Shown: positions 1 to 64,000 of the stretch, piece by piece | How positions within the stretch are numbered: position 1 is the stretch's first letter | How the letters are laid out: every line of letters starts with the position of its first letter | Source of the DNA: Phytohabitans rumicis | Lineage (GTDB): Bacteria; Actinomycetota; Actinomycetes; Mycobacteriales; Micromonosporaceae | NCBI RefSeq assembly: GCF_011764445.1 | Contig: NZ_BLPG01000001.1 | Location: 1,984,001-2,048,000 of the forward strand | Direction: 5' to 3' | DNA: 64,000 bases | The notes under the pieces: model-generated | The model's database searches: none | What the model was told of the DNA's origin: nothing | The model's input: only the letters and a program-made list of their open reading frames with translations | Program-made: the position numbers and the translations under genes

Positions 1-168
1 CCCGGCCCGCAGGTACGGCTCGGCCACCGAACGCGCGATGCTGCGGCCGTGCCGGGCGCTGTGGTAGGCGACCACGTCGGCCCGTTCGACGAGCCGGGCG
101 GCCTTGACGGTCACCAGCTCCGGGTCGCCCGGTCCGAGCCCCACGCCCCACAGACGCCCCGTGCCCAT
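1..168 (-). CDS. cobI: Precorrin-2 C20-methyltransferase, N-terminal part (runs off the window)
   Basis: The first 56 residues are visible, beginning [18 protein letters not shown], which is the glycine-rich N-terminal loop of the tetrapyrrole methylase fold (GxGPGDPELxTxKA). The enzyme methylates precorrin-2 at C20 with S-adenosylmethionine in the aerobic cobalamin pathway. Its ATG shares one base with the TGA of cobH (TGATG), so the two are translationally coupled as the distal genes of cobG-cobH-cobI. The remainder lies beyond position 1. In many actinobacteria this domain is fused to CobJ, and the window cannot show whether that is so here. CobI is preferred over CobJ or CobM because of its place next to CobH. 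Confidence 0.85.
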   Translation of the reverse strand, partial: MGTGRLWGVGLGPGDPELVTVKAARLVERADVVAYHSARHGRSIARSVAEPYLRAG

Positions 169-788
169 CACTCCTCCTCGCTCGCGATGGCGTTGATCGC
201 CGCCGCGGTCATCGCGCTGCCGCCCCGCCGGCCGTGCACCACCAGGTGTTCCAGCCCGCTGCCCGCCAGCGCCTGCTTCGACTCGGCCGCCCCGATGAAC
301 CCGACCGGGATGCCGAGCACCGCGGCCGGGCGGCCGGCGCCCTCGCCGACCAGCTCCAGGAGCCGGAACAGCGCGGTGGGCGCGTTGCCGACCGCGACGA
401 CCGCGCCGTCGAGGCGGTCCCGCCACAGCTCCAGCGCGGCGGCGCTGCGCGTGGTGCCGAGCCGGGCGGCCAGGTCGGGCACCCGCGGATCGCGGAGCGT
501 GCAGACCACCTCGTTGTCCGCGGGCAGCCGGCGGCGGGTCACCCCGGCGGCCACCATCGCGGCGTCGCACAGGATCGGGGCGCCGCCGCGCAGCGCCGCC
601 TCGGCGGCCGCGACGACCCCCGCCGACCAGGCCAGGTCCGCGACCAGGTCGACCATCCCGCAGGCGTGGATCATGCGTACGGCCACCCGGGCCACGCCGT
701 CCGGCAGCCCGGCGAGGTCCGCCTCGGCCCGGATCGTCGCGAACGACCGGCGGTAGATCTCCGCACCGTCCTTGATGTACGCCGTCAT
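168..788 (-). CDS. cobH: Precorrin-8X methylmutase
   Basis: A 206-residue protein of the usual CobH/CbiC length. It moves the C11 methyl group to C12, turning precorrin-8X into hydrogenobyrinate. The family's catalytic histidine is at residue 41 in [12 protein letters not shown]. The motifs [10 protein letters not shown] and [15 protein letters not shown], typical of the family, follow. The ATG overlaps the TGA of cobG by four bases (ATGA), and the 3' end overlaps the cobI start. An upstream extension of the frame lies wholly inside cobG and was discarded. Confidence 0.93.
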
Positions 789-1900
789 GGCTGCGTCTCC
801 ATGTACCCGTCCTCGGTCGCCAGCATCCGCACGTGGTCGGCCGCCGGGCTGCCGCAGGCGCGCGGGCAGCCCACCCAGTGCACCGGCAGCGGGGGCGACG
901 ACTGTCCACTGTGGTGGGCGATCGCGTCGGCGCGTACGTCGGTCGCGGACTTGGCGCAGCCGGTGGAGCCCGCGCAGGCGGTCACGCCGACCCACGACGA
1001 GCCGGGATCCGTTGCCAGGCCGGCGTTTTCCAGCGCGGGCAGGAGCCCGAGGTCGGGCAGGTCGACCGCGACCACGCTCCGCCACGGCGTGACGACCACG
1101 CCCGGCGCCGCACACAGGACCTTGATCTGGGCGCGGTCGAGCCGGCCCAGCGGCGCGGTCGCGGCGATCGCCAACCGGCAGTCAGCCTGCGGGATGACGC
1201 CGATCGGGCCGTGCGCCACCGGTCGCGCGGGCGGCGCCGCCGCCGGCCCGGAGCCCAGGCGGGCCGCCACGAGCGCCGCGCCATCGTCTATTTCGGACAG
1301 CCGCCAGTGGTCGCCGCGCAGCGCCAGGAACGCGTGCGCCGCCGCCAGCAACACCGGCACCGCCTCGTCCGGGGCCACCCGCAGGCCGCTGTCCTGGCCG
1401 GCGAGCAGCACCGTCCGGCCGCGCAGTCCCACATCGGCGCCCAGCCCGGCCACGTCGCCGCGCCCGTCGTCGAGCGCGAACAGGAAGCGGCCGGGCAGCT
1501 GCGCCAGCGCCGGATCGGCGCACAGGGCCCGGTCGAGCGCCGCCACGAGCGACCGGACATCCAGCACGCCCCGCCCGTCGCGCCCGCTCAACGGCGAGGC
1601 GACGATGTTCCGTACCCGCTCATGGGTGACCGACGGCAGCAGGCCGGCCGCCGACAGCCGCGCGGCGAGCGCCGTCTCCGCGCCGGCCGCGAGGCCGCGG
1701 ACCTGGAGGTTGGCCCGGGACGTGAGCTCCAGCCCGCCGTCGCCCAGTTCGGCCGTCGCGTCCGCGAGCGCCCGCCACTGGGCGGCGGTCAGCGCGCCGC
1801 CGGGCACGCGGACCCGCGCCAGCCCGCCGTCGACGGCGCGGTGCACGTCGATCGCGCCGGGGCAGGCGTCGGGGTGGGACCGCCGGGGTGACCTGGGCAC
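785..1900 (-). CDS. cobG: Precorrin-3B synthase (sulfite/nitrite-reductase-like ferredoxin domain)
   Basis: A 371-residue monooxygenase that makes precorrin-3B in the oxygen-dependent cobalamin pathway. Near the N-terminus are DACPGA and the ferredoxin half-domain signature [12 protein letters not shown]. The four cysteine ligands of a [4Fe-4S] cluster are C309, C315, C345 and C349 (CAGSTGC and CPRAC). The GTG at 1900 was chosen because DACPG homology starts directly after it and a TAGTAT -10 box lies 7 nt upstream, consistent with a leaderless message. No Shine-Dalgarno is visible. The gene is divergent from cobN. CobG and CobN together mark the aerobic route. Confidence 0.9.
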
Positions 1901-1907
1901 GGGCCGG

Positions 1908-1913
1908 ATACTA
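1908..1913 (-). promoter_or_regulatory. -10 box of a leaderless cobG promoter
   Basis: TAGTAT on the minus strand ends 7 nt before the GTG of cobG. No ribosome binding site lies between, so the start codon is probably at or next to the transcription start. A weak TTGCGG about 19 nt upstream could be the -35. The same geometry recurs at other genes of this window. Confidence 0.5.
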
Positions 1914-1941
1914 CGGGCAGCTACGCTGGGGTCCGCAACCC

Positions 1942-2034
1942 GCGGCGACAAGCGGAGGAAGCCGGTGCGAGTCCGGCGCGGTCCCGCCACTGTCACTGAG
2001 CAACGACTCAGGAGCCAGACACTCCCGTCGCCGC
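1942..2034 (+). promoter_or_regulatory. Adenosylcobalamin riboswitch upstream of cobN
   Basis: The core carries the hallmark order of the class: GAAGCCGGTG, then GTCCGGC, GCGGTCCCGCCACTGT, and the downstream GAGCCAGAC. Outer arms GCGGCGAC (1942-1949) and GTCGCCGC (2027-2034) pair perfectly as the closing helix. It lies about 40 nt ahead of the cobN GTG on the same strand. By analogy with the family, cobalamin binding should lower cobN expression. Confidence 0.93.
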
Positions 2035-2075
2035 GTCCGACCAGCCGGGACGCGGATCCCGGGGAGGAGCCCGGC

Positions 2076-5000
2076 GTGATCCTGCTGCTGTCGACGTCCG
2101 ACACCGACCTGCTCAGCGCGCGGGCGAGCGGCGCCGCCTACCGCCTGGCCAACCCGGCCCGCACCACCGTCGACGACCTGCCCGCCCTGGTGGACGGCGC
2201 CGACCTGGTGGTGGTCCGGATCCTCGGCGGCCACCGGGCCTGGCAGGACGGGCTCGACGCATTGCTCGCCGGTGCGCGGCCGGTCGTCGTACTCGGCGGG
2301 GAGCAGGCGCCCGACGCGGAGCTGATGCGGCTCTCGACCGTGCCCAGCGGGGTGTGCGCGGAGGCGCACGCCTACCTCGCCCACGGCGGGCCGGGAAACC
2401 TGGCCGAGCTGCACCGCTTCCTGTCCGACACGGTGCTGCTGACCGGGCACGGGTTCGCGCCGCCGGCGCCCACGCCGACCTGGGGCGCCGGGGACCTGCC
2501 GGACGGCGACGGGCCGGTGGTCGCGGTGCTCTACTACCGGGCGCACCATGTGGCGGGAAACACCGCGTTCGTGTCGGCGCTGTGCGCGGCCGTCGCCGCG
2601 GCGGGCGGGCGGCCGCTGCCGGTCTACTGCGCCTCGCTGCGGACGCCGGACCCGGCGCTGCTGGCGACGCTGCGGCACGCCGACGCGCTCGTCGTGACCG
2701 TGCTCGCGGCCGGCGGCACGCGGCCCGCCGAAGCCAGCGCGGGCGGCGACGACGAGGCGTGGGACGTGGGCGCGCTGGCCGCCCTCGACGTGCCCATCCT
2801 GCAAGGGCTGTGCCTGACCACGAGCCGGCAGGCGTGGGCCACCGGCGACGATGGACTGTCCCCACTGGACGCGGCGAGCCAGGTGGCGATCCCCGAGTTC
2901 GACGGCCGGATCATCACGGTCCCGTTCTCCTTCAAGGAGGTCGACGCCGACGGGCTCACCGTGTACGTCGCCGACCCCGAGCGGGCCGCACGGGTGGCCG
3001 GGATCGCCGTCGCGCACGCCCGGCTGCGGCACGTCGCCGCGCCGGACAAGCGGGTGGCCGTCATGCTGTCCGCGTACCCGACGAAGCACTCCCGGATCGG
3101 CAACGCGGTCGGGCTGGACACGCCCGCGAGCACGGTACGGCTGCTGGCCGCCCTGCGTTCGCGTGGCTACGCCGTGGGTTCGGAGTTGCCGGCGGACGGC
3201 GACGCCCTGATGCACAGGCTCATCGCGGCCGGCGGGCAGGACCCGGACTGGCTCACCGACGAGCAGCTCGCCGGCAACCCGGTGCGCATCCCGGCCCGCG
3301 ACTACCTGGCGTACGACCGGACGCTGCCGGCGCGGCTGCGGGAACAGATCGAGCGGCACTGGGGCCCGCCCCCGGCGAGCTGTACGTCGACGCCAACGGC
3401 GACATCGTGCTGGCCGCGCTGCGCGCCGAAAACGTGGTCGTGATGGTGCAGCCGCCCCGCGGCTTCGGCGCCAACCCGATCGCCATCTACCACGACCCCG
3501 ACCTGCCGCCGAGCCACCACTACCTGGCCGCGTACCGGTGGGTGGCGGACTCCTTCGGCGCGCACGCCGTCGTCCACATCGGAAAGCACGGCAACCTGGA
3601 ATGGTTGCCCGGCAAGACGGTCGGCATGTCCGCGGCGTGCGGGCCGGACGCGGCGCTGGGTGACCTACCGCTGATCTACCCGTTCCTGGTCAACGACCCC
3701 GGCGAGGGCACGCAGGCCAAGCGCCGGGCGCACGCCACGCTCGTGGACCACCTGGTGCCGCCGATGGCGCGGGCCGAGTCCTATGGCGACATCGCCCGCC
3801 TGGAGCAGCTCCTCGACGAGCACGCCACCATCGCCGCGCTCGACCCGGCGAAGCTGCCCGCGATCCGGGCGCAGCTCTGGACGCTGATCCAGGCCGCGCG
3901 CCTCGACCACGACCTGGGGGTGGACGACCGGCCGCACGACGCCGAGTTCGACGACTTCCTGCTGCACGTGGACGGCTGGCTGTGCGAGGTCAAGGACGCG
4001 CAGATCCGCGACGGGCTACACGTGCTCGGCGCCGCGCCGACCGGCGAGGCCCGGGTCAACCTCGTGCTGGCGATGCTGCGCGCCCGACAGATGTGGGGCG
4101 GGCAGATCTCGCTGCCCGGCCTGCGCGAGGCGCTCGGGCTGACCTCGTCCCAGCGGTCCGATGTGGACCGCGTGGAGGCGCGGGCGCGCGAGCTGGTCGA
4201 GGACATGGAGGCGCACGGCTGGTCGCCCGACCGCGCCGGCGACGGCCCGGTCGGTGACGTCCTCCGCTTCGCCGCCACCGAGATCGTGCCCCGGCTGGCG
4301 CGTACGACGGACGAGCTGACGAACGTGCTGCACGCCCTCGACGGCGGCTACGTACCGGCCGGGCCGAGCGGGTCCCCCTGCGCGGCCTGGTCAACGTGCT
4401 GCCCACCGGGCGAAACTTCTACTCCGTCGACCCCAAGGCCATCCCGAGCCGGCTGGCCTGGGAGACCGGGCAGGCGATGGCCGACTCGCTGCTGGCCCGC
4501 TACCGCGCGGACACCGGCGACTGGCCCCGCTCGGTCGGGCTGTCCGTGTGGGGCACCAGCGCGATGCGTACCGCCGGTGACGACGTGGCGGAGGTGTTCG
4601 CGCTGCTCGGCGTCCGTCCACAGTGGGACGACGCGTCCCGCCGGGTGACCGGCCTCGCGCCGGTCCCGCTCGACGAGCTGGGCCGGCCCCGGATCGACGT
4701 GACGGTACGGATCAGCGGGTTCTTCCGCGACGCGTTCCCCCATGTGGTGGCGATGCTCGACGACGCGGTCCGGCTGGTGGCCGCACTCGACGAGCCGGCC
4801 GCCGACAACTACGTCCGGGCGCACGTGCTGGCGGACGTGCGGGAGCACGGCGACGAGCGGCGGGCCACGACGCGCGTCTTCGGCTCCAAGCCCGGCGCGT
4901 ACGGGGCCGGCATCCTGCCGCTGATCGACAGCCGGAACTGGCGCGACGACGCCGACCTCGCCGAGGTGTACGCGGCCTGGGGCGGCTTCGCGTACGGCCG

Positions 5001-5589
5001 CGGGCTCGACGGCGTGCCCGCGCGCGCCGACATGGAGACCGCGTACCGGCGCATCGCCGTGGCGGCCAAGAACGTCGACACCCGCGAGCACGACATCGCC
5101 GACTCCGACGACTACTTCCAGTACCACGGCGGGATGATCGCCACGGTGCGGGCGCTGACCGGTGCCGCGCCGGCCGCGTACATCGGCGACAGCACGCAGC
5201 CCGAGGCGGTGCGCACCCGGGCGCTGAGTGAGGAGACAGCGCGCGTCTTCCGCGCCCGGGTCGTCAACCCGCGCTGGCTGGAGGCCATGCGCCGGCACGG
5301 CTACAAGGGCGCGTTCGAGCTCGCCGCCACCGTGGACTACCTGTTCGGGTACGACGCGACGGCCGGCGTCGTGGCCGACTGGATGTACGACAAGCTCGGC
5401 GAGGCGTACGTGCTGGACGCGGAGAACCGGGCGTTCCTGGAGCGGTCCAACCCGTGGGCGCTGCACGCCATCGCCGAGCGCCTCCTGGAGGCGGCCGACC
5501 GCAAGATGTGGCAGTACCCGGATCCGGCCGTGCTCGACGGCATCCGGGAGGCGTACCTGCGCACCGAGGGCGACCTCGAGGACCGATAG
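2076..5589 (+). CDS. cobN: Cobaltochelatase large subunit CobN (two apparent frameshifts)
   Basis: The large subunit of the ATP-dependent chelatase that inserts cobalt into hydrogenobyrinate a,c-diamide. Once the frame is repaired it is about 1171 residues, within the usual range. The GTG at 2076 has the Shine-Dalgarno GGGGAGGAG just upstream and follows the riboswitch. The conserved HIGKHGNLEWLPGK lies near residue 500, and the C-terminal part includes VLPTGRNFYSVDP. The frame shifts twice: in the CCCCC at about 3369-3373 (…HWGP / PGELYVDAN…) and in the CCCCC at about 4374-4378 (…PSGSP / LRGLVNVLP…). Adding one C at each site restores the family sequence with no residues lost, so a sequencing error is more likely than a broken gene. 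The matching ATPase subunits are encoded by the chlI/D-like gene at 10.4-12.3 kb. Confidence 0.92.
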
Positions 5590-5621
5590 TCGGGCGGGCG
5601 CCACAACCGAATCGGGTCCCG

Positions 5622-5638
5622 GCCCACTCATAGTGGGC
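5622..5638. repeat. Perfect 7-bp inverted repeat between cobN and the sigma factor gene
   Basis: GCCCACT and AGTGGGC flank a 3-nt centre CAT. It lies 33 nt after the cobN stop and just ahead of the sigma factor gene. It could be a small terminator stem for cobN (there is no U run) or an operator for the sigma gene. The sequence alone does not decide. Confidence 0.4.
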
Positions 5639-5650
5639 TGGGAGGTCAGG

Positions 5651-6157
5651 TTGCGCGACGAACGGGATTACATCGAGTACGTGCAGGCCCGCACGCCGGT
5701 GCTGCGGCGCCTCGCGCACCGGCTGTGCGGAGAGTGGTCGGCGGCCGACGATCTGCTCCAGGACTGCCTCGTCAAGCTGTACCGGCATTGGCGCAGGGCG
5801 GCCGCGGCGGACTCGACCGACGCCTACGTGCGGGCGATGCTGCTCCACGCCTACCTGGCCGAGCGGGAACGCTTCTGGGCGCGCCGGGTCCGCCCCACGG
5901 CCGAGGTGGCGGGGCCCGCGAGCACCCCGCTGGCCGGCGCCGAGCACCGCGTCGACCTGCTGACCGCGCTCGCCAAGCTGTCCCGCGGCCAGCGCGCGGT
6001 GCTGGTCCTGCGCTACTGGGAGGACCTCGACGTCGCGCAGACCGCGGCGGCGCTGGGCTGCTCGCCGGGGACCGTCAAGAGCCAGACCTCGCTCGCCATC
6101 GCGGCACTGCGCCGCCTGCTGCCGAACTACGTGCCGGGAGGGTCGCAGACGCCATGA
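5651..6157 (+). CDS. SigE-family (ECF) RNA polymerase sigma factor
   Basis: A 168-residue protein with sigma region 2 (residues about 15-60, including DLLQDCLVKLYRHW) and region 4 (about 105-160, including YWEDLDVAQTAAALGCS and GTVKSQ). It directs RNA polymerase to a small regulon; the stimulus is unknown. The TTG at 5651 was chosen because GGAGG lies 5 nt upstream; an in-frame GTG at 5633 has no such site. The stop codon overlaps the start of the next gene (ATGA), so the two are coupled, and that neighbour is a membrane-anchored propeller protein that may sense or restrain it. Similar sigma plus WD40/TolB-like pairs are common in actinomycetes. Confidence 0.88.
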   Translation: MRDERDYIEYVQARTPVLRRLAHRLCGEWSAADDLLQDCLVKLYRHWRRAAAADSTDAYVRAMLLHAYLAERERFWARRVRPTAEVAGPASTPLAGAEHRVDLLTALAKLSRGQRAVLVLRYWEDLDVAQTAAALGCSPGTVKSQTSLAIAALRRLLPNYVPGGSQTP

Positions 6158-7664
6158 GAGACCTGTTCGCCACGCTGCCGGACGCGCCCGCCCCGCCGCT
6201 GCCGGCCGGTTACCTGGACACCGTGCTCACCCGGGGCCGCCGCTCGGTCCGCCGCGGGCGGATCGGCGCCGCCGCGGTGTGGGCGGCCGTCGTGTTCTGC
6301 CTCGCCGTCGTGGTCGTACCCGTCGTGCAGCGTCCCGCCCAGCCGGGCGCCCCGCGGAAAAGCCCGGCCTGCCGGACCGCCTCGCCGGGTACTCGCTGCT
6401 CACCAGCACCGTCAGCAAGGCCCCGCCGGGCCGCGCGATCGCCCTCTACGGCTACGGCAACGGCGAGCTGTTCAACATGTTCCAGCCACTGGTCGTCGGC
6501 GCGGACCGGGACACGTACCGGCGGGTCGACGCCGCCGACGAGCGCGACCGCCCGACGGCGCTGCTCGCACCGGACGGCACCCGCGTGCTGCTCGGCGAGG
6601 ACCGCCGCGCCACCCGGGACCTGCTCCTCGTGGACCTGACCAACGGCCGGCGCCGGTCCATCCCGATCGGCGACCCGGTCGGCGTGCGGCTGCTGGCCTG
6701 GTCGCCGGACGGCCGCTACGTGGCGTACGCCGCCGCGCCGCTCGGCCCCTCCGACGGCTCCGTCAACTTCGTCGACTCCACGGTGGCCCGCACCGGCACC
6801 CTGCGACTGCTCGACGTGTCGACCGGGCGGAGCACCGAGGTGCCGACCGCCACACCCGCGTGGACCGCGGCGTTCGCCCCGGACAGCGGCCGGCTCGCCG
6901 TACAGGTCGGCCAGGAGGCCCACCTGATCGACCTCGACGGCCGCGGGTCCGGCACCGTCCCCATCCCCGGCGGGCGCGAACTGGCCGCCGGCGCCGGCTG
7001 GTCGCCGGACGGCCGGTTCCTCGCCACCGTGCCCTGGGCCGCGGACGGGCCGTCCGGCGGCAACACCAACCACAGCGTGTTCCTGTCGCTCACCGTCGAT
7101 GTCCAGTTCCTCGCCATCACCGGTACGCCCGTGCCGGAACCGGTCCAGGACGTCGTACAACTGCTCGGCTGGCGCTCGGCGGACAGCATGGTCGTCGCGA
7201 CCACGAACGACGCGGGTCAGCTGTCGCTGACCGAGGTGGCGTTGGGTGCCGGCACCCGCCGGACGCTGTCCCGCTTCGACACGGGCAGCACCTGCGAACT
7301 GGGCACCCAGAACTGCCAGGTGTTCGACCTGCAACTGGCCACCGGGCTGCTGCCCGACCTGACCGTCCGGGAGGCCGGCCGCCCGCGGCGCGGGCCCTGG
7401 CCGGCCACCCTGACGATCCCCGTCGCCGCCACCGTCGTCGGCGCCGCCCTGCTGCTCTGGCGCCGGATGCGCCGCCCGCTCGCACCGGGAGACCGCATCC
7501 GCCGATACCAGTCGATCCATGATGATCTTGCCCACGTTCAGGTTGTTCCCGGCAAGGTCGAGGTCTACGGGCGCCGTACGACGGCTTGGGTGCGCCAGGG
7601 GTGTGGATCGCGGCGGGTGAGGCCGCGGGAGCAACGGTCTGTACCACGGCGGACGTCGCGGTAG
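6154..7664 (+). CDS. Membrane-anchored WD40/TolB-like beta-propeller protein, partner of the sigma factor (one frameshift)
   Basis: About 503 residues after repair. A short basic cytoplasmic N-terminus leads to a membrane segment (about residues 35-60, AVWAAVVFCLAVVVVPVV). A beta-propeller region follows with the blade motifs LAWSPDGRYVAY, WTAAFAPDSGRLAVQ and WSPDGRFLATV. A second hydrophobic segment lies near the C-terminus (TIPVAATVVGAALLLW). The frame shifts in the CCCC at 6350-6353; one added C joins GAP to AEKPGLPDRLAGY. Overlap with the sigma gene suggests a regulatory partner, perhaps anti-sigma-like, though no zinc-binding anti-sigma motif is seen. The last 40 or so residues look low-complexity and may be read-through. 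Confidence 0.68.
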
Positions 7665-7675
7665 CCCTGAATTTT

Positions 7676-7726
7676 TGGATCTAGACGAGTTAGGGTTCGG
7701 AGCTGACCCTTTCTCGTCTAGATCCA
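7676..7726. repeat. Two-stage inverted repeat between convergent genes (possible bidirectional terminator)
   Basis: Perfect 14-bp arms TGGATCTAGACGAG (7676-7689) and CTCGTCTAGATCCA (7713-7726) enclose a second stem AGGGT/ACCCT (7692-7696/7706-7710). ATTTTT precedes the left arm. No U run follows the right arm for plus-strand RNA, so it is not a textbook intrinsic terminator. The related palindrome TAGACGTCTA (7739-7748) lies 12 nt further on, over the stop codon of the next gene. Confidence 0.6.
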
Positions 7727-7745
7727 GGACCCTGGGAATAGACGT

Positions 7746-7931
7746 CTAGGACATGGGGTCGGGCAGGGGCGGCCAGCCCAGGTCCGGCCCCACGCCGTCG
7801 AAGTACGGCTCGGCGGCTTCCAGCACGGCCCGCGACATCTGCTCGCACTGCGCGGAGGTCAGGGGCACGCCAAACCGGTGGGCGTGCTCCGCAACCTTGA
7901 CCGCACCTACGGAGATGGCTACGTCGTTCAT
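7746..7931 (-). CDS. Small protein of unknown function (61 aa)
   Basis: The sequence runs from MNDVAISVGAVKVAEHAHRF to a proline-rich end, GWPPLPDPMS. No family is recognised. It has no signal peptide or membrane segment and appears to be a compact soluble protein. The ATG at 7931 has a strong Shine-Dalgarno (GGGAGGA, 7 nt spacing), which supports a real gene; an upstream in-frame start would lie inside the leader hairpin. The message has an unusual leader stem-loop next to the ribosome binding site. It lies downstream of the phosphoribosyltransferase gene on the same strand. Confidence 0.6.
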   Translation of the reverse strand: MNDVAISVGAVKVAEHAHRFGVPLTSAQCEQMSRAVLEAAEPYFDGVGPDLGWPPLPDPMS

Positions 7932-7942
7932 CGCGTTGTCCT

Positions 7943-7979
7943 CCCTCGTTGGCCTCTGTCGCAATATCGCCAACGAGGG
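7943..7979 (-). promoter_or_regulatory. Leader stem-loop adjoining the ribosome binding site of the 61-aa gene
   Basis: On the minus strand CCCTCGTTGGC (7979-7969) pairs perfectly with GCCAACGAGGG (7953-7943) across a 15-nt loop. The 3' arm ends in GAGGG, which runs straight into the Shine-Dalgarno GGGAGGA, so folding would cover part of it. This could be a translational switch or protein-binding leader, or the palindrome could be a DNA operator. Confidence 0.5.
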
Positions 7980-8006
7980 TTTGTTGGTACAAGGACACCA
8001 AGAGGT

Positions 8007-8473
8007 TCAGTCGGAGGACCAGGGAAAGTTGATCCAGCTGTTGGTGCGTTTCCAGACATATTCGCAGCGCACCCGGGTGTGCGGCTTCTCGTACAGGACG
8101 GCGCAGCGCACCTCCGCGACGTGGTCCGCGCAGAAGTCGTGCACCAGCTTCAGCGTCGCCCCGGTGTCCGCCACGTCGTCCGCGATCAGCACCCGCGCGC
8201 CGGCCAGGTCGACGACCTGCGGCACCGGCGGCAGCATCACCGGCATGTCGAGGCGCTCGTCCACGCCGGTGTAGAACTCGACGTTCATGACGTGCAGGTT
8301 CTTGACCTCCAGCGCGTAGCCGAGCGCGCCAGCGAGGAAGAGCCCGCCCGGGCGATGGCCAGGATCAGGTCCGGCTGGAACCCGTCCGCGGACACCTGGC
8401 CCGCCAACTCCCGGCTGGCCGAGCCGAACGTCGCCCAGTCGAGTACCTCACGATCTTCGGTCACGCCGCCCAC
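8007..8473 (-). CDS. Phosphoribosyltransferase, Gpt/xanthine-PRT type (one frameshift)
   Basis: About 155 residues after repair. The PRPP-binding loop VLIADDVADTGATL and an N-terminal LILAIARAG, where many purine phosphoribosyltransferases have IARGG, identify a type I PRTase, probably acting in xanthine or guanine salvage. The frame breaks at the CCC at 8343-8345 (minus strand GGG). One added G gives IARAG-LFLAGALGYALEVKNL and joins the halves. The GTG at 8473 is one possible start; a GTG at 8464 is also in frame. It begins one base after the cobB stop. No functional link to cobalamin is evident. Confidence 0.75.
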
Positions 8474-8474
8474 C

Positions 8475-9821
8475 CTAGCGATCGTTCGTGAACGCCCGGC
8501 TCGCTGCGACCAGGCGGGCCGGGATCTCGGGATGGCCGGCCCAGTGCAGGTGCAGGTAGCTCGCGTGGACCGCGCCGGCCACCCAACCCTCGGGCTCCGC
8601 GCCGCGCCAGGCCCACGCCGGGGTCGGTGCCGAGGGCGGGGTCACCACCGTGCGGTGGAACTCGTGGCCGGTCGCCCGCATGCCGGCCGGCGCCACTGAG
8701 CTGTCGGTCAGGGCCACGGCGTCCCGGTAGCCCAGCGTCAGCCGGTCGGTCATCGCCGCGTCGGCGTCCAGCACCCCGCACATCGGGGCGCCGTCGAGGC
8801 TGCGGCACAGCCACAGCAGCCCCGCGCACTCGGCCGCGATCGGCGCGCCGGACGCGGCCAGCGCGGCCACGGCGGCGCGCAGCGGCGCGTTGGCGGCCAG
8901 CCGGTCGGCGTACACCTCGGGAAAGCCGCCGCCCACCACGAGCGCCCGGGTGCCCGGCGGCAGCGCCTCGTCACGCAAGGGGTCCACGATGGACACCTCG
9001 GCGCCCGCGCCGCGCAACAGCTCGACGGTCTCGGCGTACCCGAAGCTGAACGCCGGACCACCGGCGACCGCGACCACCGGCCGGCCGGTGACCGGGTCCG
9101 GATAGGACGGTGACCACGGCGTGGCCTGCAAGGGTGGTGCGGTCCGCGCCACCGCGAGCACCGCGTCGAGGTCGACCCCGCCGGCCACGACGGCGGCGAG
9201 CGCCGCGACGGACGCCTCGGCCTCCGCCGAGCGTTCCACGACCGGCACCAGGCCGAGGTGCCGCGACGGCGCGGCCACCGCCGAGTGCCTGCGCAGCGCT
9301 CCGAGTACGGGGGTGCCGACCTCCTCGCACGCGTCCCGCAGCAGGGTTTCGTGCCGGTCTGAACCGACTCGGTTGAGGATGACGCCGGCCAGCGGGACGT
9401 CCCCAAAGGACCGAAAGCCGTGCACGAGCGCGGCCACCGAGCGGCCCTGCGCGGACGCGTCGACGACCAGCACCACCGGGGCGCGCAGGAGCGCGGCGAC
9501 GTGGGCGGTGGAGCCGAAGTCGCCCGCGCCGACGCGACCGTCGTACAGGCCCATGACGCCCTCTATTACCGCGAGTTCCGCGCCGGCGCTGCCGTGCGCG
9601 AACAGCGGCCCGATGCGCTCCTGCCCCACCAGCACCGGGTCGAGGTTGCGGCCCGGCCGGCCGGCGGCGAGCGCGTGGTAGCCGGGGTCGATGTAGTCCG
9701 GGCCCACCTTGAAGCCGGCGACCCGGGTGCCGCGGGCGGCGAACGCGGCCAGCAGTCCGGTCGCGACCGTCGTCTTGCCGTGCCCGGACGCGGGCGCCGC
9801 GACGACGAGCCGGGCTACCAC
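8475..9821 (-). CDS. cobB: Hydrogenobyrinic acid a,c-diamide synthase (glutamine-hydrolysing)
   Basis: A 448-residue enzyme that amidates the a and c side chains of hydrogenobyrinate, using ATP and glutamine. The N-terminal dethiobiotin-synthetase-like domain has the P-loop APASGHGKTTVATGL and VGPDYIDPGYH. The C-terminal class I glutamine amidotransferase domain has the nucleophile Cys in AAECAGLLWLC and the histidine motif GHEFHRT. The GTG at 9821 overlaps the cobO stop by 7 nt (GTGGTAG). Longer upstream frames run through cobO and were rejected. It is third in the minus-strand set chlI/D - cobO - cobB. Confidence 0.93.
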   Translation of the reverse strand: MVARLVVAAPASGHGKTTVATGLLAAFAARGTRVAGFKVGPDYIDPGYHALAAGRPGRNLDPVLVGQERIGPLFAHGSAGAELAVIEGVMGLYDGRVGAGDFGSTAHVAALLRAPVVLVVDASAQGRSVAALVHGFRSFGDVPLAGVILNRVGSDRHETLLRDACEEVGTPVLGALRRHSAVAAPSRHLGLVPVVERSAEAEASVAALAAVVAGGVDLDAVLAVARTAPPLQATPWSPSYPDPVTGRPVVAVAGGPAFSFGYAETVELLRGAGAEVSIVDPLRDEALPPGTRALVVGGGFPEVYADRLAANAPLRAAVAALAASGAPIAAECAGLLWLCRSLDGAPMCGVLDADAAMTDRLTLGYRDAVALTDSSVAPAGMRATGHEFHRTVVTPPSAPTPAWAWRGAEPEGWVAGAVHASYLHLHWAGHPEIPARLVAASRAFTNDR

Positions 9822-10417
9822 TCGATGCCCTGCTGGCCCTTGCGTCCGGCGTCCATCGGATGCTTGACCTTCGTCATGTCGGTGACCAGGTCGGCCAGGT
9901 CGACCAGGCCGGCCGGGGCGTCCCGCCCGGTGACCACGACGTGCTGGCCGCCGGGGCGCTCGCGCAGCGTCGCGACGACATCCGCGACGTCGACCCAGCC
10001 CCACTTCATCGGGTACGTGAACTCGTCGAGCACGTAGAACCGATAGGCTTCGGCGGCCAGGTCGCGTTTGATCTGCGCCCAACCCTCGGCGGCCTCGGCG
10101 GCGTGGTCGCGCTCGGTGCCGGGACGCTGGATCCACGACCAGCCCTCACCCATCTTGTGCCAGGTGACCGCCCCGCCCTTGCCGGTCTCGCCGAGCGCCC
10201 GCAGGGCCGCCTCCTCGCCGACCTTCCACTTTGGACTCTTCACGAACTGGTACACCACGATCGGCCAGCCGGCGCTCCACGCGCGCAGCGCCATCCCGAA
10301 CGCCGCCGTGGACTTGCCCTTGCCCTGTCCGGTGTGGACGGCCAGCACCGGCTGTCGGCGCCGCTCCCGCGTGGTGAGCCCGTCGTCGGGCACGTGCTCC
10401 GGCTTGCCCTGCGGCAT
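9815..10417 (-). CDS. cobO: Cob(I)yrinic acid a,c-diamide adenosyltransferase
   Basis: A 200-residue CobA/CobO/BtuR-type enzyme that transfers the 5'-deoxyadenosyl group of ATP to cob(I)yrinic acid a,c-diamide. The P-loop VHTGQGKGKSTAAFGMALRA lies near residue 30, followed by the family motifs VYQFVKSPKW and FYVLDEFTYPMKWGWV. The C-terminus KHPMDAGRKGQQGIEW is conserved. The ATG at 10417 overlaps the stop of the chelatase gene (TGATG), and the end overlaps cobB, so the three genes form one operon. Confidence 0.95.
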   Translation of the reverse strand: MPQGKPEHVPDDGLTTRERRRQPVLAVHTGQGKGKSTAAFGMALRAWSAGWPIVVYQFVKSPKWKVGEEAALRALGETGKGGAVTWHKMGEGWSWIQRPGTERDHAAEAAEGWAQIKRDLAAEAYRFYVLDEFTYPMKWGWVDVADVVATLRERPGGQHVVVTGRDAPAGLVDLADLVTDMTKVKHPMDAGRKGQQGIEW

Positions 10418-12251
10418 CAGGCGGCCCTCCTCAGCGTGGACAGCTGCGCGAGCGGGACGCACTCGGCGCCCATAGCGTCGGCCAGCCGCCGGGCCAGGCC
10501 GAAGCGCACCGGGCCGGCCTCGCAGTCGACGACCACCGTGGTGGTGCCGGCGAGCTCCGGGGTGACGGTGAGCGGGTCTTCCCCGGCGGTGGCGCGCCCG
10601 TCGGTGACCACCACGAGCAGCGGCCGGCGGCGCGGGTCGCGGCGGCGCTCGGTCCGCAGCGTACGCGCCGCCGCGCGCAGGCCGGCGGCCAGCGGCGTAC
10701 GGCCACCGGTGCGCAACTCGGCGAGCCGGGCCACCCCCACCTCGTGGCTGGACGTCGGCGGCAGCACCTCGTCCGCCCCGGCGCCCCGGAATGTGATCAT
10801 GCCGACCCGGTCCCGCCGCTGGTACGCGTCGCGCAGCAGCGACAGCACGGCGGTCTTCACCGTGCCCATCCGCTTGCGGGCGGCCATCGACCCGGAGGCG
10901 TCCACCACGAAGAGCACCAGGTTCGCCTCCAGTCCGATGTGGACGGACTCGCGCAGGTCGCCCGGGTGGACCGTGCGGCTGCCCCGCGCGGCGGCGGCCC
11001 GCAGCGTGGCCGGCAGGTGCGGGGCGCCGGACCCCGCGGCAGCCGGGCGCCGACCACCCGGCCGCGCCGGGCGTACGCCTGGGACCGCCGGCCGGTGTGC
11101 GCCCGCTCGCCCGCCTTCGGCAGCGCCAGCACCCGCGGCTGGTACGCCTGCCCCGGCGCGGCGACCGGCTGGTCCGTCCCATCGCCTTCGCCGGACGGGC
11201 GGGACCCCGTCGGGCCACCGTCATCCGGACCGTCCGGCTCCTCGTCCGGCTCGCGCAGCGCCTCCTCCAGCTTCGACGAGTCGCTCCCGGGCGGGTCCAG
11301 CGGATCGCGCCGGCGCCGGTGCGGCAGCGCGAGCCGGGCCGCGTCCCGGATGTCGTCCGGGGTCACCTCGTCCCGGCCCTGCCACGCGGCGAGCGTCAAC
11401 GCGGCCCGCGCGACCACGATGTCGGCGCGCAACCCGTCCACCCCGTACGCCAGGCAGATGCGGGCGATCCGGTCCAGCTCGACATCGGGCAGCCGTACAC
11501 CGGGCAACACGTCGCGGGCGTCCGCGATCCGGCCGGCGAGCGCATTGTCCTGTATGGACCATCGCGCGGCGAAGCCGTCCGGGTCGGCGTCGTACGCCAG
11601 CCGCCGGCGTACCACCTCGGCCGGGGTGCCGGCTCGTCGGGCGACCCGACCGAGACCACCAGGCCGAACCGGTCCACCAGCTGCGGGCGCGGCTCGCCCT
11701 CCTCCGGGTTCATGGTGCCGACCAGCAGGAAGCGGGCCGCGTGCTTGACCGAGACCCCGTCCCGCTCCACGTGCGCCCGGCCCATCGCGGCGGCGTCCAG
11801 CAACAGGTCCACGAGGTGGTCCGGGAGCAGGTTCACTTCGTCCACATAGAGCAGTCCACGATGGGCGGCGGCGAGCAGTCCAGGCTCGTACGCCTTGACG
11901 CCCTCGGTGAGCGCCCGCTGGATGTCCAGGGTGCCCACGACCCGGTCTTCGGTGGCGCCGACCGGCAGTTCGACGAGCGCGGCCCGGCGCCGGGTCACCC
12001 CGCGCCGGGGTCGTGCGGACCGTCCGGGCAGGAGGCGTCCGGCGCGGCGGGGTCGCAGGCGAAGCGGCAGCCGCGTACGGCGTCCAACTCGGGCAGCAGG
12101 GTCGCCAGCGCGCGCACGACGGTCGATTTCGCCGTACCTTTCTCGCCGCGCACAAGCACTCCCCGATCGCAGGATTGACGGCGGTGAGCAGGAGTGCGAG
12201 ACGCAGGTCGTCAAGGCCGACGACGGCGGAGAAGGGATAGGCCGCGGGCAT
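10417..12251 (-). CDS. Fused ChlI-ChlD-type chelatase ATPase subunit, partner of CobN (four apparent frameshifts)
   Basis: About 612 residues after repair: an AAA+ ChlI-like half followed by an acidic/proline-rich linker and a ChlD-like von Willebrand A domain. The AAA half starts [14 protein letters not shown] and has the Walker [10 protein letters not shown], then [10 protein letters not shown] and VGTMNPEEG. The VWA domain has the metal-site motif [15 protein letters not shown]. It should power cobalt insertion by CobN. The frame breaks at about 12161-12164, 11998-12001, 11628-11632 and 11032-11035; each is mended by one added base, three of them in runs of four. ATG 12251 is the likely start because TAACAT lies 7 nt upstream (leaderless). 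Confidence 0.85.
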
Positions 12252-12258
12252 GCGGGCC

Positions 12259-12264
12259 ATGTTA
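12259..12264 (-). promoter_or_regulatory. -10 box of a leaderless promoter for the chelatase-cobO-cobB operon
   Basis: TAACAT on the minus strand ends 7 nt before the ATG at 12251, with no Shine-Dalgarno between. An ATG at 12260 overlaps the box and is therefore unlikely to be the start. It sits back to back with the riboswitch of cbtB-cbtA, but the riboswitch is transcribed the other way. Confidence 0.5.
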
Positions 12265-12274
12265 GGCTGCCCAG

Positions 12275-12423
12275 GCCACGGTGTATCGGGAAGCCGGTGA
12301 AAGTCCGGCGTGGTCCTCGCCACTGTGACCGGGGAGTGTTCCCTCGCGACGCCACTGGGCCGGCAACGGTCTGGGAAGGTTGAGGGAGTGCGCTGATCCG
12401 GGAGCCAGGAGACCGGCCGTGGC
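12275..12423 (+). promoter_or_regulatory. Adenosylcobalamin riboswitch upstream of cbtB-cbtA
   Basis: The class core is clear: GGGAAGCCGGTGAAAGTCCGGC, with GTGGTCCTCGCCACTGTGACC and the downstream GGGAGCCAGGAGACC. Closing arms GCCACGG (12275-12281) and CCGTGGC (12417-12423) pair perfectly. It lies 44 nt before cbtB on the same strand. Cobalt transporters are known targets of this class, so cobalamin should shut off cobalt uptake. Confidence 0.95.
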
Positions 12424-12467
12424 ACGCACCGCATCGCCACGAGGCATGGACGAGAGGAACACCTGGC

Positions 12468-12650
12468 ATGTCAGCACCTTCGGCTTCCGCCGTCACCCCC
12501 GTTCGCGTACCTGTGGTGGCCTGGCTGCTCGCGGCCGCCGCCATCGCCGCGGTCTTCGTGCTCTTGCAGCTCAACGGCACCGCGTTCGCCGACCAGATCC
12601 ACGAGCTCACGCACGACGGCCGGCACGCCTTCGGCGTTCCCTGCCACTAG
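12468..12650 (+). CDS. cbtB: Cobalt transporter subunit CbtB
   Basis: A 60-residue protein with one membrane helix (about residues 15-37, [19 protein letters not shown]) and a histidine-bearing tail [16 protein letters not shown], which is the CbtB signature and probably binds the metal. It is led by the AdoCbl riboswitch and lies 5 nt upstream of cbtA. The pair is a known cobalamin-regulated cobalt uptake system. An AGAGGA about 10 nt upstream may serve as ribosome binding site. Confidence 0.93.
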
Positions 12651-12655
12651 CCGCG

Positions 12656-13375
12656 ATGGGTTCCCTCACCCTCGGCGCGATCGTGCGCCGCGGGGCGCTC
12701 GCCGGGCTCTTCGCCGGCGTCGCCGCCTCGCTCGTCGCCCTGCTCCTCGTGGAGCCGCAGATCGACAACGCCCTGGTCATCGAAGAGGCACGGTCCACAG
12801 TGCACGAGGAGGCGCTGTACGGCCGTACCACACAGGTGATCGGCGGCATGGTGGCCGCGGCGATCGTCGCGGTGTGCCTCGCGCTGGTCGTGGCCGTGGT
12901 CTTCGCCCGGGTGCGGCACCGGCTGCCCGCCGGCACCGACTTCGGCCGGGCGGCGCTGCTGTCGTTCCTCGGGTTCGTCACGGTCGCGCTGCTGCCGGCC
13001 CTGAAGTACCCCGCGAACCCGCCCGGCGTGGGCGATCCCGACACGGTGACCGAGCGCACCGTCCAGTACCTCACGCTGATCGCCGCCGGGATCGCCGTCA
13101 CGTGGCTGGCGTTGCTCGTCCACGACCGGCTGGCGGCGCGCCCGTGGCCACCCGCGCACCGTGCGGCGCTCGCCGTCGCGGTCGCCGCGGCCGGCTACGC
13201 CGCGCTGCTGATGACGTGGCCGGCCACTCCGGACGGCGTGCCGGCCGACATCCCGGCCGGGCTGCTGTGGGACTTCCGGCTCGCCTCCGTGGCCGAACTG
13301 GCGGCCCTGTGGACCGTGTTCGGGCTCAGCTTCGGGCTGCTGTTGACGCCGCGAAAGGTCATGGCGCCGGTCTGA
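12656..13375 (+). CDS. cbtA: Cobalt transporter subunit CbtA
   Basis: A 239-residue membrane protein with about five predicted helices (for example LAGLFAGVAASLVALLLVEP and MVAAAIVAVCLALVVAVVF). The family's length and its place directly after cbtB behind an AdoCbl riboswitch identify it. It should carry Co2+ inward for corrin synthesis. The 3' end overlaps the convergent mannosidase gene by 17 nt. Confidence 0.92.
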   Translation: MGSLTLGAIVRRGALAGLFAGVAASLVALLLVEPQIDNALVIEEARSTVHEEALYGRTTQVIGGMVAAAIVAVCLALVVAVVFARVRHRLPAGTDFGRAALLSFLGFVTVALLPALKYPANPPGVGDPDTVTERTVQYLTLIAAGIAVTWLALLVHDRLAARPWPPAHRAALAVAVAAAGYAALLMTWPATPDGVPADIPAGLLWDFRLASVAELAALWTVFGLSFGLLLTPRKVMAPV

Positions 13376-16300
13376 TCTCGACCGGCACCGCCTCGGTGTA
13401 GTGCAACCGTCCGAAGTAGACAACCTTGACGAGGGCCCACCAGTGGCTGCCCGGCCGGGCGGTGGCCGGCGCCGCGACTTCGTACCGCAGACGCGTGCTG
13501 CCGCCCGCCGGCACGGCGAAGCCCTGCGTCCACGGCGTGATGGCGACGCCGCAGTCCGGCCCGCCCCAGGTGCCGTACGGGCTCACCAACTGCGCCTCGC
13601 CGCGGATCTCGCCGGGCGACCGGTTGTCCAGCCGCACGGCGAGGTCGGCCCGAACACCTGGAGCGAGCCGGAGCGGCTCGGCGTCGAGGACGACGTCCAG
13701 CGGCACGCCCGCCTCGCCGACCGCCACCGCGACTACGTCCTCCAGCACCTGCCCGAGGTCGTCACGGATCCGGGCGCCCACGAAATACGTCCCCGCCGGG
13801 GCGCCGTCGGCGCGCACCCGCACCGCGAACTCGGCGTGCTCGCCCGCCGCCAGGTCGTACGGCAGCGGTCCGTCCGGGGTCACGGTGAGCCCGGCCGGCA
13901 CGTCCAGGTCGACCACGCCGGCCGCCGCACGGGTCCCGGACGCGACGCGTACCAGGACGGTGCCGCCCGGTGCGATGGACGTCGGTTCGACGTGGACGCT
14001 CACCGGCAGGTAGCCCACCGGGGCCGGACCCTTGTTGTGCAGCCAGTACCGGGTGTAGACCGGCTGAGCCGGCTCGATCACTCTGCTGGCTGGCGCTCGC
14101 TCCGCTCGCGCGGGCCCCAGGGCCGCGCCGGCAGCCAGCAGCAGCGGCTGGGCGCCGACCGTCACCACGTCCGCTGCGGCCAGGTCGACCACCGCAGCCT
14201 CACCGTCCACAGTGAGCGGGCCGCGCGCCGTGCCCTCCAGCAGATCCGTCGCGACCGCGCTGTCGAGCCCGCCGTGCAGGCGCACCGTGGCCGTTGCCGG
14301 GGCGCCGGCCGACTCGTACAGGCGGAACGTCACCCCTGACGAGCCGTCGTTGGGCTGGCCAGACGCCATCGGGTTGCCACGCGGCTTGAGCGCGGCCAGC
14401 ACGACCGTCTCCGGCTCGACGGAGGCGAGGCTCAGGCTCGCCGGGAGCGGGCCGGCGGCGGCGGGCACCTCCGTGGCGTGCACCGGGTGGTTGACCTCCT
14501 GACCGGCGCGCACGAAGCCGGCGTCCCGCCAGTCACCCGCGCCGGCCACCAGGCTGTAGCGGAACGTGTGGGTCCAGTGCTGCCAGGCGAACGAACTGCC
14601 GTCCGGGGCGGTGCGCCGCGGCCCGTCGATCCAGACGCCGCACGGCCACGCGCTGCACGACCGCATCAGCGACAGGTACAGCGTGCCGTCGGGCTCGGCG
14701 ACGAAGCTCGGCGTGCCGTGGTTGACCAGCGCGACCGAGTGGCCGCCGAACGGCTCGGCGACCGGCGCGACGCCCGCCGCGTCGATGGCCGTGCCGTCGA
14801 CGTCCAGCGCCTCGCCGGCCACCACGAGCACCGGCAGGTCGCGCGGGCCGCGCAGGTCCGCGTCCGGCGTCCAGGCCGCCCGGCGGCTGCGGTCCGCGGG
14901 GACGAAGACCTTTCCGGTACGCGCCAGCGCCTCCCGGTACGCCGGGCCGGCCGACTCCAGCACCGCCGCCGCGAAGGAGTTGCCGGCGCCCAGCGCGATC
15001 CGCACGTCCGGCAGGTTCGAGTCGGCGTCCAGGGCGCCGTAGCGTTGCCCGTCCGGGCGGGTGCCGGTGGCGGTGACCCCGATCGCGGCGAGCCGGACGA
15101 GCAGGTCCCGGGCCGGTGCGTCCGCGATCACCTCGGCCACGCCGATCGCGTGCTCCTGGCGGCTCCCGTCGGGCAGTCGTACCCGGATCCGCGCCGTCGC
15201 GGACAGCCCGGCCCAGGTGTGCGCCGGATTGTCCAATGTCCACAGATGTTCGGCGGCGTCCGAATTGGGAAAGCCGAACGACCGGCCGATCGCGGCGAAC
15301 CCCACCTCGGACACCGGAAGCGCGCCGGGCGCGTCGAGGTCGAAGCGCACCCGCAGCAGGTGGTCCTGCCCGATGGAGCCGTCGACGTGGGTGCGGAAGT
15401 CGACCCGGTCGACGCCGTCCCACAGTGTGACCTCCTGGCGGGCGCGCAGGTCGCCGAGGTCCGCGACCGAGACGACCCGGCTGCCGACCGGGCTCGTCTC
15501 CGCGTACACCTCGGCGGGTCCGGCGCCGTGACCGGGCCCCTTCGGCAGCAGGTGCCACGGCCCCTCGCCCCACCGTGGATGGGAGTCGTGCTCCTCCTGG
15601 CGGACGAGCGCGCCGCCCAGGCCGCCGGGGCGCAGCAACTCGCGGCCGGTCCGGCGGTCAAGGACGCGGGACAGCGCGCCGCCCCGGGCCGGGTCGGCCG
15701 CCACCAGGAAGGCGTCGTTCGACGCGGTGTGTCCGGTGGCCCGGGTCCAACCCGCGGGCACGTCGGGCGCGTCGAGGACGCGGTAGACCCGGTAGCCGAC
15801 CGGCGGGACCGCGCGGGCCAGGAACGAGAGCGTGACCTCGGCGAGCGTGCCATCCGGGTGCCGGCATACCCCTTCGGATACCGCCTTCACGGGCTCGCCA
15901 TCGTCGGAGGCGACGGCAACCCCTTGCGGGCCGGGCGCGTCGAACGCCAGCCGGACCGTGGTGACCCCGTCGCGCGCCCAGGACAGCGGGTTGACCACCA
16001 GCACCGGGCGCCCCGGGCCAGCGGTGCCGACCTGCTCCCCGATGGCGCGCACCGCCGCGTCCCGCGCGCCGGCGGACCACTCGTACGCCTCGCGCCAACC
16101 GCCGAGCAGGTCCAGGTAGACCTGGTCGGACTCGGTGCCGGTGACCGCGTCGTGGTGGGCGCCGTAGGCCAGCTGCCGCCACGCCTTGTCCAGCGCCTCG
16201 GCCGGAAACCGGTGCCCGAACAACGTGGCCACTGTGGACAGCCGCTCCGCGTCCAGCACCGCGACCTCGCCGGCCCGCTGGGCCTGTTTGGTGTCGATGT

Positions 16301-17534
16301 AGGACACGTCCTTGCCGGTGTAGACCGGGTTCATGTCCCGGGTCTGCGGTGACAACGACCGTCCACTGTGGGCAAGGTCGGCGCGTACGGCGGCGAAGAA
16401 GTCGCGCGGCAGGCCGACCACGAAGCGGGGCCACACGTACCGCTTGGCCCAGTGCCGGTGGATCTCCGTGCACCAGCGCGACGGCACGTTGTGGTCGTGT
16501 CCCACGGGCAGCAGCACGTTGCGCGTCGCGGCGACCCGCTTCAACTCCCGGAACTGGGCGTACGCCTCGGCCATCGCGGCGTCGAGCGTATCCTTGCGCT
16601 CGATGTCCCAGCCCGCCACATAGTGGTTGGCCATGTACGCGGTCAGCAGCCCGCGCCCGCTCGGCGAGACCCACTCGAACTCGCTGGGAAACTGCATCCG
16701 GGTGATGTCGCCGGTATGCCGCTTCGCCCCGACGTGGTGGAACGGCCCGCGCGCCCAGGCGCTGGAGTCCAGGCCGGCGTCCGCCATGAGGCCGGGAAAG
16801 GCCGGGTCGTGCCCGAAGACGTCGAGCATCCAGGCCGAGCGGGGATCGCCGCCGAGCACGTCGCGCTGGTATCCGATGCCGTAGACCGCGTTGCGGATCG
16901 TCGACTCGGGGTGGGTGAGGTTGGTGTTGGGCTCGTTGTACGCCCCGCCGACCAACTCGACGCGCCCCTCGTGCAGGAACCGGCGCAGCTCGGCCCGGTC
17001 ACCGGGAAACGCGTCCCAGTACGGCTTGAGGTAGTCGATCTCGGCGAGCACGAACCGGTAGTCCTCGTCGTGCCGGGCCGCCTCCAGGTGCGCCCGGACG
17101 AGGTCGAACGCCGTCCGCACGAACGGTGGCCGCAGCCGGTCCGCCCACGGCAGGTCGTGCCAGACCTCGGTGAAGCCGCCCTGGGTGTTCCACCACACCG
17201 GGTCGTAGTGGAAGTGCGACACCATCCACATCGTCCAGCCGGTGTCGGCCGCCGTGATGAACGTGTCCACCATGGACGGTTGGTCGTCGACGAGGGCGGT
17301 GACCCGGTGCACCGAGCCGGCCGGCGCGGGGGCGGCGATCCGCACCCCGACCTCGACGACGCCCGGCACCTCGTGGACCACCACGGGCTCCGGCGTGGTG
17401 ACCGACGGCCCCTCGACGCGTACCGTGACGGGTCCTCGCCCCTCCCCCAGGGTGACCCGCATCACCTGCAGCGGCGCGCTGGCCGTACCCGTGAAGAGGT
17501 CCGTGCCCTCGACGGCCAAAACGCGCGGTGTCAC
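13359..17534 (-). CDS. Large GH38 alpha-mannosidase with C-terminal NEW3-like domains
   Basis: A 1391-residue glycoside hydrolase. After an N-terminal beta domain of about 100 residues, the catalytic domain begins with HFHYDPVWW, where His and Asp bind zinc. The nucleophile aspartate lies in WMLDVFGHDP, and the conserved GAHHDAVTGTES follows. The C-terminal 400 or so residues are beta-rich and contain a LxVxxGxxAxxxVRLDNRSPG-like NPCBM/NEW3 pattern. No signal peptide is seen, so it is probably cytoplasmic. The GTG at 17534 was chosen for its GGGAGG Shine-Dalgarno 6 nt upstream; a GTG 42 nt earlier has none. It stands alone, convergent with cbtA, with no sugar transporter beside it. Confidence 0.88.
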   Translation of the reverse strand: MTPRVLAVEGTDLFTGTASAPLQVMRVTLGEGRGPVTVRVEGPSVTTPEPVVVHEVPGVVEVGVRIAAPAPAGSVHRVTALVDDQPSMVDTFITAADTGWTMWMVSHFHYDPVWWNTQGGFTEVWHDLPWADRLRPPFVRTAFDLVRAHLEAARHDEDYRFVLAEIDYLKPYWDAFPGDRAELRRFLHEGRVELVGGAYNEPNTNLTHPESTIRNAVYGIGYQRDVLGGDPRSAWMLDVFGHDPAFPGLMADAGLDSSAWARGPFHHVGAKRHTGDITRMQFPSEFEWVSPSGRGLLTAYMANHYVAGWDIERKDTLDAAMAEAYAQFRELKRVAATRNVLLPVGHDHNVPSRWCTEIHRHWAKRYVWPRFVVGLPRDFFAAVRADLAHSGRSLSPQTRDMNPVYTGKDVSYIDTKQAQRAGEVAVLDAERLSTVATLFGHRFPAEALDKAWRQLAYGAHHDAVTGTESDQVYLDLLGGWREAYEWSAGARDAAVRAIGEQVGTAGPGRPVLVVNPLSWARDGVTTVRLAFDAPGPQGVAVASDDGEPVKAVSEGVCRHPDGTLAEVTLSFLARAVPPVGYRVYRVLDAPDVPAGWTRATGHTASNDAFLVAADPARGGALSRVLDRRTGRELLRPGGLGGALVRQEEHDSHPRWGEGPWHLLPKGPGHGAGPAEVYAETSPVGSRVVSVADLGDLRARQEVTLWDGVDRVDFRTHVDGSIGQDHLLRVRFDLDAPGALPVSEVGFAAIGRSFGFPNSDAAEHLWTLDNPAHTWAGLSATARIRVRLPDGSRQEHAIGVAEVIADAPARDLLVRLAAIGVTATGTRPDGQRYGALDADSNLPDVRIALGAGNSFAAAVLESAGPAYREALARTGKVFVPADRSRRAAWTPDADLRGPRDLPVLVVAGEALDVDGTAIDAAGVAPVAEPFGGHSVALVNHGTPSFVAEPDGTLYLSLMRSCSAWPCGVWIDGPRRTAPDGSSFAWQHWTHTFRYSLVAGAGDWRDAGFVRAGQEVNHPVHATEVPAAAGPLPASLSLASVEPETVVLAALKPRGNPMASGQPNDGSSGVTFRLYESAGAPATATVRLHGGLDSAVATDLLEGTARGPLTVDGEAAVVDLAAADVVTVGAQPLLLAAGAALGPARAERAPASRVIEPAQPVYTRYWLHNKGPAPVGYLPVSVHVEPTSIAPGGTVLVRVASGTRAAAGVVDLDVPAGLTVTPDGPLPYDLAAGEHAEFAVRVRADGAPAGTYFVGARIRDDLGQVLEDVVAVAVGEAGVPLDVVLDAEPLRLAPGVRADLAVRLDNRSPGEIRGEAQLVSPYGTWGGPDCGVAITPWTQGFAVPAGGSTRLRYEVAAPATARPGSHWWALVKVVYFGRLHYTEAVPVEIRPAP

Positions 17535-17578
17535 GCCGTTCCTCCCATGCCATAGTCCCAGCTCAGCGCCGTACACAC

Positions 17579-17584
17579 TAAGGT
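17579..17584 (+). promoter_or_regulatory. -10 box of a leaderless promoter for the VOC gene
   Basis: TAAGGT ends 6 nt before the ATG at 17591, and there is no Shine-Dalgarno between. Confidence 0.45.
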
Positions 17585-17590
17585 AAGCAC

Positions 17591-17992
17591 ATGAGTGGAT
17601 CTTCTCCGGTCCGGCAGCTTCGCCTCGTCGTCACCGCCGACGACTACGACGCCGCGCTGCGCTTCTACCGCGACGTCCTCGGCATGCCCGAGCAGGCCGC
17701 GTTCTCCTCGCCGGACGGGCGCGTGGCGATCCTGGAGGCCGGAGTCGCCACCCTCGAACTGGCCGACGCCGGGCACGCCGACTACGTCGACGAGGTCGAG
17801 GTGGGGCGGCGGGTGGCCGGGCACATCCGGGTCGCGTTCGAGGTCGACGACGCCGCCGAGGCGACCGCGCGGCTGGCCGCGGCCGGCGCCGAGGTGATCG
17901 CCCCACCGACCCGCACGCCCTGGGACTCGCTGAACTCCCGCCTCGAAGGCCCGGCGCACCTGCAGCTGACGCTCTTCGAGGAACTGGGGTGA
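17591..17992 (+). CDS. VOC (glyoxalase/bleomycin-resistance) family protein
   Basis: A 133-residue protein with the two beta-alpha-beta-beta-beta units of the vicinal oxygen chelate fold: RLVVTADDYDAALRFYRDVLG opens the first, and HIRVAFEVDDAAEATARLAAAG the second. Such proteins bind a metal and act as lyases, dioxygenases or drug-binding proteins, and the substrate cannot be told. It is divergent from the mannosidase and probably leaderless. No second gene follows closely on its strand. Confidence 0.8.
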   Translation: MSGSSPVRQLRLVVTADDYDAALRFYRDVLGMPEQAAFSSPDGRVAILEAGVATLELADAGHADYVDEVEVGRRVAGHIRVAFEVDDAAEATARLAAAGAEVIAPPTRTPWDSLNSRLEGPAHLQLTLFEELG

Positions 17993-18011
17993 CGCCCAGT
18001 TGTCCTTTGCC

Positions 18012-18368
18012 CTACCCCGCGTCCGGCGCGGCTGAGTCGTAGGCGGCCGCCACCTTCTTCGGCACGCACATGCGCCACGCGTCGGTGACGAGCTCGCGCA
18101 TCTCGTCGCGGTCGATGGCGGCCAGCCGCACCCGGACCCACTGATACCGCTCGTCGGACTTGATCGGCATCAGGAACTTGTCGGGCTCGGCGGCGACCAG
18201 GGCCTCGCGCTCCTCCTTGGGAAAGCCGAAGCCCATCAACGTCTCGTCCCGGGACAGCGACACGAAGACGATCCGCCCCACCCGGAACTTCACCCGGTCG
18301 CGCACCAGCGCCTCGTAGGCGCGTGGCAGGGACAGCGCCACCTGCCGTACGTCCTCCGCCGTCACCAC
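18012..18368 (-). CDS. MmcQ/YjbR-family DNA-binding protein
   Basis: A 118-residue protein opening VVTAEDVRQVALSLPRAYEA, with FRVGRIVFVSLSRDE and KFLMPIKSDERYQWVRVRLA, matching the CyaY-like YjbR/MmcQ family. The biochemical role is unproven. The GTG at 18368 was chosen because TACGGT ends 6 nt upstream (leaderless geometry). A second, distinct member of the same fold lies at 18838-19191. Confidence 0.72.
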   Translation of the reverse strand: MVTAEDVRQVALSLPRAYEALVRDRVKFRVGRIVFVSLSRDETLMGFGFPKEEREALVAAEPDKFLMPIKSDERYQWVRVRLAAIDRDEMRELVTDAWRMCVPKKVAAAYDSAAPDAG

Positions 18369-18374
18369 CGCTTC

Positions 18375-18380
18375 ACCGTA
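18375..18380 (-). promoter_or_regulatory. -10 box of a leaderless promoter for the MmcQ/YjbR gene
   Basis: TACGGT on the minus strand ends 6 nt before the GTG at 18368, with no ribosome binding site between. Confidence 0.4.
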
Positions 18381-18431
18381 TCCGTGTGCTATCGTTCGCG
18401 TAACTTGACAGCGGCTAGATCGGAGGTTGTC

Positions 18432-18833
18432 ATGAGTGACGCCAGTCGGGTCGTCGCGGGCATCATGCTGCTGACGATCGTGACCATCGAGTTCGGCGGC
18501 TGGTTCATGACCAAGATCGTGCGGGGTCAGGTGCCGATGACCGACTTCCAGAAGGCGTTCGCCCGGGCCGGGCACGCGCACGCCGGCGTACTCGTGACGC
18601 TGGGGCTGGTGTGCCAACTCCTCGCCGACGCGACCACGCTCGACGGCGTCGCGGACTGGGTGGCGCGCCTCGGCGTACCGGCGGCGGCGATCCTGATGTC
18701 CGGGGGCTTCTTCGCCTCGTCCGCCGGCAAGGACGTCACTCAGCCCAACCGCTTCTTCGCGATCCTCTGGGCCGGCGCCGCGTGCCTGGCCGCCGGCACG
18801 ATTACGCTCGGGGTCGGACTTCTCATAGCCTAG
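18432..18833 (+). CDS. Small four-helix membrane protein
   Basis: A 133-residue protein with about four hydrophobic helices (IMLLTIVTIEFGGWFM, AGVLVTLGLVCQLLA, GVPAAAILMSGGFFA and AAGTITLGVGLLIA). A conserved-looking FARAGHAHAGVLV lies after the first helix; the His pair inside a membrane protein recalls families annotated as DUF-type or heme/copper-linked integral proteins, but no name is certain. GGAGG lies 5 nt before the ATG. It is followed 5 nt later by the YjbR-like gene, so the two are probably co-transcribed. Confidence 0.7.
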   Translation: MSDASRVVAGIMLLTIVTIEFGGWFMTKIVRGQVPMTDFQKAFARAGHAHAGVLVTLGLVCQLLADATTLDGVADWVARLGVPAAAILMSGGFFASSAGKDVTQPNRFFAILWAGAACLAAGTITLGVGLLIA

Positions 18834-18837
18834 GGCC

Positions 18838-19191
18838 ATGACGTGGGACGAGGTGCTGGCGTACTGCCTGGCCAAGCCCGGAGCGTGGCAGGACGAGCCC
18901 TGGGAGGGCGACGTCGTGGTGAAGGTCGGCAGCAAGATCTTCGCGTTCCTGGGCTCGGAGTCGGAGTCGCGAGGCAGCGTCGGAGTCAAGTGCGGCGCCA
19001 GCCGCGAGGTGGCCGACGAATGGCTGGCCCGCTATCCGGACGACGCGTCGGTGATGGCGTACATCGGCCGGTCCGGGTGGAACACGCTGGGCTTCGACGG
19101 CAAGATCCCGCCGGACGAGCTGCTCGAAGCGGTGGACGCCTCGTACGACGCGGTGGTCAGCAAGCTCCCCAAACGAGAGCGCCCGACCTAA
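18838..19191 (+). CDS. MmcQ/YjbR-family protein (second copy)
   Basis: A 117-residue protein: MTWDEVLAYCLAKPGAWQDE, then VKVGSKIFAFLG and WNTLGFDGKIPPDELLEAVDASYDAV, a clear MmcQ/YjbR pattern. It is closer to the canonical family than its neighbour at 18012. It lies 5 nt after the small membrane protein gene. Function in vivo is unknown; the fold is thought to bind DNA. Confidence 0.82.
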   Translation: MTWDEVLAYCLAKPGAWQDEPWEGDVVVKVGSKIFAFLGSESESRGSVGVKCGASREVADEWLARYPDDASVMAYIGRSGWNTLGFDGKIPPDELLEAVDASYDAVVSKLPKRERPT

Positions 19192-19235
19192 GCCCTCCGC
19201 GCCCGCCCTCCGCCCTCCGCGCCCCGCGCTCTCCT

Positions 19236-19319
19236 CGTCGATCAAGGGCGAACGGTCGTGCTTTGATCTCCGATCCACGACCGTTTGCCCTTGATCGACG
19301 CGGTTTTCCTTGATCGGCG
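19236..19319 (+). repeat. 84-bp palindromic repeat element, copy 1
   Basis: It begins CGTCGATCAAGGGCGAACGG. Two 25-bp arms (19236-19260 and 19276-19300) are inverted copies with one mismatch, around a 15-nt loop. A tail continues CCTTGATCGGCG to 19319. The same element recurs, inverted, at 19856-19939. Confidence 0.85.
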
Positions 19320-19402
19320 CGGGCCGGGCGGGGCGGGTAGGCCCCCGGAGCGGACAGGAGCCCCAAAAAGGGGGCCCATTGGGCGTCCCGCTGTGAGTGG
19401 GC

Positions 19403-19659
19403 GCGCCCCCAAGGCCGGGAAGTTAGGGGAACCCGGTGCGTGTCAAGCGCTGACGACGCAGGGCGGGTCTTGACGACTGTGGCGAGTAGTTGCCGTCCAC
19501 GGGGCAACTACTCGCCACAGTCGTGGATGGCCTTGGGTCTCGCGGTCGGGTATGCCGGATACGTCCGAGCGGCCGGCCCGATCGCCCCGGCCACGTCGAA
19601 CAGCGCCGACACCGCTTGACAAGGGCCCACTTTCCTTAACTACCCGGCCTTGGGGGCGC
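19403..19659. repeat. Inner inverted-repeat pair (arms 19403-19431 and 19631-19659)
   Basis: The left arm starts GCGCCCCCAAGGCCGGG; the reverse complement of the right arm matches it at 26 of 29 positions. Weaker similarity, including TGTCAAGCG, extends both arms inward to about 19460 and 19602. The arms sit inside the outer 84-bp pair. Similar GTTAAGGAAAGTGGGCCCTTGTCAAG-like intergenic repeats are, as I recall, frequent in Micromonosporaceae genomes. Confidence 0.7.
19473..19524. repeat. 22-bp perfect inverted repeat with an 8-nt loop
   Basis: The left arm ACGACTGTGGCGAGTAGTTGCC is answered exactly by 19503-19524. The stem is long and free of mismatches, with a loop GTCCACGG. There is no U run after it, so it is not a classical terminator. 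It may be a protein-binding or cruciform site. Confidence 0.8.
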
Positions 19660-19855
19660 CCCTTTGCCTGCGTGAAGCTGTACAGAGGGCGCCCTACTCA
19701 CGCCCGATCCCCAGCAGGGGCCCCCTACTCACGGGTAACCCGTGGCCTACGCGGCGCCGCGCTCGTCGGAGTGGGCGATGTCCCCGACATTGCCCACGAT
19801 CTCGGTGGCGGCGTCTCGCGGGAAGCGGACACCGTCCCACACCCCCGGCAGCGCT

Positions 19856-19939
19856 CGCCGATCAAGGACTTTGGCGTCGATCAAGGGCGAATGGTCGTGG
19901 AAAAGAGATCAAAGCACGACCATTCGCCCTTGATCGACG
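19856..19939 (-). repeat. 84-bp palindromic repeat element, copy 2 (inverted)
   Basis: The same element as 19236-19319 in the opposite direction. Its 25-bp arms (19875-19899 and 19915-19939) pair perfectly around a 15-nt loop that is the reverse complement of copy 1's loop for the first ten bases. Base changes in the arms are compensated, so the pairing itself appears to be conserved. Confidence 0.85.
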
Positions 19940-20001
19940 GCGAGAGGGGAGAGGGGGCGCGAGGAGGGCGGCGAGGGGGCGGGGGAGGAGGAGGGGCGGG
20001 G

Positions 20002-20615
20002 TTAGTGGCGGAGGGCGCGGATGATTAGCCAGGTCACGCCTGCGGCGGCGGCGGACAGGAGCAGGAGGCCGGCGTAGCGGGCCATCGGGGTGGCGGCCGA
20101 CAGGCGCAGGACGTCGATGGGCTCCGGCTCCGCGGGGGCGGGGCGAGCTCGACGTCCGCCGCAGGAACGGCGGGCGTCGACAGCTCCTGGGCCAGGCAGT
20201 CGGCGAACCGGCCCAGCAGGCGGCCGCCGACGTCGGCCAGCATGCCGCGGCCGAACTGCGCCGGTTTGCCGGTGACGGTCAGGTCGGTGGTCACCTCGAC
20301 GCGGGTCGCGTCCCCGTCGGGTACGAGGACGGCGGTGACGGTGGCGGCGGCCGTACCCGCGGCCCGGGTGTCGCGACCCGACGCCTCGACGACCACGCGG
20401 TGGGCCGCCTCGTCGCGCTCGACGAAGCGGCCCTTGCCCGTGTACGTCAGGACGATCGGCCCGACCTTGACCTTCACCGTGCCGGTGAAGTGCTCGCCGT
20501 CGAAGTCGGTCAGGGTGGCACCCGGCATGCACGGGGCGACCCGCGGCACGTCGAGCAGCACCTGCCATGCCTCGTCGACCTTCGCCGGCACGGTGAACTG
20601 GTGGTCAAGCCGCAT
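20002..20615 (-). CDS. CoxG-like SRPBCC protein with a C-terminal membrane anchor (one frameshift)
   Basis: About 204 residues after repair. The START/SRPBCC domain (residues 1-150) has FTVPAKVDEAWQVLLDVPRVAPCMPGA and GTVKVKVGPI, the CoxG signature. A proline-rich linker leads to a hydrophobic C-terminal helix (AGLLLLSAAAAGVTWLIIRAL). CoxG proteins are thought to recruit the hydroxylase to the membrane. The frame breaks in the G runs at 20134-20143; one added base joins VELAP to APAEPEPIDVL. It overlaps the FAD-subunit gene by 11 nt and is the last gene of the operon. Confidence 0.82.
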
Positions 20616-21468
20616 GTACGCCTCCGGCGGCGGCCAGCGCGCGCCGGGTCAGCACGGTGGCCAGGTGCGTGCGGTAGTCGGCGGACGCGGTCACGTCGGT
20701 CGGGGGCGCGGTGCCCTCGGCGGCCCGTTCGGCGGCGGCGGCCACGGCGTCCATGGTCGCCGGGGCGCCGACCAGCGCCTCCTCCACGCCCCGGGCCCGG
20801 ATCGGCGTGGCGCCCATGTTGGTCAGCGACACGCGGGCCTCGGCGATGCTGCCGTTGTCCCGGCGTACGGCCGCGGCGACGCCGACGATGGACCACGCCT
20901 GCGCCACCCGGTTGAACTTCTCGTAGTGCGTGCCCCACCCGTCCTGCTTCGGGACCCGGACGGAGACCAGCACCTCGTCCGGGCCCAGCGCGGTGGTCAG
21001 GAAGTCCACGAAGAAGTCGGACGCGGCGACCGTGCGGCGGCCACCGGGTCCAGCGATCTCCATGACCACGTCCAGCGCGACCGCCACGCCGGGCAGGTCG
21101 CCCGCCGGGTCGGCGTGCGCCAGCGAGCCGCCGATCGTGCCGAGGTGGCGCACCTGGCGGTCGGCGACCGTGGCGGTGGCCTGGGCCAGCAGCGGCGCGT
21201 GCGCGCGCACGAGCGGGTCGCGCAGGATGTCGGCGTGCCGGGTCATCGCGCCGATGACCAGGGCGTCGCCGTCGTCGCGGACGTCGCGTAGCTCGCCGAG
21301 GCCGCCGAGGTCGACGAGCACGCTGGGCGCGGCCAGCCGCAGGCGCAGCACCGGGATCAGGCTCTGCCCGCCGGCCAGCACCTTGGCGTCCTCACCACCG
21401 TCCGTCAGCGCCTGGACCGCCTCGTCCACGGTGGACGGACGGACGTACTCGAACGCGGCCGGGATCAT
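20605..21468 (-). CDS. Molybdenum hydroxylase FAD-binding medium subunit (CoxM-like)
   Basis: A 287-residue protein with both FAD-binding motifs of the family: LAGGQSLIPVL near residue 32 and TIGGSLAHADPAGD near residue 110. It passes electrons from the [2Fe-2S] subunit to an acceptor. It overlaps the large-subunit gene by four bases (ATGA), so L, M and S are translated as a coupled set, in the order S-L-M. Confidence 0.92.
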   Translation of the reverse strand: MIPAAFEYVRPSTVDEAVQALTDGGEDAKVLAGGQSLIPVLRLRLAAPSVLVDLGGLGELRDVRDDGDALVIGAMTRHADILRDPLVRAHAPLLAQATATVADRQVRHLGTIGGSLAHADPAGDLPGVAVALDVVMEIAGPGGRRTVAASDFFVDFLTTALGPDEVLVSVRVPKQDGWGTHYEKFNRVAQAWSIVGVAAAVRRDNGSIAEARVSLTNMGATPIRARGVEEALVGAPATMDAVAAAAERAAEGTAPPTDVTASADYRTHLATVLTRRALAAAGGVHAA

Positions 21469-23852
21469 GACCGGTCACCCCCTTGGACGGCCCGCCACAC
21501 GCGCTCCGGCGTGCACGGCATGCGGATGTCGTTCACCCCGTACGGGCGCAGCGCGTCGACGACGGCGTTGACCACGGCCGGCGTCGACGCGATCGTGCCG
21601 GCCTCGCCGACGCCCTTCACACCCAGCGGGTGGTCCGGCGCGGGCGTCTCGGTGCGGTCGCTCACGATGTCCGGCAGGTCCGCCGCGCTCGGCACCGTGT
21701 AGTCCACGAACGTGCCGGTGAGCAGGTTGCCGTCGGCGTCGTACACGGCCTCCTCGAACAGGGCCTGGGCGATGCCCTGGGCCACGCCGCCGTGCACCTG
21801 GCCCTCGACGATCAGCGGGTTGATGACCCGGCCGACGTCGTCGACGGCCACATAGGACCGGATCGAGACCCGCCCGGTCTCGGTGTCCACTTCGGTCGCG
21901 CACAGGTGCGTGCCGTGCGGGAACGAGAAGTTGGCCGGGTCGTACGTGGCTTCGGCGTCGAGGGTCGGTTCGACGCCGTCGGGCAGGTCGTGCGCGGCGA
22001 ACACGGCCAGCGAGCAGTCCGCGATCGTCTTGCCGGCCACATCGGACGGTGCGCCGCGTACCCGGAACGTGCCGCCGCTGAACTCCAGGTCGGACACGTC
22101 GCATTCGAGCAGGTGCGCGGCGATCGGCTTGGCCTTGTCGACGACCCGCTGGCAGGCGTTGACGAGCGCGAACCCGCCGACCGCCAGGGACCGCGACCCG
22201 TACGTGTCCAGGCCCTTGTGCGAGGTGCGGGTGTCGCCGTGCAGCACCTCGACGTCCTCGAACGCCACGCCGAGCTGGTCGGCGACGATCTGGCTCCACG
22301 CCGTCTCGTGGCCCTGCCCGTGCGGCGACGTGCCGGTGACCACCTCGACCTTGCCGGTGGGCAGCACGCGCACGCTGGCGCTCTCCCAGCCGCCGGCACC
22401 GTACCGGAGGGCACCGAGCACCCGGGACGGCGCGAGCCCGCACATCTCGGTGTACGTGGACACGCCGATCCCGAGTTGCACCGGGTCCTTCGCGGAACGC
22501 CGGGCGGCCTGCTCGCGGCGCAGCTCGTCGTACCCGAAAAGGGCCAACGCCTTGTCGGTGGCGGCCTCGTAGTTGCCTGAGTCGTAGGTCAGCCCGGCGA
22601 CGGTGTTGAACGGGAACTCCTCGTGCCCGATCCAGTTGCGCCGACGTACCTCGATGGGGTCCTGGCCGACCTCGACGGCGAGCTCGTCCATGATCCGCTC
22701 GATGGCGTACGTGGCCTCGGGACGCCCGGCGCCCCGGTAGGCGTCGGTCAGGGTGGTGTTGGTGAACACGCCTGTGCACTCGAAGCGGTACGCCGGGAAC
22801 TTGTAGATGGCGTTGTACATGAACGCGCCGAGCAGCGGCACCCCCGGCGTGACCAACCCCATGTACGCGCCCATGTTGGCCAGCAGCCGCACCCGCAGGC
22901 CGAGCACCGTGCCGTCGCGCCGGGCGGCCAACTCCAGCTCCTGGATCTGGTCGCGGCCGTGGTGGGCGGACAGGATGCTGTCCGACCGGGTCTCGGTGTA
23001 CTTGACCGGCTTGCGGACCCGCTGCGCGGCGATGAAGGCGATCATCTCCTCCGCGGTGACCTGCAGCTTGCCGCCGAACCCGCCGCCGACGTCCGGAGCG
23101 ATCACCCGGACCTTGTGCTCGGGCGTGCCGGTCACCACCGCCATCAGGAAGCGCAGGATGTGCGGGATCTGGGTGGCGGACCACACGGTCTGCTGGTCGC
23201 CGGTCGGGTCGACGACCACGCTGCGCGGCTCCATGAACGCCGGGATCAGCCGCTGCTGGACGTACCGGCGCTTGATGACGACCTCGGCGTCCGCGAACGC
23301 CGCGTCCACCGACTGGCCGGTGCCGGCCTCGCCGGAGTCGAAGATCCACGTGTACGCCTTGTTGGTGCCCTTGTCGGCGTGCACCAGCCGGGCGTCCTCG
23401 GCGAGGGCCTCCGGCATGTCGAGCACGACCGGCAGCGGCTCGTAGTCGATCTCGATGGCGGCGAGCGCGTCGACCGCGCTGGCCCGGTCGCGGGCCACCA
23501 CGACGGCGACCGCCTCGCCGACGTGCCGCACCTCGTCGACGGCGACCGGCGGGTGGTCCGGCAGCACCATGTCCTCGGTGACCGGCCACGCGCACGGCAG
23601 GCTGCCCTGCACGTCGGCCACGTCCCGGCCGCTGAACGCCGCCACGACGCCCGGCTCGCGCAGCGCGGCCGAGGTGTCGACGCGGGTGATCCGGGCGTGC
23701 GCCATGGGGCTGCGCAGGATCGCCAGGTGCAGCATGCCGGGCAGGGTGATGTTTTCCGTCCACATTGTCCGGCCGGTGATGAGCCGGGCGTCCTCTTTGC
23801 GCCGTCGGGCGGTGCCGACCTCGCCGGACGGGCGCTCGTGGGTGACGGTCAT
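21465..23852 (-). CDS. Molybdenum hydroxylase large subunit, form II CoxL-like
   Basis: A 795-residue xanthine-oxidase-family catalytic subunit that binds molybdopterin cytosine dinucleotide. Motifs in order: GGGFGGK near residue 256, the active-site loop AYRGAGR at 371-377, and GVGEAG with the catalytic glutamate near the C-terminus. True CO dehydrogenase (form I) has AYRCSFR with the copper-binding cysteine. The cysteine is absent here, so CO oxidation is unlikely and the substrate is unknown. The ATG at 23852 overlaps the small-subunit stop (ATGA); longer frames run through that gene. Confidence 0.92.
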
Positions 23853-24370
23853 GCCGACACCTCCTCGCTGGCCGGCTCCGGCGCGGGGGCCTGGGCGGAG
23901 CGCATCGCGGTGGCGGCGTCGCGGACCGCCCGGACGATGTTCTGGTAGCCGGTGCAGCGGCACAGGTTTCCCTCGAGCCCCTCCCGGATCTCCGCGTCGG
24001 TGGGGTCGGGGTTCTCGGCGAGCAGGTCGACCGCCGTCATGATCATCCCAGGCGTGCAGAAGCCGCACTGGAGGGCGTGGCAGTCGTGGAACGCCTGCTG
24101 TACCGGGTGTAGGCCACCGTCGCCGAGGCCCTCGACGGTGGTGACGTCCTTGCCGTCGGCCTGGACGGCCAGGACGGTACAGCTCTTCACGGCCTCACCG
24201 GCCATGAGGACGGTGCAGGAGCCGCAGTTGCTGGTATCGCAGCCGACCACGGTGCCGACCTTGCCGAGCCGTTCACGCAGGTGGTGGACGAGAAGAGTGC
24301 GGGGTTGGACGTCATCGTCGTAGCGGACGCCATCGACGGTGATGCTGATACGGGCCATCATCCCTCCCAT
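23849..24370 (-). CDS. Molybdenum hydroxylase [2Fe-2S] small subunit (CoxS-like)
   Basis: A 173-residue protein with two cluster sites: plant-type ferredoxin ligands C44, C49, C52 and C64 (CDTSNCGSC), and the helical-domain ligands C102, C105, C137 and C139 ([14 protein letters not shown]). It carries electrons from the molybdenum site to FAD. The ATG at 24370 is given as start; in-frame ATGs at 24361 and 24358 are also possible, and the GGGAGGG between them makes the choice uncertain. Confidence 0.93.
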
Positions 24371-24444
24371 GGGGCGACCTACCCATCAGACAAGTCCTCC
24401 CAGCGATCTACCGCAAGGGGTTCGGCGTAACCCGCCAGAAACAC

Positions 24445-25547
24445 TTACGGCTTCGAGATGACCCGGACGAGCTCTTCCAGGGCGGCGAGGCTGTGCCCGG
24501 CGACGAAGTCGTCCAGATAGGGCAGCGCCGCCGCCATCCCGGCGACCAGCGGCTCGTACCCGGGCTTGCCGCGGTGCGGGTTGACCCACACCACCCGGTG
24601 CGCCAATCGGGACAGCCGGGCCATCTGCGCGGCGAGCTGCGCCGGGTCGCCGCGCTCCCAGCCGTCGCTGCACAGCACCACCACCGCGCCGCGGGCCGTG
24701 CCGCGCTGCCCCCACCGGTCCAGGAACGCCTTCAGCGACTCCGCCAGCCGGGTGCCGCCGTGCCAGTCCGGGATGGCCTCGCCGGCCCCCGGATGGCGCC
24801 GTCCGGGTCGCGGTGGCGCAGCGCCCGGGTCACCCGGGTCAGCCGGGTGCCCAGCGTGAACGCCTCGGTCAGGGTCGGGCGCCGCCGTACCGCCGCGTGG
24901 CCGAAGCGCAGCAGGGCGTCGGCGTACGGGGCCATCGAGCCGGACACGTCCAGCAGCAGGACCAGCCGGCGCGGCTTGGGCCGGTGGTCGCGGCGGGCCA
25001 GCCGGGTCGGCTCGCCGAGGTGGCGCAGCATCCGCCGTACCGTGCGGGGCGGGTCGACCCCGCCACCCCGGGCCGGGCGCCACCGGCGACCGGGCCGGAC
25101 CGCGGTGCTCGGGGCCAGGAGCGCCACGAGCCGTCGTACCTCGTCGCGCTCGGCCGCCGAGAGGGCCGCGACGTCGCGGCGGCGCAGCACCTCGGCGGCG
25201 CTGGCCGCGACGTTGAGGTCCTTCTGCGGGTCGGCGCCGGCCTCGCCGCCCTCGGAGCGCTGCGCGAACAGCGCGGCCGCGCGGCGGCGGGCGGGCACGG
25301 GCGCCGGCGGACGGACGGGCATGCGGCCGCCGAAGTAGGCGGCGAACGCGGCGTCGTAGATCGGCAGGTCGTCCGGCTCGCCGCAGAGCGTCAACCGGCC
25401 CGCCCAGTAGGCGTCCTCCGGCCGGGTCACGTCCAGCGCGTCGACGGCCGCGATCATCGCCTCGACCCGTTCGCCGATCGCCTGTACGCCGGCGTTGCGC
25501 AGCGTGCGCGCGAAGCCGACCAGGACGCCGGTCAGGTAGTCAGCCAC
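24445..25547 (-). CDS. CoxE-like von Willebrand A protein (one frameshift)
   Basis: About 367 residues after repair. The N-terminal half is helical; the C-terminal VWA domain has the metal-site motif LLLDVSGSMAPYADALL and ends in LEELVRVISKP. It is thought to act with a MoxR ATPase in putting the metal site into the hydroxylase. The frame breaks in the CCCCC at 24786-24790; one added base joins DGAIRG to AGEAIPDWHGG. The GTG at 25547 overlaps the MoxR gene by 16 nt. Confidence 0.83.
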
Positions 25548-26413
25548 GGCTGCGCCGCCCGCACCCGGTCGGCGTCCTCGCGGTACTTCAGCACCGCGCC
25601 GAGGGTGGCCGCGGCCAGATCGGGGTCCATCTGCCGGGCGCCGAGGGCGTCCAGGGCGTTGGCCCAGTCCAGGGCCTCCGCCACGCCCGGCGCCTTGATC
25701 AGGTCGAGCCGCCGCATCCGCTGGATCGCGCCGGCCACGTCGGTGGCCAGCCGCTCGGTGACCTCCGGCAGCCGGGAACGCAGGATCGCCACCTCGCGCT
25801 CGAAGGTCGGGTGCTCCACCCAGTGGTAGAGGCAGCGGCGCTTGAGCGCGTCGTGCACCTCCCGGGTGCGGTTGCTGGTCAGCACCGTCAGCGGCGGCCG
25901 CTCGGCGGCGATCCGGCCCAGTTCCGGGATGGTGATCGCGGCGTCCGCGAGGATCTCCAGCAGGAACGCCTCGAACTCGTCGTCGGCCCGGTCGATCTCG
26001 TCGACCAGCAGCACGCACGGGGTGCGTTCCAGCGCCTGCAGCAGCGGCCGGGCGATGAGGAACCGCCGGTCGTACAGGCTGGCCTCCAGTGCCTCAGTGT
26101 CCGGTTTGTCCCCGGCCGCGACGGCGGCCGCCTCCACCGTGCGCAGGTGCAGGATCTGGCGCGGGAAGTCCCAGTCGTACAGGGCCTGGGAGGCGTCCAG
26201 CCCCTCGTAGCACTGCAACCGGACGAAGTGGGCGCCGGTCGCGTCGGCCAGCGCCTGGGCGAACGCGGTCTTGCCCACACCCGCGTCGCCCTCCAGGAAG
26301 AGCGGACGGCCGAGCCGCTGCGCGAGATGGCCGGCGGTCGCCAGGCCGTCGTCGGCCAGGTAACCGACCCCGGCGAGGGCCTGCGCCAGGGCGGCGGGGG
26401 TGGCAGGGATCAC
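25532..26413 (-). CDS. MoxR-family AAA+ ATPase
   Basis: A 293-residue ATPase with Walker A EGDAGVGKTAFAQALA near residue 40, Walker B CVLLVDEIDRADDEFE, and VLTSNRTREVHDALKRRC as sensor region. MoxR and CoxE form an AAA/VWA chaperone pair that matures metal enzymes, here presumably the molybdenum hydroxylase encoded downstream. The GTG at 26413 follows TAGATT by 6 nt, so it is probably leaderless and begins the operon. Confidence 0.88.
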   Translation of the reverse strand: MIPATPAALAQALAGVGYLADDGLATAGHLAQRLGRPLFLEGDAGVGKTAFAQALADATGAHFVRLQCYEGLDASQALYDWDFPRQILHLRTVEAAAVAAGDKPDTEALEASLYDRRFLIARPLLQALERTPCVLLVDEIDRADDEFEAFLLEILADAAITIPELGRIAAERPPLTVLTSNRTREVHDALKRRCLYHWVEHPTFEREVAILRSRLPEVTERLATDVAGAIQRMRRLDLIKAPGVAEALDWANALDALGARQMDPDLAAATLGAVLKYREDADRVRAAQPWLTT

Positions 26414-26419
26414 TTGACC

Positions 26420-26425
26420 AATCTA
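26420..26425 (-). promoter_or_regulatory. -10 box of a leaderless promoter for the moxR-cox operon
   Basis: TAGATT on the minus strand ends 6 nt before the GTG at 26413. No Shine-Dalgarno is present. Confidence 0.45.
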
Positions 26426-26505
26426 TGCCACGCATGACCGGTATCACGCGCGCAGTTAACACGCTCGTAGCGAATACGCAGTGTCATGGAAGGGAGGAGG
26501 TAAAG

Positions 26506-26685
26506 ATGCTGTACGACTGCCCCGAATGCGGGCTCCCGACGACCGTGACCAGCCAAGGGAAGGCCGCCGGCAGCGACGGCCCGGTCGAGGTCGTCGGTGT
26601 GCGCTGCGTGGCCGACCACTGGTTCCTCGGCCCCGGCGACACGCTGCGCCGGCTGTTGCCCATGCCCCGGCGCAGCGACCGCTGA
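26506..26685 (+). CDS. Zinc-ribbon miniprotein (59 aa)
   Basis: It begins MLYDCPECGLPTTVTS, a CxxC knuckle (C5, C8). C34 and H38 in RCVADHWF could complete a zinc site. GGAGGAGG lies about 6 nt before the ATG, so expression is likely. No family name is recognised. Its stop lies 8 nt from the stop of the convergent repeat-peptide gene. Confidence 0.7.
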   Translation: MLYDCPECGLPTTVTSQGKAAGSDGPVEVVGVRCVADHWFLGPGDTLRRLLPMPRRSDR

Positions 26686-26693
26686 GAGGTCGG

Positions 26694-26851
26694 TCAGTTC
26701 TCCTCGTCGGCGGGCGCGGAGCTGACGCCCTTGCCCTGCGTGGTGGAGCTGACCCCTTGCCCTGGGTCGTGGAGCTGACCCCCTTGCCCTGCGTCGAGCT
26801 GACACCCTTGCCTTGCGTGGTCACCTCGGTCGGTTCCAGCGGGTCCGTCAT
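26694..26851 (-). CDS. Tiny protein made of four TQGKGVSS repeats (one frameshift)
   Basis: After repair it has 52 residues: a short acidic head (MTDPLEPTEV), four near-perfect repeats of (T)TQGKGVSS, and a tail APADEEN. The frame breaks in the CCCC at 26753-26756; one added base makes the third repeat match the others, which strongly supports the repair. The ATG has GGAGG 6 nt upstream. There is no signal peptide or cysteine. It recalls short actinobacterial proteins with TTQG-type repeats of unknown function, but that is from memory. Confidence 0.72.
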
Positions 26852-26949
26852 GTCGTCCCTCCAAGTAGATCCAATGTGGGTAGCCTAATGGCCGGGCCTA
26901 CCGCGCAACTGTCCCAAGCTCGACAGACACCGCTACCGTGTGACAGACC

Positions 26950-29900
26950 ATGGATCGCGTCTGTCTGAAGTGCGACGCGCCCGCCGACCCCTCCCATCAG
27001 TTCTGCGGGCGTTGCGGAGCACCGCTGCACACCCGCTGCGGCGCGTGCCTGACGCTGGTCGCGCCCGGACTGAACTTCTGCACCGCCTGCGGCCGCCAGC
27101 TGTCCCGCGACCTGTCCGCGACCGGCGCCGTCCGCGAGGAGCGGCGCACCGTCAACGTGCTGTTCGTGGACCTCAAGGGCTTCACGAACATGGCCGAGAG
27201 CCTCGACCCGGAAGACCTGCGCCAGCTGCAGCTGGACTACTTCAGCACGGCCCGCGAGGTGATCCGGCGCTACGGCGGGGTGGTGGAGAAGTACATCGGG
27301 GACGCGGTGATGGCCGTGTTCGGCGTACCCGTGGAAACCGAGCACGACGGCCTGCGTACCGTGCTGGCGGGCCTGGAGCTGCAGCGGGAGCTGGACGGGC
27401 GGGCGCTGGCCGGCCGCTACCCGATGCGGGCGCGGGTCGGCATCGCCACCGGCGAGGCCCTGGTCGACCTGGCCGCGGCCCGCAACGGCGGCGAGGCGCT
27501 GCTGTCCGGCGACGTCGTCGCCACCGCGGCGCGGCTGCAGACCCACGCGCCGCCGGGCGGCGTCCTGGTCTCGGCGGTCACGCACCGCGCCACCGCCGGT
27601 TCCATCCGGTACGACGAGGCGCCGTTGCGCCTGGAGCTGGCCGGCAAGTCGCAGCCGGTCGAGGCGTGGCTGGCCCGGGCGTCGGTACGGCGGCCGCCGG
27701 TCCCCGACGACGAGGCCACTCCCCTGGTCGGCCGGGCCGCCGAGCTGGACCTGCTCATGGCCGCGCTGCGCCGGTGCGTGTCGGAGCGCCGCGCGCACCT
27801 GGTCTCGGTGGTGGGCGCGCACGGGATGGGCAAGAGCCGGCTGGTGCGGGAGCTGTTGCGGCGGGTGCACGACGACAGCGGCCTGCTGGTGCGGTGGCGG
27901 GTCGGGCGCTGCCTGCCGTACGGGGCGGGCGGCACGTACGACGCGCTCGCCGAGATCATCAAGACCGAGGCGGACGTGCTGGACACCGACGACCCGGTGC
28001 GCACCCGCGAGCGGCTGGCCACCGCGCTGGCCAAGGTGCTGCCGGCCACCGAGGTGGAGCGGCTGACCAACCTGCTCGGCCCGCTGGCCGGGCTGCCCGG
28101 CCGGCCGGTGCGGCCGGGCGAGATCGAGGCCGCCTGGCGGGACGCGCTGCTGGCCCTGGCCCGGCACCTGCCCACCGTGCTCGTCGTGGAGGACCTGCAC
28201 TTCGCCGACCCGGCGCTGCTGCGCTTCCTGGCCGAGCTGGTGGAGACCGGCGGGGACGCGCCGCTGCTGGTGCTGTGCACGTACCGGCCGGAACTGCTGG
28301 ACGAGCAACCGGCCTGGCCGTCCGCGCTGCCCGGCATGCTGACCGTGTCGCTGTCCCGGCTGCGCGCCGACGAGATGCGCACCCTGCTGTCCACCTTGAT
28401 GAGCCGGCACGGCGTGGCCGCCGAGCACACCGAGCGGCTGACCGGGCTGACCGGCGGCAACCCGATGTACGCCGTCGAGTACGTGCGGATGCTCGCCGAC
28501 GGCCAGGGCGACCTGGACGTGCCGGACAGCGTGCACGGCGTCATCGCCAACCGCATCGACCTGCTCGACAACGCCGAGCGCACCCTGCTCAACGCCGCCG
28601 CCGTGCTCGGCGACCGGCTCTGGCCGGGCGCTATCGGCACCATGCTGAGCCTGGACGGCGCCGACGTGGCCGGCGTGCTGGTCCGGCTGCAGCGCCGGGA
28701 CTTCTTCGTCGCCGGCTCGGTGTCCACTGTGGCCGGCGAGGCGGAGCTGACCTTCCAGCACCAGCTGGTCCGCGAGGTCGCGTACCGGCGGCTGCCCCGG
28801 GCCACCCGGGCGGCGCTGCATCGCCGGGCGGCCGGCTGGCTGCAGGCGGTCTCCATCGACGGCCGCCACGACCTGGCCACCGCCGTGGCCCGGCACCGGA
28901 TCGAGGCGCTCGCGCTCGCCGAGAGCCTTGGCGAGGACACCGCCGCCGACGTCCAGGCGGCCCGCGCGGCGCTGCGGGCCGCCGCCGACGCGGCCTTCGC
29001 CGTGTACGCCGTGGAAGCCGCCCTCGGGTACGTCGGCCAGGCGCTCAACGTGTGGCCGGTGGACCACGAGCCGGCCCAGCGGCGCACCGCCGAGCTGCTG
29101 CACCACCGGCTGCAGTTCCTCGTCGACAGCGACCGCTTCTACCGCGAGTACGGCGTCAAGGAGGTCACCCGGCTCGCCGAGCGGATGCGCGAGGCCGGCG
29201 ACCGCACCGGCGAGGCCCGCGCCGAGACGCTGCTCGGGCAGGCCGAGTTCATGCGCGCCGAACGCGACCGGGCCCGCGAGCACCTCGACCGGGCACTCGC
29301 CCTCTTCGCCGACCTGCCCGACGACGCCGCCAAGGCCGAGGCGTACGGCGAGCTGGCCCGGCTGCACCTGCTGGAGTTCCAGACCGGCGCCGCGCTGCCG
29401 GCCGCCCGCGCCGCCCGGGAACTGGCGCACCGGCAGGGCCTGGCCGACGCCGAGATGCACGCCCTCGTCACCGAGCACGCCACCCGGTACGTGGCCGGCG
29501 ACGCGTCCGCCCTGGCCGACCTGGAACGGGCCGTCGAGGTGTGCCGGGCGCAGAGCCTGCCGACGCTGCGCCGGGCCGCGCACAACCTGGCCACGTTCCG
29601 CCAGGAGGAGGGCGAGCTGGCCGGCGCGGCCGAGCTGGAACGCGAGAGCCGGGGTGTCCACGGTGGACAGCTCAGCCTCGTACTCAGCCACTCGGAGGAG
29701 GCCGAGGTGGCGTACTTCACCGGCGACTGGCCGGCCCTGCTGCGCGCCGCCGACGAGTACCTCGACGAGGAGGGCGCCGACACCACCGACTGGGATCTGC
29801 AGCTGCGCGGCCGGCGGGCCTGGATCGGCGCGCTGTGCGGGCGGCCCCAGGTCTCCGACGTGGCCCGCAGCCTGGACGTCGCCCGCCGGTCCGGGTTCGT

Positions 29901-30318
29901 GCGGCTGCGCTACAACGCGTACGCCCACGGCGCCCTGAGCCGGGCGCTCGACGGCGACACCGCAGGCGCGGCCGCGCTCCTGGCCGAACTGGTCGAGCTG
30001 TGGCACGAGGCGCCGACCGCACTGACCCTGGAGTGGCTGTCCGCGGCGGTGCACGCCGACGTGCTCACCGGCGGTTCCACCGTGGAGCGGGTGGTGCGCA
30101 CCAGCGTCCGGCGGACCCGGTGGGTGGTCGCCGCCGAGGCCCTCGTGGCCGGCGACCCGGCGACCGCCGCCGAACGCTACGACGAGATCGGCTGCGCCAG
30201 CGACGCCGTGCTCGCGGCCGCGTGGGCCGCCCGCGCCACCGGATCGGCCGCGCACGCCGCCCGGGTACGCGCGTTCGCCGAACGCACCGGCGCGACCGGC
30301 CTGCTCAGCCTGTATTGA
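26950..30318 (+). CDS. Zinc-ribbon / class III nucleotide cyclase / AAA-type ATPase regulator
   Basis: A 1122-residue multidomain protein. Eight cysteines in CxxC pairs (C5, C8, C19, C22, C30, C33, C44, C47) form two zinc ribbons. A class III cyclase domain (about 65-235) has the metal-binding FVDLKGFTNMAE and GDAVMAVFG. A signalling ATPase follows, with Walker A VGAHGMGKSRL near residue 290 and Walker B LVVEDLHFADPALL near 410. The remaining 600 or so residues are helical, TPR-like repeats. It probably makes cAMP or cGMP under control of the ATPase. It is divergent from the TQGKG gene, and its end overlaps the convergent inositol operon by 14 nt. Confidence 0.85.
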   Translation: MDRVCLKCDAPADPSHQFCGRCGAPLHTRCGACLTLVAPGLNFCTACGRQLSRDLSATGAVREERRTVNVLFVDLKGFTNMAESLDPEDLRQLQLDYFSTAREVIRRYGGVVEKYIGDAVMAVFGVPVETEHDGLRTVLAGLELQRELDGRALAGRYPMRARVGIATGEALVDLAAARNGGEALLSGDVVATAARLQTHAPPGGVLVSAVTHRATAGSIRYDEAPLRLELAGKSQPVEAWLARASVRRPPVPDDEATPLVGRAAELDLLMAALRRCVSERRAHLVSVVGAHGMGKSRLVRELLRRVHDDSGLLVRWRVGRCLPYGAGGTYDALAEIIKTEADVLDTDDPVRTRERLATALAKVLPATEVERLTNLLGPLAGLPGRPVRPGEIEAAWRDALLALARHLPTVLVVEDLHFADPALLRFLAELVETGGDAPLLVLCTYRPELLDEQPAWPSALPGMLTVSLSRLRADEMRTLLSTLMSRHGVAAEHTERLTGLTGGNPMYAVEYVRMLADGQGDLDVPDSVHGVIANRIDLLDNAERTLLNAAAVLGDRLWPGAIGTMLSLDGADVAGVLVRLQRRDFFVAGSVSTVAGEAELTFQHQLVREVAYRRLPRATRAALHRRAAGWLQAVSIDGRHDLATAVARHRIEALALAESLGEDTAADVQAARAALRAAADAAFAVYAVEAALGYVGQALNVWPVDHEPAQRRTAELLHHRLQFLVDSDRFYREYGVKEVTRLAERMREAGDRTGEARAETLLGQAEFMRAERDRAREHLDRALALFADLPDDAAKAEAYGELARLHLLEFQTGAALPAARAARELAHRQGLADAEMHALVTEHATRYVAGDASALADLERAVEVCRAQSLPTLRRAAHNLATFRQEEGELAGAAELERESRGVHGGQLSLVLSHSEEAEVAYFTGDWPALLRAADEYLDEEGADTTDWDLQLRGRRAWIGALCGRPQVSDVARSLDVARRSGFVRLRYNAYAHGALSRALDGDTAGAAALLAELVELWHEAPTALTLEWLSAAVHADVLTGGSTVERVVRTSVRRTRWVVAAEALVAGDPATAAERYDEIGCASDAVLAAAWAARATGSAAHAARVRAFAERTGATGLLSLY

Positions 30319-31417
30319 CCCAGCGTCCACTGTGGGCGGACTCGGCCATCGCCGCGACCACCCGCGCGGCGTGGACCGCGTCGTCGATCGTCGGGCCGTG
30401 CGCGGTGCCGTCCACGATGGACCGCAGGAAGCCGGCCGCCTCGATGACCTTCAGGTCGTCGTACCCCATCGCGATGCCCGGACCGGGCTGGAACGCGGCG
30501 TACTCGCCGTGCCCCGGGCCGACGTGCACGGTGGTCCCGCCGACGCGTAGCTCGCCCATGCGCCGGAAGTCCCAGGCGAGCACGCCCTCGGTGCCGTGGA
30601 TCTCGAAGCCGTAGTCGCACTGCGAGCCCACGCTGACCCGGCTCGCCTCCAGGGTCCCGCGCGCACCGCCGGCGAAGCGGGCCAGGCAGCCGACGTAGTC
30701 CTCGTTCTCCACGTCGCCGAGCACGCCGCCCTCGACCGTCGCGAAGTGGCTCGTGGCGCCGCCCGGCACCGGCCGCCGCGGGACGAACGTGGCCTCGTCG
30801 GCGACCACCGCCTCGATCGGCCCGACCAGGTACCGGGCCAGGTCGACGCCGTGCGACATCAGGTCGCCCAGGACGCCGGAGCCGCCGCGCTCGCGGACGA
30901 AGCGCCACGACAGCGCGCCCTTCGGGTCGGCGGCGTAGTCGGACAGCAGCCGGAACCGGGCGTGCGTGACCGCGCCGATCCGGCCCGCCGCGATCAGCTC
31001 CCGGGCGTACGCCACCGCGGGCGCGTGGCGGTAGTTGAAGCCGACCGTGGCGCGTACCCCGGCCGCCGCCACCGCCGCGGCGACGGTGGCGGCCTCGGTG
31101 GCGTCCCGCCCGACCGGCTTCTCGATCCAGATGTGCTTGCCGGCCCGCGCCGCGGCGGCGCCGACCTCGGCGTGCAGGAAGTTCGGCACGGTCACGCTCA
31201 CCGCGTGGACGTCCGGGTCGGCGAGCACCTCGGCCCAGTCCCCGGTGGTACGCCCGAAGCCGTACCGGCGGGCGGCGTCGGCGCGCAGCCCGGCGACCGG
31301 GTCCGCGGCCACGACCAGGCGCGGCGCCGGCACCGGGTAGTGGTGGGCCACCCGCAGGTACGCCTGCGCGTGCACCCGGCCCATCCAGCCCAGCCCGATG
31401 ACGCCAACGCCGATCAC
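30305..31417 (-). CDS. Gfo/Idh/MocA-family oxidoreductase
   Basis: A 370-residue NAD(P)-dependent dehydrogenase. The Rossmann motif VGVIGLGWMGRVHAQAY is at the N-terminus, and HIWIEKPVG carries the family's EKP lysine near residue 98. It is the last gene of the inositol operon, 13 nt after the regulator. It may oxidise an inositol isomer such as scyllo-inositol, or a related sugar. iolG at 32171 is a separate paralogue. Confidence 0.85.
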   Translation of the reverse strand: MIGVGVIGLGWMGRVHAQAYLRVAHHYPVPAPRLVVAADPVAGLRADAARRYGFGRTTGDWAEVLADPDVHAVSVTVPNFLHAEVGAAAARAGKHIWIEKPVGRDATEAATVAAAVAAAGVRATVGFNYRHAPAVAYARELIAAGRIGAVTHARFRLLSDYAADPKGALSWRFVRERGGSGVLGDLMSHGVDLARYLVGPIEAVVADEATFVPRRPVPGGATSHFATVEGGVLGDVENEDYVGCLARFAGGARGTLEASRVSVGSQCDYGFEIHGTEGVLAWDFRRMGELRVGGTTVHVGPGHGEYAAFQPGPGIAMGYDDLKVIEAAGFLRSIVDGTAHGPTIDDAVHAARVVAAMAESAHSGRWVNTG

Positions 31418-31430
31418 CGTGCCTCCTAGG

Positions 31431-32174
31431 TCACCGCGCCACTAAGGTCAGCTCGAAGCTGTAGTGCGAGGCCCGGTACGCGTGCTGGCCGTACTCCACC
31501 GCCCGCCCCGCGTCGTCGTACGCGGTGCGGGCCATCGTGAGCAGCGGCGCGCCGCGCACCTCGCCGAGGGCCTTGGCCTCCGCGGCGGTGGCGCGGCGGG
31601 CGCCGATGGTCTGGTCGGCCAGCCGCAGGTTGATCCCGGCCGCCCGCATGAGCTGGTACAGCCCGCGCGCGCGCAGATCCTCGATGGTCAGCGGGAAAAG
31701 CCCGGAGGGCAGGAAGTTGCGCATGACCGCCAGCGGCTCGCCCTGGGCGTACCGGAGCCGCTCGATGGCCAGCACCGGCGCGCCGGTGGGCAGGACCAGC
31801 GCCACCGCCACCTCGTCCGGGGCGGTGGTCTCCGCCAGCGACAGCACGTCCGTGCGCGGCTGCTGGTGGGTGCGGTCCAGGTCGTCGTACAGGCTGGTCA
31901 GCTCGACGGTGCGGCGCACCTTGGCGTGCACGACCTGGGTGCCCACGCCGCGCTTGCGGACCAGCAGCCCCTTGTCGACGAGGTACTGGATGGCCTGGCG
32001 CATGGTGGGCCGGGACAGCCCGAGCTGGTCGGCGAGAGAGACCTCGTTTTCCAGCCGGGTGCCCGGCACCAGCTGGCCCGACTCGATCAGCTCCTCCAGC
32101 CGCTGCGCCACCTGGAAGTACAGCGGCACAGGGCTGGAGCGGTCGACCCGGATCAGCTCGCTTACGGGGTTCAC
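31431..32174 (-). CDS. GntR-family regulator with UTRA domain (probable inositol regulator)
   Basis: A 247-residue protein with an N-terminal winged helix (residues about 15-80, including LGLSRPTMRQAIQYLVDKGLL) and a C-terminal UTRA ligand domain of the HutC subfamily. It is encoded inside the inositol operon, with GTGA overlap to iolG, so it probably controls the operon in response to inositol or a breakdown product. The inverted repeats at 42858-42880 are its likely operator. Confidence 0.88.
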   Translation of the reverse strand: MNPVSELIRVDRSSPVPLYFQVAQRLEELIESGQLVPGTRLENEVSLADQLGLSRPTMRQAIQYLVDKGLLVRKRGVGTQVVHAKVRRTVELTSLYDDLDRTHQQPRTDVLSLAETTAPDEVAVALVLPTGAPVLAIERLRYAQGEPLAVMRNFLPSGLFPLTIEDLRARGLYQLMRAAGINLRLADQTIGARRATAAEAKALGEVRGAPLLTMARTAYDDAGRAVEYGQHAYRASHYSFELTLVAR

Positions 32175-33172
32175 GGTGTGCTCCGATACAGGCTCGGGCG
32201 GTCGGCGAGGTCCACAGTGGTACGCGTACCCCTAGACGATATGCACGCCTCCGCAACCGCGGTGGCCGCGTACCCGTCCCAGACGCTCGGTCCGCCGGTG
32301 ACGCCGCGGGCGAGACCGGCGACCCACGCTTGCAGTTCGTCCACGTATGCCTGGCTGAAGCGCTCCTGCCAGTCCGGGTGGATGGGTTGCGCCCGCCCGC
32401 CGTTGCGGGTCACCGTGCCGGTGGACGGGGTGTCCAGGGTGACCGTGCCGGTGGCGCCGACCAGCTCGCACCGCACGTCGTACCCGTACCGGGCGTTGAC
32501 GAAGATCTCCACGTCGACCAGCACGCCGGCGTCGGTCTCCAGCAGCACCAGCTTCGGGTCCCGCAGCCCGTCGGCGGCGAGCGGGCTCTGCCGCCCGCCC
32601 AGCACGGTGGTGGCGACGATCTCCTGGTCGAGCAGCCACCGGGTCACGTCGATCTCGTGTACGACGGAGTCGGTCAGCGTCATGTCGGTGGTGAACGTCG
32701 GCGGCACGCTCGGGTTGCGGTGCACGCAGTGCAGCATCAGCGCCTCGCCGATCTGTCCACTGTCGAGCACCGACTTCACCTGGAGGTAGCCGGGGTCGTA
32801 CCGGCGCATGAAGCCGACCTGGACCAGCCGGCGGCCGTGCGCGGCCTCGGCCTCGACCACCTTCAGCGCGGCGCCGCTCGTGGTGGCGAGCGGCTTCTCG
32901 CACAGCACCGGCTTGTCCGCGGCGATGCAGGCCAGGACGAGCTCGGCGTGGGTGTCGCCGGGCGAGGCGATCAGGACGGCGTCGACGGCCGGATCGTCGA
33001 TGACGTCGTGCGCCTCGCGGTGGACGGACGCGCCGACGGCGGCGGCGATCGCGCCGGCGCGTTCGGTGTCCACGTCGAAGACCGCACCGGGCCGCGCCCC
33101 CGACACGTGTCCGGCCAACCGGCGGATGTGTTCGGTGCCGATGTTGCCGGTGCCGATGACGCCGATGTTCAT
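32171..33172 (-). CDS. iolG: myo-Inositol 2-dehydrogenase
   Basis: A 333-residue Gfo/Idh/MocA enzyme: NIGVIGTGNIGTEHIRRL is the Rossmann loop, VLCEKPLATT has the conserved EKP, and the substrate motif DSVVHEIDVTRWLL holds Asp and His typical of inositol dehydrogenases. It oxidises myo-inositol to scyllo-inosose, the first catabolic step. It lies between the ABC ATPase gene and the regulator. Confidence 0.92.
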   Translation of the reverse strand: MNIGVIGTGNIGTEHIRRLAGHVSGARPGAVFDVDTERAGAIAAAVGASVHREAHDVIDDPAVDAVLIASPGDTHAELVLACIAADKPVLCEKPLATTSGAALKVVEAEAAHGRRLVQVGFMRRYDPGYLQVKSVLDSGQIGEALMLHCVHRNPSVPPTFTTDMTLTDSVVHEIDVTRWLLDQEIVATTVLGGRQSPLAADGLRDPKLVLLETDAGVLVDVEIFVNARYGYDVRCELVGATGTVTLDTPSTGTVTRNGGRAQPIHPDWQERFSQAYVDELQAWVAGLARGVTGGPSVWDGYAATAVAEACISSRGTRTTVDLADRPSLYRSTP

Positions 33173-33181
33173 TGTGCTCCT

Positions 33182-33988
33182 TCAGGTGCTCTGTGGCCGG
33201 TCGCTGGCAGTACCGACCCGGTCGAGTTCGTGCGCGAGCTCCTCCAGCTCGGCACCGCCGGACATGAGACGGGTCAGGTCGTCGCGACTCATGTCTTTTT
33301 TGGCCGCGTCCGCGATCATCTGACCGCGCCGCAGCACGACGAAGTGGTCGCCCACCGGGTACGCGTGGTGGGGGTTGTGGGTGATGAAGATGACGCCGAG
33401 TCCGCGCGCCCGCGCCCGCATGATGTAGTTCAGCACCACGCCGGCCTGCCGGACGCCGAGCGCCGATGTCGGCTCGTCGAGGATGATCACCTTGGCGCCG
33501 AAGTAGACGGCGCGGGCGATCGCGATGGACTGCCGTTCACCGCCCGAGAGGGTGCCGACCGGCTGCTCCACGTCGCGGATGTCGATACCCATCGCCAGCA
33601 GCTCGTCGCGGGTGATCCGCTTCGCCGCCTCGATGTCGAAGCGGCGCAGCGGCCCGATCCCGCGGGTCGGCTCGGCGCCCAGGAAGAAGTTGCGCCAGAC
33701 CGCCATGAGCGGCACCATCGCGAGGTCCTGGTACACCGTGGCGATGCCCCGGTCCAGCGCGTCGCGCGGACTGGTCAGGCGCACCGGTTCGCCGTCGATG
33801 CGGTACTCGCCGCTGTCGTACTGGTGCAGCCCGGACAGTATCTTGATGAAGGTCGACTTCCCGGCGCCGTTGTCGCCCAGGACGCAGGTCACCTCGCCGG
33901 CCCGGACCGTCACCGACACCTCCCGCAGCGCGATGACCTGCCCGTACCGCTTGCTGAGCTTCGATACTTCCAGCAGAGGTGCGCTCAT
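33182..33988 (-). CDS. Sugar ABC transporter ATP-binding protein (CUT2, single-domain)
   Basis: A 268-residue ATPase with Walker [13 protein letters not shown], signature [14 protein letters not shown] and Walker [12 protein letters not shown]. Many CUT2 ATPases have two tandem domains of about 500 residues; this is the one-domain FrcA-like form. The ATG at 33988 overlaps the permease stop (ATGA). With the permease and binding protein it should import inositol. Confidence 0.92.
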
Positions 33989-35025
33989 CGTCGCGTCACC
34001 TCCGCGTACCGGCGCACGAACTGGTTGGTGATGACGGCGATCAACAACATGGCGCCGAGGAAGAACTTGTACCAATCGCTCTCCCAGCCGGCGTAGACGA
34101 TGCCCTTCTGCGCCATGCCGAACATCAGCGCGCCCAGCGCCGCACCGATGGCGGATCCGTAGCCACCGGTCAGCAGGCAGCCCCCGATCACGGCCGCGAC
34201 GATGTAGGTGAGCTCCTCGCCGATGCCCATGTTCGCCTGGACTACGCTCAGGCGAAGCACGGCGATGTTGCCCACCAGCCAGGCGCACACCGACACGGTG
34301 ACGAACAGCATGATCTTCGTACGCGCAACGGGCACGCCCGTGGCGCGGGCCGCGTTGGCGTCGCCGCCCGCCGCCAGGATCCAGTTGCCGGCGCGGGTGC
34401 GGGTCAGCACCCAGGTCGCCGCCAGCACGATGAGTACCCACCACAGGATGGCGATGCGGAACTGCTGCCCCGCGATCGTGATCGGGTTGGCGAACACGGT
34501 CTGCGCCGACTCGTAGCCCGACGCGCTGCCCAGCCCGGCGATCTGCACCGACCCACCCGTGATCACCTTGGTGACGCCCAGGTTGAGCCCCTGCAGCATC
34601 AGAAACATGCCCAGCGTGATGATGAAGCTGGGCAGCCTGGTGCGCACCACGAGGATCCCGTTGGCGAGCCCGACCGCCACCGCGATCGCCAACGAAGCGG
34701 CCATCGCCAGCCAGACGTTCCAGCCCTCCAGCGCCGCCAGCCACACCGTCACCGTGCCGGCCGTACCGGTGAGCACGCCGGCGGACAGGTCGAACTCGCC
34801 CCCGATCATCAGCAGCGCGATGGCGACCGCCATGATGCCCAGCAGCGAGGCCGGGTCCAGCCAGGTCGCGACCCCCTGCATCGAACGGAACGTCTCCGAC
34901 AGGACCGCGAAGAAGATGAAGATCGCGATCGCGCCGGTGAGGGAGCCGAGCTCCGGGCGTACCAGAATCCTGCGGAACAGGCCGCGTCCGGCCACCCGCT
35001 CGTCCGGCACCGCCAGGGTCGCCAT
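33985..35025 (-). CDS. Sugar ABC transporter permease (CUT2/RbsC-like)
   Basis: A 346-residue membrane protein with about ten hydrophobic helices, and the family signature GGxFDLSAG as [14 protein letters not shown] near residue 90. It contains [14 protein letters not shown], the EAA-like loop that contacts the ATPase. ATG 35025 shares one base with the TAA of the binding-protein gene (TAATG). Confidence 0.92.
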
Positions 35026-35996
35026 TAGCGCGTGCCCTTCTTCGTCAGGTCGGCGACCTGGCCCGCGTTCTCCTTCGTGACGAAGCCCGGCCCGGTCAGG
35101 ATCGGCTGCCCGCCACCGACGGTGTTCAGGTTCGTCTTGTTCAGATAGAGGATCTGCACCGGCAGGTAACCCTGCAGGTACTGCTGCTGGTCGACCGCGA
35201 AGAGCATGTCGCCCGCCTGGATGGACGAGATGACGTCCGGCGACAGGTCGAAGGTGGCCAGCTTCGCGCTGGTCCCGGCCTCCTTCATGCCGGCCAGGGC
35301 GGCGGTGGCGACGCCCGGGTTCAGCGCGATCACGCCGTCGATGGACTTGTCGGCCTGCAGCTTGGCGCTTACCGTCGCCGACACGTCGGTCAGGTTGGCC
35401 ACGTTGACCTGCTGGTTGGTGACCTTCCCGCCAAGGGTCTCGGCGACGCCGGCGCACCGCTCGGTGAGGCCGATGTTGCCCGCCTCGTGAATCAGGCACA
35501 GCAGGTTCTTGACGCCGGCGACCTTGAGCCGCTCCCCGGCTCCCTGACCGGCGATCTTCTCGTCCTGCCCGACGTGCGCGATGGCGCCCACGCTGGCCGA
35601 CTGGTTCTGCCCCGAGTTCAGGGTGACCACGGCAATGCCGGCCGACTGGGCCTTTTGCAACGCGGCCCGCAGCGCGTCGGCGTTCGGCAGGGAGACCGCG
35701 ATCCCGGCGACCTTCTTGGCCACCGCGTCGTCGATCAGCTGGGACTGCTTGAGCGGGTCGCCCGAGAAGGTGTAGTCGATCGTCACGCCCAGCTGCTTGC
35801 CGGCCGCCTCCGCGCCGTTCTTGACCACCGGCCAGAAGTTGTCGGTGCCGTCGCTGTGCGTGATCACCGCGATCGTCAGGCCGGTCGTCTGGGTCGTCGC
35901 CCCGCCCCCGGTGTCGTCGTCGTTGCCGCAGGCCGCCACGCCGAGCGTCACGGCCGTGATGAGTCCGAGTAGTGCCGCCTTCCTTAGCTGTGCCAT
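35025..35996 (-). CDS. Sugar ABC transporter substrate-binding lipoprotein
   Basis: A 323-residue periplasmic-binding-protein type 1. A signal sequence ends in the lipobox LGVAAC (lipidated Cys23), then an Asp/Gly linker, then [23 protein letters not shown], typical of sugar binders of the RbsB class. Given its place between mmsA and the permease, inositol is the likely ligand. Confidence 0.92.
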
Positions 35997-36028
35997 TTTG
36001 TCCCTCCGTGGGTAGGTGGGGTAGGTGC

Positions 36029-36046
36029 CTCAGCTTGATGTGGGGC

Positions 36047-36062
<16 letters not shown>
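36029..36062. repeat. Tandem 17-bp duplication across the mmsA stop codon
   Basis: CTCAGCTTGATGTGGGG occurs twice head to tail (36029-36045 and 36046-36062). The second copy contains the mmsA TGA. The duplication could be a recent slip, or an assembly artefact. Confidence 0.8.
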
Positions 36063-37539
<1,477 letters not shown>

Positions 37540-37543
<4 letters not shown>

Positions 37544-39410
37544 TGTCGCGCCTTTCCAAGGTATGGCCGCTGGTTCGCCTTCGCGGCCTCGTACGACTTG
37601 CGGGCCTCCCCCGTGGCGTCCAGTTCGGACACCTCCGCCACCGGGACGTCCCACCAGGACTGGCTGTCCGGCGCGTACACGAGCGGGTCGGCCTCGACGT
37701 GCACGAGCGTGGGCCCGTCGTGCGCCTTCGCCTCGCGCAGCGCGGCGCGCAGTTCCTCGACGCCGTTCGCGCGCAGCACCCGTACCCCCAGGCTGGCCGC
37801 GTTGGCGGCCAGGTCCACCGGGAGGACGCCGCCGTCCAGCCGGCCGGTGTCCGGGTTGCGGTAGCGGTACCAGGTGCCGAACCGGGGCGCGCCGACGCTC
37901 TCGGACAGCGCGCCGATCGAGGCGAAGCCGTGGTTCTGCACCAGGACGACGATGAGCTTGATGCCCTCCTGCACGGCGGTGACCAGCTCCGAGGACATCA
38001 TCAGGTACGACCCGTCGCCGACCATGACGAACACGTCTCTATCCGGGCTGGCCATTTTTGCGCCCAGGCCCCGGCGATCTCGTAGCCCATGCAGGAGTAG
38101 CCGTACTCGACGTGGTAGCCCTTGGGGTCCCGGGTGCGCCACAGCTTGTGCAGGTCGCCGGGCATCGAGCCGGCCGCGCAGACCACGACGTCGCGGGGAT
38201 CCGAGACCTCGTTCACCACGCCGATCACCTCGGACTGGGCCGGCAGCGGGCCGTGGCCCAGGTGGTACGCCCGTTCCACGGTCTCGTCCCACTCGGCCGC
38301 GAGCCGGCGCGCCTCCTGCCGGTACTCGGGCGGGACCGACCAGTTGATCTCCGCGGTCAGGTGGGTGAGGGCCTCCCGGGCGTCCGCCACGATCGCGACG
38401 CCGGCGTGCTTGGCGGCGTCGAAGGCGGCCACGTTGATGTTGACGAACGTGGCGTCGCCGAACGCCGTGCGGGACGCGGTGGTGAAGTCGCTGTACCGGG
38501 TGCCGATGCCGATCACCACGTCGGCCTGGCGGGCCATCTGGTTGGCGGCGGTGGTGCCGGTCGCGCCCACCGCGCCGAGCGCCAGCGGGTGGTCGTACGG
38601 CAGCGAGCCCTTGCCGGCCTGGGTCTCGGCGACCGGGATCCCGGTGGCCTCGGCGAACAGGCGCAGCGCCGCGGTGGCGTCGGAGTAGCCGACCCCGCCG
38701 CCGGCCACGATCAGCGGTCGCCGGGCGCCCCGGATGGCGTCCAGCGCGCGGGCGAGCGCCGCCGGCTCGGGCACCGGACGGGCCACGTGCCAGACCCGGC
38801 GGTCGAAGAGCTCCGCCGGCCAGTCGTACGCCTCCGCCTGCACGTCCTGCGGCAGCGCGAGGGTGACCGCGCCGGTCTCCGCCGGGTCGGTCAGCACCCG
38901 CATCGCGGCCAGCAGCGCGGACGGGAGCTGCTCGGGCCGCCAGATCCGGTCGAAGTACTTCGACACCGGCCGGAACGTGTCGTTGACCGTGACGTCACCC
39001 TGGGAGTGCTCCAGCTGCTGCAGCACCGGGTCGGCCGCCCGGGTGGCGAACACGTCGCCGGGCAGCAGCAGCACCGGCAGCCGGTTGATCGTGGCGAGGG
39101 CCGCGCCGGTCACCATGTTCGTCGCGCCGGGGCCGATCGACGACGTACACGCGAGGGTCGTCAACCGGTTGCGCATCCGCGCGTACGCCGCGGCGGCGTG
39201 CACCATCGCCTGCTCGTTGCGGGCCTGGTGGTACGGCAGCGCGCCGGGCGCGTGCAGCTCCGCCTCCATGAGCGCCTGGCCGAGGCCGGCGACGTTGCCG
39301 TGGCCGAAGATGCCGAAGCAGCCGGCGAACAGCTTCTGCTCCACGCCGTCCCGCTCGCTGTGCTGCACGGCCAGGAACCGGACGAGGGCCTGTGCGACGG
39401 TGAGTCTCAT
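37540..39410 (-). CDS. iolD: 3D-(3,5/4)-trihydroxycyclohexane-1,2-dione acylhydrolase (one frameshift)
   Basis: About 623 residues after repair. It is a thiamine-diphosphate enzyme of the acetolactate-synthase fold: YHQARNEQAMVHAAAAYAR with the catalytic glutamate, SIGPGATNMVTGAALA, and the ThDP motif VMVGDGSYLMMSSELV. It cleaves the ring dione to 5-deoxy-glucuronate. The frame breaks in the CCCC at 38069-38072; one added base joins EIAG to GLGAKMASPDRDVF. It overlaps iolB (ATGA) upstream and mmsA downstream. Confidence 0.92.
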
Positions 39411-40189
39411 CGCTCTCCCACCGGAAGTCTCGGGTCGATTGCCTGGTCCGCCCAGGTGCCGCGGATCCAGGCGTGGTCGGGGTGGTCGCAGACCAGCCAC
39501 GCGCGCTCCGCGCCGGGGCCGGCCATCACGTTCAGGTAGTAGAGGTCGTAGCCGGGCGCGGCCATCGACGGGCCGTGCCAGCCGTGCGGGACCAGTACGA
39601 CGTCGCCGCCGCGGACCTCCTCGAGCACGTCGATGCCCTCGCCGAAGACCCTTTGGTACCCCATGCCGCCGCCGGCGACCTCGAAGTAGTAGATCTCTTC
39701 CAGCACCGACTCGCCCGGCCGCTCCTCGTCGTGCTTGTGCGGCGGGTACGACGACCAGTTGCCGCCCGGCGTGAGCACCTCGCAGGCGATGAGCCGGTCC
39801 GCCTCGAACGCCTCCGGGGTGCAGAAGTTGTTGACCTGGCGGGAGCAGTTGCCCGCACCGCGCAGCTCCACGGGCACCTTCTCGGCCGGGCCGTACCGGA
39901 ACTCCAGGCGCCGCCGCGCCCGCGCCGCCGGGATGGCGAACCGCCCGCGGCCGGTGACCGTCACGGTCGCGTCGCGCGGCGCGTACGCGAAGTCGGTGAC
40001 GCCCGAGAAGACGTCCCGGCGTCCGTTGAGGACGAACGTCTCGCCGTCGCACTCCACCGTGCACGACCCGGACAGCGGCAGCACCAGCACCTCGTCCGGG
40101 CCGGTCGCGAACGTGAGCGTGCCGTTGAGGTCCACGACGCGCAGCCCCGAGTAGGTCCAGCCGGCCGACTCCGGCGTGATCACCTTCAT
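39407..40189 (-). CDS. iolB: 5-Deoxy-glucuronate isomerase
   Basis: A 260-residue double-cupin enzyme. SSYPPHKHDEERPGESVLEEIYY supplies the metal-binding His and Glu, and VPHGWHGPSMAAPGYDLYYLNVMAGP is the C-terminal signature. It converts 5-deoxy-D-glucuronate into 5-dehydro-2-deoxy-D-gluconate. The ATG at 40189 overlaps the upstream gene's stop by four bases. Confidence 0.94.
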   Translation of the reverse strand: MKVITPESAGWTYSGLRVVDLNGTLTFATGPDEVLVLPLSGSCTVECDGETFVLNGRRDVFSGVTDFAYAPRDATVTVTGRGRFAIPAARARRRLEFRYGPAEKVPVELRGAGNCSRQVNNFCTPEAFEADRLIACEVLTPGGNWSSYPPHKHDEERPGESVLEEIYYFEVAGGGMGYQRVFGEGIDVLEEVRGGDVVLVPHGWHGPSMAAPGYDLYYLNVMAGPGAERAWLVCDHPDHAWIRGTWADQAIDPRLPVGER

Positions 40190-41049
40190 AGCAGGCTCAC
40201 CGCCGTGTCGACGGCGCCGGCCACGTCGTCGTCGGTCGGGTAGAGCAGGGACCGGCCGGCGACGATGCCCTTGACCGTGGGCAGCTGCAGCGCCTTCTGC
40301 CAGCCGTCGAACGCGGCGTCGCGGTCCGCCGGCACCTCGCCGCCGAGCAGCAGCGCGGGCAGCGTCGAGGCCGCCATCACGCGTTCCATCTCCGGCACCA
40401 CCGGCACCTTCAACCAGGTGTACGCCGACGTCCCGCCCAGCCCGGAGGCGACCGAGATGGCCCGGATCATCGCGTCCGGTGTGAGGTCGTTGCGGACCCG
40501 GCCGTCCACGCGGTGCGAGATGAACGGCTCGACCATCGCCATCAGCCGGCGGGCCGCGAGGGTGTCGACCGCCTGGGCGCAGGACTGCATCGTGGACGCC
40601 GTCGCCGGGTCGTCGGGGTCGATGCGCAGCAGCATCTTGCCGCCGTCGAAGTGCATCGCGGTGAGCGCGTCGGCGTCGTACCCGGTGAACCGGTCGTCGA
40701 TCTCGAACGTGGTGCCGGCCAGGCCGCCCCGGTTCATCGAGCCGACGACGATCTTGCCGTCGAGGGCGCCGAGCAGCAGCAGGTCCTCCAGGATGTCGGC
40801 GGTGCCGAGCACGCCGTCGACGCCCGGCCGCTCCAGCGCGACGCACAGCCGTTCGAGCAGGTCGGCGCGGTCGGCCATGGCCAGCGGGCGGCTGCCGGCC
40901 CGCAGCGCCCCGCGCGCCGGGTGGTCGGCCGCGATGAGCACGAGGCGGTCACCGACGTACGCGCGCCGGCGCCGGGCCGCGGCCTCCACGATGACGTGTG
41001 GACGGTGGACACGGGCGTCGACCACCTCGGCGAGCCGGTCAGTGAACAT
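40186..41049 (-). CDS. Cgl0158-type (beta/alpha)8-barrel protein of the inositol cluster (aldolase-like)
   Basis: A 287-residue barrel protein: RLVLIAADHPARGAL opens it, with GKIVVGSMNRGGLAG and KMLLRIDPDDPATA in the middle. It resembles class I aldolases and the Cgl0158 family seen in actinobacterial iol clusters. It may cleave 2-deoxy-5-keto-gluconate 6-phosphate, the IolJ step, for which no other candidate is seen here. The ATG at 41049 overlaps iolC by 11 nt; a TTG at 41058 is an alternative. Confidence 0.75.
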   Translation of the reverse strand: MFTDRLAEVVDARVHRPHVIVEAAARRRRAYVGDRLVLIAADHPARGALRAGSRPLAMADRADLLERLCVALERPGVDGVLGTADILEDLLLLGALDGKIVVGSMNRGGLAGTTFEIDDRFTGYDADALTAMHFDGGKMLLRIDPDDPATASTMQSCAQAVDTLAARRLMAMVEPFISHRVDGRVRNDLTPDAMIRAISVASGLGGTSAYTWLKVPVVPEMERVMAASTLPALLLGGEVPADRDAAFDGWQKALQLPTVKGIVAGRSLLYPTDDDVAGAVDTAVSLL

Positions 41050-41968
41050 GGGCCTCAACTTCAGCTAGCGTGGGCATGGCGTCGGAGCACGCCAGCCGGC
41101 CGGCGACGATCGCGCCGGCGACGTTGGCGAACCGCATGATGCGGGCGGTGTCCCACCCGGCGAGCAGGCCGTGGCACAGCGCCCCGCCGAACGCGTCGCC
41201 GGCACCCAGGCCGTTGACCACGTCGACCGGCACCGGCGGCACCTCCACGGCGCCTCCGGCGTCCACGGCGAGCACGCCGCGCGGGCCCTGCTTGACGACG
41301 GCGAGGTCCACGCCCCGGTCGCGCAGCGCCTTCGCGGCGGCCGCCGGATCCTGCTCGGCGACGGCGGTGAAGCACTCGTCGAGGTTGCCGACCGCCACCG
41401 TGGCGTACGGCAGGGCCTCCTGGAGCCAGTGCCGTGCCTCCTCCCGGGACGGCCAGAACATCGGGCGGTAGTCCAGGTCGAGGATCGTGATGCCGGCCTT
41501 GTCGCGTGCCTTGAGGGCTTTCAAGGTGGCCGACCGGCTCGGCTCCTCGCACAGGCCGGTGCCGGTCACCCAGAAGATGCCGGCGCTCCGGATCGCGTCG
41601 AGGTCCAGTTCGTCGGCCTCGATCTGCAGGTCGGGCGCGCTGGGATAGCGGTAGAAGTAGAGCGGGAAGTCGTCCGGGGGGAAAATCTCGCAGAAGGTGA
41701 CCGGGGTGGGCAGGTGGTCGACGGCGGTCACGTAACGGTCGTCCACGCCGTACCCGGTGAGTGCCTGGTGGATGAACGCCCCGAACGGGTCCGCGCCGGT
41801 CCGGGTGATGACGGCGGTTCTGTGGCCGTAGCGGGCGGCCGCGACCGCGACGTTGGTGGGGCTGCCGCCGAGGTACTTGCCGAAGCTCTCCACCTCCGCC
41901 AGGCCCACGCCCACCTGCAGCGGGTAGATGTCGACCCCGATCCGGCCCATGGTGAGGACCTCGAACAT
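41039..41968 (-). CDS. iolC: 5-Dehydro-2-deoxygluconokinase
   Basis: A 309-residue PfkB-family kinase. YLGGSPTNVAVAAARYG is the N-terminal glycine motif, and VNGLGAGDAFGGALCHGLL the C-terminal one with the catalytic aspartate. It phosphorylates 2-deoxy-5-keto-D-gluconate. It starts directly after the iolE stop. Confidence 0.92.
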   Translation of the reverse strand: MFEVLTMGRIGVDIYPLQVGVGLAEVESFGKYLGGSPTNVAVAAARYGHRTAVITRTGADPFGAFIHQALTGYGVDDRYVTAVDHLPTPVTFCEIFPPDDFPLYFYRYPSAPDLQIEADELDLDAIRSAGIFWVTGTGLCEEPSRSATLKALKARDKAGITILDLDYRPMFWPSREEARHWLQEALPYATVAVGNLDECFTAVAEQDPAAAAKALRDRGVDLAVVKQGPRGVLAVDAGGAVEVPPVPVDVVNGLGAGDAFGGALCHGLLAGWDTARIMRFANVAGAIVAGRLACSDAMPTLAEVEAHVH

Positions 41969-42799
41969 CTACAGGCCCCTCAGGTACTCGACGCTGGCCC
42001 GTACGTCCGGAAGCGGGTCGTCTTCGGGGCCGCTCAAGATGGCGTCTTGCTCCATGACGTACCAGCCCTGGTAGTCCACGAGCGTCCGGACGATCCCGGC
42101 GATGTCGACGTCGCCCTTGCCCAGCGGCCGGTACATGCCGGCGCGGACCGCCTCGGTGTAGGTCAGCTCGCCGGCGCGCACCTTGGCGGCGTAGTCCGCG
42201 TCGACATCCTTCAGGTGCACGTGCGCGATCCGCTCGGGCACCCGGGCGGCGATCTCGGCGGGGTCGGCGCCGCCCACCAGGAGGTGCCCGGTGTCCAGGC
42301 ACAGCGGGATCGACGACCCGGCGAGCACCCGGTCGACCTCGTCGGCGGTCTCGACCATCGTGCCGACGTGCGGGTGCAACGTGGCGGTCAGCCCGTGCTC
42401 GGCCACCGCCGCGGCGGCCGCGTCGAGGTTGGACAGGAGCGTCTGCCAGCCGGCCTCGTCGAGGGCGGGGCGGCTGTCGTACCCGATGGCTCCGGTGTCG
42501 GCGGCGAGCACGACGACGTCGGCGCCGTCCGCGGCGAAGCGCTCGGCGGTCTGGCGGATGGCCGGGACCGGGTCGCCGTCGTGGAGCACGACCGGGACGA
42601 ACCCGCCGACCGCCCGGAGCCCGGCGAGCAGCGCCTCCCGCGCGATCGGCTCGACGGGGAGGAAGCCGTCCGGGCCGAACTCGGTCGCTTCCAGACCCAG
42701 GGCGCGCATCTCGGCGAGCACTCGCTCGGGCGGGAGTTGGTGGCCCCAACCGGGCACCTCACACACGCCCCACGAAATGGGCGCACCAGCAATCCTCAC
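41969..42799 (-). CDS. iolE: myo-Inosose-2 dehydratase
   Basis: A 276-residue xylose-isomerase-like barrel enzyme. APISWGVCEVPGWGHQL is the family's opening, and CLDTGHLLVGG and HVHLKDVD hold metal ligands. It dehydrates scyllo-inosose to the dione used by IolD. The GTG at 42799 has GGGAGG 4 nt upstream. It is the first gene of the long operon, behind a clear promoter. Confidence 0.94.
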   Translation of the reverse strand: MRIAGAPISWGVCEVPGWGHQLPPERVLAEMRALGLEATEFGPDGFLPVEPIAREALLAGLRAVGGFVPVVLHDGDPVPAIRQTAERFAADGADVVVLAADTGAIGYDSRPALDEAGWQTLLSNLDAAAAAVAEHGLTATLHPHVGTMVETADEVDRVLAGSSIPLCLDTGHLLVGGADPAEIAARVPERIAHVHLKDVDADYAAKVRAGELTYTEAVRAGMYRPLGKGDVDIAGIVRTLVDYQGWYVMEQDAILSGPEDDPLPDVRASVEYLRGL

Positions 42800-42822
42800 A
42801 TCGCCTCCCGAAGTTTTGCCTC

Positions 42823-42851
42823 AGTTGACCCCGGGGCGGTGACTTTGTCAA
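42823..42851 (-). promoter_or_regulatory. Promoter of the inositol operon
   Basis: On the minus strand TTGACA (42851-42846) is a perfect -35, followed after 17 nt by TCAACT (42828-42823) as -10. The expected start lies near 42816, leaving a short leader with GGGAGG before iolE. Confidence 0.65.
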
Positions 42852-42857
42852 TACATA

Positions 42858-42880
42858 CTGACTACTAGACCTCTAGTCAG
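42858..42880. promoter_or_regulatory. Nested palindromes just upstream of the iol -35 (candidate regulator site)
   Basis: CTGACTA (42858-42864) and TAGTCAG (42874-42880) form a 7-bp inverted repeat. A second palindrome, ACTAGA-CC-TCTAGT (42864-42877), overlaps it. The site lies 7 nt upstream of TTGACA and runs into the 3' end of the sulfotransferase gene. The GntR protein of the operon is the obvious candidate binder. Confidence 0.5.
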
Positions 42881-43697
42881 ACGTACCCCCAGTCCTCGGC
42901 CACGGCCCGCAGGCCGTCCGGCAGGTCCGTCGCCGGCGGGAGCTGGCGCGGCGGCTGGACCCGGCCGCTTCGGATCCGTTGGGTCCAATCTCCGAGCCCG
43001 GCCTTGATCGCGCCGTGCTCGAAGCGCCCGTACTCGAGCATCGCGGGCTCCCACCGCACCCCGAGGAAGTCACACAGGGCCTGGCCCTCCTTCTCCGGAT
43101 CGGCGACCAAGTCCTCGTAGCGGACGGTGTGGCCGGGCAGGACACGCCGGGCGTCGTTGAGCGCGGCGGCGTACCGGCCGACGCTGGCCGCGGCCCCTCG
43201 CGCCCGCCCTCGGGCCGGGCCCGCGCCCAGGACTCGACGATCGCGGCCGGGTGGCGCAGCAGGAAGATGAACTGGGCGTCGGGCCAGCAGCGGGCCAACC
43301 TGTTCCACATGAACACGTGGTTGGGCGTCTTCTCGACCAGCACCGACTTGCCGCTTTTGCGCAGCGCGTGGTCGAGCATCCGGTCCCACAGCATGTGGGT
43401 CAGCTCGGCCGCCGGCAGGCCCAGCTCACCCATGCTCTTCTCCGCGTAGTGATCGCAGAGGTCCACCTTCACGCTGCTCAGGTGCAACTCGTGGGGCGCG
43501 TAGATCTCCGGATGGCTGTTGAGGATCATCCGCAGCAGCGTCGAGCCCGACCGCACCGACGAGAGGATGAACGTCGGCCGCACCAGCATGCGCTCACGCC
43601 GCGCGAGGCTCAGCCCCCTGCGCCCGCCGGCCTGCCGCAACACCTGCACCCCGGTCGCCCGTGTCAAACGCACCAGCACCTGGTCTTTCCAACCCAT
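42877..43697 (-). CDS. Sulfotransferase-family protein (one frameshift)
   Basis: About 273 residues after repair. The 5'-phosphosulfate loop is FILSSVRSGSTLLRMIL, followed by VEKTPNHVFMW and IFLLRHPAAIVESWA (3'-phosphate site). It should transfer sulfate from PAPS to an unknown acceptor. The frame breaks in the CCCC at 43194-43197; one added base joins GGREG to AAASVGRYAAAL. ATG 43697 is preferred; a TTG 42 nt upstream is in frame but less likely. It is upstream of the inositol operon on the same strand, but the operon has its own promoter. Confidence 0.8.
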
Positions 43698-43744
43698 GTG
43701 GCCGGAGTGTAAGGGGTGACCCTTGGGATTTGCCACCAATTAGG

Positions 43745-44497
43745 TCAAGATACCGTCAAAGGCGTTAAAGATCTCCGGCGCATCCACCAGCCGACCCCGA
43801 ACCAGCAGGCCGTGGTGAGCGCCGCCCCCGCCATCGCGTCGAGGATGTAGTGGTTGGCGGTGAGGATGACCGCGAGCGTCATCGCCACCGGCATGACCAC
43901 ACCCAGCACGCGCACCCACAGCCGGCGCGCCGCGATCGCGATCGCGATGCCCATGAGCAGGTCCCAGCCCACGTGCAGGCTCGGCACGGCCGCGTACTGG
44001 TTGGTGAACATCGGCGGCTGCAGCACCCGGTAGGCGTGCGAGCTGACCGTCACCGTGTCGACCATGCCCATCCCGGCCAGCCGCGGCGGCGCGACCGGGA
44101 ACGACGCGAAGATGACCATCCCGATGACCCCGGAGATGATCATGGCGTTCCGCGCACGCAGGTAGACCACCGGATTGTTGCGGGCAAGCCAGACCAGCGT
44201 GACCGCGATGACCGGCCAGTGCCCCCAGATGTAGATCCAGTTGAAAAACGTGCTGACCGCCGGGGACCCCGCGAGCGTCGACTGGAGCCACTGCTCATGG
44301 TGCAGCCCCAGGGCGCGCTCGAAGTCCACGACCCGGTCCGCGTTCGCGACCGCCTGCCCCACCGAGCCCTCGGTCAGATGACGCACGCCGAAGTACACGG
44401 TAATGGCGCTGACGACAATGATTATCTGTCGAGGCAGGCGAACCTGTGGTGTGGCTTCGACCGATCCTGCCCGCTCGACCCCCGTGATGACCGCCAT
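43745..44497 (-). CDS. PAP2-superfamily membrane phosphatase/inositol-phosphotransferase-like protein
   Basis: A 250-residue membrane protein with about six helices. The PAP2 histidine motifs are PSLHVGWDLLMG and NHYILDAMAGAALT. The topology and the HVGW motif resemble the aureobasidin-resistance/inositol phosphorylceramide synthase branch. The ATG at 44497 has GGGGAGG 8 nt upstream. Its place near the inositol genes may be chance. Confidence 0.82.
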   Translation of the reverse strand: MAVITGVERAGSVEATPQVRLPRQIIIVVSAITVYFGVRHLTEGSVGQAVANADRVVDFERALGLHHEQWLQSTLAGSPAVSTFFNWIYIWGHWPVIAVTLVWLARNNPVVYLRARNAMIISGVIGMVIFASFPVAPPRLAGMGMVDTVTVSSHAYRVLQPPMFTNQYAAVPSLHVGWDLLMGIAIAIAARRLWVRVLGVVMPVAMTLAVILTANHYILDAMAGAALTTACWFGVGWWMRRRSLTPLTVS

Positions 44498-44608
44498 GAG
44501 CACAGCCTCCCCGTCGATCTTCACACTTCCATCCGGGCCCGGCACCGACTTCTCCCTGATTCCGCCCTCGCACCCGAGGGGAGATGACCCTAAGGGTTTA
44601 CTGGGGCG

Positions 44609-45765
44609 ATGAAGATCCGGTGCATCAGCTCCGAGGAGAGACTCAGCCATTCCTTCCCCTCCAGGCGTACGCCTTCGAGGCATCACCCGCGGACGGCCAG
44701 CCGTTCCGCGACTACCTGCCATTCCACGAAGGCAACCGGACTCTCGTCGTGGAGGACGGCGGCACCGCGCTCGCGGCGGTAACCGGGATCCCGATGCGCC
44801 AGAACGTACGAGGCACCCTCCACCGGATGGCCGGCATCGCCGGGGTGGCCGTCCACCCGCTGGCCCGCCGCCAGGGCTACGTGCGGACACTGCTCACCCA
44901 GCTCCTCCGCGAGATGCGTGACGAAGGCCACACGGTGAGCGCCCTGTACCCGTTCCGCGCCTCGTTCTACGAACGCTTCGGCTACGTCGGGCTGCCCCAG
45001 CGCCGCACCGTCACGTTCGCTCCCGAAGACCTCGGCCACCTGCTGCGGGCCGACCTGCCCGGCGAGCTCGCCTGGGAGCGGATCGGCACCGGATACGACA
45101 CGTACCGCGCCTTCACCCAGCGGTTGGCCGCGGAGCGGCACGGGTTCGCGACGTTCCCCGACTTCCGCGCCGCCCGGCTCCGCGAGGACGACAAGCACTG
45201 GCTGGTCACCGCCCGGGTGGACGGCCAGGTGGCGGCCGCCGCCCTCTACCAGATCACCGGCTTCGGTGCCGACCTCGTCGTGGACCACCTGCTCGTGACC
45301 ACGCCGCTGAGCCGGGCACTGCTGCTGCAGTTCTTCGCCCGGCACGTCGACCAGGTCGCCCGGATCGTGGCGGGCGTACCGGCCGACGAGATCCCGGAAC
45401 TGTGGGCCACCGACCTCGGCACCCACACCGAGGCCCGCACCCGCGTGCCCAACTCGAACGCGCCGATGGCCCGGGTTCTGTCGGTCGACGCGCTCGCCGG
45501 TTCGGGTCCCGGCCGGGTGGTCGTCGAGGTCGTCGACGACCCCTTCATCGCCGGGACGTACCTGCTGGACGGGCCGACGGTCACACCGAGCGACGGCGTA
45601 CCGGACGCGACGCTGCGGGCGGCCGGGCTATCCGCACTCGTCTACGGCGTGCTGGACCCCGACGAGCTGCCGCTACGCGGTTTCGGGACCGTGTCCCCGG
45701 ACGCCGGCGCCCAGCTGCGCGCCCTCTTCCCCCGGCAGGTCCCGTACCTGTTCGCCGACTTTTGA
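44609..45765 (+). CDS. Eis-like GNAT acetyltransferase (frameshift near the N-terminus)
   Basis: About 385 residues after repair. The N-terminal GNAT domain has GIAGVAVHPLARRQGYVRTLL, the acetyl-CoA loop of the Eis family, then FYERFGYVG. The middle is a second GNAT-like domain and the C-terminus is sterol-carrier-like, ending in the family's conserved terminal carboxylate region (YLFADF). The true start is probably ATG 44609 (MKIRCISSEERL), in another frame, joined through the CCCC at 44656-44659 to LQAYAFEASP. The last 93 nt overlap the convergent ccdA gene. Confidence 0.82.
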
Positions 45766-46560
45766 ACGCCGGATCCACACGGCCACAACAAGGAGTGCGG
45801 CGAAAACGGCGCCCACCACGCCGACGCCGGCCCCGGTGAGCCCGCCGGACAACCAGTGCTGCACCCGGGCGGCGACGGTGATCACCGGATCGTCGACGGC
45901 GCCGCCGGACAGCCTGATCTCGTACCCGCCGTAGTAGGCCACGTAGCCGCCGGCGAGGATGAGCAGCACGCCGCCGGTCCGGGTGATCGCCGGGCCGGCC
46001 CGGCGGACCGCCCCGATCAGCGAGGTGCGCAGCAGCGCCACGGCGAGGGCGGCCGCGCCGACCACCAGGCCCATGCCGGCGGCGTACGCGAGGAAGAGTC
46101 CGAGGGCGGCGCCGGTCGAACCGGCGCGCAGGCTGGCCACCACGATCGCCAGGAACGGCCCGATCGTGCAGCTCAACGACGCGGCGGCGTACGCGGCGCC
46201 GAACAGCGCCATCGACGGCAACGTCCGGCGGACCTCCGGCGCGCGCGGCCCGCGCCACGGTGTTGGCAGCGCCCGGCCGGCGGCGAGCCAACCACCGGCG
46301 ACCACGAGCATCAGTCCCAACACGACGGTTACCCACGGCAGCCGCTGCTGGATCCAGCCGGCGGCGGGCGCCACGATCACGCCGAACACGCCGAACACGC
46401 CCACGAAGCCGGCGGTCATGGCCGCGGTGGAGGCCAGCGCCTTGGTGACCTTCGCGTCCCCGGCCACCAGCAGCGACAGGTACGCGGGCAGCAGCGCGAA
46501 ACCGCAGGGGTTCACCGCGGCGAGCATGCCCGCGGTCAGCGCGAGGACGAGGGTTGTCAT
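45673..46560 (-). CDS. ccdA: Cytochrome c biogenesis/thiol transporter CcdA
   Basis: A 295-residue membrane protein with about six to eight helices. The paired thiols lie in AVNPCGFALLPAYL (helix 1) and LSCTIGPFLAIV (helix 4). CcdA carries reducing power from cytoplasmic thioredoxin to the outside. It sits 3 nt after the secreted thioredoxin gene, its likely partner. The C-terminus may be shorter than annotated, since the last 31 codons overlap the opposing gene. Confidence 0.9.
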   Translation of the reverse strand: MTTLVLALTAGMLAAVNPCGFALLPAYLSLLVAGDAKVTKALASTAAMTAGFVGVFGVFGVIVAPAAGWIQQRLPWVTVVLGLMLVVAGGWLAAGRALPTPWRGPRAPEVRRTLPSMALFGAAYAAASLSCTIGPFLAIVVASLRAGSTGAALGLFLAYAAGMGLVVGAAALAVALLRTSLIGAVRRAGPAITRTGGVLLILAGGYVAYYGGYEIRLSGGAVDDPVITVAARVQHWLSGGLTGAGVGVVGAVFAALLVVAVWIRRSKVGEQVRDLPGEEGAQLGAGVRGHGPETA

Positions 46561-46563
46561 CGC

Positions 46564-47118
46564 TCAGGCCGCCATCTCGGCGACCTTGCCCTCGAACTCG
46601 ACGCTGTCCATCCACCCCGTCCGGAGCACTTTGCCATCCTTGTCGATGAGCACGAACGTGCTCTGCTCGGCGATCTTGAACTTCTTCCAGACGGTGCCCG
46701 CCTCGTCGTTGAGGTGGGTCACGTTGCCGACCTCGCCGTCCTTGACGAACTCCTTCATCGCCTTCGCGTCGCCGAGCCCCGCCACCCCCAGCAGGTTGAC
46801 CTTCGTGCCGAACTCGGTCTGCATGTCGGCGACCGACGCCGCCTGGCCGAAGCAGGTCGCGCACCACGGCGCCCAGAACCACAGCACGGTCGGGCGGCCG
46901 GCGAGGGCGGCGCCGCTGAAGGACTTGCCGTCGAGCGTCGTGCCCTCGAACTTCAGCGTTGCCGGGACGGGGCCGGCGGTGGCCGGTTGCGTGGCCTCCT
47001 GGCTGGCCGCCACCTGCTGCTGTGGTGGTGCGGCCTGGTCGACCTCCGGTTCTCCGCCTGAGCAGGCGGTGACTCCCAGGACGACGAGCAGAGCAACGGC
47101 GGCCAGCCTGGCACGCAT
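46564..47118 (-). CDS. Thioredoxin-like thiol-disulfide lipoprotein
   Basis: A 184-residue protein. The signal sequence ends in the lipobox LGVTAC, a Gln/Pro/Ala-rich spacer follows, then a TlpA/DsbE-type domain with the active site FWAPWCATCFGQA. GGGGAGG lies 6 nt before the ATG. It is co-transcribed with ccdA and probably reduced by it at the outer face of the membrane. Confidence 0.9.
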   Translation of the reverse strand: MRARLAAVALLVVLGVTACSGGEPEVDQAAPPQQQVAASQEATQPATAGPVPATLKFEGTTLDGKSFSGAALAGRPTVLWFWAPWCATCFGQAASVADMQTEFGTKVNLLGVAGLGDAKAMKEFVKDGEVGNVTHLNDEAGTVWKKFKIAEQSTFVLIDKDGKVLRTGWMDSVEFEGKVAEMAA

Positions 47119-47175
47119 GCGGAACCTCCCCTGGAGCGGCTGCGCCCGGGAGTACGGGGCGCGCAGCACGGCGGT

Positions 47176-48492
47176 TCAATCCGGCAGATCCGGCGGATCG
47201 TGCGGCACGACGTACCGGTGGCCGAGCCGGCTGGTCCAGACGAACACTCCGGGCATGATCTGCAGCACGTCGACGCCGTCGTGGTGCTTGTAGCCGTGGT
47301 GGTGGCGGCACATGACACCCAGGTTCTCCGGGATCGTCGCCCCGCCCTTGGCGAAGTCGCGAGTGTGGTCCAGATCGGCGTGACTGGCCGGCACCCGGCA
47401 ACCCGGCGCCCGGCACGTGACGTCCCGCGCCTTCACGAACTGCTCGTCGATGCGCGTCGGGCGGCGCCGGACCCGACCATGGAACACGAGCCCACCGCTG
47501 TCGTCGTACACGCTGGCCCGCCAGGGACCGCGCGCCTGCTGCTTTGCGATCTTGCGAGCGATCTCGCCGATCACCGGCCCCCAACCCGCGACCTCGCCCG
47601 GCTCGTTCGACAGCCCCATCAACGTGGACAGCGAAACGCGCAGCTCCACGGCACCACCCGCAGCCGCGCCCGCGGTTTCGACTCCGGTCAACAGATCCAG
47701 GAACGTGTCCGCCCGCAGCGCGTCCATACTCCGCTCGTCACCTGCCTGCTTCACCGCACGGGCGATCGCGTCGATCCGCGCCAGCGCTTCCGCCGCCCGG
47801 TCGGCGGGCAACCGGTAGCCGGCCAGCCTCGCGGTGCCGTGCTCATCAAGACCACTGTGGACAGAGCGGCGCGCGACCGAGCGCTCCTGCCTCCTGCGGG
47901 CGGCATCTGGATCGACGGAGATGACCTTGCGTCGCAAGCGGGCGCCGATCTGGCCCGTCGTACGATTCGTCGCCCAGTCCAGCTCCTCGCCGGCGACCTG
48001 CCGTGCGGTCGGCTCGTCCAGGACCGCCGTCTCGGCGGCGAACACCCGCGCCCGCGCCAGATCGAGCTGGCCCCGCGACAGGGCCTCGTGCACCGCCGGC
48101 AAGCGGTTGACCAGATCCAGAGCCAGGCTCAGCATCCGATCGGCGGGACGCCTCGTCAGGCACAGCGCCATCCGGATCTCATCCGAGGCGAACTCGTCCG
48201 GGCGCTCCATCCGCCCTGCCGGCGAATCGAACTCCCCCGACGCGCAATGAGCCACCTCCACCATGTCAGCGAGCAGCGCGGCCTGCTCGTGTGCGATCTG
48301 ACGCGACCGGGCCCGCATCAGCTCCACCATCTCGTATCCATTGAGGACTGATCTGTCCACAGTGGCCAGAAATGCGGCCAGCTCCGGACCCGGCGCCATC
48401 TCGGCGAGATCCTCCAGCAACACACCGTCTAACACATCCGGGACCGTAAACCCACCCACCGACAAGAACCGCAAGCCGAGGTCAGACGGCAT
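47176..48492 (-). CDS. DUF222 and HNH-endonuclease domain protein
   Basis: A 438-residue protein. The helical DUF222 domain covers most of it, and the C-terminal HNH domain has CRAPGCRVPASHADLDHTRDFAKGG with ENLGVMCRHHHGYKH. These are abundant in actinobacteria and may be remnants of selfish elements, or nucleases in recombination. There is no adjacent integrase. Two of the twelve GTCCACWGTGG motifs lie within it. Confidence 0.9.
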   Translation of the reverse strand: MPSDLGLRFLSVGGFTVPDVLDGVLLEDLAEMAPGPELAAFLATVDRSVLNGYEMVELMRARSRQIAHEQAALLADMVEVAHCASGEFDSPAGRMERPDEFASDEIRMALCLTRRPADRMLSLALDLVNRLPAVHEALSRGQLDLARARVFAAETAVLDEPTARQVAGEELDWATNRTTGQIGARLRRKVISVDPDAARRRQERSVARRSVHSGLDEHGTARLAGYRLPADRAAEALARIDAIARAVKQAGDERSMDALRADTFLDLLTGVETAGAAAGGAVELRVSLSTLMGLSNEPGEVAGWGPVIGEIARKIAKQQARGPWRASVYDDSGGLVFHGRVRRRPTRIDEQFVKARDVTCRAPGCRVPASHADLDHTRDFAKGGATIPENLGVMCRHHHGYKHHDGVDVLQIMPGVFVWTSRLGHRYVVPHDPPDLPD

Positions 48493-48530
48493 GATCGGCC
48501 AGACACAAGGGAATTGTCGGAGGGCAGCCC

Positions 48531-48536
48531 TACGGT
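48531..48536 (+). promoter_or_regulatory. -10 box of a leaderless promoter
   Basis: TACGGT ends 6 nt before the ATG at 48543. There is no Shine-Dalgarno. Confidence 0.45.
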
Positions 48537-48542
48537 GACGGC

Positions 48543-48959
48543 ATGGAAGCCACCTTCAGCCGCCGCCTGATCGTCGGTGGCCGCAGCTACGAGATCACCG
48601 CCGCCGGCGCTGACGCCGGCCCGATCGCTCTCCGGGTCGTCGGGCATGACCGCGATGGCCGGGTCGTCGCCGAGGTGACCGGCGAGCTGGCACCCGACGA
48701 GTTGCCCGTCCTGGCCGACGTCGTCACCTCCACGCTGGCCGGACTCGTCGCGATGACCCACACGCCCGCGCGGCGGCGTCACGCGCATCCCAACCACGGC
48801 GCGCGCTGGGCGCCGGACGACGACGAGCGCCTCGTCACCCGCTATCGCGGCGGGGCGTCCATTCCGGACCTGATGAAGGAGTTCGGGCGCAACCGCGGCG
48901 GGATCCGGTCACGCCTCGTCCACCTGGGCGAGATCTCCGCCGAGCCGCGCGCCGCCTGA
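48543..48959 (+). CDS. Small protein with a C-terminal Myb/HTH-like domain
   Basis: A 138-residue protein. The first 75 residues form a beta-rich unit (RRLIVGGRSYEITAAG). The C-terminal 45 residues, WAPDDDERLVTRYRGGASIPDLMKEFGRNRGGIRSRLVHLG, resemble the SANT-like helix-turn-helix of actinobacterial proteins that pair with helicases. Probably a DNA-binding protein; targets are unknown. It stands alone between two minus-strand genes. Confidence 0.72.
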   Translation: MEATFSRRLIVGGRSYEITAAGADAGPIALRVVGHDRDGRVVAEVTGELAPDELPVLADVVTSTLAGLVAMTHTPARRRHAHPNHGARWAPDDDERLVTRYRGGASIPDLMKEFGRNRGGIRSRLVHLGEISAEPRAA

Positions 48960-48974
48960 CGGCGGCCCGGCCGC

Positions 48975-50033
48975 CTACTTGTCGAAGCGGTACAGGTTGT
49001 AGCGCTTCATCAGGTCGATGAGGTTCTTGGCGTACGTCGGCGACGTGGCGTACCCGGCCTTGTGGATCTCGACGGCGAAGCGGTTCGGGTCGCGGCTGTA
49101 CTTGAACGCCTTTTTGTACCGCGGGTTCACGGTCAGGAAGCGCCCGTGATCCGCGAACGAGCCGGTCGCGTTCCGGTACGCCCGGAACTGTGCGGTCGTC
49201 CGCCAGCAGTGCGACTTGTCGCATTCATAGGTGGCGTACGAGCGGCAGCCCACCGCGATCCCGCCCGGGCTACCGAAGCACTTGATACCGAAGTAGCTGT
49301 GGTCCCGGCGGGTCAGCCCGCTACCGCCCCACCCGGATTCGAGGATGGATTGAGCGATGGTCACCGAGGCCGGCACCTGGTATTGCCGGAAGCCCGCGCG
49401 GGCCGGCCCCGCCGCGCGGGCGATGAACTGGGCCGAGTTCGCCGGCGGCACGGTGGGCGGCTCCTGGCCGCACCACGGCAGTGTCGACGCGGCGGAGCTC
49501 CAGGCGACGTACGCGTCGGACACGTACCGGTTGCCGGCCAGCCGGTTCCAGGCGGCCGTGCGGCGGACCCGGCCGTTGACGGTCTCGCCCCACACCTGGC
49601 ACTCGACGGCCAGCACCGCGCCCTCGGCGGCCTGGCCGACGCGGGCGTACCGGGTGCCGGGTCCGGTGCGGACGTTGAGCGGGCCCGTCCCGGTCCGGAT
49701 AGTGGGCCGGGCGGCGCCCTTGGTGCCGCACCAGTGCACCCACGGTCGCCGCGGGCTCCAGCGAACGTACCCGTCCGAGATGTACCGCCCGTTCGACAGC
49801 CGGTCCCAGGCGGCGGTCCGGCGCTGGGTGCCCGCGATGAACTGCCCGTACGCCTGGCAGACGACGGTCAGCCGGGCGCCGTCGGCGAGCCGGCCCATCG
49901 CGGCGTCAGCCGTCGATGGGCCGGAGCGCATGTTGAGCCCGGTGTCGGACCGGACCGTGGCCACGGGGCCCGCCGCCGCGGCGGGAGCCGGGACCAACAC
50001 CGAAGCCACCACAGACACGAGCACCCACTTCAT
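48975..50033 (-). CDS. Secreted SH3b-SH3b-glucosaminidase
   Basis: A 352-residue protein. The signal peptide runs to about residue 21 (VLVPAPAAAAG). Two SH3-like repeats follow (LNMRSGPSTADAAMGRL and LNVRTGPGTRYARVG). The C-terminal domain is a FlgJ-type glucosaminidase with the catalytic glutamate in IAQSILESGWGGSGL and HSYFGIKCF. It should trim peptidoglycan outside the cell. Confidence 0.9.
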   Translation of the reverse strand: MKWVLVSVVASVLVPAPAAAAGPVATVRSDTGLNMRSGPSTADAAMGRLADGARLTVVCQAYGQFIAGTQRRTAAWDRLSNGRYISDGYVRWSPRRPWVHWCGTKGAARPTIRTGTGPLNVRTGPGTRYARVGQAAEGAVLAVECQVWGETVNGRVRRTAAWNRLAGNRYVSDAYVAWSSAASTLPWCGQEPPTVPPANSAQFIARAAGPARAGFRQYQVPASVTIAQSILESGWGGSGLTRRDHSYFGIKCFGSPGGIAVGCRSYATYECDKSHCWRTTAQFRAYRNATGSFADHGRFLTVNPRYKKAFKYSRDPNRFAVEIHKAGYATSPTYAKNLIDLMKRYNLYRFDK

Positions 50034-50083
50034 GCCCTACACGTTATTTGCCCGAAATGGGGCTCGTGAGGAAAATGTGAAAA

Positions 50084-51511
50084 CTACACCCCTATCCGGT
50101 GCCATGGACCCCAGATCGCGAACGACATCCCCCGGCTGGCCTGGATGTTGACGAAGAGCGTGTGTCCGTCCGGGCTGAACGTCGACCCGGCGAACTCGTC
50201 GTTCGACCGGTCCACCCCCGTGCTGCTGGTGAGCCGGTTCAACGCGATGTTGAAGAGCCGGCCACCCGGGGTCAGCCCGCGTACGAAGTTGTCCGCTACG
50301 TTGTCCTCGCAGACCACCAGCGTGCCCCGCGGGCTGGTGGTGACGTTGTCCGGGAAGTCCAGCACGTCCGGGCCGGGCGACTCGAACACGAGCTGCAACA
50401 CAGCCGCCCGGGTGTGGTACGCCCAGATCTGGCCGCTGCCGTTGCCGTACCCGTCGGCGATCGGGCCGAGGGACGTCTCGGCCGGCCCACCGCCCTGGGT
50501 GGAGGTGAAGTACACGACGCCGTCGTCGTACGCGGAGCCCTCGAGTCGGGAGAAGTACGCGGCACCCTGCGCCCACCCCTGCCGGCCGACGTGGGTCAGC
50601 GCCGTGTCGTTGGTGGTCGGTGCCGGCTGGCCCGGCGTGTACGGGAACGTCGGCGCCGGGTCGTCGATGTCGACCCAGTCCACCCGGTACGTGGCACGCC
50701 TCTGCTGCGCGGCGGCCAGGTCGAGGTTGGTCCGCCCACGCACCTTCAGCATCTGCAGCCGGCCGTTGTTGCCGAGCCGGCCGTGCTTGCGCGGCTTGTA
50801 CCGGTAGAACCCGGATGGCCACCCGAAGTTGTCCTCGGTCAGGTAGAGGTAGCCGCTGCGCGGGTCGTACGCCACCGACTCGTGCGCGAACCGGCCGGCG
50901 GACGTGATCGGCTCGCGGTCGGACGGCCGGCCGGCGGGCACCTCGAAGATGAAGCCGTGCCGCTGGGTCAGCGGCACGTTCGACGCGCCGGTGAAGTCGG
51001 GCCCGACGTCCGGCCCGTTGATGGTCTCCTCGCAGGTGATCCAGCTGCCCCACGGCATCCGCCCGCCGGAGCAGTTCATCATCGTGCCGTTGCAGCTGGT
51101 GTAGGCGCTCACCACCTCGCCGTACCGGGTCACCTCGACCGTGGTGGTGCCACCCTGCGCCATCGGGTCGTATGCCGCACCGGCGTCGCCGAAGGCCGGA
51201 CCGGGGTTGTTCAGCTCATGGTTGCGGACCAGCAGATAGTTGCCGTTGCGCCCGCGGAAGGCACCCATGCCGTCGTGCCGGCCGGGCAGCAGGGTGCCGT
51301 CGTTCAGCGTCACGGGGAACTCGGTGTCGTGGAAGGAGCGGTACTGGAAGCCCTCGGGCAGCCAGAGCCGCACCTTGCCGTCGCGTAGGTCAGGAATGGG
51401 GCCGACCACCGGGGTCGCCGGGGCCGCGCTCGCCCGGTTGGCAAACCCGGCAAACGGCCCGCCGATAACGGTCGCGGCAGCAGCGCCGCGCAAAAGGGTA
51501 CGCCGTAACAT
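50084..51511 (-). CDS. PhoX-family phosphatase (DUF839), Tat-exported
   Basis: A 475-residue protein. The twin-arginine signal is RRTLLRGAAAATVIGGP. Conserved motifs of the PhoX group include LLVRNHELN, WGSWITCEET, GRFAHESVAYDP and LTEDNF, which bind the iron/calcium site in known members. TATGGT ends 6 nt before the ATG, so it is probably leaderless, and a perfect palindrome lies just behind the promoter. Confidence 0.88.
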   Translation of the reverse strand: MLRRTLLRGAAAATVIGGPFAGFANRASAAPATPVVGPIPDLRDGKVRLWLPEGFQYRSFHDTEFPVTLNDGTLLPGRHDGMGAFRGRNGNYLLVRNHELNNPGPAFGDAGAAYDPMAQGGTTTVEVTRYGEVVSAYTSCNGTMMNCSGGRMPWGSWITCEETINGPDVGPDFTGASNVPLTQRHGFIFEVPAGRPSDREPITSAGRFAHESVAYDPRSGYLYLTEDNFGWPSGFYRYKPRKHGRLGNNGRLQMLKVRGRTNLDLAAAQQRRATYRVDWVDIDDPAPTFPYTPGQPAPTTNDTALTHVGRQGWAQGAAYFSRLEGSAYDDGVVYFTSTQGGGPAETSLGPIADGYGNGSGQIWAYHTRAAVLQLVFESPGPDVLDFPDNVTTSPRGTLVVCEDNVADNFVRGLTPGGRLFNIALNRLTSSTGVDRSNDEFAGSTFSPDGHTLFVNIQASRGMSFAIWGPWHRIGV

Positions 51512-51517
51512 CCATTA

Positions 51518-51523
51518 ACCATA
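51518..51523 (-). promoter_or_regulatory. -10 box of a leaderless phoX-like promoter
   Basis: TATGGT on the minus strand ends 6 nt before the ATG at 51511, followed by TAATGG and the start. Confidence 0.5.
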
Positions 51524-51529
51524 AGTTCA

Positions 51530-51550
51530 TCTAGCGTTCAGAACGCTAGA
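51530..51550. promoter_or_regulatory. Palindrome upstream of the PhoX gene
   Basis: TCTAGCGTT and AACGCTAGA are perfect 9-bp arms around CAG. The site lies within the -10/-35 spacer and -35 region of the PhoX promoter, as expected for an operator. Alternatively it may be a terminator stem for upstream transcription. Confidence 0.5.
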
Positions 51551-51566
51551 CATTCGCACTCTGTCA

Positions 51567-51722
51567 TCAACGCACGGACATTCGCCACGGCGAAGGCGAA
51601 GGCGAGCGCGAAGGCGTCGCCCCCTTGCCGAAACCCTCGGCGAGCGTGACGGGCGCCGGGGACGCCGACGACGAGGGTTCAGCAACGGACGACGACACGG
51701 GCGTCCGCTCCAGGCACCCCAT
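51567..51722 (-). CDS. Possible small Ser/Pro-rich peptide (51 aa)
   Basis: MGCLERTPVSSSVAEPSS starts it and SPSPSPWRMSVR ends it. A TAGGGT box lies 7 nt before the ATG, as in other leaderless genes here. The coding DNA contains a GCGAAG-type tandem run, which explains the SPSPS tail. Low complexity and small size make this doubtful. Confidence 0.28.
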   Translation of the reverse strand: MGCLERTPVSSSVAEPSSSASPAPVTLAEGFGKGATPSRSPSPSPWRMSVR

Positions 51723-51739
51723 GGGGCGCACCCTAACAA

Positions 51740-53097
51740 CTACGGCAGCCGCTCGCGGGCCCGTGAATCCGATATATCGGGTACGTCCTGGTGCGTCGAC
51801 CAGGCCACCATGAAGACCACCGTCCACAGCACGCCGAGCAGCACCGACGTCACCATCTGGCTGGCGGTGTTGAAGGCGACGTAGAGCCGGGCCGCCGACA
51901 CGGTCGCCAGCCCCACCCCCGCGGCGGTCCACGCCGCGACCGCGGCCGGCCACCGGGTGCGCTGGGCGACCAGCCAGGCGAGCGTGCACAGGCTGGCCGT
52001 CACCACCGCGTGCTGGGTGAGGAAGTACCGCTCCGGCACCAGGACGCGCTCAGCCGCGGCGAGCACCACCAGCGGCAGGAACGCGCCGACCGTGCCGATC
52101 AACGTGACCAGGTCGCCCCGCCACGCCCGGGTACGCCAACCCAGCACCAGGGCGACGACGGCCACCGCGAGCACCAGGTACTTGGGGGTGAACACGTCGA
52201 CCACGAGGTTCGCGGAGTGCGCGAAGCCGTCGGTGCGCCGGTAGGCGATCCAGTTCGCGATCGCCGTGTCCACCACCGAGAGTCCACTGTGGAGCACCAC
52301 GGCGTTGACCAGCCAGGCCATGACGACCGCGAAGAGCAGCAGCAGCGCCAGGCCCGAGACGAGGTTGAGCACGAACGCCCACCCCGGACCGATCTTCATG
52401 GACAGCAGGAAGAGCAGCAAGCCGTACCGCTGCGTGACCCACCGCATCGGCGGCATGCCCCCGCACGCGTCGCGAGCGCCTTGACCGGGTCCGGGTTGCG
52501 GCCCAGCCACCGTCCGATGAGGACGATCACGACGACGGCGACCAGCAGCACGAGCACCGCGCCGGTCGCCCTGCCCAGGTACTCCGACACGGTCTCGTAC
52601 GACTCGCCGGCCAGGTAGCCGACCGTCACGGACGCGCCGACCCAGGTGACCACGCCCAACGCGTTCCAGGGCGCGAACCACCGGTACGGCATGCCGGCGC
52701 CGCCGGCCAGCCGGGGCGCGAGCGTCCGCACGAACGCCACCCACCGGGCCCCGAACATGGCCCGGCCGCCGAGCCGGGCCAGCATCGCGTCGGCCTTGTG
52801 CCAGCGCTCGTAGCCGACCCGCCGGCCCCAGCGGCTGGCGCGCAGCCGCGGCCCGTAGCGCCGGCCGCTGCGGAAGGCCAGCGTGTCGCCGGCGAGCGCG
52901 GCGAGCATCATCAACGCGATGGCCGGGCCGAGCCGCAGGGTGCCCAGGTACGCCAGGAAGCCCACGGTCAGCAGCGTCGCCTCGGCGGGGACCACCATGC
53001 CCACGATCACCGCGGTCTCGCCCGCGACCAGCAGCGCCGCCACCACGTACACCAGCACCGGCGGCAACTGCTCGAGCAAGTTCAGCAGGTCTTGCAC
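51740..53097 (-). CDS. Fused DedA / PAP2 membrane protein (one frameshift)
   Basis: About 452 residues after repair. The N-terminal DedA domain has ETAVIVGMVVPAEATLL, GDTLAFRSGRRYG and RWVAFVRTLAPRLAGGAGMPY. The C-terminal PAP2 domain has YFLTQHAVVTASLCTLAW (histidine motif) and several helices. The frame breaks in the CCCCC at 52458-52462; one added base joins KALATRAG to GMPPMRWVTQRYG, so DedA and PAP2 are one protein, as known elsewhere in actinobacteria. GTG 53097 is the start, divergent from typA. DedA proteins are linked to lipid-carrier flipping, and PAP2 to dephosphorylating lipid pyrophosphates. Confidence 0.87.
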
Positions 53098-53133
53098 GAA
53101 GGCCCCCGAAACCCGTCTGGGAGGATGGGCGGC

Positions 53134-54999
53134 ATGCAGACCCGCTCCGATCTCCGCAACGTCGCCATTATCGCCCACGTGGACCACGGCAAGACCACCC
53201 TGGTCGACGCCATGTTGCGACAAGGTGGCCAGTTCCACGCCAGGGCCGAGATGACCGACCGCGTGATGGACTCGATGGACCTGGAGCGGGAGAAGGGCAT
53301 CACGATCCTCGCCAAGAACACCGCCATCACGTACCGGCCCACCGACAGTGAACCACCCGTCACCATCAACATCATTGACACCCCCGGCCACGCGGACTTC
53401 GGCGGCGAAGTGGAACGCGGCCTGACCATGGTCGACGGCGTGCTCCTGCTGGTCGACGCGAGCGAGGGGCCACTCCCGCAGACCCGCTTCGTGCTCCGTA
53501 AGGCGCTCAAGGCCCGCCTGCCCATCATCCTCGTCATCAACAAGGTCGACCGGCCGGACGCCCGGATCAAGGAGGTCGTCGACGACACGTACGAGCTCTT
53601 CCTCGACCTGGACGCCGACGAGACCCAGATCGACTTCCCGATCGTGTACGCCTGCGCCCGCGACGGCATGGCCTCGCTGAAGCAGCCCGCCGACGGCGCC
53701 TTGCCGGACTCCGCCAACCTGCAGCCGTTGTTCCAGGCGCTGCTGGAGACCATTCCCGCCCCCGCGTACGACGAGGCCGCGCCGCTGCAGGCGCACGTCA
53801 CCAACCTCGACGCCTCGCCGTTCCTGGGCCGGCTCGCGCTGTGCCGGGTGCGGCAGGGCACGATCCGCAAGGGCCAGACCGTGGTCTGGTGCCGCGAGGG
53901 CGGCGCCGAGGAGCGCGTACGCATCTCCGAGCTGCTCATGACCGACGGCCTGGAGCGCAAGCCGGCGGACAGCGCCGGGCCCGGCGACATCATGGCGGTC
54001 GCCGGCATCCCCGAGATCATGATCGGCGACACGCTGGCCGACGCCGACAACCCGGTGGCGCTGCCCCGCATCACGGTCGACGAGCCGGCCATCTCGATGA
54101 CGATCGGCACCAACACCTCGCCGCTCGTCGGCCGGGTCAAGGGCGCCAAGGTCACCGCCCGGATGGTCAAGGACCGCCTGGACAAGGAGCTGGTCGGCAA
54201 CGTGTCGCTACGGGTGCTGCCGACCGACCGGCCGGACTCCTGGGAGGTGCAGGGCCGCGGCGAGCTGGCCCTCGCCATCCTGGTCGAGCAGATGCGCCGC
54301 GAGCACTACGAGCTGACCGTCGGCAAGCCGCAGGTGGTGACCCGGCAGGTGGACGGCAAGACGTACGAGCCGGTGGAGCGGCTCACCATCGACGCGCCCG
54401 AGGAGTACCTCGGCGCGATCACCCAGCTGCTGGCCACCCGCCGGGGCCGCATGGAGCAGCTGGTCAACCACGGCACCGGCTGGATCCGGATGGAGTGGCT
54501 GGTGCCGGCCCGCGGGCTGATCGGCTTCCGCACCGAGTTCCTGACCGACACCCGCGGCACCGGGATCCTGCACCACGTCTTCGAGTCCTACGAGCCGTGG
54601 TTCGGCGAGCTGCGCACCCGCAACAGCGGCTCGCTGGTCGCCGACCGGACCGGCGTGGTCACCCCGTTCGCGATGCTCAACCTGCAGGAGCGCGGCACGC
54701 TGTTCGTCGAGCCGACCACCGAGGTCTACGAGGGCATGATCATCGGGGAGAACTCCCGCTCCGACGACATGGACGTCAACATCACCAAGGAGAAGAAGCT
54801 CACCAACATGCGCTCGTCCACCGCCGAGGAGACGGAGAAGGTGATCCCGCCCCGCAAGCTGTCCCTGGAGCAGGCGCTGGAGTTCTGCCGCGAGGACGAG
54901 TGCGTCGAGGTCACCGCGGCCACCGTACGGCTGCGCAAGGTGACCCTGGACGCCACGCAGCGGGCCCGCGAGACCGCGCGCCGCAAGCATGCTGGATAG
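53134..54999 (+). CDS. typA: Ribosome-associated GTPase TypA/BipA
   Basis: A 621-residue translational GTPase: G1 AHVDHGKTTLVD, G2 EREKGITI, G3 DTPGHADFGGEVER, G4 NKVDRPDAR, then the BipA-specific C-terminal region RGLIGFRTEFLTDTRGTG and KEKKLTNMRSS. GGGAGG lies about 9 nt before the ATG at 53134; an in-frame ATG at 53125 would be too close to it. The last 11 nt overlap the next gene. Confidence 0.97.
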   Translation: MQTRSDLRNVAIIAHVDHGKTTLVDAMLRQGGQFHARAEMTDRVMDSMDLEREKGITILAKNTAITYRPTDSEPPVTINIIDTPGHADFGGEVERGLTMVDGVLLLVDASEGPLPQTRFVLRKALKARLPIILVINKVDRPDARIKEVVDDTYELFLDLDADETQIDFPIVYACARDGMASLKQPADGALPDSANLQPLFQALLETIPAPAYDEAAPLQAHVTNLDASPFLGRLALCRVRQGTIRKGQTVVWCREGGAEERVRISELLMTDGLERKPADSAGPGDIMAVAGIPEIMIGDTLADADNPVALPRITVDEPAISMTIGTNTSPLVGRVKGAKVTARMVKDRLDKELVGNVSLRVLPTDRPDSWEVQGRGELALAILVEQMRREHYELTVGKPQVVTRQVDGKTYEPVERLTIDAPEEYLGAITQLLATRRGRMEQLVNHGTGWIRMEWLVPARGLIGFRTEFLTDTRGTGILHHVFESYEPWFGELRTRNSGSLVADRTGVVTPFAMLNLQERGTLFVEPTTEVYEGMIIGENSRSDDMDVNITKEKKLTNMRSSTAEETEKVIPPRKLSLEQALEFCREDECVEVTAATVRLRKVTLDATQRARETARRKHAG

Positions 55000-55732
55000 C
55001 TTCCCCGACACGGTCTCGGTGTACGTGGGGCGGCTGGGCGCCGCACCCGCGTACACCCGGCTGCCGGACACCACCCACTACGCCGCCAGCACGATGAAGG
55101 TCGCCGTGCTGGCGGCGCTGCACCGCTCCGGGCTCGACCTGGACGCCGAGGTGCCGGTGCACAACGTCTTCGAGTCCCAAACAACGGGCTTGTTCGGCTG
55201 CACGCCCGAGTACGACACGGACAAGCAGGTGTGGGACCGCCTCGGCGGCACCGCTAGGCTGCGCTGGCTGGCCACCCGCATGATCGTCCAGTCGAGCAAC
55301 CTGGCCACCAACATCGTGCTGTCCCACATCGGCCTGCCCGCCGTCGAGGACGTCTGGAAGAGCGTGGGCGCGCGGCACAGCACGACCCGCCGCGGCATCG
55401 AGGACTACGCGGCCCGCGACGCCGGCATCGAAAACCTCGTCACGGCGGCCGACCTGGCCGCCCTGCTCACCGCCACCGTGGCCGAACCGGAGTTGCGAGG
55501 CGTCCTGCTCGCCCAGGAGCGCACCGAGGACCTGGTCGCCGGCCTGCCGCCGGGCACCCGCATCGCCCACAAGAACGGCTGGGTGCACGGCGTCCGCCAC
55601 GGCGCCGGCGTCGTCTTCCCGGACGACGCTCCGCCGTACGCGATCGCCGTCTGCACGAGCACCGACCTGCCGGACGCCGACGCCTGCGCGCTCGTCGCCC
55701 GCGTCTCCGCCGCCGCCTGGGCCCAGCGATGA
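54989..55732 (+). CDS. Class A beta-lactamase-fold serine hydrolase
   Basis: A 247-residue protein with the penicilloyl-serine transferase motifs: SxxK as S34-T-M-K37, SSN in IVQSSNLATN near residue 102 (usually SDN), and KNG in AHKNGWVHG near residue 194 (usually KTG). It lacks a signal peptide, so it may act inside the cell, and the family's activity as true lactamase is not assured. It lies between typA (11-nt overlap) and the epimerase (ATGA overlap), in a probable wall-peptide operon. Confidence 0.85.
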   Translation: MLDSFPDTVSVYVGRLGAAPAYTRLPDTTHYAASTMKVAVLAALHRSGLDLDAEVPVHNVFESQTTGLFGCTPEYDTDKQVWDRLGGTARLRWLATRMIVQSSNLATNIVLSHIGLPAVEDVWKSVGARHSTTRRGIEDYAARDAGIENLVTAADLAALLTATVAEPELRGVLLAQERTEDLVAGLPPGTRIAHKNGWVHGVRHGAGVVFPDDAPPYAIAVCTSTDLPDADACALVARVSAAAWAQR

Positions 55733-56817
55733 TCGATGCCGTCCGCACCCACCGGGTCTCCGCGCCGCTGCACACGCCGTTCGTCACCGCGCTGCGCCGG
55801 GCCACCACCGTCGAGACGTTGATCGTCGAGGTGGTCGACGCCGACGGCCGGTCCGGCTTCGGCGAGGCGCCACAGGTGTGGCAGGTGACCGGCGCCTCGG
55901 TGGCCGGCAGCGAGGCGTGCGTCCGCGAGCTGCTCGGCCCGCTGCTGACCGGCCGCGACCCCGACGACCTGAACGCCCGGCTGGCCGAGACGCGGCGCGC
56001 GGTCGCCGGCAACGAGGCCGCGAAGGCCGCCGTCGACACCGCGCTGCACGACCTCGCGGCGCGCCGGCTGGGCGTACCCCTGGCGCGGTTGCTCGGCGGG
56101 ACGGCGCTGCGCGTGCCGACGGACGTCACGCTGTCCGCCGGCGACCCCGGCGCCCTCGCCGCGGCGGCCAAGGACCGGGTCGCCGAGGGCTTCGCGGTGC
56201 TCAAGCTGAAGGTGGGCACGGACGCTCATACCGATCTTCATCGGGTACGTCTGGTGCGGGCGGCCGTCGGCGCGGATGTGCGGATCCGGCTGGACGCCAA
56301 CCAGGGCTGGACGCCCAGGGAGGCGGTCCGGGTGATCCGCGGCATCGAGGACGCCGGCCTCGACGTGGAGCTGGTCGAGCAGCCAGTGTCCAGATCGGAC
56401 ATTGCCGGGCTGGCGTGGGTCAGCGACCGGGTGGGCGTGCCGATCCTGGCCGACGAGTCCGTGTACGGGGTGCGCGACCTCGTCGAGGTGATCCACCGGC
56501 GTGCCGCCGACATGGTGAACGTGAAGCTCGCCAAGTGCGGCGGCCTCGGCCCGGCGCGCACGCTGCTGGAGCTGGCCGCCGCGCACGAGATGGGCACGGT
56601 CGTCGGCTCGATGATGGAGAGCCCGGTCGGCATCGGCGCGGCCGCGAGCCTGGTGTCGGCGTACGGCACGACGGCCGTCCCGGACCTGGACGCCGCGTGG
56701 TGGCTGGCCGCCTCGCCGGTACGCGGCGGGATCCGGTACGAGGGTGCCACCGTGGTCCTCCCGGACGCGCCCGGTCTCGGCGTAGATAATGTTCAGGAGC
56801 CGACCCACTTCTTGTAA
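55729..56817 (+). CDS. Dipeptide (L-Ala-D/L-Glu) epimerase, enolase superfamily
   Basis: A 362-residue enzyme. The acid/base lysines are in VLKLKVG near residue 160 and VKLAKCGG near 265; the metal ligands are in RLDANQGW, LVEQP and LADES. This arrangement is that of the muconate-lactonising/dipeptide epimerase subgroup. It probably inverts the Glu of L-Ala-D-Glu released from murein. The family also holds muconate cycloisomerases and N-succinylamino acid racemases, so the substrate is inferred from its neighbours. Confidence 0.82.
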   Translation: MIDAVRTHRVSAPLHTPFVTALRRATTVETLIVEVVDADGRSGFGEAPQVWQVTGASVAGSEACVRELLGPLLTGRDPDDLNARLAETRRAVAGNEAAKAAVDTALHDLAARRLGVPLARLLGGTALRVPTDVTLSAGDPGALAAAAKDRVAEGFAVLKLKVGTDAHTDLHRVRLVRAAVGADVRIRLDANQGWTPREAVRVIRGIEDAGLDVELVEQPVSRSDIAGLAWVSDRVGVPILADESVYGVRDLVEVIHRRAADMVNVKLAKCGGLGPARTLLELAAAHEMGTVVGSMMESPVGIGAAASLVSAYGTTAVPDLDAAWWLAASPVRGGIRYEGATVVLPDAPGLGVDNVQEPTHFL

Positions 56818-56820
56818 ACT
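56815..56820 (+). promoter_or_regulatory. -10 box overlapping the epimerase stop codon
   Basis: TAAACT begins with the TAA stop of the epimerase and ends 6 nt before the GTG at 56827. This would give the peptidase gene its own leaderless transcript. GATAAT at 56785-56790 is a second candidate. Confidence 0.4.
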
Positions 56821-56826
56821 AGCTAC

Positions 56827-57746
56827 GTGCTTGCCGCCGTGCGCGCGACCGTCGCGACGCTGTGGTCGAGCCCCGAGGCGGTACGGCCGGTGGACCGTCC
56901 CGCACTCGGCCGGCTCGCCGACATCCCCCGCTGGGTATCCGGAATGGACACCGACCAGCAAGTCAGTGACTGTGTGCTCAGTCAGCTACTGCTCGGCGAG
57001 CGGGTGCTGGTCGAGGAGGTACGGTCCGACGGGTGGGCGCGGGTCGTCGCCGTCGAGCAGCCGGCGGCCAAGCTCGACCCGCGCGGCTACCCCGGCTGGC
57101 TCCCGGTCGGGCAGTTGGCGGCGGCCAGACAGGCCGAGGGCGCCGTGGTCGTAGACGCCACCACGACCGCGCTCCGCGACCGGCCGGACGGCGGCGTGGT
57201 GCTGGCCGGGGTGATGCTCGGCACCCGCCTGTCCCCGCCGGCGCCGCCGAGCGCGGCTGGCTGCCGCTGCACGTCCCCGGCCACGACAGTCCACTGTGGG
57301 CACCCGAGCGGGACCTGGCGCCGTTGCCCGCCGACCCACCCACGGCGGCGCAGGTGCTCGGCGTCGCCCGCCGCCTGCACGACGTCGTGTACGTCTGGGG
57401 CGGTGTCTCCACGTACGGCATCGACTGCTCCGGCCTGGTGCACCTGGCCTGGCGGCGCTTCGGCGTACGGCTGCCGCGGGACGCCGACGACCAGGCCAGG
57501 GCCACCACTCCCCTGGCCCTCGGCGAGGAACGCCCCGGCGACCTGTACTTCTTCGCCCGGCCCGGCCGTGGCGTGCACCACATCGGCTTCGTGTCGGCCT
57601 ACCCCGGGGCACGGCGCCAGATGCTGCACGCCTGCTACACCCGGCGCCGGGTCATCGACGAGCCGCTGGCCGGCGACCGGGCGGACACCCTGGTCGCCGT
57701 CCACAGGGTCTCAGACGGGCGGGTCTCAGCGCTCGGCGCCGACTAA
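56827..57746 (+). CDS. NlpC/P60 (C40) peptidase with SH3-like domains (one frameshift)
   Basis: About 306 residues after repair. Two SH3b-like modules come first, then the papain-like C40 domain with the nucleophile Cys in YGIDCSGLVHLAW and the His in GVHHIGFV. Such enzymes cut D-Glu-meso-DAP or related murein bonds. There is no signal peptide, consistent with murein-fragment recycling. The frame breaks in the CCCC at 57233-57236; one added base joins GTRLSP to AGAAERGWLPLHV. It overlaps the convergent TerC gene by 21 nt. Confidence 0.85.
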
Positions 57747-58727
57747 CTCTTTCTTGGCCTCCCGGGACGACTTGACGAGGCTGGCCACCGTGGCCACCAG
57801 CAGCGTCCCGATGATCACCGTGAGGGACAGCCAGATCGGGATGTGCGGCGCCCAGCCCACGTGCTCGCCGCCGTTGATGAACGGCACGTTGTTGTCGGCG
57901 AGGGCCTCCAGCACCAGCTTGACGCCGATGAAGCCGAGGATGACCGCCAGGCCCATCGACAGGTAGACCAGCCGCTGCAGCAGCCCGCCGAGCAGGAAGT
58001 AGAGCTGGCGCAGGCCCATCAGCGCGAACACGTTGGCCGTGAAGACCAGGTACGGCTCCTCGGTGATGCCGAAGATCGCCGGGATCGAGTCCAACGCGAA
58101 GATCAGGTCGGTGGTGCCGATCGCGATCATCACCAGCAGCAGCGGCGTGAACATCCGCCGCCCGTCGCCGTTGACCGTCGTGAACCGGCCGTTGCCGTAG
58201 TCCGGCGACACCCGCAGCGCCCGCCGCGCGTACCGGATGAGCACGTTCTCCTTGTAGTCGGCCTCGTCCATCTCACCCTGGCGGGCCAGCCCGATCGCGG
58301 TGTAGATCAGGAACGCGCCGAAAATGTAGAACACCCAGGCGAACTGGGAAATCAGCGCCGCGCCCGCCGCGATGAACCCGCCGCGCATCACCAGCGCCAG
58401 GATGATGCCGATCAGCAGCACCTCTTGCTGGTACTTCCGGGGCACCGCGAACCGGCTCATGATGATCACGAAGATGAACAGGTTGTCCACCGACAAGCTG
58501 TACTCGGTCAGCCAGCCCGCGTAGAACTCGCCCGCGATCGTGCCGCCGCTGGTCAGCCACACCCCGACGCCGAAGACCAGCGCCAACGCGACGTAGAACG
58601 TCACCCAGAGGCTGGACTCTTTGATGCTCGGCTCGTGCGGGCGGCGACCGATGATCAGCAGGTCGACTATGAGCACCGCACCCAGCACGATCAGGGTGGC
58701 GATCCACACCCCTGCGGAAACATCCAA
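57726..58727 (-). CDS. TerC/Alx-family membrane protein (probable Mn exporter)
   Basis: A 333-residue membrane protein with about nine helices: TEYSLSVDNLFIFVIIM and DLIFALDSIPAIFGIT carry the paired acidic motifs of the family. Alx and its relatives export manganese. The message has a long structured leader that fits a yybP-ykoY riboswitch. GGAGG lies about 10 nt before the ATG. Confidence 0.92.
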   Translation of the reverse strand: MDVSAGVWIATLIVLGAVLIVDLLIIGRRPHEPSIKESSLWVTFYVALALVFGVGVWLTSGGTIAGEFYAGWLTEYSLSVDNLFIFVIIMSRFAVPRKYQQEVLLIGIILALVMRGGFIAAGAALISQFAWVFYIFGAFLIYTAIGLARQGEMDEADYKENVLIRYARRALRVSPDYGNGRFTTVNGDGRRMFTPLLLVMIAIGTTDLIFALDSIPAIFGITEEPYLVFTANVFALMGLRQLYFLLGGLLQRLVYLSMGLAVILGFIGVKLVLEALADNNVPFINGGEHVGWAPHIPIWLSLTVIIGTLLVATVASLVKSSREAKKELVGAER

Positions 58728-58784
58728 GACAACCTCCGGCAGACATACGACATCGCCTCGTCATGGACGAAGCGATGTGACTCT

Positions 58785-58885
58785 GTCGGAGGTCTCTTCC
58801 GCCGCCTCGTGATCAGCGACCGACGATGCCGGGTCGTGTTGACCGTGTTGACGACATCATCGCGGGGGAATACTCCCCTCCTACG
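58785..58885 (-). promoter_or_regulatory. Probable yybP-ykoY manganese riboswitch upstream of TerC
   Basis: On the minus strand GGAGGGGAGTA (58881-58871) is followed by CGTCAACAC, ACCCGGCATCGTCGG and finally GAGACCTCC (58796-58788). The last pairs with the GGAGG at the start to close the element. The order and the CCCGGC...GTCGG core match the class as I recall it, and TerC genes are its best-known targets. Manganese should turn the gene on. Confidence 0.75.
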
Positions 58886-58981
58886 GCCTCCATCATCCAC
58901 CATCGCCACGCTTTTTGGCACGGCACGCCGGTGTGTAATGCGCCTCCCCACGCCTAGAGCATCCTAGGAGGCTAGGCCCGG

Positions 58982-58987
58982 TAGTCT
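58982..58987 (+). promoter_or_regulatory. -10 box of a leaderless promoter
   Basis: TAGTCT ends 6 nt before the ATG at 58994. There is a GGAGG, but it lies too far upstream to act as a ribosome binding site. Confidence 0.45.
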
Positions 58988-58993
58988 GCCCGC

Positions 58994-59287
58994 ATGGTGC
59001 TTGAGGTGGCTTTGATCGACATCGTGGCAGGCCAGGAGGACGACTTCGCGGCGGCGTACGCGAAGGGCCACCCCGTGCTGGCCAGCACCCCCGGCTGCCG
59101 GTCGGTGCGGATGACACGCGGCATCGAGTCACCGACGCGGTTCGTCCTGCTCGTCGAGTGGGACACGGTCGAGGCCCACATCGAGAACTTCCGCGACACC
59201 GAGCGCTTCACGACCTGGCGGTCGCTCATCGGCCCCTACTTCGCCGCGCCGCCGGTGGTCGAGCACTTCACGGACGTTCCTGCCTAG
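58994..59287 (+). CDS. Antibiotic biosynthesis monooxygenase (ABM)-domain protein
   Basis: A 97-residue ferredoxin-like dimeric barrel: VALIDIVAGQEDDFAAAYAKG, then PGCRSVRMTRGIESPTRFVLLVEWDT and the C-terminal EHF. Such proteins act as small cofactor-free oxygenases or as stress proteins. Its end overlaps the convergent SRPBCC gene by four bases. Confidence 0.85.
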   Translation: MVLEVALIDIVAGQEDDFAAAYAKGHPVLASTPGCRSVRMTRGIESPTRFVLLVEWDTVEAHIENFRDTERFTTWRSLIGPYFAAPPVVEHFTDVPA

Positions 59288-59718
59288 CTGGTACGCCCGG
59301 CGGCCGCCTTCGCCAGCCCGTCCGCGCAGCCCTTGATGAACCTGCCGAGGAACCACCGGTAGAACCCGCCCATCCACGGCCGGCGCGCGGTGAACGTGGA
59401 GTGCCAGCGGATCAGCGTGCCGTCCTCGACCGGGGTGAGGTCGACGTCGGCGCGGTAGCCGTCCAGCGCCATGCCGGACAGCAGCACGTAGCTCAGCCGG
59501 CGCCCCGGCACCGCCTCGACGATCTCCTCCCGGGTGGTGAACGGCCACGTCCGGAACACCCGGATCGCGCCGACCCCCTCCCCGCCCGTGGCGTCGGGGC
59601 GTTCCAGCGCGAACGATCCCAGCCCCGACCACGTCGGCCAGGTCGCGCCGGACTTCAGTAGGTCGTACACGGTCTCCGCGTCGGCGCCCGAGCGAGCCGT
59701 CACATCGATGTCACGCAT
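59284..59718 (-). CDS. SRPBCC-family polyketide cyclase/dehydrase-like protein
   Basis: A 144-residue START-like protein: VYDLLKSGATWPTWSGLGSF, GAIRVFRTWPFTTREEI and DGTLIRWHSTFTARRPWMGGF. A hydrophobic pocket for a small ligand is expected. The start codon lies inside a 22-bp palindrome shared with the divergent tetR gene, so expression is almost surely under TetR control. Confidence 0.85.
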   Translation of the reverse strand: MRDIDVTARSGADAETVYDLLKSGATWPTWSGLGSFALERPDATGGEGVGAIRVFRTWPFTTREEIVEAVPGRRLSYVLLSGMALDGYRADVDLTPVEDGTLIRWHSTFTARRPWMGGFYRWFLGRFIKGCADGLAKAAAGRTS

Positions 59719-59736
59719 GTACCATATGGTACATGC
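59715..59736. promoter_or_regulatory. 22-bp perfect palindrome: TetR operator with two facing leaderless promoters
   Basis: The palindrome reads GCATGTACCAT followed by its exact reverse complement. It holds the ATG of both divergent genes (59718 minus and 59733 plus). On each strand TACCAT lies 7 nt before the ATG, the spacing of a leaderless -10. The two -10 boxes abut head to head, so one bound dimer would block both genes. Confidence 0.85.
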
Positions 59737-60290
59737 CCGATCCCCGGCAGCGCCTGCTCGACGCCGCCATCGACCACCTCGCCGCGCACGGCCTGAGCGA
59801 CCTCAGCCTCCGGCAGCTCGCCGCCGCGCTCGGCACCAGCCACCGCATGCTGATCTACCATTTCGGCTCCAAGGAGGGCCTGCTCGTCGAGGCGATCCGG
59901 GCGGTGGAGCGGCGGCAGCGGGACGCCTTCGCCGAGGTGAGCGTCGAGAACGCGGCCAGCCCCGGCGACGTGCTCCGGCGAATGTGGCAGCGGTTCGCCG
60001 ACCCCGCCCTCGCCCCCCACGAACGGCTGTTCTTCGAGGTGTACGGCCAGGCGCTGCAAGGCCGGCCGCACGCCGTACCGCTGCTGGACGGGATCGTGGA
60101 GTCCTGGCTGGAGCCGGCCGTCGAGTACGCGCGGCGGCATGGCGTACCCGAAGACGTCGCGCGGGCCGACGCGCGGCTCGGCGTGGCCGTCATGCGCGGC
60201 CTGTTGCTGGATCTGCTCGCCACCGGCGACCGGGAGGGCGTCGACGCGGCGCTGGAACGATTCGTCGAAGCCTACGAGACGGTGCGCTGA
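59733..60290 (+). CDS. TetR-family repressor
   Basis: A 185-residue protein with an N-terminal helix-turn-helix (about residues 8-52, LSLRQLAAALGTSHRMLIYHF) and a C-terminal ligand domain. It is divergent from the SRPBCC gene, and both starts lie inside one palindrome, so it should repress itself and its neighbour. The inducer is unknown; it may be the ligand of the SRPBCC protein. The 3' end overlaps the GNAT gene by 19 nt. Confidence 0.92.
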   Translation: MPDPRQRLLDAAIDHLAAHGLSDLSLRQLAAALGTSHRMLIYHFGSKEGLLVEAIRAVERRQRDAFAEVSVENAASPGDVLRRMWQRFADPALAPHERLFFEVYGQALQGRPHAVPLLDGIVESWLEPAVEYARRHGVPEDVARADARLGVAVMRGLLLDLLATGDREGVDAALERFVEAYETVR

Positions 60291-61146
60291 AACCTCGCGC
60301 GCCGGCCGAGCAGGGTAAAGCCCAGCCGGGTGTAGAGCTGGCCCGCCGGGTTGTTGACGTTCACGTCGAGCAGGGCGTCGGCGGCGCCGGTGGCCCGCAT
60401 CCGCCGCAGCGCCTCGGCCACCAGAGCCGCGCCCAGTCCCCGCCCGCGCCAGGCCGGCACCACGCCCACCTGGACGATCCACCCCTGCGCGCACGTGATG
60501 AACCCGGCGTCGTCCCCGTCCACCCCCGTCGCCAGCAATGACCACTGTGGACGGAACTCGTCGTCGCCCGCGGTCCACGCCACCCACCGCTCCGCCGGCC
60601 AGCCCGGAAAGCCCGGCCGGTCCCGGAACGACGCGTCATAGACGGCGAAGAACCGGCCCGCGATGTCGGACCCCCACTCCCCCAGCCGTACGCCCGGCGG
60701 CAGCGCCACGTCCGGCGGCTCGGCGCCGGCCAGGTCGAAGCGCATCACGTCCTCGGCGAAAACCTGGCGCAGCCCGCGGCTGGCGAACAGGCGCTCCGTC
60801 GCCGCGGTGAGCGCCTCGGTCTCCACCGTCACGCCGTCCGCGATCGTGGCCGCCGCCGACAGCCCCAGTCGAGCAGCCGGCCGCCCACGCCCCGCCCGCG
60901 GTGCGCCGGGTCCACCAGCCCGATGACCGCCACGCCCGGCTGGAGCCGCCGGACGGCCGCCGCCGCGACCAGCTCCCCGCCGGCGGTGCGCCCGCTCGTC
61001 GTGATGACGCCGTCGGCCGCGTACCGGCTGAGGGTGACCTCGGTCATCCCGCCGTCCGCCGCATGGCACCGCCCCGCCAGCCCGGCCAGATCCCCCGCGT
61101 CCGCGGCCCCGTCCAGCGGCCCCCAGGTCAGCTCCCCGCTATGCAC
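60272..61146 (-). CDS. GNAT acetyltransferase with two GNAT domains (one frameshift)
   Basis: About 291 residues after repair. The first domain has VIGLVDPAHRGRGVGGRLLDW, the second IVQVGVVPAWRGRGLGAALV with LDVNVNNPAGQLYTRLGF, a double-GNAT build as in mycothiol synthase (MshD) and its relatives. The frame breaks in the CCCC at 60863-60866; one added base joins RLLDWG to LSAAATIADG. MshD itself is not claimed. Confidence 0.82.
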
Positions 61147-61200
61147 GCCGCTGAGCCTACGGCCCCCACCCCACTGTCCGCGCCCCCGTTTCCCGGCCCC

Positions 61201-61569
61201 CTACGGGCGGTACGTGCCGAAGGACCAGACGTTGCCCTCCAGGTCGCGGGCGCCGTACTCCCGCGACCCGTACGGCTGGTCGGTCAGCGGCATGACGACC
61301 TCCGCCCCCGCCGCCGTGGCCCGGGCGTGGTGCGCGTCCACGTCGTCCACGGCGACGTAGACGCGCCATTCGTCGGCGGCCGGCAGCCCGCCCGCCGGCT
61401 TGCCCTGGCCCACCATGATCATGCCGGTGCCGTACGTCAGCTCGGCGTGCGTCACCGAGCCGTCGGGGCCGTCGGTCACCGACCCCACCTCGAAGCCGAA
61501 CGCCGTGACCAGCCAGTCGATGGCGGCGCGCGCGTCGGCGTACCTGAAGACCGGGTAGATGGTTCGCAT
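61201..61569 (-). CDS. VOC-family protein (PhnB-like)
   Basis: A 122-residue glyoxalase-fold protein: RTIYPVFRYADARAAIDWLVTAFGFE, then VYVAVDDVDAHHARATAAGAEVV and REYGARDLEGNVWSFGTY. It starts 5 nt after the stop of the AraC regulator, so it is probably co-transcribed with it. Substrate unknown. Confidence 0.85.
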   Translation of the reverse strand: MRTIYPVFRYADARAAIDWLVTAFGFEVGSVTDGPDGSVTHAELTYGTGMIMVGQGKPAGGLPAADEWRVYVAVDDVDAHHARATAAGAEVVMPLTDQPYGSREYGARDLEGNVWSFGTYRP

Positions 61570-61574
61570 GCCGC

Positions 61575-62375
61575 CTAGTCTGCGACGCCGGGCGCCCCCG
61601 CGATTGGACGAAAGTGACCCGGCGGCGCGCCGGCGAACTCCTTGAAGTCGCGGATCAGGTGCGCCTGGTCGTAGTACCCGCACGAGACCGCGATGTCGGC
61701 CCAGCTATCGGCGGAGCCCAGCGCCGCGTACGCCCGCTCGAAGCGCAGCACCCGCGCCGCCATCTTGGGCGTCAGGCCGATCTCCCGCCGGAACGTCGAC
61801 GCGAGGTGCCGGCCGCTCCAGCCCAGCTCGGCCGCCAGCCCGGCCACGCTCACCCCACCGTGTGCGCGCCGCAGCCGCGCCTAGGCCCACTCGACGCGCG
61901 GATCCGGGGCGGTGGAGGCGTCCAGCCGGGCGCCGATCGCCTGGTCCAGTACGGCGAAGCGGCTGCGCCAGTCGGGCGCCTCGGCCAGCCGCTCGCGCAG
62001 CCCTCGCATCCAGCCGCCGGGCAGGTCGTCGAGCGCGACCGCCCGGTTGGTCAGCTCGCCCGCCGGCACGCCCAGGATCCGGCCCGCGACGGGCGGCTCC
62101 AGCATGAGCTGCACGCCCCGGCCGACCCCGGCCGTGCTGGTGACCACGTACGAGTCGTACAGCCCGGCGGTGAACGAGGTGACCCCGTACGCCCCGGTCC
62201 CCCGCGGGTCGACCACGTCGAGCGGGTCGCCCCAGCCGACGACCAGCACCACGTGGGCGCCCGGCATCTCCCGCCGCCGCAGCAGCGACCCGGCGTCCTC
62301 CTCGTACCCGACGTAGCGCTCGACGTACGGGCGCAGCCGCGGATGCGGGGCCCCGGACGCGAGCGCCAGGCCCAT
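61575..62375 (-). pseudogene. AraC-family regulator interrupted by an in-frame TAG
   Basis: The gene codes an N-terminal ligand domain (164 residues, MGLALASGAPHPRLRPYVER) and, in the same frame after a TAG at 61881-61883, an AraC-type DNA-binding domain (VSVAGLAAELGWSGRHLAS, GYYDQAHLIRDFKEFAG). The codons around the stop read VEWA-stop-ARLRRAHGG. AraC proteins of this type have WAW-xRL here, so one G-to-A change in TGG would explain the stop. This could be a real nonsense mutation or a base error. The distal part could start at a GTG (61853), but alone would lack the ligand domain. Confidence 0.75.
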
Positions 62376-62377
62376 GG

Positions 62378-64000
<1,623 letters not shown>

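What the first reader, a model, noticed from the sequence alone, without database searches (positions are those of the whole stretch)
901..60550. Highly iterated motif GTCCACWGTGG spread over the window
Reading by eye I find the 9-mer CCACWGTGG at 906, 4618, 16229, 16363, 28724, 30327, 32212, 47852, 48357, 52284, 57291 and 60542. All twelve fit the longer form GTCCACWGTGG or its reverse complement. With about 72% GC, roughly 0.1 copies of the 11-mer would be expected in 64 kb. Almost all copies lie inside genes of unrelated function. Nine of twelve point the same way on the chromosome regardless of gene direction. Near copies (for example TGTCCACGGTGGACA at 29655) also exist. It resembles an architecture or processing signal (HIP1-, Chi- or KOPS-like), or a methylase/restriction-linked site, and I know of no description of it.
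Basis: partly seen in the sequence, partly recalled or inferred. Interest (0 to 1): 0.8.

Follow-up and report, generated by a model that had tools for sequence, protein, structure and literature searches.

The report
Iterated palindrome with candidate PadR binder
Some soil actinobacteria carry hundreds of copies of one short palindrome scattered through their genes, and comparative evidence suggests that it is the binding site of a conserved PadR-type DNA-binding protein that may help to organise the chromosome.

Summary
All 12 copies of GTCCACWGTGG are at the stated places (shuffles give 0.10); the genome has 412 matches, the backward control 11. The site is a threshold version of the palindrome GTCCACWGTGGAC: a W centre tolerates one poor arm, an S centre needs both. 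Sites are conserved in genus mates (154/228 comparisons; random windows 31%; look-alikes 8/55). Matches per genome range from chance level to 1,376 and are mostly genus-stable. In two species of this genus sites are sparser near oriC, but not in another family.

The likely reader is a PadR-family protein encoded beside prfB. Of 35 promoters from motif-rich genomes, 27 carry the motif or a near copy (other upstream regions: 5%), and promoter match tracks motif density (Spearman -0.56). Outside the window's family, 8 of 8 rich and 6 of 24 poor genomes have such a PadR. I propose a site-specific nucleoid-associated PadR. Binding is inferred, not shown; why PadR-bearing genera differ in site number is unexplained. 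KOPS-like and methylase readings fit worse. I found no description in the held papers.

The parts
904..914 (+). motif copy GTCCACTGTGG
   Evidence: retained in 2 of 4 aligned genus mates
4616..4626 (+). motif copy GTCCACAGTGG
   Evidence: retained in 4 of 4 genus mates
16229..16239 (-). motif copy
   Evidence: no alignment in genus mates
16361..16371 (+). motif copy
   Evidence: no alignment in genus mates
21424..21436 (.). S-centred full palindrome GTCCACGGTGGAC, same site class
   Evidence: orthologous site in 3 of 3 genus mates, with centre C, T and T
28722..28732 (+). motif copy
   Evidence: site in 5 of 5 genus mates, centre T or A
29656..29668 (.). S-centred full palindrome GTCCACGGTGGAC, same site class
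   Evidence: retained in 4 of 5 genus mates
30325..30335 (+). motif copy
   Evidence: retained in 0 of 2 genus mates
32210..32220 (+). motif copy
   Evidence: retained in 0 of 4 genus mates
47852..47862 (-). motif copy
   Evidence: retained in 0 of 1
48355..48365 (+). motif copy
   Evidence: retained in 0 of 1
52282..52292 (+). motif copy
   Evidence: retained in 3 of 4
57289..57299 (+). motif copy, intergenic by my gene caller
   Evidence: retained in 1 of 4, one of the misses a gap
60542..60552 (-). motif copy
   Evidence: retained in 2 of 2

Best explanation
GTCCACWGTGG is the genome-wide binding site of a conserved, prfB-linked PadR-family dimer (in this genome at G000:C1:5387445-5387960, outside the window). 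The dimer reads GTCCAC-W-GTGGAC with a score threshold and represses its own promoter through the same kind of site. In some genera of Micromonosporaceae, Pseudonocardiaceae and related families, hundreds of sites have been fixed by point substitution, mostly inside genes, where the protein acts as a site-specific nucleoid-associated protein. Shown: the sites, their enrichment, conservation and threshold behaviour, the matching PadR promoter sites, and the tracking of promoter match and genomic density. Inferred: that PadR binds the sites, that it represses itself, and that the function is chromosome organisation. I put the PadR link at about 0.75 and the architectural role at about 0.5.
For: (1) A scan of the genome collection for two perfect palindromes within 30 bases gave 41 stretches. 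Four were from actinobacteria with few copies (three Rhodococcoides stretches and a Propionibacteriales MAG; genomes counted: 4, 5 and 7 matches, one Rhodococcoides strain not counted), and all four lay beside a PadR gene. (2) Motif-like sites (at most 2 mismatches to the 13-mer within 160 bases upstream) occur in 27 of 35 prfB-linked PadR promoters from motif-rich genomes, against 4.9% of 328 gene-upstream regions in rich genomes; in poor genomes 11 of 18 are within 3 mismatches, against 7% of 158. Six of 8 Pseudonocardiaceae promoters carry one or two CCACWGTGG copies, most of them 35-67 bases upstream; both Crossiella carry only a 2-mismatch form. (3) Reduced to 45 entries (one per genus, except two genera entered twice; 28 rich, 17 poor), promoter match tracks motif density: Spearman -0.56, P 6e-5; Fisher P 1e-4. 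(4) Outside the window's family, a PadR hit is present in 8 of 8 rich (at least 60 matches) and 6 of 24 poor genomes, P 3e-4; all 15 rich genomes reached through and searched have one (several repeat genomes). (5) Flat-top enrichment: W-centred one-mismatch forms at the outer three pairs and S-centred perfect forms are each about 100 to 300 times over expectation in the genus, the perfect W form likewise on 2 sites. (6) Conservation 154 of 228, against look-alikes 8 of 55. (7) The protein is PadR by Pfam and by fold search with a modest single-sequence model; PadR-family NapM of M. tuberculosis is reported at 573 ChIP-Seq sites.
Against: PadR is not sufficient: every motif-poor genome of the window's family also has it, with the recognition helix nearly unchanged by eye, and motif-poor G006 (5 matches) has the same promoter site as the window's genome. 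In the window's genus, and often in its family, the promoter site is GTGCACWGTGGA, two mismatches from the consensus; some of the 27 near matches are not at the conserved place (for example G029, G026, G031). G010 is motif-rich (583) without a PadR hit (69% complete). In five rich genomes (G001, G032, G044, G052, G074) the PadR locus read was not prfB-linked and was left out; 12 of the 62 genomes with a hit were not read. oriC depletion holds in two species of the genus, not in G052. Promoter avoidance is modest and seen only in the genus. Genomes are related and the cut-offs were chosen after seeing the counts, so the P values are optimistic. Why site number differs up to about 200-fold between genera is unexplained.
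Confidence: 0.6

Rival explanations
1. HIP1-like by-product of DNA methylation and repair: an orphan methyltransferase recognises a core of the palindrome, and biased mismatch repair ratchets sequences towards it; the sites need have no function.
For: Cyanobacterial HIPs are palindromic, iterated, low in some genomes, and track methyltransferases (Elhai 2015, PMC4390886: abstract, passages and part 1 of section 18 seen).
Against: The trade-off between centre and arm, and the lack of preference for the perfect palindrome in the window's genus (2 perfect against 62 one-mismatch W sites, similar enrichment at the outer pairs), do not suit a strict enzyme site or a ratchet with a perfect end state; in other rich genomes the perfect form does dominate. 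ACWGT alone is only 1.0-1.9 fold over expectation in the rich samples, 1.2 in the poor. A mutational process does not predict matching sites in PadR promoters. Methyltransferases were not searched for.
Confidence: 0.12
2. Architectural site of another, unidentified protein; the PadR promoter match reflects a shared or secondary recognition.
For: PadR is present in motif-poor genomes with nearly the same recognition helix, so something else must set the number of sites.
Against: The promoter match is specific (27 of 35 against 5%) and tracks density; beside tandem sites in motif-poor actinobacteria only PadR and its divergent neighbour recurred.
Confidence: 0.2
3. Polar chromosome signal of the KOPS or Chi kind.
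For: 9 of 12 window copies point one way; G003 has 280 plus to 215 minus, P 0.004.
Against: The signal is a palindrome. In the GTCCACWGTGGT subset (100 of 110 places listed, 97 on C1) orientation is 21+/27- left and 31+/18- right of oriC (hand count); in G003 the plus excess is on both sides of the inferred oriC (hand count of the 100 listed of 138).
Confidence: 0.03
4. Ordinary regulon of a transcription factor.
For: The PadR promoter itself carries a site; in rich genomes outside the genus, spacers are not avoided.
Against: 71 of 79 sites in the genus lie in genes; 0 in divergent and 2 in co-directional spacers where about 11 were expected (P 0.0014; with the oriC stretches 4 against 11.6, P 0.01).
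Confidence: 0.05

Closest known systems
HIP1 and other highly iterated palindromes of cyanobacteria (PMC4390886)
   Same: Palindromic, iterated, dense in some genomes and low in others, palindromic extensions
   Different: 11-13 bases long; about 10 to 210 matches per Mb in the rich genomes instead of 300-2700 per Mb; threshold behaviour; linked here to a PadR-family protein, no methyltransferase examined
NapM (Rv0047c), PadR-family nucleoid-associated protein of mycobacteria (PMC13340245, passages seen)
   Same: PadR family, reported genome-wide binding (573 sites)
   Different: Distant homologue (8jxk: E 2e-4, 20-22% identity); the terms 'binding motif', 'sequence-specific' and 'palindrom' do not occur in that paper's main text
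Gbn, GATCWT-binding nucleoid-associated protein of Streptomyces (PMC9239103, abstract and passages seen)
   Same: Actinobacterial protein reading a defined short site at thousands of places
   Different: Described as a new family with a three-helix HTH; a 6-base site, not an 11-13-mer
MatP-matS (recalled)
   Same: 13-base palindrome with a degenerate centre, uneven along the chromosome
   Different: matS is confined to Ter with about 20 copies; here hundreds of copies, sparser near oriC in one genus only

Membership tests
Highly iterated palindrome (HIP class) | Palindrome over-represented far beyond low-order Markov expectation across the genome | tested here: met
Highly iterated palindrome (HIP class) | Company of a methyltransferase specific for the core | not tested
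   No methyltransferase search was made
PadR family | PadR winged-helix domain and helical C-terminal domain | tested here: met
   PF03551 E 2e-8 and PF10400 E 1e-4; fold search, model mean pLDDT 66
Site-specific nucleoid-associated protein | Recognises the site | tested here: inconclusive
   Promoter sites and covariation support it; no binding assay
Site-specific nucleoid-associated protein | Occupies many chromosomal sites in vivo | not testable with these tools
   needs ChIP-seq
KOPS/Chi polar motif | Orientation co-directional with replication, flipping at oriC | tested here: not met
   (hand counts of listed places)
Restriction-modification or orphan methylase site | Strict recognition sequence | tested here: not met
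   Centre and arm trade off in the window's genus
matS-like macrodomain site | Confined to one chromosomal domain | tested here: not met
   5.0 per Mb within 1 Mb of oriC and 7.0 to 15.5 per Mb beyond in G000 (GTCCACWGTGGT subset); no depletion at the presumed oriC of G052
DNA uptake sequence | Enhances DNA uptake by a competence system | not testable with these tools
   no experiment; competence genes not searched

The most novel reading that the evidence does not exclude
A widespread actinobacterial chromosome-organising system: a prfB-linked PadR dimer with hundreds of genome-wide palindromic sites, kept by selection above an affinity threshold, with promoter site and genomic site set evolving together; its site number grew and shrank independently in several families.
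Probability: 0.45. Interest if true: 0.82.

Novelty: new variant of a known kind. Interest (0 to 1): 0.7.

Why it matters
Iterated palindromes such as HIP1 have lacked an agreed reader and purpose. This one comes with a specific candidate reader, related rich and poor genomes, and a simple prediction (PadR sits on the sites), so the question becomes directly testable. If true, it adds a site-specific nucleoid protein to families known for antibiotic producers and gives a sequence marker of its activity.

Tried and rejected
Looser class GTCC-N5-GGAC: about 4-fold enriched at spacing 5, but 81 of 105 genic cases with other centres sit in one codon phase (24 more were intergenic), so I read it as coding-driven and dropped it.

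PadR covariation by eye: my first look found a perfect-looking promoter site in motif-poor G006 and no clear pattern; the counted version gave a trend, with G006 as an exception. PadR protein sequence: no residue separated rich from poor by eye.

oriC depletion as a general rule: present in G000 and G003, absent at the presumed oriC of G052; not claimed beyond the genus. Near oriC of G000 the motif is still 24-fold over expectation (4 matches) against 96-fold elsewhere. In G052 spacing is more even than random on C1 and C2 (P 0.005 and 0.02) but not on C3 or C4; not followed.

Rhodobacteraceae, Roseovarius and Lutimaribacter tandem hits: where I read the ORFs (L235, L259) they are repeats inside one gene, and the one such genome counted has 18 matches (G640); set aside as unrelated. 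Luteolibacter hit (L240): three flanking ORFs without a Pfam match; unresolved. Viral contigs: 69 stretches with the 15-mer, highest 5 CCACWGTGG in 14.5 kb; no lead followed. De novo k-mers found other repeats first. Papers: (35 papers hold a motif string; the 20 listed are unrelated by title), and searches listed no description of this motif or of this PadR; for these I saw listings only, except the three papers named.

Counts corrected: the Fisher test used 23 poor genomes; there are 24 (rerun).
Full report
Observation. The 9-mer CCACWGTGG also occurs exactly 12 times, so the outer GT is part of the motif. None is the full 13-mer, but two S-centred full palindromes occur (21424, 29656). The genome (10.7 Mb, 3 contigs) has 412 matches against 11 for the pattern read backwards (the tool listed 100 places). 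Matches are counted per strand, so a perfect palindrome counts twice; this genome has 16. The window is about 5 times denser than the genome mean.

What the site is. From 724 kb of the genus (non-oriC samples of this genome plus syntenic blocks of five relatives) I counted 13-mers against a Markov-3 expectation. W-centred perfect: 2 found, 0.01 expected. W-centred with one mismatch at the outermost pair: 14 (0.05); second: 31 (0.12); third: 8 (0.04); fourth to sixth: 3, 2, 4 (0.12, 0.13, 0.05). S-centred perfect: 16 (0.16); S-centred with one mismatch at positions 1 to 5 is at 0 to 4 times expectation, but at position 6 it is 15 (0.56), mostly C to T. So broadly either a W centre or a second full arm will do: a flat-topped threshold, as expected of a dimer's binding energy. 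In 259 kb of other rich genomes (G017, G029, G052, G069; some stretches chosen because sites were listed there) the perfect W palindrome dominates (16 sites). A looser class, GTCC-N5-GGAC, proved to be coding-driven.

Conservation. In syntenic blocks of six species (each species pair counted in both directions), 154 of 228 aligned sites are still sites in the other species. Random windows are identical at the ten defining positions in 31% of 107,800 cases (a slightly stricter test, since a site may keep its status in more than one way), other 9-mer controls in 68 of 182, and S-centred look-alikes below threshold in 8 of 55. At 28722 the centre is T in some species and A in others while the rest of the 11-mer is unchanged. 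Not all sites last: 5 of the 12 window copies are retained in none or one of the species aligned, and two have no alignment.

Place. With a simple gene caller, genus sites (784 kb) are 71 in genes, 6 in convergent, 2 in co-directional and 0 in divergent spacers (promoter-bearing spacers under-used, P 0.0014; with the oriC stretches 4 against 11.6, P 0.01). Other rich genomes do not show this. Centres favour codon position 3 in the other rich genomes (60 of 70 genic sites) and less so here (10 of 22); S-centred controls favour it too. oriC lies near 4.44 Mb (GC-skew change; parB in L138). In 460 kb around it there are 8 CCACWGTGG and 35 CCACSGTGG; in 340 kb elsewhere 16 and 18 (P 0.013, or 0.002 with the window). 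The 11-mer is still 24-fold over expectation near oriC (4 matches), against 96-fold elsewhere. The GTCCACWGTGGT subset gives 5.0 per Mb within 1 Mb of oriC and 7.0 to 15.5 beyond (97 sites on C1). G003 has a like gap at 2.69-4.76 Mb, where synteny puts oriC (P 0.0003 for a 1.6-Mb window; 100 listed of 138). G052, of another family, shows no gap at its presumed oriC on C2, though C3 has gaps of 0.4-0.5 Mb. Orientation does not flip at oriC.

Distribution. In 81 genomes (this one and 80 relatives) the count runs from 0 to 1282 matches. In 300 genomes of the window's family it is mostly stable within genera: g25 826-1282, g13 263-840, g1 293-535, while the large genera g4 and g30 have 6 to 63 (backward control up to 31); g40 is mixed, 313 and 43. 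Identical sizes and counts identify family f1 as Micromonosporaceae (G029 = Virgisporangium aliadipatigenens and four others). Named rich genomes include Herbihabitans (1376), Crossiella (1282, 1168), Allokutzneria (1143), Streptoalloteichus (828) and Amycolatopsis (726, 471); Herbihabitans is in Pseudonocardiaceae, the others by recall. In the 296-genome phylum sample the full palindrome has 16 copies in this genome and 0 to 2 in every other.

The candidate reader. A scan for two close perfect palindromes (41 stretches) included four stretches from motif-poor actinobacteria, and in all four the pair lies beside a PadR-family gene. Relatives of that PadR were found in 62 of 81 genomes; I read the locus in 50 of them, and 18 more loci. 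prfB lies in 58 of the 68 loci, mostly next to PadR and about 3.6 to 6.6 kb away in four; in this genome the neighbours are a protein kinase, prfB, an ABC ATPase in ftsE position, ftsX, a peptidase M23 gene and smpB. The promoters carry the motif or a near copy: 27 of 35 rich within 2 mismatches against 4.9% of 328 controls, and 11 of 18 poor within 3 mismatches against 7% of 158 (63 unique promoters of 68 loci, 10 not prfB-linked counted apart). In one search (45 entries; g25 and g52 entered twice, otherwise one per genus, the densest) closeness of the promoter site tracks genome density, Spearman -0.56. A small part of this is expected, since a random 160-base window in a rich genome is within 2 mismatches 3-5% of the time. 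Outside the window's family 8 of 8 rich genomes (at least 60 matches) have a PadR hit, against 6 of 24 poor; of the eight, prfB linkage was seen in five, not in the loci read of G052 and G074, and G067 was not read. All 15 rich genomes reached through and searched have a hit. The one rich genome without a hit, G010, is a 69% complete draft.

Mechanism. I conclude that this PadR reads the palindrome and, in rich genera, binds it genome-wide as a nucleoid-associated protein. Shown: sites, enrichment, conservation, threshold, promoter sites, covariation. Inferred: binding, autoregulation, architecture. The main gap is that PadR, with a nearly unchanged recognition helix, is also present in motif-poor genera; site number must be set by something else (abundance, partner, or history). 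Methyltransferases were not surveyed.

Known relatives. HIP1 of cyanobacteria is the nearest iterated palindrome (PMC4390886); Gbn (PMC9239103) and NapM, a PadR-family protein with 573 reported sites (PMC13340245), are the nearest proteins. None combines an over-represented long palindrome with a PadR reader in what I saw. The searches behind 'not described' were made, of open-licence PMC papers only.

Noticed in passing
window 19237-19300 and 19876-19940 (approximate): Copies of an abundant intergenic repeat of this species (CCTTGATCGACG and GGTCGTG...CACGACC parts): 113 CCTTGATCGAC hits in 864 kb of this genome, 108 intergenic, none in 320 kb of genus mates or in the other relatives sampled. 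REP- or MITE-like.
   Followed up: partly
window 12262-12435 and 1955-2024: Two cobalamin riboswitches (104 and 37 bits).
   Followed up: no
L023 10024-10069: Two perfect palindromes 33 bp apart between a PadR gene and a divergent gene (DUF1707-like by my reading, not searched) in Rhodococcoides; a like pair stands beside a PadR gene in a Propionibacteriales MAG: a likely operator.
   Followed up: partly
G052 C1 and C2: Site spacing more even than random (CV 0.61 and 0.66; P 0.005 and 0.02), not on C3 or C4.
   Followed up: no
L235, L259: Rhodobacterales gene with repeated STVD codons that spell GTCCACAGTGGAC in tandem.
   Followed up: no
L240 5228-5282: Luteolibacter tandem of GTGTCCACAGTGGACAC-like palindromes; flanking ORFs without Pfam match.
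   Followed up: no
window, all: Motif density in the window is about 5 times the genome mean; the listing shows further copies just downstream, up to 2.13 Mb.
   Followed up: no
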